A stretch of 64,000 bases of DNA from Corynespora cassiicola (taxonomy: Eukaryota > Ascomycota > Dothideomycetes > Pleosporales > Corynesporascaceae). Where the stretch lies: contig JAEUWY010000023.1 of the NCBI GenBank assembly GCA_022059125.1, positions 1,302,001 to 1,366,000 on the forward strand, in the 5' to 3' direction. A program made the position numbers and the translations under genes. The notes under the pieces were generated by a model that searched no databases, had not been told where the DNA came from, and was given only the letters and a program-made list of their open reading frames with translations. This document shows positions 1 to 64,000 of this stretch, piece by piece. The number at the start of each line of letters is the position of its first letter. The first letter of the stretch is position 1.

Positions 1-665
1 GACACAATCTCCCTGCGCTTGGCTGGATCATGTAGCTTCTCGGTGGTGGAGTGGAGTGAATAGATCTCGCGATACACGGCGAAGTCTTGGTAGAATACTG
101 CATTGCCGGACCCAATGGCACGGGCCGAGAGCTCGACACTGGGCTCCCAAAAGCCGACGGCATCGACATGGCCTGCTTTGAGCATAGCTGGAAAAGTGCC
201 CGAGCCACACGGCTCTTGTGAGCACGTGTTGCCGCTGACGGTCGTGTACTCGCCCCTCTTGGCACCGACGCTCTCCATGTACTTTTCCACGAAGTATCCG
301 GAGCTTGTTGCCTGTATGCAGCCAATCCTCTTGCCTTTGAGGTAGCTGGCGGCAGGAACCTTGTTTCTGTCGGCGACGATGCGGTATGCAACCTCGCTAA
401 TGGTGTAGATTATGCGCAGGTTCTTGTGGCTAGCATAGTTGCGCAAAGCTTGGGTTTCAGCGTTGGAGGCAAGATCTACGGTGGTGTCGGAGAAGAGGTT
501 CGGGATGCCTCCGTTGACTATGGTCACCGAGCCGTTGTAGAAGGACTCCTTTGCAATCTGCTCGGGAGTCCACTCGATGACACTCAGCGCACTGGCGATC
601 TTGAGTGCAGCATTGGCAAAGGACAAGGCCGGGAGGAGACAGAGACAGCGCCTGTACAAAGTCAT
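1..665 (-). CDS. Secreted SsuA/THI5-like substrate-binding protein, 3' end cut by window edge
   Basis: The minus strand is open from an ATG at 665-663 to the window edge, giving the first 221 residues without a stop or a needed intron. The N-terminus (MTLYRRCLCLLPALSFANA) looks like a signal peptide cleaved near residue 19, so the product is probably secreted. What follows reads like the periplasmic-binding-protein type II fold of the NMT1/THI5/SsuA group: an early strand plus a TPEQ segment, a NGGIPNLFSD stretch near residue 48, a KGKRIGC segment near 107, and a GHVDAVGFWEP segment near 165 typical of the second lobe. Bacterial relatives deliver nitrate, sulfonate or pyrimidine ligands to ABC transporters; the ligand of fungal secreted forms is not known to me. 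It is not the intracellular thiamine enzyme, which lacks a signal peptide. The upstream neighbour is divergent. Family assignment is by eye. Confidence 0.72.
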   Translation of the reverse strand, partial: MTLYRRCLCLLPALSFANAALKIASALSVIEWTPEQIAKESFYNGSVTIVNGGIPNLFSDTTVDLASNAETQALRNYASHKNLRIIYTISEVAYRIVADRNKVPAASYLKGKRIGCIQATSSGYFVEKYMESVGAKRGEYTTVSGNTCSQEPCGSGTFPAMLKAGHVDAVGFWEPSVELSARAIGSGNAVFYQDFAVYREIYSLHSTTEKLHDPAKRREIV

Positions 666-1430
666 GGCAAATGGCAGCGGTGCATGAAGGCTGGAAGTCG
701 GTGTCGAGGCAGACGTCTGGACAGGGCGGGTTTTTGTACTCACCTACCTACTATCCGGCAGTTGGCGTTCAAAGCGGCAATCAACGATCCAGACACGCTT
801 TAATATCCGGCACTTGGCGGATATGCGAGAGCGATGGGTGCGGAGATGAAGAAGCGTGTCGTGTTGTACATGCTCGCGGCGCGCGTCTGAACAGGCAGGC
901 GCGTGGGACAGGCACGTGAGGCGCGTCAGTCTCGTGTATGGGCACCTTCCGGGCAACAGCTGGGGGTGCGTCCGTACAAGGAAGGAGCAAGGCGAGGGGA
1001 AGTGACGGGCATGTGCCATCCTTGAGACGGCGGCTGCCTGTGTTGGATGGAGCACTGGCCTCGATGGACCCGAGTACATGCAGGCTGCCATGTTATACGT
1101 GAGAGTGCGAGAGTGATCAAAGGCGGCCGGCCCGTGGTTGCCACCACCAGACGGGGGCTGATGATCTGGCATGTGTTGGATGAGGTCAGGCCAGGGCAGA
1201 ACCGTGAGATGTCGAGGGCCTCGAGGTCCGGGGAGGGTCAGCGGGGCCCGGCGAGATATTGGCGTTGCGACGCTGATACAGGCGGTGTAGGGCAGGGTGT
1301 GGTCAATGCTGACGAGCGATGGGCGGGCGGCGATGAGATGGGAGAGGGGGGTGGGGGTCCTGGACGGCGTGTCAGCGTCCGACAAACAGACAGCAGACAA
1401 GCGCCCGAGTGGAGAGGGGACCACGGAACC

Positions 1431-1476
1431 GCAGCGGCAGCGGCAGCGGCAGCGGCAGCGGCAGCGGCAGCGGCAG
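1431..1476. repeat. Hexanucleotide microsatellite (GCAGCG)n followed by a GA-rich tract
   Basis: Nearly eight perfect copies of GCAGCG, followed directly by a purine-rich GA/GGGA tract to about 1510. It lies in the divergent promoter region and creates false Ala/Gln/Ser-repeat frames on both strands. Confidence 0.9.
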
Positions 1477-2279
1477 GAGAGAGAGAGGGAGAGGGAGAGG
1501 CAGAGGCAGGCCGGCCGTCGGCCAACGGACCCTATATACATGTGTATGTATGCATGTGTATACGTGGACGGCAGCGGGAGGGCAAACGGCAGCGGACAGA
1601 GCTGGCCGGGCGCTGGCCTCTCGGGCCGTGTGCGTACGGTACGGTGCGGTGCCTGGTGGGCGGCTGCCGGCCGGCTCGCGCGACCCGAGGGCCTGGGACG
1701 CGCTGGCTGAGCGAGCCCTGGAGTGGAGCGCCCGGCCACCCACCGCGCACCCACTGCGGAGAAGGGTACGGCGGGCTGCGGGCTGCGGGCTGCGAGCGGC
1801 GTGGGGAGGTGCAGCGCGTGATGTTGTGCTGAGCGGGCGGCAGCCGTGATTGGCGTGCCTTGTGCTCGAGCTGGCCGGCCTGTGGTGGGCGCGCTGCGGG
1901 CTTGCCGGGGGGGTTGCTGCTGGCCACCGCTGGCCACCGCTGGCGATGGCTGCTCGTTTTAACCGCGCCATGCAGCCCATTGCAGCCGGCCGGCTTCACG
2001 ATGCAGCCATGCAGCGTCTCGCCCGTGCGCGCCGCCGCCGCTCTATTGGCCGGGGAAGCGTGCTCTCCTGCCCGCTGGGCTAGCCTGGCTGCCGACGTCT
2101 GCTGGGCGTGCTCTCGCTGCTTGTGTCGGGCAACCAAAATGTCCATAATGTCCATGTCGTCCGCAGTCCTGGCCGACATGTCCAATGTCCACAGCCCGCA
2201 GTCCACCACCGCCTCTCCTCTCTGATGATCGTCATCGTTGGCCTCGCCGCCCGCCGCCAGCCCTCCTGATCGCTGCTGC

Positions 2280-2331
2280 TCCTCCTCCTCCTCCTCCTCC
2301 TCCTCCTCCTCCTCCTCCTCCTCCTCCTCCT
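2280..2331. repeat. Trinucleotide microsatellite (CCT)n
   Basis: About 17 uninterrupted CCT units, 250 bp upstream of the chosen start of the 283-residue gene, probably in its 5' leader or promoter. Read in frame from an ATG at 2238 it would give a poly-Ser head, which I reject as coding. Confidence 0.9.
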
Positions 2332-2582
2332 TCTCTTCCGCCCCCTCCTGCTGCTGTTGCGGTTGCTGCTCAACAAGCCGCTCTAGCTGCTGCAGCTTAG
2401 AGCTCCTCCTGTGTAGAGCCCTGCCCCGAGCTGCCTCTCGCCTGCCACCCTTCCGCCCTCGGCCTCTGTCCCCGTCCTCGACCGTCATCCTAGCTCGACT
2501 TCCCCACAACCGCACCGGCGAAGGCGAAGGCGACTGCGACCTGCCACCGCGCCGCATCGGCCTGCGTTCGAGGCCGCCCCCA

Positions 2583-3434
2583 ATGGCCACGCTCAAGACC
2601 AACTCCTCCCCACGCGACCCCAAGCCCGACCATGACCGTGCTCCTTTGGCCCGCGTCATGCGCGAATTCGAGGACCTGGTACTGGGCTTCGAGACGGGCC
2701 TTTTGCGCTCACTCGACGACTGCCATGCCAACATGTACGACAGCCAAGATAAAGACAGGACGTGGTGCCGGCAGGACGTGCGTGACGAGGCATGCCGCCT
2801 TGCCATCTCGGAGCTCAGTAGCAAGTACACGCGCAAGCACATTCGCCGCTCGCTCAACCAGGCCGAGTCTCACGGGAAGCGTGTCGAGGAGCAGCTCAAC
2901 CACACCCCTACCGCTGCCGCCGCCACCATCACCACGACCGCCAGTCTCAACAGTTCCACGCAAGTTCCTGGCCCTGACGACCTGGCCAGTATACACAACG
3001 GCTACTTCCGCCTCTACTCGACCGAGCTGTTTGACATGCTCGGCCAGCCTACCGATCTGCGCTTCGGCACCCTGCGTTTCCATGCACACGGTTCTGTCCC
3101 TGCCTTCGGTCCCGAGCACGGCTGGGTATCGCTCGAGATGGCTCTCAGTTCGTCCTTCTTCGTCGCCGACTCCATCGAGACGCTGCCCTTCCACGCCTTT
3201 CGCATGCCGCACGCGCCCTCGCTGCAGAACCGGGGCATATTGAGCCGTAAGCCCGAGGATGACGGCGCCTTTCCCGGTTACGACTCATGGCTGCTGTTTA
3301 CTTTTCTGGGAAATGGCTGCCTCAAGGTTGAGGTGCCCATCGAAATGTGCGCCGATGTTTACGGCGGGCCTCTAGTCGGTCGCGACAATGAGGAAGTTGT
3401 CTTTTGGGGCGTCTTCGTCGACGACGATGCATAG
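2583..3434 (+). CDS. Conserved-looking hypothetical protein, 283 aa, single exon
   Basis: I do not recognise this family. The start at 2583 was chosen because the frame upstream, back to 2238, is poly-Ser/Cys/Pro microsatellite, while from MATLKTN onward the sequence has balanced composition and strong third-position G/C. Residues about 23-105 are charged and probably helical (FEDLVLGFETGLLRSLDDCHAN, with a basic segment near 81-90). Residues about 107-128 are a Thr/Ala/Ser linker. Residues 134-283 look like a mixed alpha/beta domain with repeated aromatic strands, ending in VVFWGVFVDDDA. There is no signal peptide or membrane segment. It could be a fungal-specific nuclear or cytosolic protein. 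I assign no function. Confidence 0.7.
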   Translation: MATLKTNSSPRDPKPDHDRAPLARVMREFEDLVLGFETGLLRSLDDCHANMYDSQDKDRTWCRQDVRDEACRLAISELSSKYTRKHIRRSLNQAESHGKRVEEQLNHTPTAAAATITTTASLNSSTQVPGPDDLASIHNGYFRLYSTELFDMLGQPTDLRFGTLRFHAHGSVPAFGPEHGWVSLEMALSSSFFVADSIETLPFHAFRMPHAPSLQNRGILSRKPEDDGAFPGYDSWLLFTFLGNGCLKVEVPIEMCADVYGGPLVGRDNEEVVFWGVFVDDDA

Positions 3435-4162
3435 CACATGGCTACCTCCACCTCTGATAACACTTGACATGATCTGGCGTGATCCAAGGGAGTTTGTTGG
3501 CATGGTAGATGGGTGGGCGTTGCTTTTGGAGTTGGGCGCACGGACTCTCATCCTCCCACCATGGCGAGGCGCTTCGCGAGGTGTTATTAGCAGATCCACG
3601 GCCGACCTCTACGACTTTGACGATTTTCCTTTTGTTTTCCTGGTCCCATTTCCGCTGACGAGCGCATACATTGCAGCGTACTTCCTGGATACTTCCTGCA
3701 TCTTTCGTTCCTTGGCTCTGTACGCAACGCCCAGAGCCCAGAGCAGCATCCAAGCTCAACTTGTCCCTCCCTTGTGGGCAGCCTTCTGTCATTGCATTTT
3801 CTCCTTGGTTTTGCAGGGAGGAACAAAAAAACCGGTCCAAGATTAGTCGGAGAAGAATGGTAGATGAAAAGCAGGACGAGACGCCACACTTTCGGTCACC
3901 TGTGTAGTTTCTGTACACTCATAATGGTAGATGAGATCGCAATGGAAAAAAAGAGACTCAGATGCCTGGAGGTACGTGCTTTGGCGCTAGTCCTTGACGT
4001 CACGTGCGTTCCGACTTTTTCGGAACTTTAACGTTTACCGTACCACGCCAGAAATAACTTTCTCTCTCACCACTTCCGCGCCCCACATAGCTTTGATTCT
4101 TTCTACACTCCGGCTGCCGCCTGCTTCTTCGTTCTATATACATCGACCCTGTCTCTGTAATC
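3435..4162. other. Intergenic region between the 283-aa gene and the basic-protein gene
   Basis: No gene seen. It holds the 3' end of the upstream transcript and the promoter of the gene at 4163, including the CRE/E-box at 3995-4006 and a TATATA at 4135-4140. The latter is only 23 bp from the ATG, so it may not be a working TATA box. Confidence 0.5.
3995..4006. promoter_or_regulatory. Overlapping CRE (TGACGTCA) and E-box (CACGTG)
   Basis: A perfect 8 bp palindromic CRE, bound by ATF/CREB-type bZIP factors, overlaps a perfect CACGTG, bound by bHLH factors. It lies about 160 bp upstream of the ATG at 4163. Binding is inferred from the motif and distance only. Confidence 0.45.
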
Positions 4163-5103
4163 ATGGACGACGTTGACATGGCGGGTGCCACCTCTGCGAA
4201 ATCACCAAGGCGACCACGCGCTGGCCAGGCCGTTGTAGACGCCAAGCGAGCCGCCAGAGCTGAGCGGAAGCAGACCAGCGCAGTGCGCAAGACGGAGAAA
4301 AATGCCACCAAGGCTGCACGCAAAAAGTCTGGCGTCTTGCATAGGAAAGTCCTCAAGGAGCGCAAGGCCTTTCAACAGCTTTTCCAGGCCGATGAGGGCA
4401 AAGCGCTCGACACACTTCTCGACGGCCTTGGCGGCTTTGGTCTCACCAACCCTTCAGCTCCCCAAAAGACAGCAAACAAAAAACCAGGTATTTCGAGCCT
4501 CTTCCTCCGCTGTCTGGTTGAGCATTTGTGCTAACCTTATACCTACAGATGCTCCAGCCTCGCAGCCCCTTCAGGAGACATCACTTGCTTCCAATTCTCT
4601 TCATGGTCCAGACAAAAGCAATGAAGTCGTCAACGATCCAGGTGAGCTGCTAGTTTCTCTCGCGATTTTCCCGTTCCATTTTCTCTATCCATGGTATCAC
4701 TGCACCACGGACGACTAACATGCGTTGAGGTCACGTGGAATCGGCAAAATCGGCAAAATCAGCTAGGAAGGAACGCGCCCTCAATAAGAAACAGGAAGCG
4801 ATTAAAAAAGCCGCTGAGAGACGTGGTATGACTGTGGAGGAGTTGCAAATGCAGAAAAAAGAGAGACGAGTCGAAAAGCAGGAGCGGAAGCTTCAGCGAC
4901 AGCAGAAGTCAGCAGAGGGACAGGGAATCAGTCTCGAGAACTATAACAAGGCGCAGCAGGACAGTAAGAGGAAGAAGAGGCAGAAGAGGCAGAACGCCAA
5001 GAATGCACGAGTCCAACAGGCCGAAGCAGACAAGCCCCATTCCAACGGTGCCAGTCTTCCTAACATGGGCATTGTCGACTTCGGTGCGCCAATGGAACTC
5101 TAG
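4163..5103 (+). CDS. Lys/Arg-rich, probably nuclear/nucleolar protein, 263 aa, three exons
   Basis: Exons 4163-4487, 4549-4641 and 4730-5103 join to 263 residues. Intron 1 (4488-4548, 61 bp) starts GTATTT, has GCTAAC and ends ACAG. Intron 2 (4642-4729, 88 bp) starts GTGAGC, has GACTAAC and ends TGAG. Both break codons after the first base, and the frame is kept only with these borders. The protein has an acidic start (MDDVDMAG), a basic helix-prone region (about 25-80), a Ser/Thr/Pro linker across the introns, a long charged coiled-coil-like stretch (about 145-230) with an NLS-like cluster SKRKKRQKRQ at 218-227, and a short hydrophobic tail ending VDFGAPMEL. Such composition is usual in nucleolar and ribosome-assembly proteins. 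I do not recognise the family, so localisation is inference. Confidence 0.75.
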
Positions 5104-5257
5104 AGGATGGCGCCTCGCTGCAGCGGATGAGTACGTTCCTGAGACCGACTTTGGTTTATAATCATCTTATGCTCCCTTTTACCGGCATACAGCCCTCTTG
5201 GACATCTCCAGTCGCCGAGGGGGGTAGAGATGGGCAAACCTGGATACTATGATACCC

Positions 5258-5263
5258 AATAAA
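5258..5263 (+). terminator. Candidate polyadenylation signal AATAAA
   Basis: A canonical AATAAA 155 bp after the stop of the basic-protein gene, followed by A/T-rich sequence. It fits as the 3' end signal of that transcript, ahead of the convergent oxidase gene. Confidence 0.45.
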
Positions 5264-5652
5264 ATAAGCTTTGCACATGTTTCAAAGGAACTAGCTGTAT
5301 TATTTCGTTTGTACGAGGCTTCAATAATGATCATCCTGACAGCCAACGAAAGACACTGAGATCGATTTTGAAGCAGGTTATCCTAAAGGCAAAGTGTTCG
5401 TGTATTGTCAATTTGTCCCTGAAAAACATATAATCGTCTTGGTTCAATAAGATAACACATGGCGATAGGCAAGGTTATACACCATCTTGCACAATTTCCC
5501 TAGCCCCCATGGCGTAATACCATCTTTACTTGAACAAGAGGCACCAGATAGTAAGTACCTATGCAGTAAAGTGAGCATAGATGTAAGATGAAAGAAACTG
5601 TCAATAACTATCAACTCATCGTTAAAGCCTAACAGTAAAACGAGACAAAAGG
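5264..5652. other. Convergent intergenic region
   Basis: About 390 bp between the 3' ends of two convergent genes; it presumably holds both 3' UTRs. The open frame at 5444-5701 on the minus strand is a shadow overlapping the last exon of the oxidase. Confidence 0.5.
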
Positions 5653-7513
5653 TCACAGGTGGGCTTTTAGGCTTTCGTTTTCCCGGAACCGCTTTGGCCA
5701 AATGCCCTGTTTGCCGGGAGACAGGATGCCATTGGGATCAAGCGCATCCTTAAGTGTTTCCACAAAGCGACGATAGGCATGGTTATTGAAGTCGTATAAC
5801 GAAGCCACGAGGTCTAAAACAATTCAGCCGAGCCACATGTTAAAAGATCGGGTTGTTTCATTACCCATGGTGTTGATATGGCTTCTGTATTTGCTGAACC
5901 CCCTTTTCTTTCCCTCTTCGAAGAGATTATGGAAGATATTCTCGACAGCTTGGCGGTGATTGAGATTGGTTTTGTCAAAGGTCATCATGTTGACGAAAAT
6001 GACGTGCCGCTCGTGCATGAAAAAGTCGCAGAACAAATCAAACCCTTCGGATTCACAGACCCTAAAAGGAAGTCAGGATGGGTCATGATGGGGTGACATA
6101 ATAGTTTACCTTTTGGCTGTCTTGACCCAGTCAATTATAACCTTGCCATTGGATGGGATTATGGGACTGTAATCGTAATGTGCCCCAATTCCACCACCGT
6201 CCTTGGGTAGCCTGAACTGAACCATTGGCAAGCTCCACAGGGATGGCACGCCTACGAAAAAGCCGCCATGAGGTTCCGGAATTTCCGCTGGATTCAGAAT
6301 TTCGCCGTCCGCAGCAGAGAATAGCTCCCCTAACAAGCGCCCTTTTGGCGCTTGCTTCATCACAATCTTTTTCAGCTCGTCAAAATGAGCTTGGATAACA
6401 TTCTTCGCCCCATAAAGCCCAAACTTGACGTTCCAGTAGCCAATGCCAAGTTTTTTCTGAAGCTCAGAAATCCGCCACTGGGGTATAGGGCCTAATTCGG
6501 GCCATAATTCTTCACGCTTTCCGGTCATACCCAGCCACTCGACGATATTAGAGACATAGACCGTATTAGGCAGCAGCCCATTGCGGCGGAGTGGGCCGAA
6601 TACGTTGATAATCGTTTCTACATCCTCAAAATCGGGCATGTCAAAAGAGCAAGACATGAATGCCTGTGGTGCGGGTGTGAGCCATATGCCGAGTTTGGTC
6701 ACAATTCCGAGATTCGACTGTAGGAACAACCCCTCGATACTGGGTCCAAAAGTGAATTTGGAAAGGTGGGATGACGGAGATGTAGAGACGGCAAATTGGC
6801 CAGTTCGCACCAAGTCCCCATCTGCAAGCATGGCTTCTACCCCGCAAATGTGTTGATGGTGTGTCGCGGTCGGTGTAAAACCAGTGCCGCGGTCAACTGA
6901 ATTACCGATCACAGATCCCCACCCTAGAGACGGCACCGAGGGCCATACGTTCAATTTGTGTCTCACACAGTGCTCATAAAGCTCTGTGAATGTAACACCG
7001 GGTTCCACGACGGCGTAGGCATACTCGGCGTTTACTTCGATAATTTTATTCATACGGTGAAGATCAAGTGCGACGGAGCCATTGACGCGAGGAGCAGGAC
7101 CACCGTATCTGATGCATTCAATGGTTAGTCATCTATGAAGCAATCAAGGGAAATGCCTTTTACCCTAGATTCTTCCCTCTTGAAAATGTCCAGAGCGGGA
7201 TACTATATTCGTTCGATGTTTTCAGGATACTTTTGAGCTCATCAATGTTTTTCGGTCGAACAGCAGCGCAAGGCATCTTGCGCCTCCCTTCGGCCTCCCA
7301 TAGCTCGTACGGATCAACATACTCGACCAGCGCATCGCCCTGGAGTACTTGCTCATGGCCAACAACTGCCATATACTGCAGGATCGCGGCATCAAATGCA
7401 TACTGAGTCACTCCAGGAGGGAGTACCGACGCAAGTGGCGCTGTTATCGAGTCTTTGAACAGGCTGTGATGTATTGATTGATACTCAGCGTCAGTGTAAG
7501 TTGGCGGAGGCAT
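5653..7513 (-). CDS. Vanillyl-alcohol-oxidase-family FAD-linked oxidase, 568 aa, four exons
   Basis: Exons on the minus strand are 7513-7164, 7108-6110, 6061-5865 and 5813-5653. The introns (7163-7109, 6109-6062, 5864-5814; 55, 48 and 51 bp) all start GTAA and end AG, and the join gives 568 residues, close to the roughly 560 of Penicillium vanillyl-alcohol oxidase (VAO). The order is that of the VAO/PCMH family: an FAD-binding N-domain with IPLWTFSRGKNLG (105-117) followed by YGGPAPR, then the substrate/cap domain. His427 in GIGAHYDYSP matches the VAO histidine that holds FAD covalently, and Tyr508-Arg509 match the VAO Tyr-Arg pair that stabilises the phenolate. Glu242 in PSIEGLF stands where, from memory, VAO has its catalytic Asp. 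The C-terminus has LDPNGILSPGKQGIWP. Known members oxidise 4-hydroxybenzylic alcohols and allylphenols to aldehydes, giving H2O2; the exact substrate here is unknown. There is no signal peptide. It is the last intact gene before the AT-rich block. Confidence 0.93.
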
Positions 7514-7543
7514 GGTAGAGGACGTAGATGTGAATGGGATTTA

Positions 7544-7554
7544 GATAAGATAAG
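7544..7554. promoter_or_regulatory. Two overlapping GATAAG sites upstream of the oxidase
   Basis: GATAAGATAAG lies 31 bp upstream of the oxidase ATG. GATA-type zinc fingers, such as the nitrogen regulator AreA/NIT2, bind such clustered sites in ascomycetes. The close spacing to the start codon makes the role uncertain. Confidence 0.35.
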
Positions 7555-7596
7555 ATGTATTTAAGAAGGGGTGTTCTGTACCAAGTAGTAAGTACG

Positions 7597-7684
7597 GACT
7601 TTCTATTCAAAGAGCTGTAGGAGTCCCTTTCTCTCAGCTTTGCTGGGCCAGGACTAAACAGCAAGTACTGATCAGACTTTCTAT
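7597..7684 (-). mobile_element. 68 bp non-mutated stub of a non-LTR-like element with 10 bp target duplication
   Basis: Positions 7609-7672 match the terminal 64 bp of the elements at 14637-16207 and 48061-49545, but keep C/G where those have T/A. The insert (7607-7674) is flanked by GACTTTCTAT at 7597-7606 and 7675-7684. In the element's coding sense this is its 3' tip, so the stub looks like a strongly 5'-truncated insertion. It lies about 95 bp upstream of the oxidase ATG, probably within its promoter. Confidence 0.75.
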
Positions 7685-7767
7685 AAAGCGTACAGGTGTA
7701 AATATATCGTAAATTAAGTTAAAGCTCCCCCACATGTGGAGAGAACCCCACATTTGTAAAAAAGCTA

Positions 7768-7940
7768 ACGTAAATTATAAGCGAGTGGCCACTACAAGCG
7801 AGTGGCCATATCTAATGCCAAGTATTTATATAAAGTTTAAAAGCTTAATAACTTTTTACTTATAATAGATATTTAAATAAAAATATAATATTAAAAAAGC
7901 TGAAATTTATAGCTTTTTATAAATATAGAAAGATAATATT
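7768..7940 (+). mobile_element. Truncated TA-target element with two 17 bp tip repeats
   Basis: After a TA (7766-7767) the sequence begins ACGTAAATTATAAGCGAG. It has two 17 bp tandem units (7777-7793, 7794-7810; ATAAGCGAGTGGCCACT and a variant), followed by about 130 bp homologous to the arms of the MITE at 30154-31275. The other end is missing; the element breaks into a fragment of a Tc1-type inverted repeat. It marks the edge of the AT-rich block. Confidence 0.65.
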
Positions 7941-7984
7941 AAAAAAAAACTAAAAAAAAGTTATACTTTTTAAACTAGTATAAC
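7941..7984. mobile_element. Orphan fragment of a Tc1-type terminal inverted repeat
   Basis: Resembles positions about 14-55 of the inverted repeat of the element at 51992 (AAAAAAAGTTATACTTTTTAAAC followed by a near GTATAACT). It is then interrupted by the start of a Gypsy-A LTR. The outer CAGTGGGG tip is not recognisable. Confidence 0.5.
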
Positions 7985-8385
7985 TGTAACAAATATTGCG
8001 AAACTCTAGCTATTCTGTATTTATATTAGCGTATAAAGTAAGTAAGCTATATAAAACCTGCGCTTAATACATATTTTAAATATAATAAATATTATTTTTA
8101 AAATTACTATAGTGGGGTAACATTAAAATAGTTTAATCGAAAAAAGAGCAGTTTTTAAACTGGTATAGCTTTCTAACTAGACTAGCTATAAAAATAAAAA
8201 AAAATTAGTTTAATAGAGATTTATTAAAACTTTAAGTTTAAAAAAGAAAAATTAGAGTTTATATTATAGTTAAAAGGTTATAAATAAGCTTAAAGTAGAG
8301 GTAAAAAAAATACAAAATTAAGTGCTGATTTATTTTTTATCTAGCGTAAAATTTAATTTTTTATTTAATTACTATAAACCTGTAA

Positions 8386-8413
8386 ACTATATATATATAT
8401 ATATATATATATC
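8386..8413. repeat. (AT)n microsatellite
   Basis: A run of alternating TA inside Tc1-type element 1. Similar runs occur near 11963-11990, 58408-58424 and 63934-63949. Confidence 0.85.
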
Positions 8414-8507
8414 TTTATTATAACTTTCTCTTTTAAAAAAAATAATAATAGAATCTTTTTTTTTAAAAAATCAAACTATATAAATAAATTAATAATTAAT
8501 GAAATTA

Positions 8508-9776
8508 TTAATATTTTGTATAATATCCGTTAGCTTTAATAACTGCCTTCTAATATCTAGGTAAAAATAATATATAATTATCTATTATTTTTTGTGGAAT
8601 TAAATTCTATTTTTTATTTTTAGCGTTTATAAATAAAATATTTTCTTTTTTATTCTTATTTTTACCTAATAAATTAGAATTTAATTTTTTTAAATTATTT
8701 TTTAATATAGCTTAAATATTTTCTATAGGTGTTAAGTCTGAGCTATAAGCTGGATGTTTAAATAATTTAATTTTATTTTTTTGAAACTATTTTAAAACTA
8801 GTTTAGCTGTATAAATTTTTAAATTATCTTATTAAAATTTCCCGTCTATAACCTAATTAGTATTTATATTAATTTTATAATTTAATAATTAAAAAAATTA
8901 ATTTAATTAAATATTAAATTTAATAAAAAAATAAAAAAAAGGTATATAAACTAACCGGGTTTTACTTATTTTTTAATAATAAATTTTAATACTTTTTATA
9001 TATAATCTGTATTTTTAAAGTTATTTTTAAAATTAGATGTTTTAATAAATACTAATTCTAATCTTCCTTCTATCTAGATAGCTTATTATACTAATATAAC
9101 AATATTTCAAGCTATAATTTAATTAGTACTAATTTTTTTAAAAAAAAAGTAATTAAATTAAAAAAATACAATTAATTTTTAGTAAATTTAAGTTTTTTTT
9201 AATTTTTTTTAACTTATAATTTGATTTTATAAAAGCTAATTCAGCTCCTACTTTTTTATTTCTTTTTTTTCTTATATATTTCTGCCTAGAACCTAGGCCT
9301 TTTTCTATTACTAACTTATTAGAAAATATAATTTTATTTAAATTTATATTTTTTATATTTTTTATATTCTTTATATTTTTTTTATATATTCTAATTTTTT
9401 TTAGCTCTTTTTTTATTTAAATACGGCTTTTTAGTACTAATATTTGTACTATAATTTTCTTCTTTTAAATATCTTTATAAGCTTTTTTTAGATATTTTTA
9501 TATTATTTTCTAGTAATATTCTTTTATTTGTTTTTTTAGGGCTTTTAATTAAATCCCTATTAATAATTTTTTTATCTCTTTCTAATAGCTTAATTTTATT
9601 TTTATTTTGTTGTTTATTTAAGCTATTAAATAAATTTTTTATTTATTTATTCCTTGTATAATAGCATAAATACTACTTTTATTTTTATTTAATATATTAG
9701 AAATAGTTATAATAGGTGTATTAGCTTTTAATAAAAGATTAACTTTTTCTTTATAGTCTGAAAAGTAAGGTTCTAT
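8508..9776 (-). pseudogene. Tc1/mariner transposase pseudogene (element 1)
   Basis: Homologous along its length to the better-kept copies at 16738 and 52458. The start ATG has become ATA (9776-9774), a G-to-A change. Many stops follow. Recognisable segments are the N-terminal helix-turn-helix, the block RDLIKSPKKTNKRILLENN, the region of the first catalytic Asp (here SNKLVIEKGLGSRQ, Asp mutated to Asn), and the end ANGYYTKY. Not functional. Confidence 0.85.
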
Positions 9777-10646
9777 CTTGTCTTTATTAAGAGAAAATAG
9801 AAATTTAGAATTTTTTTTCTAAAATATTTATTTATATACTAATTTAACTAGCTTATTATTATATAATAATGCTTATGTAATTAAAACTTTATTTTTTAAA
9901 CTTTAATTTTTTATAATCTAAATATAAGATTATAGCTCCAGTTTTTTGCTTACGTAATATATACTAAGTCTAATTAGATTAGCGTAAAACAAAAAGTTAA
10001 AAAAAAAATTTTAAATAAAAAATAAATCAGCTTTAAAATTTACACTTTTTTTTACTTCTATTTTAAGCTTATTTATAACCTTATAACTATAATATAAACT
10101 CTAATTTTTTTTCTAAACTTAAAGTTTTAATAAATATATATTAAATTAATTTTTTTTTATTTTTATAGCTAGTTTAGTTAGAAAGTTATAGCAGTTTAAA
10201 AACTGCTTTTTTTTCGATTAAACTATTTTAATGTCACCCCTCTGTATTAACATATTATTTAAGCTATTTTTCTGTTATTAATTTTAGTATAAAATAGATA
10301 TTATTATTTAAAACTATATTTTTTACATAATAATATTTTTTAATATAATAATTTAAAAATAGTTTTAATATACGTGCAGATAGTTAAAAAATATTTTTAA
10401 AAAAAATATAATAGTTTTTTTAATAACTATAAAATATAAATAATATTTATATTTTTTTTATTAATAATAAATAACTAATATTTATAACAAGCGTTTCTGT
10501 AATATTTAATAAGTATATTTAAACTGTAAAAAAGTAACGTAATAAATTTTAAAAGCTATAATACTTATATATATTAAAAACTTAAATTATATAACTTAAA
10601 AATATAGCAAAAAACGCTATTTTAAATATAATAAAACTAGCTATTT

Positions 10647-11958
10647 ATAACGATCTGGATCTAAATACTATTTTACTGCGGTATTTTTCTCTTTTTACTT
10701 TATTTTACTTTTATTTATTTTATTTTTAACTAATTAGTATAAAAAGCTAAGTACTCTCTGTGTTTTTTAGCTTTTTATTTTAATATAGCTAAAATATACA
10801 GAGTATAACTTAGAACTTATTATTTTATATTTATTCCTTAGTTAATACTTATATTATACTAAAATTACTAATATATAGCCGGCGATAGTAATATAATATT
10901 TTTAATTTTAACTATTACTTTTATAGCTTAAAAAATTTATAAACTTTAAATAATTAAAAAGTATATAAATCAATATTTAAACTAATAAATAAATAGTATT
11001 TTGCTATAGTTATTTAACGTATAAACTATTTAAAAATATAAACAGTATTTTATTTATAATTAATTATAAAGTATACTGTTTATACTGCTAACGTACTAGC
11101 TTATAAAATATATAAATATTTTATTTATTTTTTACTAAAATAGTTTAGTATACTGCTTTAGTTCTTATACTAAAAAAGTATTAAATATGTTAGTAATTTG
11201 AATAAAAAAAAGCGCTCTGCTTAAAATAGCTAATATATTAATTTAATTAAAATATAAAATATACTGCTTAAAATACTAACTACTACTAGTCTTTTTAAAA
11301 TATAATTTTAGATATTTTATTTTAGTATTTAAAAACGTAGAATATACTATTTAAAAAAACTAAAGTTACTAAATATACTGTTTAGAATTTATTATAAAAA
11401 TATATAATTAAGTATTATACTAAATTATTTTTTAAAGTATATAAAGTGCGCTGCTTTAAACTAATTAAAAACTTTATAATAAAATTATTTTACTAATACT
11501 TCAGTGTAAAGCTTTATAGTATAGTTAAAAGTTAAACTAGCTAAAAATAAAATATATAAAAAAAATAATTTAATATTTTTTAAAAAAATAAAATAAATAA
11601 AATAAAAATATATACTAATATAGTTATTTAATATTAGTAAATATATTAAATATATAAACCGCAACTGCTGCTTAAAAATAACTAGTTTATATTTAAATAC
11701 TTTTATAAAAAAATCTGCTTATTTAAAAATTTTATTCTCTAACTAACTAACTTATTTACTCTAACTAACTACTTAACTTAATTTTATACTTTTTAAATTT
11801 AAGTTTAAAGTATATTTATAAAGTACTTTTATTTAATTTACTAATATACTAAACTTTAGTAATAAATTTATTATAAATTTTTATAGTAAAGCAGAAGCGG
11901 CTGAACTTTATATATCTAATATTTTATATTAATATTAAAATTTTATTTTTAAGAATAT

Positions 11959-11993
<35 letters not shown>

Positions 11994-14636
11994 ATTACTA
12001 TAGAAATAAAAATAGAAGATTTTATTAGTTAAAAATAAGTTATTTATAACTTTAAAGTTTTTAAAATAGAATTTTTTTAAAATTAAATTAGTAACTATAC
12101 TTAAAGTAATTTTAGTATTTTATTAAATATTTATACTGTTTAAATTAAACAGCGTTATTAAAATAAATTAGTAAATTTATTACTTACTTTTAATACTAAA
12201 AAAGTAACTACTACTATAAATTTTTTTTAAAAAATTACTAGTAGATAATATAAACACGTATTAGTTTATATAGCTATTGTAATAAATATTATAAAATAAA
12301 CGCTGTAGATTTTTTAGATTAATTTTAATAAAAAAATTAAGTTTAAAATAAAATTTTAAAAAAAGCTAGAAACTATAAATAAAAATATTAAGTTTTTTAG
12401 TATATATTAGTAAATAATTAGTAAATAAGTTTTTTTATTTTTTAAATCTATATTTACAGAAATACAGGCTTTAGCTATAAACTAAAAAACTTTTATTAAA
12501 ATAGTATTTTAGCTATTAATATTTTTAGTATTTTTAATTTTAAGCGCTATAAAATACTAAATTTACTAGTTTTTAATAATTTTAGTAAGCTTAAAATTAT
12601 AAGTTAGATTATAAAAATATAGAATAAACTTACTAATAACGCTTATATATTTAATACTAGCAAATAAAGCGCTACTAATAAATTTTAAAAAAACTATATA
12701 TATTTTTATACTTTTAGCGTAGTACAAAAATACTTTTATATATAACTTTTTAACTAATAAAAAATAAATAAACTATATAATAACTAAAAAGTTTTAGTAG
12801 AAGTCTATTATAAATATAAAAATAAAAATATTTAATATAAAATTAAAACTAAATTTTAAAGTCTGCGTTTGAAAATTTTTAATAATTAAATAAAATTTAT
12901 TTTAAAATTTAAATAACTAGCTTTTAAATTTAAATACTAATAAAAAATTTAAAAAAAAAATTTACTATAAAGTTTATTTTTAATTAGCTATTTATATAAA
13001 ATATACTTTAAGTATAATATATACTTTTTTAAAAACTATTATAAAAAAGCTTATTTTTAGTATAAAGCTTTATAGAAAAAATAAACTAAGTATATAAAAT
13101 AAAAAACAGCTGCAAAACCTGCCGTTTATTTTACTATTTTAAAATTAATTTAAATTACTACTATTATAGTTACTGTTTTTAAAATTTAAAAAAATAGTTT
13201 TAATATAAAGTATTATACGTGCGGAATTAAAAAATACGTATTTTATTACTATTTATTAAAAAATAGTAATATTTAAGTATTTATTAAACTAAAATTTTTT
13301 AATAACTTTACTAATAACTTTTATAATAAAAAGTTTTATAGTTTTTATAAAAGTGCTAAGCTATTTAATGAAAAGTTAAAAAATAAGTTATACTAAAAGT
13401 AGTTTTTATTTTAGTATTTTTTTAAAAAATACTAAAAATACTAATAAAAGTACTGTTTAATCAAAAAATTATTTTAAAAATAATAGTTTTTATTAAATAG
13501 TTATAAAACTTTTAAATTTAAGTACTTCTTAACTTAAATACTTTATATATAGCTTTACTCTATTTATAACTAAAAAAAAAAGTTAAATAAGTATTATAAG
13601 CTTTAATACGTCTGTTATAAACAAAAATACTACTTAAAAAAATTAAAAAAATATTTATTTTTAGCGCTAAAAAAGCTATTTTTATTAACTTAGTAGTAGA
13701 TAAATAAATTATCTCTATTCAGTTCGCCTACTCTAATATTAAAAAACATAATATATTACTAAAATAAATATAGTTTATATAATACTATACTTTTATAAAT
13801 TATAAAAATAATATAATTATATAGCTTTTTATATTTTAACTTTAATTTATAAAAACACTATTAGTACTAAAAAACTTTTAATTTATAAAAAGCTCTATTT
13901 TTTAGTAAAACGCAGAAAAATATAGTATAAACTTAAATTACTAAATTAAACTAAAAAAAAGCTTAATAGGCGCTTTTTTAGTTAAAAAGTAATACTAATA
14001 TATTTTAAAAAATAGCTGCGTTTAAAAAAAGTTACTTTTTAATTATAAAAATAAATACTTTTTTTAAGTATTTAAAATAAGTTTAAGTATTTATAAAAAG
14101 ATAATTTTTTTTTAAAAAACTTTTAAACTATATAAAAAAAAATTTACGTAAAATAAAGCGCGCGTTAAAACTTAAAATAAATAAAAAAAAAATTAGTAAA
14201 AAAGTTACAGCTCTATATATTAGAATTATTTTAAAATGAATTAAATATAAAAATAGTTAATACTAAGTTTTAAGTTAAGAACTTTAAAACTAATTTAGCT
14301 ATTAAAACTATCAGCCTATACTAGATTAAATAAATAATTATAAAAAAACTAGTAAAAAAAACATCTAATATTGTTAAAAAGCTAAAAAAAAAAAAATTAT
14401 TTAAACTGGGCAGGTTTTCGCGTTAGCTAGTTCTTTAAAATTAATTTACATATTTTTATATTTTATTACTTTAGTATTAATTATAAAATTAAATTTATTT
14501 AAAGCGTAAATACGCTAGTAACTAGTTTATTATATAATATATTAGTTAAATATTTACAGTTACTAAAAGCTTAGCTAAATATTTATATAAAGTAAAATTT
14601 TATTATTACTAGCAACGTATTTTATATTTTATTCAT
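10647..14636. other. Unclassified AT-rich, RIP-like sequence
   Basis: About 4 kb with no intact frame longer than chance and stops in all frames. The dense TA dinucleotides and rare CG/CA suggest RIP-mutated repeat sequence. I could not match it to the other families in the window. An (AT)n run lies at about 11963-11990. Confidence 0.5.
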
Positions 14637-16207
14637 CTCTGTTTTTTTTTACTGTTTCTATTTTGTTATTAACGAGCAGCGAGCATATTATTTTATTTCT
14701 ATTCTATTTTAGTTAGCACGTACTACCCGTCGCGTAATTTTATATATTTTATAATATTATTTTATTATATAATATAACGTTAACACGTAACCTACGCTTT
14801 TATCTTAAATAATAACAGTATTTTAATAATTTTTTCTATTTCTAACTTACAACAACTATAACTACAACTATATAATTTTTAGATATATTTTTAGTTTTTA
14901 ATTTTTTATGCCTACGTTACGTAGTTTATATAATCGCTGCTATCTACGCACTTACTTTTTAATACTGTTATTTTCTACTATTTTAATTATTTCGCGTACA
15001 TCTTCTGTTATTACAGTTATATAAATATTATAGTAGAATTACGTACAGTATAGTTACGTACAGTATAGCTTACAGTTATAGTAAAAGCTTAAAAAAAAAT
15101 TAGATTAATATATGTTTTTATAGTAAAAGTTTAAAAAAAAAATATAATTAACTAAGTGTAGTTATATTACTACTTTTTTACTTATAGATTATATTTAATA
15201 TAATTTATATTAGAAAAAACTATTAATACTAAAAGTTATTTATAAACGCTGTTTTTTATAACTGCTATTATATAATTTACGATTACTATCGCACGTTAGC
15301 AGTTACTTAAATATAAAATATATATAATATACAAATTACTACTGCTGCTGCTGCTGCTTAAACTACTATTTTTTTTTTTTAGTATTTTTAAAAGTTTATA
15401 AAAAAAAGCTATCTGCTAAATAGAACGTTTAAACAGAAATACTACGTAATAAAATTAAAATTTAAATTTTAACTTATTATTAATACTAAAAACTTTAGCT
15501 AGAGCTTTAACTAAAGTTTTATTTAAAGTTTTAAAAAAAAATTATTTTTACTATAAACTAAAGTTATTAAAATAACGCTAACTATACTAAGCGTAGCTGT
15601 AAAAATTAAAACTTTATAAGTTATTACGGCTATTATAGCTATCGCAGTTATATTACTACGCTATATTAGTTATAAACTATTTTAGTTCTATAAAACAGCT
15701 TACTTATAATAAGTTTTAATTAAAATAAAATATTTTTTCCGTAATTTAGAAAAGCTGTAATTTTAAAGTTTTTATTAAAAACTGTAAGTTTATTTTATAT
15801 AGTTCTAGTACAGCAGACAGTATCTCTATATTTATAAATATTAGAATTAAAATCTACGGCTTAACAACTTGTTAAAAAAAAAAAATCTTACTAGTTTATA
15901 GATTATAATTATTTATTTTAATATTATAATAATTTTAAATAAACTTTTACGTTACTGTTTTAGAGCTTTAAAGCTTTAAAGCTTTAAAATAATATTTTAT
16001 TTTCTACTGTAATTCTCGCGACTTATATACTTACAGAATAAAAATCGCTTATATACTTATTAATAATCTAAATATTTTTTATTATTTTTAGTTACTGTTT
16101 TGTCAAACGCCTAACCAGCGTTATTACTATTTATACTTATTATTTATACTTATTATTTAGTTCTGGCCTAGTAAAGCTGAGAGAAAAAGACGTCTACAGC
16201 TCTTTAG
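14637..16207 (+). mobile_element. Non-LTR-like element copy A (1571 bp)
   Basis: Homologous end to end with 48061-49545 (opposite strand). It is flanked by ATATTTTATTCAT at 14624-14636 and ATATTTTATTTAT at 16208-16220, a 13 bp duplication with one C/T difference. There are no terminal repeats. In the plus sense it starts CTCTGTTTTT and ends TACAGCTCTTTAG. Reading TAA/TAG as mutated CAA/CAG gives a Gln-rich protein-like stretch in the last two thirds, so it once carried an ORF. Long variable target duplications and a 5'-truncated stub at 7607 fit a LINE-type or LINE-mobilised element; no reverse transcriptase is visible. Confidence 0.65.
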
Positions 16208-16737
16208 ATATTTTATTTATACTTTTTACTAAAAAATTTAATAAAAAATAAAAATTCTGTATTAACTACAGTAGAGTGATACGAAAAAAACTTGCTTAAA
16301 AAAATAGCAGTTTTTAAACTTATATAACTTTCTACTTAGACTAGTTATAAAAATAAAAAAAAATTAGTTAAATAGAAATTTATTAAAACGTTAGATTCAA
16401 AAATAAAAATTTAGAGTTTGTATTAAAGTTATAAGGTTATAAATAAGCTTAAAGTAGAGGTAAAAAAAAGTATAAATTTAAAAGCTGATTTATTTTTTAT
16501 TTAAAAAATTATCTAAACTTTTTATTTTACGCTAATCTAATTAGACTTAGTATTTATTACGTAAGCAAAAAACTAGAGCTATATTTTTATATTTAGATTA
16601 TAAAAAATTAAAGTTTAAAAATTAAAGTTTTAATTACATAAGCATTATTATATAATAATAAGCTAGTTAAATTAGTATATAAATAAATATTTTTAAAATT
16701 AAAATCTAAGTCTCTATTTTCTCCTAATAAAGATAAG

Positions 16738-17912
16738 ATGGAACCCTCTTTTTCAGAATATAAAGAAAAAGTTAATCTTTTATATAAAGCTAATACACCG
16801 ATTATAACTATTTCTAATTTATTAAATAAATCTAGAAATAGTATTACTTATACTATAAATCGAGTTAATAAAAACTATAAATTATTTAATAGCTTAAATA
16901 AAGCTAAAAAAAAAGAAAAAAGAATTATTAATAGAGATTTAATTAAAAGCCCTAAAAAATAAATAAAAGAATATTATTTAAAAATAATATAAAAATATCT
17001 AAAAGATGCTTACAAAGATATTTAAAAAAAACAATTATAGTATAAAAATTAGTACTAAAAAGCCTTATTTAAATAAAAAAAATTAAAATAAAGTTAAAAT
17101 ATGTAAAAAAACGATTAAAAAATTTTAAAAACATAAATTTAAAAAAAATTATATTTTCTAATAAGTTAGTAATAGAAAAAGGTCTAGGTTCTAGACAGAA
17201 ATATATTAGAAAAAAGAGAAATAAGAGTATAGAGGCTGAATTAGCTTCTATAAAATCAAATTGTAAGTAAAAAAAAAAAATTAATTAAAAATTAATTATA
17301 ATTTTTTAATTTAATTACTTTTTTTAAAAAATTAGTACTAATTAAATTATAGCTTAAGATATTGTTATATTAATATAGGGAGCTATCTAGATAGAAAGAA
17401 GATTAGAATTAGTATTTATTAAAACATCTAATTCTAAAAATAACTTTAAAAATACGAATTATATATAAAAAGTATTAAAACCTATTATTAAAAAATAAAT
17501 AAAACTCGGTTAGTTTATATACCTTTTTTTTACTTTTTAAATTATAAAATTAATAAAAATACCAATTAGTTTATAGACTAGAAATTTTAATAAAATAATT
17601 CAAAAATTTATACAGCTAAACCAGTTTTAAACTAGTTTAAAAAATGAAATAAAATTATTTAAATATCTAGTTTATAGCCTAGATTTAGCACCTATAAAAA
17701 ACGTCTAGGCTATACTAAAAAATAATTTAAAAAAATTAAATCCTAATCTATTAGGCAAAAAAAATAATAAAAAAGATAATACTTTATTTATAAACGCTAT
17801 AAATAAAGGAAAGAATTTAATTCTATAAAAAATAATAGATAATTATATATTATCTTTACTTAAGCGTTAGAAAGCATTTATTAAAGCTAACAGGTATTAT
17901 ACAAAATATTAA
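16738..17912 (+). pseudogene. Tc1/mariner transposase pseudogene (element 2)
   Basis: The start ATGGAACC is kept and 74 codons are open (helix-turn-helix region with NRDLIKSPKK). The next codon, ACA or similar in the sister copy at 52458, is a stop here. Downstream it still shows KSNCK followed by a GTAAGT donor-like site, the region of the second catalytic residue, and the end NRYYTKY. It has multiple stops and is not functional. Confidence 0.85.
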
Positions 17913-17933
17913 TAATTTAATTAATTATTAATA

Positions 17934-20050
17934 CAGAGGGGTGACATTAAAAAAAAGTGTATAAAAAAATCGTACTTTTTAAACTTGTATAGCTTTTTAT
18001 TTAAAACAGCTATTTAAAAAAAAAATTAAAGTTAGAGGAATTTATAAATACAATAAGAAAATATTTAAAAAAAAAAGCTTATATAATCTTTTAAATGTTT
18101 TAAAATAATCTAAATAGAGAGTTAAAAAAAATTTAAATTTTAATGCGTTTTAATTTTTTTTCTAGCGTATAATTTTTAGTTTTTTTTTTAAAAAAAAGCT
18201 ATTAATAGCATGTAATTATATAAAAAAAATTATATAAGTTTATTATCTAAAAAAAACAAAAATTAATAAAATTAAAAAAATTATTTTTTTAAAATAAATT
18301 TATAAAAAATAAATTATTAATATTTAGTATAATATTCTTTAGCGTCTATAACTGCTTTATAACGCCTAGGTAAAGATAATATATAATTATCTATTATTTC
18401 CTGTGGAATTAAATTCCACTTTTTAATTATAGCTCTTTTAAATAAATTAATACTTTTAATATTATTTTCTTTCTCTAATAAATTAGTTTTTTGTTTATTT
18501 AAGGCATTTTTTAATATAGCCCAGATATTTTCAATAGAAGCTAAGTCTGGGCTATAAGGAGGATGTTTAAAAAAATTAATTCGATTTCTTTTAAACCAGT
18601 TTAAAACTAGTTTAGCTGTATAAATTTTTAAATTATCTTGTTGAAATTTCCAGTCTATAAACTAATTAGTATTTTTATTAATTTTATAATTTAAAAAGTA
18701 AAAAAAAGGTATATAAACTAACCGAGTTTTATTTATTTTTTAATAATAGGTTTTAATACTTTTTATATATAATCTATATTATTAAAGTTATTTTTAGAAT
18801 TAAGTGTTTTAATAAATACTAATTCTGATCTTCTTTCTATCCAAATAGCTCCCTATACTGATATAATAATATCTTAAGCTATAATTTAATTAGTATTAAT
18901 TATTTTTAAAAAGTAATTAAATTAAAAAATTATAAATAATTTTTAATTAGTATTAATTATTTTTAAAAAGTAATTAAATTAAAAAATTATAATTAATTTT
19001 TAATTAATTTTAATTTTTTTAATTTTTTTTTTTACTTATAATTAGATTTTATAGAAGCTAATTCAGCTCCTACACCTTTATTTCTCTTTTTTCTAATATA
19101 TTTCTGTTTAGAATCTAGACCTTTTTCTATTACTAACATATCAGAAAATATAATTTTATTTAAATTTATATTTTTTATATTCTTTAGATTTTTTTTTGTA
19201 TATTCTAGTTTTATTTTTACTTTTTTTTATTTAAAAAAGGTTTTTTACTAGCAATATTTATACTATATTTTTCTTCTTTAAAAAATCTTTATAAACTTCT
19301 TTTAGATATATTTAAATTATTTTCAAATAAAATTCTTTTATTTGTTTTTTTAGGGCTTTTAATTAAATCCCTATTAATAATTCTTTTTTCTCTTTTTAAT
19401 AGTTTAATTTTATCCTAATTTCTATCTCTTTTTAAACTATTAAAAAGTTTATTTTTTTATTAATTCGATTTATAGTATTATAAATACTAGTAATAGATTT
19501 ATTTAAAATAAAGGATATATTTTTAATAGAGGTATTAGCTTTATATAAAAGATTAACTTTTTCTTCGTAGTCTGAGAATTAAGATTTCATCTTATCTTTA
19601 TTTAGAAGAAATAGAGATTCAGATTTCTATTTCTAAAATATTTATTTATATACTAATTTAACTAGTTTATTATTATGTAATTAGTACTTATATAAGCAAA
19701 ACTTTATTTTTTAATTTTAATTTTTTTATACTAAATTAAAACTTTAGTTCTAATGTTTTGCTTACGTAATATAAACTAAGCTAAATTTAGTACAAAATAA
19801 AAAGTTTTAAAAAAAAATTTAAAAAAAAATTACAGCGTATAAAAATTTAAACTTTTTTTTACTCTATATTTAGAGCTTTTTGAAACATTTAAAAGATTAT
19901 ATAAGCTTTTTTTTAAAAAAAAATTTTATTGTATTTATAAATTCCTCTAACTTTAATTTTTTTTTTTTACATAGCTGTTTTAAATAAAAAGCTATACAAG
20001 TTTAAAAAGTACGATTTTTTTATACACTTTTTTTTAATGTCACCCCTCTG
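17934..20050 (-). mobile_element. Tc1/mariner-type element 3 (2117 bp) nested in element 2
   Basis: The perfect ends CAGAGGGGTGACATT and their complement at 20050 open long inverted repeats; flanking TA at 17932-17933 and 20051-20052. Joining the flanks restores the continuous sequence after the transposase stop seen at 53716-53755. Its TIR tip matches element 1, not its host. Confidence 0.93.
18317..19590 (-). pseudogene. Tc1/mariner transposase pseudogene (element 3)
   Basis: The start ATG is kept (19590-19588), but the fourth codon, CAA in the sister copy, is TAA, and the second codon GAA is AAA: exactly the changes RIP makes. The body aligns with the other copies, including KNIWAILKNAL-like and SPDLA(S)IENIW-like DDE-domain segments. 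Not functional. Confidence 0.87.
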
Positions 20051-20434
20051 TATATTTATATAGTTTGATTTTTTCGAACTTTTTTTTCTACTATTATTAC
20101 TATTTTTTTTTAATAAAAAACTTATATAAATTTTTTTTATGTATTTACATATAGTATATAAATTTATAATAATTAAATAAAAAAACCAAATTACACGCTA
20201 GATAAAAATTAAATCAGCACTAAATTTTATTATTATTTTTTCTCTGCTTTAAGCTTATTTATAACCTTATAACTTTAATACAAACTCTAAATTTTTATTC
20301 TTAAATCTAAAGTTTCAATATATTTCTATTCAACTAATTTTTTTTTATTTTTATAACTAGTCTAAGTAGAAAGTTATATAAGTTTAAAAACTGCTATTTT
20401 TTTAAGCAAGTTTTTTTCGTGTCACCCCACTGTA

Positions 20435-22280
20435 CTAAAATTTAAATACTTTTATTAAAAAAAATATAATAATAGTACTACTAATTTAAAAAACTTTTAC
20501 GCTTTTAGAGAAATTTAAAATTTTTACTAAACTTAATATTTATTAAATTTTCTACTGTATTTATATAAATAAAACTTTAAAAATTTTTACTATTTTATAT
20601 ATTTAGTACAGTAATTAAAAATATTATATAATATTTTTTAGTTTTTATAACAGACCCGCTACGTTTTAGTAATATAATAACTATATTTTTAGTAATTATA
20701 CTAATAAATTCTATACTACCTACATAAACATTATTCTAATATACTTATTTAATTTTTTTAAAGTATAAAAAATACGTATAAAAAGTTATAGAATAGTTAA
20801 AAAAATTTATTTATGAATTAATATAAAAAAAAGTAATTTTACTGTAAAGTAAACTAAATTTTTAAATTTTATTATTTTTATTAATAAAATATAAATTTTT
20901 TTAAAAAAAATAAAAGCTATTTTAAAATAGAAAAAGCTAACTACTTTTAAAAGGCTATAAAGCTTTTTTAGTTTTTATAATTTTTACTATAATTAAATTA
21001 AAAACTATAGTAAAATAGTTTATTTTTTAATTTAGTTAATAAAAACAGATACTTTTTATACTTTTAGAAGAAAAAAAACGCTATATTTAAACGTTTAAAA
21101 AAAAAATTTAAATAAAATTATTATATAGCATTTTTAACTCAAATAATTTAATTAAAAACTAATATTAGTAATAGTATTTTAGCTAGCGTCTTTACGCAAA
21201 AGCAGAATAATAAAAAAATATTAGCAGTTATTAAAGCTATTAAACACTAACACAACTAGCTAATTAGCTTATACTATTTTTTAAAAATTCTAACTAATTA
21301 TTACACATTAAAATACTTTAGTATAAAATAGCTATTATTATAAAAATAAGTTTAATAAGCTAATAAACTTATAAAAGTATACTGTAAAATTACTTACTAA
21401 TTTAACTTTATAAATATAATAGCTAATATTTTATTATAAAAATAAAAAAAGTTTTACACTTAAAGAATTAAAAATATTATTATTTATACTAAAGTTTTTT
21501 TACGTATTAACTAACTAATTTATAAAAATAATAACTTTATAATTACTGTTTTTAAACTTTTTTTTAATTTTTTATTAATAAATTAAAAATTTAAAATAAT
21601 ATTTTTATTTTATTTATTAATTTATTTATTAATTACTAATTAAATTACTAAACTATTTAATAAATAAATAAAAAACTTAAAAGTATTTAGAAAGTAAGTA
21701 TAGTTTAACTTTTTTAGAACTACTTTTTTAAAAAAAAAATTAGTAGTATTTAAAATAAATTTTATTTAAATAAATTTTATTTAGTTTATTTATACTATAG
21801 TTATAGTTACGTATTTAAAAATTAAGAAAACTAGTAAAATAATACGTAAGTTATATTTTTAGTTTAATCTATTTAAAAATATTATTTAATATATATATAA
21901 CTGTTAAAAATACTAACAGAATTATATTTTAAAAAATAAAACTTTTAGCCTGCTCTGTTTATTATCTATTTCTAAATATATATAATATATAATATTTTTA
22001 TAAACTTTTTAAATTTTTTATTTAATAAAAAGAATTATAATAATATTTTTGTTATAGTCTGCGAATTTAGTAAATATTTTTTTTTACTATTCTGTTATAA
22101 AACTGCTACTGCTAAAAATACTACTAATATATATTATAAATATATTTAGCGTATTTATAGCGCTTCTAAAAATATTATTTTTAACTAAAAATTTTAATTT
22201 ATTTTTTACTTTACTAATAAATTTTATAAATTTATAAATATTTAATTTAAAAAATTTATAGTCTACTATTTATAAACTAA
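20435..22280. other. Unclassified AT-rich sequence
   Basis: About 1.85 kb with no readable frame and no recognised family, lying between Tc1-type element 2 and the TAGTA target duplication of Gypsy-C. Probably an older RIP-mutated repeat. Confidence 0.45.
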
Positions 22281-22285
22281 TAGTA

Positions 22286-22654
22286 TATTAAAGCTGTGCT
22301 ACAGGCTATAAGCGAGGCTAAAAAGTAAATAGCTGCTTAGATTAATTTTTAAAAATAAATACTAGTAAAGTTACGTAAGTAAAATAATATGTAATATACT
22401 ATATAGATATATATATTAGTAATAGAGTATAATAAATTAATAGTTAATTCTAAATAATAGATTTGCTAATAAAGTAAATATAATTATAAAGTATAGTTAT
22501 ATAAACTATATATATATATTTAAAGCTGTTATTTAGTTCTGTTTAGTTACTCAGTACTGCTAAATAAACTAATTAACTAAATATATTATATAACTAGCTA
22601 TAGCAGTGCGACTCTGTCGGCCCTGTTATTAGCTTATATTTATAACTTATAATA
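22286..22654 (-). repeat. Gypsy-C 3' LTR (369 bp)
   Basis: Matches the split 5' LTR at 47932-49798 along its length. A purine-rich tract (CTAAACTAAAAAAAAATAG in the minus sense) lies directly upstream at 22655-22675 and fits a polypurine tract. Confidence 0.85.
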
Positions 22655-22873
22655 CTATTTTTTTTTAGTTTAGCTTAGTTTTTTAAGCTAATATATAACG
22701 TGCGGGTTTTTTTATTACTGTCTACTTTTATAATAATACCTAAAATACTAATAGTTTTTAGTACTGTCCGCTATTATTATCTAGCTAATTTTATTAAAAC
22801 TATAAAAAAAATTATAGTTTAAAAATATTTAACTTACGTAAAGTATAAATAAGTATATAAAATATATATTTAC

Positions 22874-25800
22874 TGTAAAGAATCTAGCTTTAGATAATAG
22901 TATTTGCTTTACACTAGAATTAATAACAGAAAAATAGCTTAAACAATATATTAATAGTAGTTTTAAAAATAATACTTATCGCGTTTTTAGCGCGTGTTAA
23001 GCGTAGATTTTACGCAGCTTACTCGCTTTACACGCTAATATAAATACAGAATAGCAGAAATTCCGCAATATTTATTACAGAACTTTTTTTTCTAGCTGCA
23101 GTCTCTAGCAGTAATCTATTAGCTTTAATAAAAAACTTTCGCTTTTATTTTAAAAAAAAAAAGAGTGTCTAAAAACATATTTTATGTTTATGTTTTAAAC
23201 GCGCTCTACGCGCGTGTTATATATAGTATATTTATATATTATATACTTAATTTTATAATATTTATTATATTATAATAAAGTCTGTTTACTGTTTTATATT
23301 TTAAAAATTTAGTAAAAGTAAGCTATAAAAGTAGTATATAAATAACAGCGCTCTTGCTCTACTTATATTTAGCACTTTTAAAATATTTTTATACTACATT
23401 TAAAGCGTAAGTTTATCGCTCTTATTATAGTTTACTATTTTAACTCTAAATATATTAAAAAAACGTATTTTTGTAATATATATTTTTTTATATAATCTGA
23501 CGCTAAAAAGCGTGCAGATATTATTATAGCGTATATAATATATATATATTACGCGCAGAACGTTATAAAGCAGATAAAACTTTATAAAATATTTAAATAC
23601 TGTTAGTATAAGTATTACGTTAAAAGCAACTATAGTAGTTACACAGCTATAAGTAACTTTAATATTATATATTATAAGTACGTTTTAGCTAATATTTACA
23701 GATTTTCTAAAAGTTTAACAGTTGCTTAAATTATTTATACAGGCTTTATACGCGCTATAATACTGCTGTTACTACTACTACTACATTTAAAACTAATACT
23801 ACTATAATTACAGCTAGTATTAAGCTTACGTGTTACTAGCGCTAATTTAATTTTAAATTTACTAACTACTACCGCGTTGCTGCTTATAGTAGCATATTTT
23901 TAAAAATTACTACTTAAATATTTACTATATTAGCGTAATTTTTTAGATTAATTTTAGTTAAGTAGTATTATATCGCGAGTGCGCTTAAGCAGATTATTAG
24001 CTATTTAGCTTATATAGTAAGTTTGTGTTTATAATATATCTATAGCGTATACTAATATATTTATAAAATAGTAGTACTAGTAGTAGACTGGATAAATCTA
24101 ACTCCGAGTCTAAAAATAACTTTAAAAAAAAAAATAGAAATAGTTTGTCTAGCAGAAAAAAAAATTAAAAAAAATAATAATCTACGTTTTAGTAGGTGCG
24201 GCGCTAATCTAGTACTACTTTTATATACAGTATTTATAGGCTCTAAGCTAGTAATTTTTTACTATTTTAACATACGGTCTTAGTATAATTTTTATATAGT
24301 TTATATATTATTTACTTTTTTTTTATATATAAAGATTTTAGTCCCGATTTGTAGTTACGGACTATATTTTCTATATTTTTAAAGTTTAAAGCTAGAGTTT
24401 ATATATTTTAGAAATTATTGTACTCTTTCTAGCGGAGTAAATATTATAGTTAACTTTTTTTTAAACGTTTTCTAAGAATTTTTTCTACTTTTTAAATTTT
24501 TTTTTTTTTTAGTATAATATCGGAGAAGTATGTGTTATCTTCTTTCTCTTCTAGCTTTAGTTTCTATTACTTTAATAAAAAAATATAGAATATATTATAA
24601 ATATAATATAAAAGCAGTAGAAGTAAGCGGTATATCTGCGATCTAACTGCGCCTTAAACTCTAAATAAGCTAATAAATTTACTAATAAGTTTTCTGCTTA
24701 GTTATTATGCTAGATTTATATATTTAGTACTAAGTAGTACTTAATCTTCTAGACGGAAAGTTTTATATTTATATTTTTAGTTATAGTACTAGTATTAATA
24801 TTTCTGTACTTTTTCTAAGTGCTTTATAAGCGCTATTTTTACGCTATATATACGCTTAACTTTATTAATCGTATTTAGTACCTTTTTTTCTAGCCTACTG
24901 TTTTTAAAAAGCTTAGTAAATAAAAAGTTTTTACTATAAACCGCGTAAAAAAACGTAGTTTTTATAGATTTATATACTAAATTATTATAAGTAAATTATA
25001 CTATTAGTAAAAGTTATATCTAATTGCTCTAGAATAATAAAGTAAATATCTAGAAATATTATTCTAGCGTTTAGTTTTAGTATTTAGTTTATCTGTCTGT
25101 CTGTAGATAAAAAGTAGTACTTAATTTATATTTTACCTGTAGTTAGTAGTATATTTCTATTTAAAACTTAGAAGTAAAAATAACTTCTCTGTTTAATATA
25201 ATACTTTTCTGTATTTTAAACTTTAATATAGTATTTATAAAATAAGCTTCTGCGAACTGTTTTACGTTTTATATTTTTAAAGCTAGTATATAAAAAGCTA
25301 TTTTTAAAAAGCGGTATACTATTATAAAAATCGTATTAAACGCGCCTTCTAAAAAATTCTTTACTAAAAGTAAGCTAGTAATAAAGTTTAGTATTACTTT
25401 TTTAAAAATATTTTTAGGTACCAGCAGCGGTAATAGCTTTCTATATTTACTATATTTTAGAGCTTTGCTTTTTTAGCATATAGCGTAAGTTTTTATATAA
25501 TTTTAAACGTTCTTACTAACAGAGAGCTAATAATAGGTTTTTTTAATTAGCTTTAGCGTTTTATATACGCTAAAATAGCCTGCTATACGCGTGTTATAGT
25601 TCTAAAACAAAATTTTTTATCTAATAGCTGGTTTATTTAAAACGTATACTCTGCTATTATATTTTAAAATTTTTTTTTTATCTAAGCGCTAAACGTACGC
25701 TTTACTACGTTTTTAAATACTATTTTTACTATTTAAACTTATAATCTATTTTTAGGTAAAAGCGTTTTTTTACTGCAGCTAATACAGAGTTTAAATAAAT

Positions 25801-28800
25801 AATTAAAACTTTATTTTTATAGGTTCGCTGCTAACTAGTACTTTAGCTAATAAATATAGTATATATAGTATGTATTTTATAGTACTAGTAGTAGAAATCT
25901 AACCGGTTCTGTAAACAGAGGTAATATACGTTTTATATATATTTAATAAGCTGTACTTATTTACAGATTCTCTTACTCTATTAACTATATTTTTTACTAA
26001 TAATTTATTCTGTAAAATAGATAATAATTAAATTAGCAGTAAATTTTTCTGTATATAATCTGCTTTTTATAAAAAGCTATCTGTAAAGTTTATTTTTTTT
26101 AAGTAATACTCTACTTTAAAATTAAACGCTGTTAAATATATTACTTATTTTATCTACTATAAATTAAGTTTCTGTACTGCGCGTATACCGCGCAGATTAT
26201 TATAATTACTTAGCACTTATATAGTATACTAAGTGTTTTTAAAGTAGTATCGCTACTATTTAAAGCTGTATATAATAGCTAAAAGCTTTAAATTATAGAC
26301 TTTGTAGTTCAGCTCTACAGCCTATAATTTTTTTAATATAAAAATAACTAGGTGCTATTTATAGTTTTTAAACAGTTAAAAAAAAATATTTAATATAGTA
26401 AAGGTTAACGCGTCTGTCTCTACGCGAATTAAATAAATAAAGTTATAATAGCGCAGAATAAGCGTATTTAAAAAGTAAGTTTTTAGTTTTATAAAACAAT
26501 TATTCGCGGTTTTATTCTAGTAGAAGTTCTAGCTTTTTTTAAGTAAGTCTGTAAAAAAAGCAGTTTTTTTTATATATTTTTTAATAAAGCGTTAGTAAAA
26601 GTTAGTAAATTCTAAAAAAGATTATAGTTTTTTAATATTAGTTAGCTACAGCTATTAAGTAATAGTTTTTATCTAAGTTAAGTTAGCGCACACGCTTCGC
26701 GTGTCTATAATAAATTTAAAAAAATATACTTTATTTAATATAAATATATATTTCTGTAAGTTAATAAATAGTTTTATTTTTTATAGTAATTTAAGTACTG
26801 CGTACACAGCGCGCTAATAAAGCGTAAAATTATTACTACTAATATAAATAAGAATATTATTTAGATAGACTACGTAAATATAGTTTAAATGTTTAATAAG
26901 AGCTTTATTAATATAGGCTTAGAAGCTTACAGAGGTATTTATTAATCTAAATAGTATTATAAAATATTTAAAGTAGCTGTAGCAGGTTCTAAAAGCGGTC
27001 TTCTACTTATTACCCGTCTTAATTTAAAGTCTGTAATAGATATTTTAAAAGTTTAAAGTTATATAGTAATATACGTCTAATAGGCGGTTTAATATTTTTC
27101 TAATTAAAAAAAACAGGTATTAATTTTTAACAGTAATAAAGTTTAAGCTTCTGTAGTTTACGCAGAAGCAGAAAATTCTGTTTTTTTTAGAAATAAATAA
27201 AATTAGAGCTTTAGTAGAGTTTATACTATATTATATCTAGCTGTTTTATAGCGTCTACTTTAAGTATTCGCGTAGTATTTTAAGCTTACGTAAAAAAAAA
27301 TTATAAAACAAACTGTACAGTAGTTTTTTTTTTTATTAAAAAAATTATATAGTTTAATAATTTAAAATTAAAAAATATAACTGCAGCTTTTTTATTAAAT
27401 ATATTAATATAGTTTTTTAATACTTCTGGCACGCGCGTTGCGTGCGCTATATACACTTTAAAAATACACGTTTTATATTTTCTGTTATTATCTATAGCTT
27501 AAAAAACATCTAAAAAAAAAAGTTAGAGTTAGTTTTTTCTATTTTTTCTTTTAGTTTTTTAATAGTAACTAGCTGGATATTCGCGCTAGTATAGCTTTAA
27601 CGCTATATTTAGGCTTTACAGTTAAAGTAGATATACTCTTTTTTAAGAAAAAAGTTTTTTAGTAATAAAAGCGTTTTTTTTTTATTAACGCCGTAAATAG
27701 TAGTCTGTACTTTTTATTTTACATCTGTATTATCTGCTAAGTATATTTAAATTATATATACTATATAGATGCTTTAGCGGTATACTTCTATCCAGCCTAA
27801 TTTAAAAAACTTAGCTTCTTTAATAGGCGATAAGTCTATTTCTACTATAATACGTTAGCTAATTAAACTAATATTTATTTATAGATTTAGAATAACTTAT
27901 AACTACTTTTTAGGTGTTATATTTTTAGATACACTGCACGTGCGCTTTATACCCAGTATAATATATATAAATATACGCTTTACTGTTCCCGGGTTATAAA
28001 TAAAGTTTAGCTTTTTTCTGTTTAGTAGATACAGACTAAAATCTAGTTTAGATTACTACTTCAGCATTTATTAGCGTAGTAGCCTATTTTTTAGTATTTA
28101 AAATAGATAATATTACTTTTATTGCGTAGCAATTTATTTGCAGAAAATATAAGCGCGTTAGCTATTTTTTATTTTTTAAATTTTTTATAGTAATTATTGC
28201 GTGTAGAAAGTATATATATTATAAAAAGTTATCGTAGATTATACTTAAAAGTAGAGTTTAAAATTACTAAGTCTTCTCGTGTTGCCAGTACTTAGTAGTA
28301 GTTAGTTATTACCTGTTATATTTTTAGTTAAAGTTTTAAAAATAGATATTAGATTTATTATAATTTAGTATAAAATATAAGTTAATTTTTTAAAATATTA
28401 AAATATGTTGCGAACGCGCGGACTGTTTAATTTTTTTATTAAATAGTCTAAGTATGCGCTGTAGCAGCTTCTAAAATACAGTTAATAAAGTTAGAAAGTA
28501 AGTTAAGTATATAAGTTTTAAAGTACTTTTAAGTTAGTATTTTTTTATATATTTTAAACGTGCGTTTATAGTACGAGTACTATAGTTTTCTTAGATTATC
28601 TACTAAGTATTATATAGCTTAGAGAACTTTGCTGTTACTATTATAAAACTTCTAAAATAGTAGCTAAAAAACTATTTTGCAGAAGTAGAAGAACTCGCAG
28701 TATTTTTTAAAGTTTTTTTTTCTATATTTTACTAGATTTTTTAGTTTAAGTACACGCTTTAGCTGCAGTAGCGTAAGCGCTCTAAATATGTTTTTTTTAT

Positions 28801-29359
28801 ATATATCTTGCGCGTAGAACTTAGAAGTTCTTTTAATAGCTAATTTTATTATATTTAGAATAGTACTTTTCTTTACGTTTTTAAGTTATATAATTTTAGC
28901 TTCTAATACGCGTAAGTATTATAGCTTTTAAAACTTATTGCGTTGCTTTTTTACAGCTTAAATACGCTTATTAAATGTTATAAAAACGCTTATTATAAGT
29001 ATTAGTTATTTATTATTAATAAAAAAAATATACGCGTTATTTATTTTCTGTAGTTATTTAAAGAGCTGCTGTATTTTTTTTAGAGGTGCTTTTTAACTAC
29101 CTGCACGCGTTCTAGAAGCTATTTTTAAATTATTATATTAAAAAGTATTATTATATAAAAAATTTAGCTTTAGATAATAGTATTTACTTTATACTAGAAT
29201 TAATAACAGAAAGATGGCTCGAATAATATATTAATAGTAGTTCTAAGAATAATACTTATCGCGTTTTTAGTATATGTTAAGCGCAGGTTTTACGCAGCTC
29301 ACTCGCTTTACACGCTAATATAAATATAAAATAGCAGGAATCCCGCAATATTTGTTATA
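22874..29359 (-). mobile_element. Gypsy-A copy 1, full length (6486 bp)
   Basis: Identical 5 bp target duplications TTTAC at 22869-22873 and 29360-29364. The two LTRs are 206 bp each (22874-23079 and 29154-29359), begin TGTAAT/TATAAC and end TTTACA in the element's sense, and differ mainly by transitions. A purine run (AGAAAAAAAAGTTC, minus sense) precedes the 3' LTR. It is inserted in the 3' part of Gypsy-C. Confidence 0.95.
23080..29153 (-). pseudogene. Gypsy-A gag-pol remnant
   Basis: Minus strand, many stops. The reverse-transcriptase core near 26841-26875 reads VVYLNNILIYI, where active Gypsy enzymes have YLDD: both Asp codons became Asn by G-to-A. An integrase segment near 25070-25130 reads STDRQIN-LKLN, matching the YHPQTDGQTERLNQ block of Ty3/Gypsy integrases. 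The order RT before integrase places it in Ty3/Gypsy rather than Copia. I could not identify a chromodomain. Confidence 0.8.
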
Positions 29360-29364
29360 TTTAC

Positions 29365-30151
29365 TTTAAAAAGTATAGTAAGTATCTATATTACAAGCAG
29401 TAATATAATATTTATATTACTTAGTTTAAGTTTTAGTATTTTGCTAAAAAAAATAAAAATTATAATAGTAAATAAAAAAATTATATAAAATACAGAATAC
29501 AGCTATAAAAGTATATAAAAAAGCTTTAAAAGACTTACAGGTAGCGAAAGCTAAAAAAAAACAGCTTTATTAATAAATAGACTTAATTAATTATTATGTG
29601 GAAAAAGCTATATCTGTAAAAAGGTAAAATTTTAAAAAATAAAAGTAATAAAAATATAAAGCGTTATTTAAAGTGTTTATTTTTAACAGTTTTTTAAAAG
29701 TTTTTTTTTTTTAAATTTTTTTCTAAGCACTTAAAACGCTATTAAAAGTTTTTCTAATAACTTTTAGAAAGTATTTATATTATCTACTAATTTTTAAATA
29801 TTTAGTTATATATAATATATATTTTTTTTCAGATATATTTTTTTTAATTATTTTTGTATAGTAGTAGAAGTAGTTTTATTTTTAGCTTTTTTTAAGTAGT
29901 TGCTAATAGTTTTACAGATTTTATTCTAATTTCCGCATATTTTCTAATTTTAAATATATTTTTTTTAACTAACTATTTTTATACAAAGTAGTTATTACAA
30001 AATTTATTTTATTTTATTTTATAGTAGCTTACTAACGCTTCTATTTTAAATTTAGCTTTTTTTTTTATTTTATAATAAAAGTATTTTTAAACTGGTATTT
30101 CAGCGTTAGCAGATTCTAATAGTAATACGTAAAATACTAAATATATTCTAA
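29365..30151 (-). pseudogene. Gypsy-C 3' coding end with chromodomain remnant
   Basis: Positions about 29900-30150 are homologous, on the minus strand, to the chromodomain end of Gypsy-B (41830-42090), including the AESANA-like stretch just before it. It is more mutated than in Gypsy-B. The part 29365-29890 would be the untranslated 3' region between pol and LTR, continued beyond the inserted Gypsy-A at 22655-22868. Confidence 0.65.
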
Positions 30152-30153
30152 TA

Positions 30154-31275
30154 ACGTAAACTATAAGTGAGCGACGTATATAAGCAAGCGACGTATATAA
30201 GCGAGTAACGCATATAAGCGAGCGACGCACATAAGCGAGCGACGCACACAAGCGAGCGACGCACTTAATACTAAGCATTTATATAAAACTTTAAAGCTAA
30301 ATAACTTTTTAAATATAATAGCTATTAAAATAGAAAATTTAATATTTACAAAGCTAAGATTTATAATTTTTTATAAATATAAAATTTTTATTTATAAATT
30401 TATTTATAAAAAAGTTATTTAATTTTAAAGTTTATATAAAGTAGTATTAGTTTAGTTAATATAATAGCTTTAAAATAGCTATAATAAATTATAATATTTT
30501 TTTATAAGCTAAATAAATATATATTAGTATACTAAATTTATTATTATAGTATACAGTGCTTTTTATAGTATAGTGTATTTATTTTATTTTAATATATTAC
30601 TTAAAAACAGTTTATATAATTAAACTTTTAAATAATAGTAGCTTTTTAAATAATTTTAAGCTTATTATAAACTAAATACTATAAAATATTATTAAAAATA
30701 AATACTAAAATTAAGTATTAAAGTAAAAATATAATTTTAGTACTATATATTTACTTATATAAAATACTAATTTTAACTTTTTTTTAAAAAAAAAATTACT
30801 AAAAATAGTTTTTAATATAAAATATATTAAGTTAAAAGTTTTTTAAAAAGTTTTAAATTAAATATATAATATATAAATTTAAAAAATAATTTTTTTAGTA
30901 TTATTAGAATAAACTAAATAAACTATACTAAAATAAGCACTATATACTATAATAATAAATTAAAATTATTAATATATACGTATTTTATTTATCAAAAAAA
31001 TAGTATAATTTATTATAGCTATTTTAAAGTTATTATATTAACTAAACTTATACTATTTTATAAAAATTTTAAAACTTAATAACTTTTTTTATTAATAAAT
31101 TTATAAATAAAATTTTTATATTAATAAAAAGTTATATATTTTAGCTTTATAAGTGTTAAGCTTTTATTTTAATAACTATTATAATTAAAAAGCTATTTAG
31201 CTTTAAAGTTTTATATAAATGCTTGGCATTAAGTGCGTCGCTCGCTTGTATGCGTCGCTCGCTTGTGGTTTACGT
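30154..31275. mobile_element. Long-inverted-repeat MITE (1122 bp) with TA target site
   Basis: Flanked by TA at 30152-30153 and 31276-31277. It starts ACGTAAACTATAAG and ends with the complement ACGTAAACCACAAG. The two arms pair for roughly 430 bp each with transition-type differences, leaving a short centre, so the single strand could fold into one large hairpin. Removing it restores the Gypsy-C sequence known from 41800-41835. No transposase is inside, so it is non-autonomous. The TA site and tip repeats suggest a pogo/Fot-like source in the Tc1/mariner superfamily (inference). Confidence 0.82.
30163..30264. repeat. Six tandem 17 bp units at the MITE left tip
   Basis: Six units of ATAAGCGAGCGACGCAC with a few transitions. 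The right tip has two inverted units (31233-31266). Two-unit versions occur at 7777-7810, 50231-50264 and 61967-62000. In DNA transposons such repeats are often transposase-binding sites. Confidence 0.92.
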
Positions 31276-33453
31276 TATTAGTAGAAAATTAAAGTTTATA
31301 GTTAACTAGTTTTTTATTCTAGAATTAAAAATAGTCTAATTTTAACGTAATCTAATTTTTACTTAATTATATTATTTAAAATTTTTATAAAAAATATACT
31401 TTATTTTTTTTAGCTAAAGTGCTATTTTTATTTTTAGTTAATATAAGAAATAGTTTTACGCTATGCTGTTTTAATATTTTTTATAATTATTTATAAAGTT
31501 TTAATAATTTTTTAATTTTTCTATTACTTAACTTATAACTAACTTAATTCGTTTTTTAATTTTTAGTAATAGAAAATTTAAATATATTCTATGTAATACG
31601 TAATAAAAAATTACTTTATTATTACTAATTTTTGTTATTAAATACTAGTTATACTATAAATAGTAGTAATACTTAATTATTTTATTTTTAGTTACTATAT
31701 ATCTGTAGATATATCTTTATAGTTTAGTTTATTTTTTCTATTTAACTGTTTATCTGTAAATAATATACTATTAATATATTTTTTAATTCTAATAGCTAAT
31801 ATTAGTATTATTTAATAGTTTAATATAAAAGTTTATCTCTATTACTAATAATTAATTAAAATAATTTATAATATTTAACTACGCGATTTAGAATAATCTG
31901 TACTAGTTTTAGTACAGTATAGTTATTTTAAATAAAATTATTTCTGCGTATTTTGTAAATCTGTTTATAACTACTAAAATAATATTATAAAATATTTTAA
32001 AACTAAGTTTTAAAACGTAGATAGTTTAGTAATAAAGTCTATAGTAATATCTGTTTAAAGTATTATTTAGTATTCTTTATAACAAATATTGCGAGATTTC
32101 TGCTATTCTAGTATTTAATTATTAACGCCGTGTAAAGCAAGCTGCTGTTTTAAAATTTAGCGCTAGCAGCTTTATTATCTGCTATAATTCTAGTATATTT
32201 CTAAACAGCATATTAATGTATACTACGGGCGAGTTAGTTAACAGATAAGTCGGTTACTTTTACTAAAACTACACTAAAATTTAACTTATTATAGTTTAAA
32301 ATATTATATTTTAGCCTTTTATAGCAGACTACAGCACGTAATATTATTTAAAAACTTTTTTTATATTAACTTTATACGTTCGCGCGTTATATTTAGTTTA
32401 ATTATATTTTTTATAGCGTTTTTAGAATAGCTTACTTTTTTAAACACGTATTTATTTTTTTACTTTTTTTCTATTACTATATATTTTGAACTTTTTTAAA
32501 ACTACTAGTTACTGCTTATTTTTAATTATTAAAGTTTTTTTTTTTAAATCTGCTTTTTTTTATACAATTTTTATTATATAGTAGCTTTATTAGCCGCTTT
32601 AAGTTTTCTAATTTTTTATTAAACTAAAACTAGCTTATATATAATAATTACGGCTTTTTTTAATACTTTTTTAAACGCTTTAACTATAAATATAAAAAAG
32701 CTGTTTATATATTTCTAAATTTTTAACTTTATAAGTATTAATTATAACTTAAATTTTAGAGTATTACTAAAAGTTTGCGACTACTAGAGTATATTATTTA
32801 TAGTAAATAATAGTAATAAAGCCTAAAGCTTTATATTAAAAGCTAATATAACTTATTTTAAGTTAAAAAAAACTAATTTAGCACTTTAAAACTCTTTTTA
32901 AATATTACTAAAAATAAATACTGTATTATAAGCTGCTTTAAAGTATAACAGAAATTTAAATTTTATAAAATAAGTAATCTAGTTATGTATAAGTATTTCG
33001 GCTTAGCATCTATACGCAGTTTTTAAAAAAATAAAATAGCTTATATTAAATAGCTGTAAAAAGTATAATAAATATAAAAGTATATATAAAGTAATAATTT
33101 TATTATTTTTATAGTATTGCTAGAAAAAAAGCGATTTATAGCTTTTATAGCTATTAATAACTAGCAGTTAGTAAGTGCTAATAGTATACTTTTTTATATA
33201 TTATTATAAGCACTTAGTTAAGCGCCGAACAGTAGAAACTAAATTAACTAGAAAGCAGAGATACAGAGTTTTAGAGATAATATGTAACGCATTACATAAC
33301 AGCTTAGTAGTAAATAAAAACACGTAAAATACTTAGTAGTAAGCGCTTAGAAATAAGCACGCTTAATAATAAGTATATAAAGCGCTTAGTAATAAGTACT
33401 AAAGCATATATATATAGTTCGCATAATTATACTTAATAATTATATTTATCTTA
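31014..33453. repeat. Left member of a near-identical duplication ending at the N gap
   Basis: Matches 33474-36570 base for base over long stretches, including the same MITE border and the same Gypsy-B insertion point at about 33203. It differs mainly in homopolymer lengths, and a scrambled 32100-32215 replaces about 750 bp. Both members stop or start exactly at the gap, which points to two overlapping contig ends rather than a biological duplication. Confidence 0.85.
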
Positions 33454-33473
33454 NNNNNNNNNNNNNNNNNNNN
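33454..33473. other. Assembly gap (20 N)
   Basis: Twenty Ns, a placeholder length. The sequence left and right of it overlaps in content (see the flanking duplication). Confidence 0.99.
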
Positions 33474-36400
33474 TTATAGCTATTTTAAAGTTATTATATT
33501 AACTAAACTTATACTATTTTATATAAATTTTAAAACTTAATAACTTTTTTATTTATAAATTTATAAATAAAAATTCTATATTTATAAAAAATTATATATT
33601 TTAGCTTTATAATTATTAAATTTTTTATTTTAATAACTATTATAATTAAAAAGCTATTTAGCTTTAAAATTTTATATAAATGCTTGGTATTAAGTGCGTC
33701 GCTTGCTTGTATACGTCGCTCGCTTGTAGTTTACGTTATTAGTAGAAAATTAAAGTTTATAGTTAACTAGTTTTTTTTATTCTAGAATTAAAAATAGTCT
33801 AATTTTAACGTAATCTAATTTTTTACTTAATTATATTATTTAAAAATTTTTTATAAAAAAATATACTTTATTTTTTTTTAGCTAAAGTGCTATTTTTTAT
33901 TTTTAGTTAATATAAGAAATAGTTTTACGCTATGCTGTTTTAATATTTTTTTATAATTATTTATAAAGTTTTAATAATTTTTTTAATTTTTCTATTACTT
34001 AACTTATAACTAACTTAATTCGTTTTTTTTTAATTTTTAGTAATAGAAAATTTAAATATATTCTATGTAATACGTAATAAAAAAATTACTTTATTATTAC
34101 TAATTTTTTGTTATTAAATACTAGTTATACTATAAATAGTAGTAATACTTAATTATTTTATTTTTAGTTACTATATATCTGTAGATATATCTTTATAGTT
34201 TAGTTTATTTTTTCTATTTAACTGTTTATCTGTAAATAATATACTATTAATATATTTTTTTTAATTCTAATAGCTAATATTAGTATTATTTAATAGTTTA
34301 ATATAAAAAGTTTATCTCTATTACTAATAATTAATTAAAATAATTTATAATATTTAACTACGCGATTTAGAATAATCTGTACTAGTTTTAGTACAGTATA
34401 GTTATTTTTAAATAAAATTATTTCTGCGTATTTTGTAAATCTGTTTATAACTACTAAAATAATATTATAAAATATTTTAAAAACTAAGTTTTAAAACGTA
34501 GATAGTTTAGTAATAAAGTCTATAGTAATATCTGTTTAAAGTTTATTTAGTATTTTTTATAACAAATATTGCGAGATTTCTGCTATTCTGTATTTATATT
34601 AGCGTGTAAAGCAAGCTGTGTAAAAACCTGCGCTTAACGTACGCTTAAAAAGCAATAAGTATTATTTTTAGAACTACTATTAATATATTATTTAAGCTAT
34701 TTTTCTGTTATTAATTCTAGTGTAAAGTAAGTATTATTGCCTGAAGCTAGATTTTTTATATTTTTATAGCTTATAGCTCTCCGTACTAAGCGTGTGTACT
34801 ATACTTATTTTTTTTAAAATATTATATATTTTTAATAAACTTTATTACTTTATTTTTTAATTTAGAAATATTATACATTTATTATATTAGTTTAATTATC
34901 TGTTTAACGCCTAGGTGTCTATATAACAGATTTTTATAATACTACTAAATAATAGTTTAATAAAGCTTTTTTAGTACTTATTAATATACTATTATAATAA
35001 AATTAATACTATGTGCTGGTTTTAAAGTGCTATTTAGCGCTTATTTAAAAATAGCAGCTTTATTCGTTAATTTAGTTTTTATAATATTTATTTTTTAATT
35101 TAGAGTATCTGCTTTTCTATTTTTTTTATCTAGTATATAGATAATTTTAAATTTATACTATTCTAGTTTTTTACTCTATCTAGTATATTATTAGTTTAAT
35201 AGTTTAGTTATTATAAATATTATTAGATTTTTACAATTTAAATATACTATAAGTTCTAAACAGCTTTCTGCGTAAATTCTCTAGTATTTAAAAAAATTTA
35301 TAATAGTAAGTAATTTTTTATTATAAATATTAATGTATACTACGGGCGAGTTAGTTAACAGATAAGTCGGTTACTTTTACTAAAACTACACTAAAATTTA
35401 ACTTATTATAGTTTAAAATATTATATTTTAGCCTTTTATAGCAGACTACAGCACGTAATATTATTTAAAAACTTTTTTTATATTAACTTTATACGTTCGC
35501 GCGTTATATTTAGTTTAATTATATTTTTTATAGCGTTTTTAGAATAGCTTACTTTTTTAAACACGTATTTATTTTTTTACTTTTTTTCTATTACTATATA
35601 TTTTGAACTTTTTTAAAACTACTAGTTACTGCTTATTTTTAATTATTAAAGTTTTTTTTTTTAAATCTGCTTTTTTTTATACAATTTTTATTATATAGTA
35701 GCTTTATTAGCCGCTTTAAGTTTTCTAATTTTTTATTAAACTAAAACTAGCTTATATATAATAATTACGGCTTTTTTTAATACTTTTTTAAACGCTTTAA
35801 CTATAAATATAAAAAAGCTGTTTATATATTTCTAAATTTTTAACTTTATAAGTATTAATTATAACTTAAATTTTAGAGTATTACTAAAAGTTTGCGACTA
35901 CTAGAGTATATTATTTATAGTAAATAATAGTAATAAAGCCTAAAGCTTTATATTAAAAGCTAATATAACTTATTTTAAGTTAAAAAAAACTAATTTAGCA
36001 CTTTAAAACTCTTTTTAAATATTACTAAAAATAAATACTGTATTATAAGCTGCTTTAAAGTATAACAGAAATTTAAATTTTATAAAATAAGTAATCTAGT
36101 TATGTATAAGTATTTCGGCTTAGCATCTATACGCAGTTTTTAAAAAAATAAAATAGCTTATATTAAATAGCTGTAAAAAGTATAATAAATATAAAAGTAT
36201 ATATAAAGTAATAATTTTATTATTTTTATAGTATTGCTAGAAAAAAAGCGATTTATAGCTTTTATAGCTATTAATAACTAGCAGTTAGTAAGTGCTAATA
36301 GTATACTTTTTTATATATTATTATAAGCACTTAGTTAAGCGCCGAACAGTAGAAACTAAATTAACTAGAAAGCAGAGATACAGAGTTTTAGAGATAATAT

Positions 36401-36570
36401 GTAACGCATTACATAACAGCTTAGTAGTAAATAAAAACACGTAAAATACTTAGTAGTAAGCGCTTAGAAATAAGCACGCTTAATAATAAGTATATAAAGC
36501 GCTTAGTAATAAGTACTAAAGCATATATATATAGTTCGCATAATTATACTTAATAATTATATTTATCTTA
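33474..36570. repeat. Right member of the near-identical duplication
   Basis: Counterpart of 31014-33453 and the more coherent version: it contains an intact solo Gypsy-A LTR and continuous Gypsy-C sequence where the left member is scrambled. It includes the right end of a MITE copy (to about 33747) identical to that at 31275. Confidence 0.85.
34558..34760 (+). mobile_element. Solo Gypsy-A LTR (203 bp)
   Basis: Starts TATAACAAATATTGCG (TG mutated to TA) and ends GATTTTTTATA. Direct TTTTT repeats flank it (34553-34557, 34761-34765). Removing the LTR and one repeat restores Gypsy-C sequence matching the complement of 40975-41005. It is the product of LTR-LTR recombination. Confidence 0.85.
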
Positions 36571-36754
36571 TTAGCAAATCTATTATTTAGAATTAACTAT
36601 TAACTTATTATACTTTATTACTAACACGGAGACCCGTACAGCATATCGCATATTATTTTACTTATATAACTTTACTAGTACTTATTCCTGAGAATTAATT
36701 TAAGCAGCTATTTGCTTTCTAGCCTCGCTTATAGCCTATAGCACAGCTTTAATA
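36319..36754 (+). repeat. Gypsy-B 5' LTR (436 bp)
   Basis: Aligns without length change to 42779-43214, with mostly C/T and G/A differences. An incomplete third copy occurs at about 33203-33453 in the gap-flanking duplication. Confidence 0.9.
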
Positions 36755-36772
36755 TTATAAACACTTTTTAAA

Positions 36773-39700
36773 ATAAGTACTACTTTAAAATCACGCGCAT
36801 TTTTAACTTTAACTAGTAGTACTGTTAATACTAAAACTACTACTAGTATAATTGTACAATTTAACACAGTAGACAATAATTCTATTAAAGTAGTAATACC
36901 TAATTTTTACTATAAAGAACGAAGTAAGCTTAAAAACTGGTTTTTACAGCTTAACTTATTTTTTAACTTCTAAAATAAAAATATTAAAAAAAAAAAACGC
37001 GTTATATTTGCAGCTACGTATATAAAAAGCAAAATACTTTAATAGATTAAACTAGTTTTTATTAAGTATAAAGACGGCGAAGCTAACAATAACGTTAATA
37101 AATAAATAGAAGACTTTAATAAATTTAAGAAAAAAATTAAATAAGTTTTTAGAGTTTTTAATAAAAATATAATTACTAAATAAGCTATCTAATATTTTAA
37201 ATAACAGGCTTTAGCTGCTAACTACGCTAATAAATTTTAGTAACTGTTAATTTTTACTAAATAAAATAATAAAGCACTTATAACAATATACTGTTAAAAA
37301 CTTAAACTTAACATTAAAAAAGAATTTATGTGTTTTAGAGCTTAGCTCAACACGCTTAAACAACTTATAAATAAATTTATTAATATTAATTAGAAACTGT
37401 ATAAATTATAAATAGAATTATACTAAAACTAAAATCTAAAATATAAATAACGTACTAAACTAAGCTACAGTAAAAAGTATTATAACGCTAATACTAGTAA
37501 ATAAGTTAAATATAAGGTAATGTATCTTACTCGCAACACCTACAGTAATAAACTTATAGTTTTTAGTAATATTTAGAAATCAGAATAAAAAAATAATAAA
37601 AAAAAAAATAATAAATTTAAAAGTAAAAGTATAACTTACTACGTATATAGAAAGACAGACTATATTACAAAAAACTGTTAATTAAAAAATAAAATTATTT
37701 AACAGCTTAATATATTATAAACTATTTTATATAATAAATCCGACGTAGATAATAAATAGAAAATCGTCGTAGACAGATTCTATAAAATAAAACTTATTTA
37801 TAATAGCAAACTACTGCAAAACAGAAAAATAGAAAATTTTTTTAATTATATTTAGTATTAAAACAAAAGCACTTAAACGGAGCTTAAAAGTATTTTTAAA
37901 AAAGTTAAATTTAAAAAACTTAGTTTTAAAAAAGAAGAAGCTTTTCGTAAAGCACACGATTACGAAAACTATCTAAATAATACTAGTTATAAGTTTAAAA
38001 AAAACAGTAATAGCAGCACGCTATCTAAACTTGTATAATTTAAAATAAATAAAAACTTTAAAAAGATATAAGAACTAGCTAAAGCTTTTAAAAAATACAG
38101 AAGAAATTTAATAAAAACGCCTGTATAGTAGAAAAAATTACCTGTAATATATAAACGGTTAAAAAAGCACTACAACTTAGATAAAGAAAACTAAGATTTA
38201 GAGAAACGCTGATAACGACGTAGTTTTAAAATATAGAAATAAGTTAGTTAACTAGATTTAGAAATTAGGCTGGAAGTTTTACTAGACTCTAATAGTAAAC
38301 TAAATATAATTTTAAGTTTTTTACGAAGCCGAAACACGTAAAAACTGTAATACTATTTAAATTTAAAAAATTTAAAGTACGTAAGCTACTTATAGATATT
38401 CTATAAAAAAAACTAATACTAAATCTACTACTTAGATAAAACAGTAGTAGAATAGTTTTTAAAAAAACTACGTAAATATATGTAACAGTAGTTTAACTGC
38501 AAAACATATATATATAATACTTATTTATAAAATAAATAATAAGTATAATATTTTTTTAGAATAAATAAAAACAAAGAACTTGTAATAAATATGCTAGTTA
38601 ATAAAAAATATACATAAAATTTTTAGTAAATATATTTATATAAAGATTACAAACGTTACTAAAATAAAAAACGCTTATATAGATTTAGTAATAAGTTTTT
38701 TTTAGAACAGTATCTAGCGCTTAGAATTAATTTAAAGCATTATACGCTACTAATTTAGAAAATTTAGTTAAGCTATCTGTTAAGCTTAATAGAGACTAGA
38801 TAAAAATATTATTAGATATAAAAATTTAGCGTAACTACTTTTTACAGCAGACTGTAAAACGTAGTAAAACAAAAATATATACTTATAAGCAACTTTATTT
38901 TTTTTATATAGTAATTAAAAAGAAAATACTAGAAAAAGTATTAATAAATTAAGAAGCTATAACTATTATAGATATCTAAAAATACTAAAAAAAGATTTTT
39001 TTCGACATTATAGACACGGCTATTTATAACATTATTTTAAAACTTCTATAGTTTAGAAAGTATAACTTATATATTAATTAAATAAGAAAAAAGCTTTTAT
39101 TTATAGAATGTGATTACGCTATTATATTAGAACCTATATATTAGCAGCATTTAATAGTAGATAAAATTACGCTAAATAATATAAGTAGTAAAAAATTAAC
39201 TAAGACGCTTTTAAAAAAAAAGATTAACTTTACTAAATCTAATAAAAAGCTACTAAATAAAAAAGTAAAAGTTTTAGAAATAACTTGCGTAATTTTTAAA
39301 ATCTCTAAAAAGTATAGTAAATAAAAACTATTTTTTTAAAAAGAGGTAGATAACAGAGTGTTATTTAAGTATCAGCTCTAAAACTGCGAAATAGCCTTTT
39401 AAAAAAAAAAGTATTTAACTTTTAAGCCTATCTACAGTTTATTAAAAAAAAAACTTATAGTATTATAAGTATACTTTAATAAAAATTTTAAAAAAAAATT
39501 TATACGTAAATTAACGTCAGAAGTAGAATATCTAATTATTTTTGTTTTTAAAAAAGATAGATTTCTACAGTTATATATAAATTTTAAAAAATTTAATAAT
39601 ATTATAATTAAGAACAGATATCTACTACCGAATATTTAAGAGCTTAGAAATAGGCTATTTAAAATATAGATATTTATAACTTTAGATTTCTAAAACGCAT

Positions 39701-42087
39701 ACAATCTAATACGTATAAAAAAAAGTAAAAAATAGAAAATAGTATTCCGGACGCGGTATAGATACTATAAATATTTTATAATACTATTTAGTTTTACTAA
39801 CACACTTGCAATATATTAAGCACTTATTAATAACGTATTAAAAGTACATCTAGATATATTTATTATTATATATTTAGACGATATTTTAGTTTTTTTTAAA
39901 GATTTTAAAGAATATATTTAGTATATACGGATAGTACTAGAATGTTTAAAAAAAACAGAGCTACGACTTAAACTAGAGAAATATAAATTCTATAAAAAAA
40001 AAGTTAAATTTTTAAAATATATTATAGAAAAATATAGAGTTAAAATTAGTTTGAAAAAAATTAAAGTAGTTAAGAACTAGCTAACGCTAAAAAACGTTAA
40101 AAATATATAATTTTTTTTAGAATTCTGTAATTTTAACAGACAGTTTATTAATTACTACTTAGAAAAAGCACTACTATTTATAAAATTAATAAAAAAAAAT
40201 ATACTATTTAAGTAGAATACGGACTAATAATAAGCTTTTAAAACACTTAAAAAAGTAAATATATTACTACTAGTTTTTATATTTTTTATTAGTAGAAAAT
40301 TTTTACGTATAGAAACGGACGTATCAGATCTAATAATAAAAGCATATATTAATTAGAAAAAAAAAAGTAAATAGTATTTAATTACTTAATACTTAAAAAA
40401 GTTTAGTAGAGCTGAAGAAAATTACAATATTTATAATAAAAAGTTACTTACTATTATAGACTTTTTTAAATATTAGAGAATTTATACAGAAAACTGTTTA
40501 GAACTTACAGTATATTTAAATTATAAAAACCTAATAATATTTATAATAACTAAACTATTAGATCGACGATATACTAGATAGAGTAAAAAACTAAAATAAT
40601 ATAAATTTAAGATTATTTATATACTAAGTAAAAAAAATAGAAGAGCTAATATTTTAAGCCGAAAAACAGATATTACAGAAACTAAGTTAATAAATAAAGC
40701 TGCTATTTTTAAGTAAGCGCTAAACAGCACTTTAGAACCAGCACACAGCATTAATCTTATTATAATAGTATATTAATAAGTACTAGAAAAATTTTATTAA
40801 ATTATTATTTAGTAGTATTACGAAAATCTGTTGCACAGACACCTAGATATTAAATAAATAATTAAACTAATATAACAAACGTATAATATTTTTAGATTAA
40901 AAAATAAAGTAGCGAAGTATATTAAGAAATATATAATATATTAGAAAAATAAATATAGTATACACGCTTAGTACAGAGAGCTATAAGTTATAAAAATACT
41001 AGATAAACTTTAAATAGATATTACTATAGACTTTGTTACTAAACTACTAACGTTTTATAACCTAGTTTTTAAAGTACTTTATAATACTATTTTAGTAGTT
41101 GTAGACAGATTTACAAAATATATAAAAATAATTCTATTTAAAAATAACTATACTGTACTAAAACTAGTACAGATTATTTTAGATTGCGTAGTTAAGTATT
41201 ATAAATTATTTTAATTAATTATTAGTAACAGAGATAAACTTTTTACATTAAACTATTAGATAATATTAATATTAGCTATTAAAATTAAAAAAAAATTATT
41301 AATAGTATATTATCTACAGACAGACAGTTAAATAGAGAAAATAAATTAGACTATAAAGACATATTTACGGATGTATAGTAACTAAAAACAGAATAATTAA
41401 GTATTACTACTATTTATAGCATAACTCGTATTTAATAATAGAGAATTAGTAATAATAAAGTAATTTTTTTATTATATATTACACGGGACATATCTAAATT
41501 TTCTATTACTAAAAATTAAAAAAAAACGGATTAAGCTAGTTGTAAGTTAAGTAATAAATAAATTAAAAAAACTATAAAAACTTTATAAATAATTATAGAA
41601 AAATATTAAAACAGCATAACGCAAGACTATTTCTTATATTAACTAAAAATAAAAAATAGTACTTTAGCTAAAAAAAGAGGATAAAGTATATCTTTTTACG
41701 AAAAACTTTTAAATAAAATAACTAAGTAAAAAATTAGATTACGTTAAAGTTGGATTATTTTTAATTCTAGAACGAAAAGGACTAGTTAACTATAAACTTT
41801 AACTCTCTGCTAATACTAGAATATATCTAGTATTCTATATATTACTATTAGAATCTGCTGACGCTAAAATACTAGTTTAAAAACACTTCTATTACGAGAC
41901 AGAAGAAGAAGTTAAATTTAAAATTGAAGTACTGCTAGACTACCGTAAAATTAAGCAAAAAAAATTCTAAAACAAATAGTTTGTTTAAAAATTTCTAGTT
42001 AAATAAAAAGAATACCCTAATTTAGAAAATACTTAGAAATTAGAAAAGAATCTGTAAAATTGTCAGTAATTACTAAAAAAATACTAA
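36773..42087 (+). pseudogene. Gypsy-B gag-pol polyprotein remnant
   Basis: The start is ATA AGT ACT ACT at 36773 (ATG mutated). Gag runs to a degraded zinc knuckle near 37630-37680 (CX2CX4HX4C with Cys and His changed). Pol has the RT fingers and palm near 39355-39930, with YLDDILVF intact at 39871-39894, RNase H with an ETDVS segment near 40311, an integrase core near 41020-41400, and a chromodomain at the C-terminus (41911-42087) with KFKIEVLLDYRK at its start and NLENT before the end. Most interruptions are TAA/TAG at Gln or Trp positions, the expected RIP outcome. Not functional. Confidence 0.88.
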
Positions 42088-42193
42088 AAAAAATATATTA
42101 TCTACTACTACACAGGGTTAGGACGAGAGAACTTACCTATAAAAAAAAAGTATATTTTCTAGAAATAATTAGAAATTTAAAAGATCTAAAACT

Positions 42194-42418
42194 ATGTCCG
42201 CAGTAATATATAAAAAAAAAAGAATAGCAGAATTAATAAAATTTATAGTAGCTTATATTTTAGAAAAAAAGATAACTATTGCGTCTGCGGTAGAACAGTC
42301 GCTAAACTTAGTAGTTACTAACTTTTTTTTTTACACTATTTTAGAAGCTAGATATAAAGCCTTTTTTTTAGCACGCTCTTCTGTCTACTTAAAAATTTTT
42401 TTATTATATAGTAAATAA
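42194..42418 (+). other. 74-codon open frame in the Gypsy-B 3' untranslated region
   Basis: An ATG-started frame between the chromodomain stop and the 3' LTR, same strand as pol: a hydrophobic segment with a basic N-terminus. Surviving 74 codons in RIP-mutated DNA is mildly unusual. I see no family similarity or domain; most likely chance or a remnant of an accessory frame. Confidence 0.3.
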
Positions 42419-42778
42419 GCGATTATCTGCGTAAGCAACTTTTTATTATTATCTACTTTTTTCTAGTATTTATTATAAGTCTAGTTAAAAGAGAACTATA
42501 ATATATCTACGTACGGATAATTTAAGCGGGTACACTCAGAACACTTTAAAGAAAAATTTAGTATAATGTAATAATTAATACCTTTAAGAGAATAATAAAT
42601 ATAAAAGTTATCTGCTAAAATATTGGCACAACGAATTTCAGCGCTAAAACAGATATAATATTAAGTAAAAAATATAATAATTTACTTTAAACCGCACGAG
42701 CGGGGTAAACTCCGGTTATATACTAAAAGGTAAAACAGTTATATGATTTAAAAACAAAACACTAGAAAAAGAAAATAA

Positions 42779-43214
42779 TGTTATAAGTACTTAGTTAAGC
42801 GCTGAACAGTAGAAGCTAAACTAATTAAAAAGTAGAAATACAGAGTTTTAAGAATAATATGTAACGTATTACGTAATAGCTTAGTAGTAAGTAAAAACAC
42901 GTAAAATATTTAGTAGTAAGCGCTTAGAAATAAGTACGCTTAATAATAAGCATGTAGAGCGCTTAGTAATAAGTACTAAGGCATATATATATAGTTCGCA
43001 TAATTATACTTAATAATTATATTTACTTTATTAGCAAATCTATTATTTAGAATTAACTATTAATTTATTGTGCTCTATTGCTAACATAGAGACCCGTATA
43101 GTATATCGCACATCGTTTTACTCACGTAACTCTACTAGTACTTATCTCTAAGAATTAACCCAAGCAGCTACTTGCTTTCTAGCCTCGCTTATAGCCTGTA
43201 GCACAGCCTTAACA
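42779..43214 (+). repeat. Gypsy-B 3' LTR (436 bp)
   Basis: Starts TGTTATAAG and ends CCTTAACA, the intact TG...CA form. Its downstream half is shared with the Gypsy-C LTR; the upstream half is not. Confidence 0.92.
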
Positions 43215-44096
43215 TATATCTGTTAAAATACTTTAACTACTTAAAACTAAGTTTATTAGTTATCTAGCTGTTACTAAAAATTTTAATAACTTAATTTTAG
43301 AGCAGATTTTTTTTAATACTAGCTAGTAAAGTAGTAACGCGTTTTAAAAATAATAAAAAACAAAATAGCTTATTTTTTAGTATTAATATTTTATATAACT
43401 GTTATCTACTCGCGGTTATCTAGCTAAACTATTTTTAATTTTTTTTATTATTTTAAAGCTGTAATAACTGTTTCTGTTAATATTTAGTTTATTATAAAAT
43501 TTATTTTATTAAAGTTATATATATTATTATTTTAAATACTATACTTAGCTTTAATACTAGCTATTAGGCTAAACTAGCTCTAGATTACTTTAGAGTTTTT
43601 ATATTTAGCTTTTTTATAGTTATACTTCTAATTAAATTTTATTTTAAGCTTTAGTTAACGTTTTATAAATATACTAAACTAATTTATATTAATAGAGTTT
43701 AGATTGCGCTTAGCGCGCAGAAAATTAGCTATAACAGCTATATTTACTAGCTAAAAGCTAAATTTTTACGCGTTTAGCTTAAGTATATAATTAATAATTA
43801 TCTGTTTTTTATTATTATCTAACTTTTATAAATTAGATATAATATTAATTTATAAAAGTTGTTCTACGTGTTAGTTACTTAGTATATTTTAAAATACTTT
43901 ATAAATAGCTGTAGCGCGTTACTGGAAAAAATTTATATTTTATTTAAAAGCTTAAAACGCAAGCTGTACTTAAGCTTCCTAAAATATATTAATAATAAGT
44001 TATTATTAAAGTATTAGTATAAGAAAGGTATTTTAGTGTAGTTTTAGTAAAAGTAACCGACTTACCCGTTGACTGACTCGCCCGTAGTATACGTTA

Positions 44097-47000
44097 TAGT
44101 TTTTTTTTAGCTCTACTAAACTTTCTTAAATAGTAAATAATTAAGTACTATTTTTTTTTAACTAATATATACTTTTATTACTAAGTTTAATGCGTCTGTT
44201 TCTATACGTAAAAGTTTTTTACTAATAAAAAATATAAAAACTAGTAGTAATATATTTGTTTTTTTTAAATATTTTAAAAGCTTATTATTAGTCTATATTC
44301 TACTTAAATAGTATATTTTTTTATTAACTTTGTAAATAGTAGTGTTTTTTTTAAATAGTAATTAATAAACTGTTTATTAAAGTTATAGAATTCTAAAAAA
44401 AAATTATATATTTTTAATATTTTTTAGCGTAAGCCAGTTTTTAACTACTTTAATTTTCTTTAAACTAATTTTAACTCTGTATTTTTCTACAATATATTCT
44501 AAAAATTTAACTTTTTTTTTATAAAATTTATATTTTTCTAGTTTAAGTTATAGTTCTACTTTTTTTTAAATATTTTAGTACTATTTATATATACTAAACG
44601 TGTTTCTTAAAATCTTTAAAAAAAACTAAAATATTATCTAAATATATAATAATAAATATATCTAAATATACTTTTAATATATTATTAATAAGTATTTAAT
44701 ATATTATTAATAAGTATTTAATATATTATTAATAAGTATTTAATATATTATTAATAAGTATTTAATATATTATTAATAAGTATTTAATATATTATTAATA
44801 AGTATTTAATATATTATTAATAAGTATTTAATATATTATTAATAAGTATTTAATATATTATTAATAAGTATTTAATATATTATTAATAAGTATTTAATAT
44901 ATTGCAGGTGCGTTAGTAAAACTAAATAGTATTATAAAATATTTATAGTATTTATACTACGTTTAAAATACTGTTTTTTATTTTTTATTTTTTTATACGT
45001 ATTAAGTTATAGGCGTTTTAAAAATTTAAAACTATAAAAATCTATACTTTAAATAGCTTATTTTTAAGTTTTTAAATATTTAGTAGTAGATATTTATTTT
45101 TAACTATAATATTATTAAGTTTTTTTAAATCTATATATAACTGTAGAAATCTATTTTTTTAGAAATAAAAATAATTAGATATTCTGCCTCTAACGTTAAT
45201 TTACGTATAATTTCTTTTTTAAAATTTTGATTAAAATATACTTATAATAATATAAGTTTTTTTTTATTAAACTGTAGATAAACTTAAAAGTTAAAAAATT
45301 TTTTTTTTAAAAAAACTAATTTACAGTTCTAGAGCTAATACTTAAATAATACTCTGTTATTTACTTTTTTAAAAAAAAATATTTTTATTTATTTTATTTT
45401 TTAGAAATTATAAAAGTTACGCAAGTTATTTTTAAAACTTTTATTTTTTTATTTAGTAGTTTTTTATTAAATTTAGTAAAGTTAAGTTTTTTTTTTAAAA
45501 GCGTTTTAGTTAGTTTTTTACTATTTATATTATTTAGTATAATTTTATCTACTATTAAACGCTACTAATATGTAAGTTTTAATATAATAGCGTAATTACA
45601 TTTTATAAATAAAAACTTCTTTTTTATCTAATTAATATATAAGTTATACTTTTTAAATTATAAAAGTTTTAAAATAACGTTGTAGATAGCCGTATCTATA
45701 ATATTAAAAAAAATCTTTTTTTAGTATTTTTAAATGTCTATAATAGTTATAGCTTTTTAATCTATTAATACTTTTTTAGTATTTTTTTTTAGTTACTATA
45801 TAGAAAAAATAAAGTTATTTTAAATATATATTTTTATTTTACTACGCTTTACAGCCTACTGTAAAAAATAATTATACTAAATTTTTATATTTAATAATAT
45901 TTTTATTTAGTATTTATTAAGCTTAATAGATAGTTTAACTAAATTTTCTAAATTAGTAGCGTATAATACTTTAAATTAATTCTAAACGCTACATACTGTT
46001 CTAAAAAAAACTTATTACTAAATTTATATAAGTATTTTTTATTTTAGTATTATTTATAATTATTATATAGGCAGATTTACTAAAAATCTTACGTATATTT
46101 TTTATTAACTAGTATATTTATTACGAGTTTTTCAGTTTTATTTATTTTAAAAAAATATTATACTTATTATTTATTCTATAAATGAATATTATATATATAT
46201 ATTTTATAGCTAAACTACTGTTATATATATTTACGTAGTTTTTTTAGAAACTATTCTACTACTACTTTATTTAAGTAGTAAATTTAGTATTAATTTTTTC
46301 TATAAAATTTTTATAAATAGTTTTTATACTTTAGATTTTTTAAATTTAAGTAGTATTACAGTTTTTACGTATTTTAGCTTTATAAAAAATTTAAAACTAT
46401 ATTTAGTTTGCTGTTAAAATTTAGTAAAACTTCTAACTTAATTTTTAAATTTAGTTAATTAATTTATTTTTATATTTTAAAACTGTGTTGTTATTAGCGT
46501 TCTTCTAAATTTTAGTTTTTTTTATTTAAATTATTATACTTTTTTAACTATTTATATATTATAGACAATTCTTTCTACTATACAGACGTTTTTATTAAAT
46601 TTTTTCTATATTTCTTAAAAGCTTTAGCTAATTTTTATATTTATTTAAAGTTTTTATTAATTTTAAATTAAGTAAATTTAGATAACGTGCTGCTATTACT
46701 GTTTTTTTTAAACTTATAACTAGCGTTACTTAAATAGTTTCTGTAATTATATATATTGTAAAAAACTTTTTCTTTTTTAAAGCTAGATTTTTTAAATTTA
46801 ACTTTTTTAAAAATACTTTTAAGCTCTATTTAAGTATTTTTATTTTAATACTAAACGCAGTTAAAAAAATTTTTTTTTTATTTTATAGTAGTTTGCTGTT
46901 ATAAATAAATTCTGTTTTATTTAATTTTTTAACTAAAACTTTTTATCTATTATCTGCGTTAGATTCGTTGTCTAAAATAATTTATAATATATTTAGCTAT

Positions 47001-47913
47001 TAAATAACTTTATTTTTTAATTAATAGTTTTTTATAATATAGCTTTTTTTTTTTACACGCGTAGTAAGTTATAGCCTTACTTTTAAACTTATTTTTTTTT
47101 ATTCTAATTTCTAGATATTACTAAAAACTATTAGTTTATTACTGTAGATATTATAAATAAACTATATTACTTTACGTTTAACTTATTTACTAGTATTAGC
47201 GTTATAGTACTTTTTACTATAGCTTAGTTTAGTATATTATTAGTATTATAAGTTTTAGTTTTAGTGTAATTTTATACGCAGTTTATACAGTTTTTAATTA
47301 ATATTAATAAATTTATTTATAAATTATTTAAGTGTATTAAGCTAAGCTCTAGAACGTATATATATTTTTTTAATATTAAATTTAAGCTTCTAACAGTATA
47401 TTATTATAAGTATTTTATTATTTTATTCTGTAAAAATTAATAGTTACTAAAATTTATTAATACAGTTAGCAGCTAAAGCCTGTTATTTAAAATACTAAAT
47501 ATTTTATTTAGTAATTATATTTTTATTAATAATTCTAAAAACTTATTTAATTTTTATTTTAAATTTATTAAAAATTTTTATTTATTTATTAACGTCGTTG
47601 TTAGCTTCGCCGTTTTTATATTTAATAAAAACTAATTTAATCTATTAAAGTGCTTTACTTTTTATATATATAGCTATAAATATAACGCGTTTTTTTTTTT
47701 AATATTTGTACTTTAAAAGTTAAAAAATAAGTTAAACTGTAAAAGCTAGTTTTTAAATTTACTTTATTTTTTATAGTAAAAATTAGATATTACTATTTTA
47801 ATAGAATTATTATCTGCTGTATTAAGTTGTACAATTATATTAGTAGTAGTTTTAGTATTAATAGTACTATTAGTTAGAGTTAAAAGTGCGCGTAATTTTA
47901 AAATAGTATTTAT
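44097..47913 (-). pseudogene. Gypsy-C gag to RNase H remnant
   Basis: Minus strand, from a mutated start (ATA at 47913-47911, in the same place as in Gypsy-B) through gag, protease and RT to the point where element D is inserted. It is clearly homologous to Gypsy-B 36773-40440 with many stops. The RT part contains a 22 bp tandem expansion at 44675-44903. Confidence 0.82.
44675..44903. repeat. Ten perfect tandem copies of a 22 bp unit
   Basis: Ten complete units starting TAATATATTATTAATAAG, plus nine bases of an eleventh. Gypsy-B has the unit once (about 39805-39833). The array lies in the RT region of Gypsy-C. Units are identical, so the expansion is recent or sequence-homogenised; 22 bp is not a multiple of three. 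Confidence 0.95.
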
Positions 47914-47931
47914 TTTAAAAAATATTTATAA

Positions 47932-49798
47932 TATTAAAGCTGTGCTACAGACTATAAGTAAAACTAAAAAATAAGTAACTGCTTAAATTAATTTTTAAAA
48001 ATTAATACTAGTAAAGTTATATAAGTAAAATAATATGCGATAGACTATATAGGTATCTATCTAAAGAGCTGTAGAAGTCCTTTTCTCTCAGCTTTACTAA
48101 ACCAGAACTAAATAATAAATACAGATAATAAGTATAAACAGTAATAACGCTGGTCAGGCGGTTAATAAAACAGTAACTAAAAATAATAAAAAATATTTAA
48201 GTTATTAATAAGTATATAAGTAATTTCTATTCTGCGAGCATGTAAGTCGCAAAAGTTATAATAGAAAATAAAATATTATTTTAAAACTCTAAGACTTTAA
48301 AGCTCTGAGATAGTAACGTTTATAAAAGCCTATTTAAAGTTGTTGTAATATTAAAGCAAATAATTATAATCTATAAGCTAGTAAAGTTTTTTTTTTAACG
48401 AGTTATTAAGCCGTAAATTTTAATTCTAATATATAAAGATGCTGTCTGCTGTACTAGAACTGTATAAAATAAACTTTTAACTAAAACTTTTAAATTACAG
48501 CTTTTTTAAATCGTAGAAAAGACATCTTGTTTTAATTAAAACTTAACTTATTATAAGTAAACTGTTTTATAGGACCAGAACAGCTTATAGCTAACGTAGC
48601 GTAGTAATATAACTGCGATAGCTATAATAGCTATAATAGCTTATAGAGTTCTAATTTCTACAGCTACACTTAGCGTAGTTAGTATTATTTTAATAATTTT
48701 AGCTTATAGTAAAAATAACTTTTTTCTAAAACTTTAGCTAAAGCTTTAGCTAAAATTTTTACTAAAATTTTTAGTACTAATAACAGATTAAAATTTAAAC
48801 TTTAACTTTATTACGCAGTATTTTTATTTAAATATTCTACTTAGCAGATAGTTTTTTTTTATAGGCTTTTAGAAGCGCTAAAAAAAGAAGTAGCAGTTTA
48901 AGCAGCCTAAACAGCAGCAGTAATCTGTATATTATATATATTTTATATTTAAGTAACTGCTAACGTGTAATAGTAATTACAAAGTAATAGCAGTTATAAA
49001 AAATAGTATTTATAAGTAACTTTTAGCGTTAACAGTTCCTTTATTTAGTTAATTACATCTTCTCTCTTAGGCCTTTACTATAAAAGTATATATTAATCTA
49101 ATCTTTTTTTTTAAGCTTTTACTATAACTGTAAGCTATACTGTACGTAACTATACTGTACGTAACTCTACTATAATATTTATATAAGCGAAATAATTAAG
49201 ACAGTAGAAAGTAATAGTATTAAAAAGCGAGTGCGTAGGTAGTAGCGATTATATAAACTGCGCGACGCAGATATAAAGAATTAAAAGCTAAAAATATGTT
49301 TAAAAATTATATAGTTATAGTTATAGTTATTATAGATTAAAGGCGGAGAGAATTATTAAAATACTATTATTATTTAAGGTAAAAGCGTAGGTTACGTGTC
49401 AACGTCACGTCACGTAATAAAATAATATTATAAAATATATAAAATTACGTAACAGGTAGTACCTGCTAACTAAAATAGAATAGAAACAGAATAATATACT
49501 CGCTGCTCGTTAATAACAAAATAGAAACAGTAGAGAAAAACAGAAATATAGGTATCTATATTAGTAATAGAGCATAATAAATTAATAGTTAATTCTAAAT
49601 AATAAATTTGCTAATAAAGTAAATATAATATTAAGTATAATTATGTAAACTATATATATATACCTAAAACTGTTACTTAGTTCTGCTTAGTTACTTAGTA
49701 CTACTAAGCAGACTAATTAACTAAGTATATTACGTAACTAGCTATAGCGGTGCAACTCTATCAGCCCCGTTATTAGCCTACATTTATAGCTTATAATA
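47932..49798 (-). repeat. Gypsy-C 5' LTR, split by the non-LTR-like element
   Basis: The parts 47932-48060 and 49560-49798 together give about 368 bp, matching the 369 bp 3' LTR at 22286-22654. Confidence 0.85.
48061..49545 (-). mobile_element. Non-LTR-like element copy B (1485 bp)
   Basis: A perfect 14 bp target duplication, ATATAGGTATCTAT, at 48047-48060 and 49546-49559. Homologous to 14637-16207 in reverse. In its coding sense (minus) it ends CTACAGCTCTTTAG. Allowing TAA/TAG for Gln, a protein-like frame with Gln-, Leu- and Tyr-rich segments is readable. There are no inverted or long direct terminal repeats, and I recognise no reverse transcriptase or endonuclease motif. Confidence 0.75.
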
Positions 49799-49803
49799 TA
49801 GTA

Positions 49804-50123
49804 ATACTAAAATTATAAACTAATATTTTACTATCTGCTTACGACTTTTTATTAATTACTTTTAAAAAAACTAATTTAATTTACTACTATATATAAATTA
49901 TACTTAAACTACTTTTTTTTATAATTTTATAAGCTTTTTATTTTATAAAATTAAATTTAAATATAAACTTTACTATTATTAGAACTAATACACGTAAGTT
50001 AAAAATATTTATAATTTATTTAAAAATATTTTATTTAAGCGCGCTTTTAATCATTATTATAAATATTATAAAGCTATTTAATAAATACAGCTACGCGTAA
50101 AAAAAAACTTATAATAAACTTTA
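49804..50123. other. Unclassified AT-rich spacer
   Basis: Right flank of Gypsy-C. Nothing is recognised in it. Confidence 0.4.
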
Positions 50124-50221
50124 TATAAAAAATCTAGCTTTAGGTAATAGTATTTGCTTTACACTAGAATTAATAACAGAAAAATAGCTCGAATAATATA
50201 TTAATAGTAGTTCTAAGAATA
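50124..50221 (-). mobile_element. Gypsy-A LTR fragment
   Basis: Matches the 3' half of the LTR (begins TATAAAAAATCTAGC on the plus strand) and breaks at a TA where element E1 begins. The rest of the LTR was not found at the other side of E1 in the same orientation. Confidence 0.75.
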
Positions 50222-51267
50222 ATATAAACTATAAGCGAGCGGGCTATATAAGCGAGTAGGCTATTTTCTGACTGCTTTAACGCGCATTACCTATACTTAT
50301 AATACTTTTATTAAAACTATTTTAATTATTAAGTAATAAAAAATCTGTAATTTTTACTTTTTTTACTATTAAAAATAATTTAGTTTAAAGTATGTAATAC
50401 GCTGCTACTACGTATAGTATTTTTTATATAATAGTAAGTTATTAACGCGCTGGATAATCTACGTAATATAATTACTAGCCTAACTTAAAATAGCTAACTA
50501 AGTTTAAAAAAAAATATAATTATTATTTATATTTTTAAGCTAAATTTATAAAAATTTGTATCTACGCTAACTACTGTACGTAATATAGCTAATTAATTAC
50601 TTATAGCATAAAGTATAAACTGTATTAGTATTAACTAGCTTAGTAACTTTATTAAGCGTTAGCTAGATTTTTAAATTTAATTAATTTACTAGCAGAATTA
50701 CTAGCGCGTTTTTTATAAAAATTTTAAAGTTATTAGTTTTTAGTTTAAATTACTATATTATATAAAAAAAAAGTATAGTATTATTAATAAAGACACGTAT
50801 AACTTTAACAAAATAAGCTTTATAATATATATTATTTTAGCTTAATTAGTAGTTACAGTTTTAAAAAAGCGAAATTAGCTAAAAAATATCTAGCTAAATA
50901 ATTATAAGTAAGTTATAGTAATTCAGAAAATTAACACGTGTAGCTAAGTAATTTTTTAATTTTATTTTTACAGGTAAGTACTACCTCTTTTTATAATATA
51001 AAAATAATAATATTTTATTTAGCTAGTATATATTACTTAGCAAAACAGGCTGGACGATAAATAAACTAAAAATATATTAGTTAAAGTATTTTAACGTCTA
51101 TACGCAAAGCCGTACAGTAGAAATATACTAACTATTTATTATTAATAGCTATAAAAGCTATAATTTTTTAGTTTTTTAGAACTTTTGTAAAGCAAGTAAG
51201 ATTATTACTTTCTATATACTTTTATATTTATTATACTTTTTTTAGCTTTTTAATATAGAGTGCTTTT
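50222..51267. mobile_element. TA-target element E1 (left end; right border unclear)
   Basis: After TA (50220-50221) it begins ATATAAACTATAAGCGAG, the mutated form of the ACGTAAAC tip, with two 17 bp units (50231-50264). About 550 bp is homologous to 61967-62517. The far end is not recognised before the Gypsy-A copy at 51268; part of 51070-51190 resembles the complement of element D interior. Confidence 0.55.
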
Positions 51268-51991
51268 TATAATAAATGTTACAGAATTTCTACTATTTTA
51301 TATTTATATTAGCGTGTAAAGCGAGCTGTGTAAGACCTACGCTTAACGCGTACTTAAAACGTAATAAGTATTATTTTTAGAACTACTATTAATGTATTAT
51401 TTAAGCTATTTTTCTGTTATTAATTCTAGTATAAAATAAATACTATTATTTAAAGCTAAATTTTTTATATAATAATACTTTTTAATATAATAATTTAAAA
51501 ATAGCTTTTAGAACGCGTGCGGGTAGTTAAAAAACACTTTTAAAAAAAATGCAGCAGTTTTCTAAATAATTATAAAAAATAAATAATATTTATATTTTTT
51601 TTATTAATAATAAGTATTTTTAAAATATTTAATAAATGTAATTAAGCTGTAGAAAAGCGACGCGATAAATTTTAAAAGCTATAATATTTATATATATTAA
51701 AAGCTAAAATCGCATAATTTAAAAATATAAAAAAAATACTACTCTAAATATAATAAAACTAGCTATTAAAAGAATTTTTAAATTCTACGCGTAAAATATA
51801 TAAAAATATATATATATTTAAAGTATTTACGCTACTGCAGCTAAAGCGTATACTTAAACTAAAAAATTTAGTAAAATATAAATTATTTTTTTTAAAAAAT
51901 ACTGTAAGTTTTTCTATTTCTGTAAAATAGTTTTTTAGCTACTATTTTAAAAAATTTATAATAGTAATAGTAAAGTTTTTTAAACTATATA

Positions 51992-54118
51992 CAGTGGGGT
52001 GACACGAAAAAAAAACCAAAAAAAAGTTATACTTTTTAAACTTGTATAACTCTGTAACTAAACAAGCTATTAAAATAAAAAAAAATTAATTTTAAACTGA
52101 TTTATAAGTTTTTTTTAGGTACTAAAAATAATATATAGCTTATGTAATATTTATAGCTTATTAATTTAAAGTAAAAGTATAGTAAAAAAAATGCAAATTT
52201 AAAAGCTAATTTATTTTTTATTAAGAAAATTATTAAAGTTTATTATTTTACGCTAACTTAATTAGGCTTAGTTTATATTACGTAAGCAAAAAACTGAAGC
52301 TAGAAATTTAATTTAACATTAACAAAATAAAGTTTAAAAAATAAAGTTTTGCTTATATAAGCACTAATTACATAATAATAAACTAGTTAAGTTAGTATAA
52401 AAAATAATATTTCAGAAATAGAAATCTGAATCTCTATTTCCTCTGAATAAAAACAAGATGGAACCTCAATTCTCAGACTATGAAGAAAAAGTTAATCTTT
52501 TTTTAAAAGCTAATATATCTATTACAACTATTTCTAATATATTAAATAAAAATAAAATAAGTATTAAAAATACTATACAAAGAATAAATAAAAAAAAATT
52601 ATTTAATAGTTTAAAAAACGATTTAAAAAAAGATAAAACTAAACTATTAAAAAGAGAAAAAAGAATTATAAATAGGGATTTAATTAAAAGCCCTAAAAAA
52701 ACAAATAAAAGAATATTACTAGAAAATAATATAAAAATTTCTAAAAGAAGCTTACAAAGATATTTAAAAGAAGAAAATTATAGTACAAATATTAGTACTA
52801 AAAAGCCGTATTTAAATAAAAAAAAAGCTGAAATAAGATTAGAATATACAAAAAAAAATTTAAAAAATATATAAAATATAAATTTAAATAAAATTATATT
52901 TTCTGATAAGTCAGTAATAGAAAGAGGCCTAGATTCTAGGCAGGAATATATAAGAAAAAAGAGAAATAAAAGAGTAGGAGCTGAATTAGCTTTTATAAAA
53001 TCAAATTGTAAGTAAAAAAAAAAATTAAAAAAATTAAAATTAATTAAAAATTAATTATAATTTTTTAATTTAATTACTTTTTTTAAAAAATTAGTACTAA
53101 TTAAATTATAGCTCGAGATATTGTTATATTAATATAGGGAGCTATTTAGATAAGAGGAAGATCAGAATTAGTGTTTATTAAAACACCTAATTCTAAAAAT
53201 AACTTTAATAATACGGATTATATACAAAAAGTATTAAAACCTATTATTAAAAAACAAATAAAACCCGGTTAGTTTATATACCTTTTTTTCATTATTTTAT
53301 TAAATTTAATATTTTATTAAATTAATTTTTATTAATTATTAAATTATAAAATTAATATAAATACTAATTAGTTTATAGACTGGAAATTTCAACAAGATAA
53401 TTCAAAAATTTATACAGCTAAACTAGTTTTAAAGTGGTTTAAAAAAAATAAAATTAAATTATTTGAACATCCAGCTTATAGCCCAGATTTAGCACCTATA
53501 GAAAATATCTGGGCTATACTAAAAAATAATTTAAAAAAATTAAATCCTAATTTATTAGGTAAAAAAAATAATAAAAAAGATAATACTTTATTTATAAACG
53601 CTATAAATAAAGAATGAAATTTAATTCCACAAAAAATAATAGATAATTTTATATTATCTTTACCTAGACGTTGGGAAGCAGTTGTTAAAGCTAACGGGTA
53701 TTATACAAAATATTAATAATTTAATTAATTATTAATTTATTTATATAGTTTGATTTTTTAAAAAAAAAATTTCTATTATTAATTTTCTTTTTTTTTAGAT
53801 AAAAGAATTATACCAAAATTTTTTATATATATATACCTAGTTTATAAGCTTACAATAATTAGATAAAAAAATAAAATATTACGCTGGAAAAAAAATAAAT
53901 TAGCTTTTAAATTTGCATTTTTTTTTACTATACTTTTACTTTAAATTAATAAGCTATAAATATTATATAAGCTATATATTATTTTTAGTACCTAAAAAAA
54001 GCTTATAAATTAGTTTAAAATTAATTTTTTTTTATTTTAATAGCTTGTTTAGTTACAGAGTTATACAAGTTTAAAAAGTATAACTTTTTTTTGGTTTTTT
54101 TTTCGTGTCACCCCACTG
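51992..54118 (+). mobile_element. Tc1/mariner-type element 4 (2127 bp), best preserved
   Basis: Perfect tips CAGTGGGGTGACACG at both ends, TA at 51990-51991 and 54119-54120, and inverted repeats of about 230 bp that pair almost fully. Its removal restores Gypsy-A internal sequence. It is the youngest or least mutated member of the group. Confidence 0.95.
52458..53716 (+). pseudogene. Tc1/mariner transposase (element 4), near-intact N-terminal half
   Basis: From MEPQFSDYEEKVNLF, 138 codons are open: an HTH of the Tc1 paired-like type (about 12-45), a basic linker, and the RDLIKSPKKTNKRILLENN block. After one stop (52872) the DDE domain continues: IFSDKSVIERG (first Asp), GRSELVFIKTPN, then FQQDNSKIYTAK (second Asp, near 53395), SPDLAPIENIWA (third acidic residue Glu) and the end VVKANGYYTKY. 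A GTAAGT at 53009 and an AG near 53112, and a second gap before 53370, suggest two introns in the original gene. The usual transposase is about 340-350 residues. Not functional as it stands. Confidence 0.87.
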
Positions 54119-57100
54119 TAATACTTAGCAGATAATTTAAAAAAATGATAGTATTTATATTATAAACGTACGTTTAAAGCACGCGGAGAAATACTAATTT
54201 AAAAATATTTTAAAACTTATATACTTAATTTATTTTTTAATTTTATTAACTGTGTTTTAAAAATTGCTATAGTATATACTTAAACTATTTAATAAAAAAA
54301 TAAAATAGTCCGCGCGTTTATAATATATTTTAATATTTTAAAAAACTAATTTATACTATTTACTAAATTATAACAGATTTAATACTTATTTTTAAAACTT
54401 TAACTAAAAATATAATAAATAATAACTAACTACTACTAAGTACTAGTAATATAAAAAAATTTAATAGTTTTAAATTTTACTTTTAAGCGTAACCTACAAT
54501 AACTTTCTATAATATATATATTTTTTATATATAATAATGACTATAAAAAAATTTTAAAAATAAAAAATAGCTAATATACTTATATTTTCTGTAAATAAAT
54601 TACTACGTAATAAAAATAATATTATTTATTTTAAATACTAAAAAATAAACTACTACGCTAATAAATATTAAAACAGTAATCTAAACTAAATTTTAGTCTA
54701 TATTTACTAAATAGAAAAAAACTAAACTTTATCTATATTTTAAAAATAGTAAAATATATATTTATATATATTATATTAAATATAAAACGCCCGTGCAGCG
54801 TATCTAAAAATATAATATTTAAAAAATAGTTATAAGTTATTTTAAATTTATAAACAGACGTTAGCTTAATTAACTAATATATTCTAGTAAAAATAAATCT
54901 ATCGCCTATTAGAAAAGCTAAACTTTTTAAATTAGGCTAAATAAAAATATACTACTAAAATATTTATATAGTATATATAATTTAAATATATTTAGTAAAT
55001 AATATAAATATAAAATAAAAAGTACAGACTACTATTTACAGCATTAATAAAAAAAAACACTTTTATTATTAAAAAAACTATTTTTTAAAAAAAAAGTTTA
55101 TTTATTTTAACTATAAAACTTAAATATAGCGTTAAAGCTATACTAGCGTTAATATCTAGCTAGTTACTATTAAAAAAGTAAAAAAAAATAGAAAAAACTA
55201 ACTTTAATTTTTTTTTTTAAATATTTTTTAAACTACAGATAATAATAGAAAATACAAAGTAAATATTTTTAAAATATATATAGTGTGCGTAACACGCGTG
55301 CTAAAAATATTAAAAAACTATACTAATATATTTAATAAAAAAACCGTAGCTATACTTTCTAATTTTAAATTATTAAACTACGTAATTTTTTTAATAGAAA
55401 AAAAAACTACTTTACAGTTTATTTTATAATTTTTTTTATATAAATTTAAAGTATTACGCGAATACTTAAAGCAGACGCTATAAAATAGCTAAATATAATA
55501 TAGTATAAATTCTGCTAAAGTTCTAATTCTATTTATTTTTTTAAAAAAAAAATTTCCTATTTTTATATAAACTATAAAAATTTAAACTCTATTACTATTA
55601 AAAATTAATATTTATTTTTTTTAATTAGAAAAATATTAAACCGCCTATTAAGCGCACGTTACTATATAACTTTAAATTTTTAAAATATTTAATATAAATT
55701 TTAAATTAAAGTAAATAATAATTAAAAAACTGTTTTTAGAACCTGCTATAGCTACTGTAAATATTTTATAATACTATTTAAGTTAATAAATATTTTTATA
55801 AGCTTTTAAGCTTATATTAATAAAACTTTTATTAAATATCTAAACTATATTTATATAGTCTATTTAAATAATATTTTTATTTATATTAGTAGTAATAATT
55901 TTATATTTTACTAGCGCGCTGTGCGCGTAGTATTTAAATTACTATAAAAAATAAAACTATTTATTAATCTGCAGAAATATATATTTATATTAAATAAAAT
56001 ATATTTTTTTAAATTTATTATAAGCACGCGAGGCATATACGCTAATTTAGTTTAAATAAAAACTATTATTTAATAGCTGTAGCTAACTAATATTAAAAAA
56101 CTATATTTTTTTTAGAATTTACTAATTTCTACTAACGCTTTATTAAAAAATATATAAAAAAAATTATTTTTTTTATAAACTTATTTAAAAAAAAATAAAA
56201 TTTTTACTAAAATAAAGCTGTAAATAATTTTTTTAAAAAACTAAAAACTTACTTTTTAAATATATTTATTTTATATTATTATAATTTTATTTATTTAATC
56301 TGCGTAAAAACAGACGCGTTAACTTTTATTATATTAAATATTTTTTTCTAACTATTTAAAAATTATAAATAGTATTTAGTTATTTTTATACTAAAAAAAT
56401 TACAGGCTGCAGAGCTAAATTATAAAATCTATAATTTAAAGCTATTAGCTATTATATACAGCTTTAAGCAGTAGTAATACTACTTTAAAAATACTTAATA
56501 TACTATATAAATATTAAATAATTATAATAATCTGCGCGGTATACGCGTAGTATAAAAATTTAATTTATAATAAATAAAATAAATAATTCATTTAGTAGTA
56601 TTTAATTTTAAAGTAAAGTATTATTTAAAAAAAATAAACTTTATAGACAGCTTTTTATAAAAAGCAGATTATATATAAAAAAATCTGCTGCTAACTTAAT
56701 TATTATTTACTTTATAAAATAAATTATTAGTAAAAAATATAATTAGTAAAGTAAAAGAATCTGCAAATAAATATAGCTTATTAAATATATATAAAATATA
56801 TATTATTTCTATTTATAGAACTAGTTAGATCTCTACTACTAGTATTATAAAATATATACTATATATACTATATTTATTAGCTAAAGTACTAGTTAGCAGC
56901 AAACTTAAAAAAATAAAATTTTAATTACTTATTTGAACTTTATATTAGCTATAGTAAAAAAATACTTTTATTTAAAAATAAATTATAAATTTAAATAGTA
57001 AAAATAATATTTAAAAACGCAGTAAAGCGTACGTTTAGTACTTAAAAAAAAAAAAATTTTAAAATATAATAGTAGAGTGTATATTTTAAATAAACTAGCT

Positions 57101-59841
57101 ATTAAATAAAAAATTTTATTTTAAAACTATAATATATATATAGCAGGTTATTTTAGCGTATATAAAACGCTAAAACTAATTAAAAAAACTTATTATCAGC
57201 TTTTTATTAGTAAAAACGTTTAAAATTATATAAAAATTTATACTATATACTAAAAAAGTAAAACTCTAAAGTGTAGTAAATATAAAAAACTATTACTACT
57301 GCTAGTATCTAAAAATATTTTTAAAAAAATAATACTAAACTTTATTACTAGCTTATTTTTAGTAAAAACTTTTTTAAAAAACACATTTAATATAATTTTT
57401 ATAATAGTATACTACTTTTTAAAAATAACTTTTTATATACTAATTTTAAAAATATAAAATATAAAATAGTTTGCGGAAGTTTATTTTACAAATATTATAT
57501 TAAAATTTCAAATATAAAAAAGTATTATATTAAATAGAAAAGCTATTTTTACTTCTAAGTTTTAAATAAAAATATACTACTAACGATAAATAAAATATAA
57601 ATCAAATACTGTTTTCTATCTGTAAACAGACAAATAAACTAAATACTAAAATTAAATATTAGAATAATATTTTTAGATATTTATTTTATTATTCTAAAGT
57701 AATTAGGTATAATTTTTACTAATAGTATAATTTATTTATAATAACTTAGTATATAAATTTATAAAAACTACGCCTTTTTACGCAGTTTATAATAAAAAAA
57801 AATTTATTTATTAAGCTTTTTAAAAACAGCAGACTAAAAAAAAAAAATACTAAATATAATTAATAAAGTTAAGTATATATACAGCGTAAAAACAGCGTTT
57901 ATAAAATATTTAAAAAATATATAAAAATATTAAAACTAGTACTATAACTAAAAATATAAATATAAAACTTTCTGCTTAAAAAATTAAGTACTATTTAGTA
58001 CTAAATATATAAATTTAGTATAATAACTAAGTAGAAAATTTACTAGTAAATTTACTAGCTTATTTAGAATTTAAAGCGCAGTTAAATTATAGGTATACTA
58101 CTTATTTTTACTACTTTTATGTTATATTTATAATATATTTTATTTTTTTTACTAAAGCGATAGAAACTAAAATAAAAAAAAATAAAAAAATAACATATAC
58201 CTTTTTAATATTATACTAAAAAAAAAAGTTTAGAAAGTAAAAAATATTTTTTAAAAAATATTTAAAAAAAAATTAACTATAATATTTACTCCGCTGGAAA
58301 AAATATAACAATTTTTAAAATATATAAACTTTAGTTTTAAAATTTAAAAATATAAAAAATATAGTTGATAATTATAAATCAGAACTAAAATTTTTATATA
58401 TAAAATATATATATATATATATATAAACTGTACGAAAATTGCACTAAAACTGTAAATTAAAATAATAAAAAATTACTAATTTAAAGTTTATAAATACTAT
58501 ATATAAAAGCAGTACTAAACTAACGCCGCACCTACTAAAATATAAACTATTATTATTTTTTATTTATTTTTTTATTAAATAGACTTTTTTTTTTAGAGTT
58601 GTTTTTAAATTTAAAGTTAGACTTATTTAGTCTACTACTAGTACTACTATTTTATAAATATATTAGTATACGCTATAAATATATTAAAAACGTAAATTTA
58701 CTATATAAACTAAATAGCTAATAACTTGCTTAAGCACATATGTAATATAATACTGCTTAACTAAAATTAATTTAAAAAATTATATTAATATAGTAAATAC
58801 TTAAATAGTAACTTTTAAAAATATACTATTATAAATAGTAACGCAGCAGTAGTTAGTAAGTTTAAAATTAAATTAGTACTAGTAATACGTAAGCTTAACG
58901 CCGGCTGTAATTATAATAATATTAGTTTTAAATATAGTAATAGTAGTAATAGCAGTATTATAGTATATATAAAGTTTATATAAATAATTTAAGTAACTGT
59001 TAAATTTTTAAAAAATCTGTAAATATTAGCTAAAACGTATTTATAATATATAATATTAAAATTATTTACAGCTGTGTAACTACTACAGTTATTTTTAATA
59101 TAATACTTATACTAATAGTATTTAAATATTTTATAAAATTTTATTTATTTTATAATATTCTGCGCGTAACGTATATATATTATATATACTATAATAATAT
59201 TTACACGCTTTTTAGTATTAAATTATATAAAAAAGCGCGTATTATAGAAATACGTCTTTTTAATATATTTAAAATTAAAATAGTAAACTATAATAAAAGT
59301 AATAAGCTTACGCTTTAAATACAGTATAAAAATATTTTAAAAATACTAAATATAAGTAGAGCGAGGGCGCTGTTATTTATATACTGCTCTTATAACTTAT
59401 TTTTACTAAACTTTTAAAATATAAAACAGTAAATAAACTTTATTATAATATAATAAATATTATAAAATTAGATATATAATATATAAATATATTATATATA
59501 ATACGCGCGTAAAGCGCGTTAAAAATATAAACACAAAATATATTTTTAAATATTTTTTATTTTTTAAAATAAAAGCGAGATTTTTTATTAAAGCTAATAA
59601 ATTACTGCTAGAGACTGCAGCTAAAAAAAAAATTCTGTAATAAATATTACAGAATTTCTACTATTCTATATTTATATTAGCGTATAAAGTAAGTAAACTG
59701 CGTAAAGTCTGCGCTTAACACGCTTTAAAAACGTAATAAATATTATTCTTAAAACTACTATTAATATATTATTTAAGCTATTTTTCTGTTATTAATTTTA
59801 GTATAAAGCAAATACTATTACCTGAAGCTAGATCCTTTACA

Positions 59842-61569
59842 AAATTTAGTTAATTAACTTATTTTTATATTTTAGAACTACGTTATTATCAGCGTTTTTC
59901 TAAATTTTAGTTTTTTTATCTAAATTATAATTTTTTTTTAACTATTTACGCGTTATAAGTAATTCTTTTTACTATATAAGCGTTTTTATTAAATTTTTTC
60001 TGTTTTTTTTACAAGCTTCTGCTAGTTTTTATCTTTATATAAAAATTTTATTAACTTTAAATTTAGTAAATTTAAGTAGTATACTGCTATTACTGTTTTA
60101 TTTAAACTTGTAGCTAGCATTACTTAAATAGTTTTTATAATTATATATATCGCGGAAAACTTTTTTCTTTTTAGAGCTAGGTTCTTTAATTTTAACTTAT
60201 TTAAAAATACTTCTAAGCTTTATTTAAGTACTTTTATCTTAATACTAAATATAGTTAAAAAAAATTTATTTTTTTATTTCGCAGTAGTTTGCTGTTATAA
60301 ATAAATTCTATTTTATAAAATTTATTTATAATAACTTTTTATTTATTATTTACGTCAGATTTATTATTTAAAATAGTTTATAATATATTTAGCTGTTAAA
60401 TAACTTTATTTTTTAATTAACAGTTTTTTATAATATAGTCTGTCTTTCTATACACGTAGCAAGTTATAGCTTTATTTTTAAACTTATTTTTTTATTACTT
60501 TTTTATTTTGCTTTTTAGATATTACTAAAAATTATTAGTTTATTACTATAGGTATCGCGAGTAAAATACGTTACTTTATATTTAACTTATTTACTAGTAT
60601 TAGCGTTATAGTACTTTCTGCTATAGCTTAGTTTAGTACGTTATTTATATTATAAGTTTTAGTTTTAGTGTAATTCTATACGCAGTTTATATAGTTTCTA
60701 ATTAATATTAATAAATTTATTTATAAGTTATTTAAGTATTTTAAGTTAAGCTCTAAAACGCATAAGTTTTTTTTTAATATTAAATTTAAGTTTTTAACAG
60801 TATATTATTATAAATACTTTATTATTTTATTTAGTAAAAATTAATAGTTATTAAAATTTATTAGTATAGTTAGCAGCTAAAACCCGTTATTTAGAATATT
60901 AAATATTCTATTTAGTAATTATATTTTTATTAGCGATTCTAAAAACTTATTTAATTTTTTTTTTAAATTTATTAAAAAATTTTATTTATTTATTAACGTC
61001 GTTGTTAGCTTCGCCGTTTTTATATTTAATAAAAACTAGTTTAATTTATTAAAGTGCTTTATTTTTTATATATATAACTGCAAATATAACGCGTTTTTTT
61101 TTTTTAATATTTTTATTTTAGAAGTTAAAGAATAAGTTAAGCTGTAAAAGCTAGTTTTTAAACTTACTTTATTTTTTATAATAAAAATTAAGTATTACTA
61201 CTTTAATAGAATTATTGTCTACTGTATTAAATTATATAATTATACTAATAGTAGCTTTAGCACTAATAGTACTATTAGTTAAATTTAAAAGTGCGCGTAA
61301 TTCTAAAGTAGTACTTATTTTAAAAAGTATTTATAATATTAAAGCTGTGCTATAAACTATAAATAAAGCTAGAGAGTAAGTAGCTGCTTAAATTAATTTT
61401 TAGAAATAAATACTAGTAAAGTTACGTAAGTAAAATAATATATAATATATTATATAAGTTTCTGTATTAGCGATAGAGTATAATAAATTAATAGTTAATT
61501 CTAAATAATAAATTTACTAATAAAATAAATATAATTATAGAGTATAACTATGCAGACTATATATATATT
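59842..61569 (-). mobile_element. Fragment of a Gypsy-B/C-type chromovirus: gag plus part of the 5' LTR
   Basis: Minus strand. Homologous to the complement of Gypsy-B gag (about 36780-38260) and then to the 3' part of the LTR from about 61331 to 61565, which stops before the LTR section that tells B from C. It is cut on the left by Gypsy-A copy 2. Confidence 0.8.
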
Positions 61570-61811
61570 AAGTCTTATAAAATTTTATAGTTTTATAAAA
61601 CTATTTTTATAAAACTATAAAATTTATAAAACGCTAAGTTACAAGTTCTATAAATTTTATACTAAATTTTTTTTAGTATTAATATTTCTATAGAACTGTT
61701 ACGTGACTTGTTTTAGCTTAGCGGAGTAATAAATACTTACTATTAGTATTTATTATTAGCTATTTTTTAAAAGCGTCGCCTGCGCCGCCCACTTTCTCAG
61801 ATTCGTAACAC
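61570..61811. other. Unclassified spacer with imperfect palindrome and a GC-rich islet
   Basis: The first 60 bp carry repeated TTTTATAGTTTTATAAAAC-like inverted sequences. Near 61764-61802 lies a GC-rich islet (GTCGCCTGCGCCGCCCAC) quite unlike the surrounding DNA. No gene is seen. Confidence 0.4.
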
Positions 61812-61966
61812 TATACCTAATACTAAACATTTATATATAGTTTAAAAGCTTAATAACTTTTTAATTATAATAGTTATTAGAATAAAAATTAAATATTTAT
61901 AAGCTAGTAATTATAATTTTTTATAAATATTTAATTTATATTTATAAACTTACTAATAATATAAAA
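61812..61966 (+). mobile_element. Arm fragment of the MITE family
   Basis: Starts CTAATACTAAACATTTATAT and is homologous to 7811-7940 and 30265-30400, but lacks the 17 bp units that precede those copies. Confidence 0.6.
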
Positions 61967-62517
61967 ATAAGCGAGTTAAACAGATAAGCGAGTCGGACAG
62001 CCCCTCTAACAGCTCTAACACAAGCCATCTACACCTATTATACTATAACAAAAAAAAGTCTAATCAGTCTATAAAGAGGCCTTAGTAATTTTTACTTTTT
62101 TAGTTATTTAAAATAATTTTATTTAAAATATCTAACGCGCTGCTTCTGCGTATAGTATTTTTTATACTATATTAAGTAATTAACGTGCTAGATAACCTGC
62201 GCAACGTAATTACTAGTCTAATTTAAAATAGCTAATTAAAAATAAAAAAAGTAATTATTATATATATTTTTAAGCTAAATTTATAAAAATTTACGTTTAC
62301 GCTAAGTACTATATATAATATAATTAATTAGTTATTTACTACGCGAGACGCGGGTAATATTAATATTAAATAATTTAATAACTTTATTAAATATTAGCTA
62401 AATTTTTAAGTTTAAGTAATTTACTAGCAGAATTACTAGTAAATTCTATATAAAAATTTTAAAATTATATACTTTTAGTTTAAATTACTATATTATATAA
62501 AAAAAAAGTATAGTATT
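61967..62517 (+). mobile_element. TA-target element E2, left part
   Basis: Two 17 bp units (61967-61983, 61984-62000; ATAAGCGAGTCGGACAG type), then about 500 bp homologous to E1. It is interrupted at 62518 by a Gypsy-A LTR, where E1 continues uninterrupted (50790-50800), giving the empty site. Confidence 0.65.
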
Positions 62518-64000
62518 TATAAAGAATCTAGCTTTAAACAATAGTATTTACTTTATACTAAAATTAATAACAGAAAAATAGCTTAAATAATATATTAATA
62601 GTAGTTTTAAAAATAATATTTATTATGTTTTAAGCGTGTATTAAGCGCAGGTTTTACACAGCTTACTCTATATACTAATATAAATATAAAATAGCAGAAA
62701 TTTTATAATATTTATTATAAATTTTTTTTTAGCTGCAGTCTCTGGTAGTAATTTATTAGCTTTAATAAAAAAATTGCTTTTATTTTAAAAAGAAAAAAAG
62801 TATTTAAAAAAATATTTTATATTTACGCTTCTAACGCGTTTTATACGTATATTATATATAATACGTTTACATATTATATATCTAATTTTATAATATTTAT
62901 TATATTATGATAAAATTTATTTACTATTTTATATTTTAAAAACTTAGTAAAAGTAAGCTATAAAAATAGTATATAAATAACGGCGCTTTTACTTTATTTA
63001 TATTTAATATTTTTAAAATATTTTTATACTGTATTTAAAATATAAGCTTATTACTTTTATTATAATTTACTATTTTAACTTTAAATATATTAAAAAACGT
63101 ATTTCTGCAATACGTATTTTTTTATATAATTTAATACTAAAAAGCGTATAAATATTATTATAGTATATATAATATATATACGTTACGTATAGAACGTTAT
63201 AAAATAAATAAAAATTTATAAAAAATTTAAATACTATTAGTATAAGTATTACGTTAAAAATAACTATAGTAGTTATATAGCTATAAGTAATTTTAATATT
63301 ATATATTATAAATATGTTTTAGCTAATATTTACAGATTTTTTAGAAATTTAACAGTTACTTAAATTATTTATATAAACTTTATACGCACTATAATACTGC
63401 TATTACTATTATTACTATATTTAAAACTAATACTATTATAATTATAACTGGCGTTAAGCTTACGTATTACTAATACTAATTTAATTTTAAATTTACTAAC
63501 TACTGCTGCGTTACTATTTATAGTAATATATTTTTAAAAGTTACTATTTAAGTATTTACTATATTAATATAATTTTTTAAATTAATTTTAGTTAAGTAGT
63601 ATTATATTACAAGTGTGCTTAAGTAAGTTATTAGCTATTTAGTTTATATAGTAAGTTTGCGTTTTTAATATATTTATAGTATATACTAATATATTTATAA
63701 AGCAGTAGTACTAGTAGTAAGCTAAATAAGTCTAACTCTAAATCTAAAAATAACTCTAAAAAAAGTAAAAATAGTTTATCTAATAGAAAAAAAATAAAAA
63801 AAATAAAAATTTATGTTTTAGTAGGTGCGGTACTAGTCTAGCGCTGCTTTTATATATAGTATCTATAAACTCTAAGCTAGTAATTTTTTACTATTTTAAT
63901 ATACAGTTTTAGTATAATTTTTGTACAGTTTATATATATATATATATATGTATATTTTATATATAAAAATTTTAGTTCTGATTTATAATTATAAACTATA
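62518..64000 (-). mobile_element. Gypsy-A copy 3, 3' LTR and part of pol, cut by window end
   Basis: 3' LTR 62518-62719, with the purine-rich run and internal sequence homologous to 23080-24400 running off the window. Expected target duplication GTATT (62513-62517); its partner is outside. Confidence 0.87.

What the first reader, a model, noticed from the sequence alone, without database searches (positions are those of the whole stretch)
22281..49803. A 27.5 kb Gypsy-C element, still bracketed by TAGTA, with a four-level nest inside
The same TAGTA lies outside both LTRs, so all of 22,286-49,798 was once one roughly 7 kb insertion. Inside it are Gypsy-A (TTTAC duplication), a MITE (TA), a solo LTR (TTTTT), DNA element D (TA) containing Gypsy-B (TATAT), and a non-LTR-like element (14 bp). 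This gives a readable order of insertion events in one locus.
Basis: seen in the sequence. Interest (0 to 1): 0.75.

Follow-up and report, generated by a model that had tools for sequence, protein, structure and literature searches.

The report
Nested, mutated retrotransposons with assembly fault
In a very AT-rich block of a fungal chromosome, one jumping element really was invaded by several others (one of them invaded again), but part of the stretch is probably written twice by the genome assembly, so it is a well-documented ordinary nest rather than a new kind of thing.

Summary
The nest is real. TAGTA flanks a gypsy-type element (Gypsy-C, minus strand) at 22281-22285 and 49799-49803. Its outer flanks, joined with one TAGTA, match 6 other genomic places without interruption, so the insertion has empty sites and its host is itself a repeat. 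Gypsy-A, the MITE, the solo LTR, element D and a non-LTR-like element each interrupt sequence that other Gypsy-C copies carry collinear and unbroken; Gypsy-B likewise interrupts D (3 of 3 copies). Layers: host repeat > Gypsy-C > D > Gypsy-B. The five direct inserts cannot be ordered among themselves.

Correction: a 20-N gap (33454-33473) is flanked by a probable false duplication. 32210-33453 equals 35327-36570 (1244 bp); 31276-32081 repeats 33737-34557 but lacks bases, mostly in A/T runs, that comparison copies have. So 27.5 kb is about 2-3 kb too long. LTR pairs differ by 108 transitions and 2 transversions in 983 bases, too few transversions to date the layers.

Side result: the MITE is a 1.06-kb palindrome with a RIP-like core (8-12% GC), about 97% identical between un-RIPed loci, with tips shared with DDE_1 transposons: apparently still mobile after saturation.

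The parts
20604..22285 (.). left part of the older host repeat into which Gypsy-C inserted (unclassified; ends with TAGTA 22281-22285)
   Evidence: collinear with L067-L072 to different extents; no Pfam match in 6 frames of 20500-22285 with stops as X
49799..50111 (.). right part of the host repeat (begins with the second TAGTA 49799-49803)
   Evidence: joined with the left flank it matches 6 unoccupied places
22286..22654 (-). Gypsy-C LTR, left (3' LTR in the element's sense); TATTA...TAATA
   Evidence: outer end agrees with 41 other listed matches; pairs with 47932-48060 + 49546-49798
22655..22873 (-). Gypsy-C internal piece up to the Gypsy-A target TTTAC
22874..29359 (-). Gypsy-A: LTRs 22874-23079 and 29154-29359 (206 bp each), TSD TTTAC
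   Evidence: RNase H and Integrase_H2C2 profiles on the minus strand; 5 of 5 Gypsy-C copies uninterrupted here
29365..30153 (-). Gypsy-C internal piece
30154..31275 (.). palindromic MITE, TA target, with a 17-bp repeat array at its left tip
   Evidence: self-complementary; array; tips shared with DDE_1 elements; 5 of 5 Gypsy-C copies uninterrupted
31276..32081 (-). Gypsy-C internal piece, left version: lacks bases mostly in A/T runs; probably the false duplicate of 33737-34557
32082..33453 (.). rest of the probable false duplicate: solo-LTR start, 65 bp (32145-32209) without counterpart, then 1244 bp identical to 35327-36570
33454..33473 (.). 20 N (taken as an assembly gap)
33474..33736 (.). 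MITE right-arm fragment at the start of the next assembled piece; 14 of 253 differences from 31013-31266, no nearer to it than to some other copies (13-14)
33737..34557 (-). Gypsy-C internal piece (better version)
34558..34760 (+). solo LTR of the Gypsy-A family, opposite orientation to Gypsy-A, TSD TTTTT
   Evidence: 4 of 4 Gypsy-C copies that reach here are uninterrupted
34761..35332 (-). Gypsy-C internal piece
35333..36313 (.). element D, left part, with TIR; TA target
   Evidence: L022-L024, uninterrupted copies of about 1.86 kb; no Pfam match
36319..43214 (+). Gypsy-B: LTRs 36319-36754 and 42779-43214 (436 bp), TSD TATAT
   Evidence: RNase H profiles over cut-off, Tf2-1 SH3 and chromodomain below cut-off
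43220..44094 (.). element D, right part, with TIR
   Evidence: L022-L024
44095..48060 (-). Gypsy-C internal region and the first part of its right LTR (from 47932), with a perfect 22-bp x 10.5 array at 44673-44903
48061..49545 (.). non-LTR-like element of about 1.5 kb, 14-bp TSD
   Evidence: 3 of 3 Gypsy-C copies that reach here are uninterrupted
49546..49798 (-). rest of the Gypsy-C right LTR (5' LTR in the element's sense), beginning with the second copy of the 14-bp TSD

Best explanation
A Ty3/gypsy-type LTR retrotransposon (Gypsy-C, about 6.8 kb, minus strand) inserted at TAGTA in an older repeat inside an AT-rich block of an ascomycete-like chromosome. It was later hit by a second gypsy element (A), a palindromic TA-type MITE, an element of the A family that survives as a solo LTR, a TA-type DNA transposon (D) that itself took a relative of Gypsy-C (Gypsy-B), and a non-LTR-like element. 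The retroelement layers then changed almost only by transitions, as RIP would do. The assembly broke at the MITE palindrome and wrote part of MITE, Gypsy-C, D and Gypsy-B twice, on either side of a 20-N gap. Shown: target duplications, empty sites, collinearity, the duplication and the gap. Inferred: the insertion mechanisms, RIP as the cause, and that the duplication is false rather than a real tandem copy.
For: Empty site of Gypsy-C in 6 places: three matched over 1-520 of the joined flanks, the others over 1-519, 3-514 and 1-473, at 87-91%. In one search five of the six 80-base junctions aligned cleanly; L070 lies in the other orientation, its forward junction alignment failed, and it was judged from its blastn rows. 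Inserts absent from other Gypsy-C copies at the same points: Gypsy-A 5/5, MITE 5/5, solo LTR 4/4, D 4/4, non-LTR-like 3/3 of the copies that reach the point (5 copies fetched out of 41 other matches). Gypsy-B absent from 3 of 3 fetched D copies. LTR outer ends agree. RNase H before integrase in Gypsy-A, RNase H in Gypsy-B. LTR pairs: 108 transitions, 2 transversions in 983 aligned bases. Duplication: 1244/1244 identical next to the N gap, while LTR pairs here are 88-89% identical; over 31276-32081 the left version lacks 20 columns, most in A/T runs, that are filled in all 5 comparison sequences (19 columns) or 4 of 5 (1 column) (four genomic copies and the window's Gypsy-B).
Against: No reverse transcriptase profile was found, and the one Gypsy-C piece scanned (44094-47933, 3 minus frames) gave no Pfam match, so its class rests on 85-87% identity to Gypsy-B. 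Only 54 of the 108 LTR transitions lie in CpA/TpG context (no expectation was computed), so the classic RIP context is not strongly shown there. The 1244-bp exact part shows no homopolymer errors, so poor sequence does not explain the whole duplicate evenly. One search's alignment also has 6 substitution columns and 5 extra columns in the left version (most beside gaps or at the end; one search's alignment has none between columns 256 and 1082). The first 250 bases after the gap differ from the MITE arm before it by 14 of 253. No reads were available.
Confidence: 0.92

Rival explanations
1. The repeated stretch beside the N gap is a real, very recent tandem duplication of about 3.1 kb with a deletion in one copy.
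For: Both versions carry the D/Gypsy-B junction and a long identical tract; AT-rich fungal blocks do rearrange (general knowledge).
Against: Differences in 31276-32081 are mostly bases missing from A/T runs in one direction, at places where comparison copies have them, and it sits exactly at an N gap.
Confidence: 0.08
2. The two TAGTA-flanked LTRs belong to two different insertions and the shared 5-mer is chance.
For: TAGTA is common here: 0.77% of 5-mers.
Against: The two outer flanks are contiguous in 6 other copies of the host repeat, and the internal pieces are collinear with single elements elsewhere.
Confidence: 0.01
3. The MITE was AT-rich by origin and not through RIP, so its spread says nothing about RIP.
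For: Copies differ by about as many transversions as transitions; the cause of a composition cannot be observed directly.
Against: CpA/TpG is depleted and TpA raised in its core as in its AT-rich neighbours, while its CpA-bearing tips match elements with a DDE_1 domain.
Confidence: 0.3

Closest known systems
Nested LTR retrotransposons in RIP-affected AT-rich blocks of filamentous ascomycetes (recalled; not read here in a paper)
   Same: Elements inserted in elements, target duplications intact, transition-dominated decay, AT-rich composition
   Different: Nothing of kind; here empty sites were found for each layer tested
Chromodomain-bearing Ty3/gypsy elements (chromoviruses; Tf2-1-like), recalled
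   Same: One Gypsy-B frame matches RNase H, Tf2-1-like SH3 and chromodomain profiles in that order
   Different: SH3 and chromodomain scores are below their curated cut-offs; no RT profile found in the decayed sequence
pogo/Fot1-type (DDE_1) MITEs of fungi, recalled
   Same: TA target; tip TAACGTAAACCACAAGCGAGCGACGCA shared with elements that hold a DDE_1 domain in the same genome
   Different: Full-length palindrome of about 1.06 kb with a core of 8-12% GC, also in DNA of 40-53% GC

Membership tests
Ty3/gypsy LTR retrotransposon (Gypsy-A) | paired LTRs with 5-bp target duplication | tested here: met
   206-bp LTRs, TTTAC on both sides; empty site in 5 of 5 copies; 16 of 40 other listed LTR matches begin at query 14-17, i.e. 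at 22873-22876
Ty3/gypsy LTR retrotransposon (Gypsy-A) | order RNase H before integrase | tested here: met
   RT_RNaseH_2 at 882-977, Integrase_H2C2 at 1175-1231 of one frame, both over cut-off
Ty3/gypsy LTR retrotransposon (Gypsy-B) | paired LTRs with 5-bp target duplication | tested here: met
   436-bp LTRs, TATAT; D uninterrupted in 3 of 3 copies
Chromovirus (Gypsy-B, and Gypsy-C by identity) | chromodomain at the end of the integrase region | tested here: inconclusive
   Chromo 21.1 bits against cut-off 25.1; SH3_Tf2-1 27.5 against 30
Ty3/gypsy LTR retrotransposon (Gypsy-C) | TG...CA LTR ends | tested here: inconclusive
   Ends read TATTA...TAATA; the Gypsy-B right LTR still reads TGTTA...TAACA, so mutated TG/CA is likely but inferred
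Ty3/gypsy LTR retrotransposon (all) | primer-binding site and polypurine tract | not tested
   not looked for
TA-type (Tc1/mariner-like) DNA transposon (D) | TIRs and TA duplication | tested here: met
   TIRs of at least 50 bp and TA on both sides, by eye; several copies with tips about 1.86 kb apart
TA-type (Tc1/mariner-like) DNA transposon (D) | DDE transposase | tested here: not met
   No Pfam match in 12 frame pieces of this decayed copy; no listed DDE_1 match lies in the three D copies fetched. Filed only as TA-type, superfamily open
pogo/Fot1-type MITE | TA target and tips of an autonomous element | tested here: met
   TA and tips; DDE_1 domain between identical tips at C5:4951117-4952970. 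Mobilisation in trans is inferred
non-LTR retrotransposon (48061-49545) | copy-specific target duplications of about 10-20 bp | tested here: met
   12-14 bp repeats recognised by eye in 7 of 17 printed copies, two of them with one mismatch; none recognised in the other 10, many of them partial matches
non-LTR retrotransposon (48061-49545) | reverse transcriptase or poly(A)/simple-repeat tail | tested here: not met
   No Pfam match in 6 frames; no poly(A) seen at the printed ends. Not filed as a LINE; a non-autonomous product of target-primed reverse transcription remains possible

The most novel reading that the evidence does not exclude
The palindromic MITE in the nest is a RIP-saturated transposon that kept moving: its core had already lost nearly all RIP targets, so new copies could hardly be damaged further, and its tips still fit the transposase of DDE_1 elements in the same genome, some with open frames. 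RIP would then have favoured an immune, parasitic palindrome instead of ending the family.
Probability: 0.55. Interest if true: 0.5.

Novelty: new member of a known kind. Interest (0 to 1): 0.3.

Why it matters
The nest is a closely checked example of layered insertion in an AT-rich fungal block, with empty sites for each layer, and it warns that such blocks can be lengthened by false duplication at assembly gaps. The side result may matter more: if a transposon can outlast RIP by having no targets left, RIP does not simply end transposon families. That can be tested by comparing MITE copies across strains.

Tried and rejected
LTR dating: transversions are 2/342 (C), 0/206 (A), 0/435 (B). This fits C being older but does not separate the layers, so no ages are given. 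In one search, with untrimmed ends, C shows 3/366 (one in the 14-bp target region, one beside a gap), A 1/207 and B 2/441 (those three outside the LTRs as finally delimited).

Class of host repeat, D and non-LTR-like element by Pfam: no matches. Rfam on the window: nothing at gathering scores. Host species: the protein at 6106-7053 has ascomycete relatives by the names given, but no near-identical named one among the 120 listed of 2517, so the species stays unknown. Literature: the searches listed 2, 3, 0, 1, 0 and 1 papers; only passages of PMC9594970 were read, about a different nest (a Starship), and it is not used as support; the others were seen in listings only. Absence of the MITE idea from print is not claimed.

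Chance target duplication was considered and rejected through the empty sites.
Full report
Setting. The window is C23:1302001-1366000 of a 44.35-Mb genome in 23 contigs. GC is 45-69% in the first 7 kb, 40% at 7-8 kb, and 13-25% after that. Samples outside put the right edge of the AT-rich block between 1,405,600 and 1,420,001 of C23 (12 samples of 600 bases), so the block is roughly 95-110 kb. The retroelement pieces have TpA/ApT 1.4-1.7 and (CpA+TpG)/(ApC+GpT) 0.19-0.38, except the solo LTR at 0.78; the gene-bearing part has 0.68 and 1.32. This is the usual picture of RIP (inferred).

Gypsy-C and its TAGTA. The LTR at 22286-22654 pairs with 47932-48060 plus 49546-49798. The other 41 matches listed for 22281-22881 all begin at query positions 1-10, 38 of them at 4-8, so the outer end at 22286 is the family's end (40 of 317 candidates were scored, so copy numbers are lower bounds). 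The flanks 22026-22285 and 49804-50063, with one TAGTA, match C15:419422, C16:1703472 and C5:6063309 over 1-520, C5:3913356 over 1-519, C20:2699914 over 3-514 and C1:913414 over 1-473, at 87-91%. The remaining matches there are the window's own two halves, a half match at the start of C21 (88%), and 34 weaker or short ones at 67-72%. Longer alignments show the six places as uninterrupted host repeat.

Inserts. Five Gypsy-C relatives were fetched and compared piece by piece, without rebuilding the element. The pieces 22286-22873, 29365-30153, 33737-34557 (also 31276-32081), 34761-35332, 44095-48060 and 49546-49798 follow each other on L017. At the joints the BLAST pieces overlap by 2-23 bases around the target duplications. 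L018 was fetched only in part, L019 carries its own insert of about 1.86 kb, and L020 is interrupted after its third piece. Uninterrupted among the copies that reach the point: Gypsy-A 5/5, MITE 5/5, solo LTR 4/4, D 4/4, non-LTR-like 3/3. Three copies of D (L022-L024) lack Gypsy-B. Gypsy-A and the solo LTR are one family (87%). Gypsy-B and Gypsy-C share 85-87% over the internal region but only 233 bases of LTR by BLAST.

Assembly fault. 33454-33473 is N. Before it, 32210-33453 equals 35327-36570 over 1244 bases with no difference. 31013-32144 repeats 33474-34618 with 16 mismatches and 22 gap runs, 16 of the runs missing from the left version; 15 of the mismatches lie in the first 256 columns, within the MITE arm. 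In 31276-32081 against 33737-34557, 20 alignment columns are missing from the left version; all five comparison sequences have a base in 19 of them and four of five in the other. Against this, five columns are extra in the left version, four of them at the alignment's end, and 6 columns are substitutions. Between the two tracts the left version has 65 bases (32145-32209) where the right has 708; 32155-32191 is covered by none of the 38 matches, though that search skips common words. The simplest reading is one locus written twice, the left version of poorer quality, broken at the MITE palindrome. By my own arithmetic from these coordinates, the Gypsy-C pieces counted once sum to about 6.8 kb after allowing for the 22-bp array, the size of L017 and L021. 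The N run could in principle be a stretch withheld by the data holders, but its length and the flanking duplication point to a scaffold gap.

Dating. LTR pairs: C 36 transitions and 2 transversions in 342, A 25 and 0 in 206, B 47 and 0 in 435. Of the 108 transitions 54 are in CpA/TpG context by my test, with no expectation computed. The transversions are too few to separate ages; nesting alone orders C before its inserts and D before B.

The MITE. It is a palindrome over nearly its whole length: it matches itself on the other strand at 80% over query 77-1114, and folds back on itself. Ten copies of the 103 matches were compared. Three (L046, L051, L052) sit in DNA of 40-53% GC with CpA/TpG not depleted (1.28-1.53), one (L050) at an edge, six in AT-rich DNA; L047 and L049 of these lie in a duplicated stretch of the assembly and are not independent. 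Cores have 8-12% GC and depleted CpA/TpG in all ten. Among L046, L051 and L052 the cores differ by 12/19, 14/9 and 15/16 transitions/transversions in 866-893 bases (about 97% identity), unlike the LTR pairs; the window's copy against them gives 11/9, 17/19 and 23/9. L054 is more distant. The 27-base tip with its TA occurs 38 times with up to 2 mismatches, and not at all for the backward control. Some pairs about 1.85 kb apart enclose DDE_1 matches: C5:4951117-4952970 with both tips exact, C6:2472277-2474131 and C20:1598303-1600157 with 2 mismatches per tip. So a helper of the pogo/Fot1 type is likely (inferred), and the MITE seems to have spread after its core was saturated (inferred).

Verdict. 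The finding is sound in its structure, over-long by a probable assembly fault, and ordinary in kind. What deserves follow-up is the MITE.

Noticed in passing
30154-31275; L045-L054: The MITE is a near full-length palindrome, RIP-like and saturated in its core, present also in un-RIPed loci, and shares tips with elements that hold a DDE_1 domain.
   Followed up: partly
44673-44903: A perfect 22-bp x 10.5 tandem array inside Gypsy-C; judged from BLAST coordinates, the other copies that cover it (L017, L018, L019, L021) have no such long array. Late local expansion or sequencing artefact.
   Followed up: partly
C5:3877630-3899894 and C2:5457041-5479305 of G000: Four pairs of matches, from three queries, lie at a constant offset of 1,579,411 between these stretches, the second near the end of C2: a segmental or false duplication of at least 22 kb. 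L047 and L049, one from each, differ at 22 of 1062 bases.
   Followed up: no
about 7.7-64 kb of the window: One AT-rich block of roughly 95-110 kb in the middle of a 2.68-Mb contig, rich in gypsy elements; it could be a centromere.
   Followed up: no
48061-49545 and 14635-16210: A 1.5-kb element of which six other copies share both ends or nearly so while many matches are partial, with 12-14 bp target duplications, no TIR or poly(A) seen by eye and no Pfam match; its class is open.
   Followed up: partly
50111-50233: The match to the host repeat stops at about 50,111 in most copies, just before another Gypsy-A-type LTR, so a further insertion may interrupt it.
   Followed up: no
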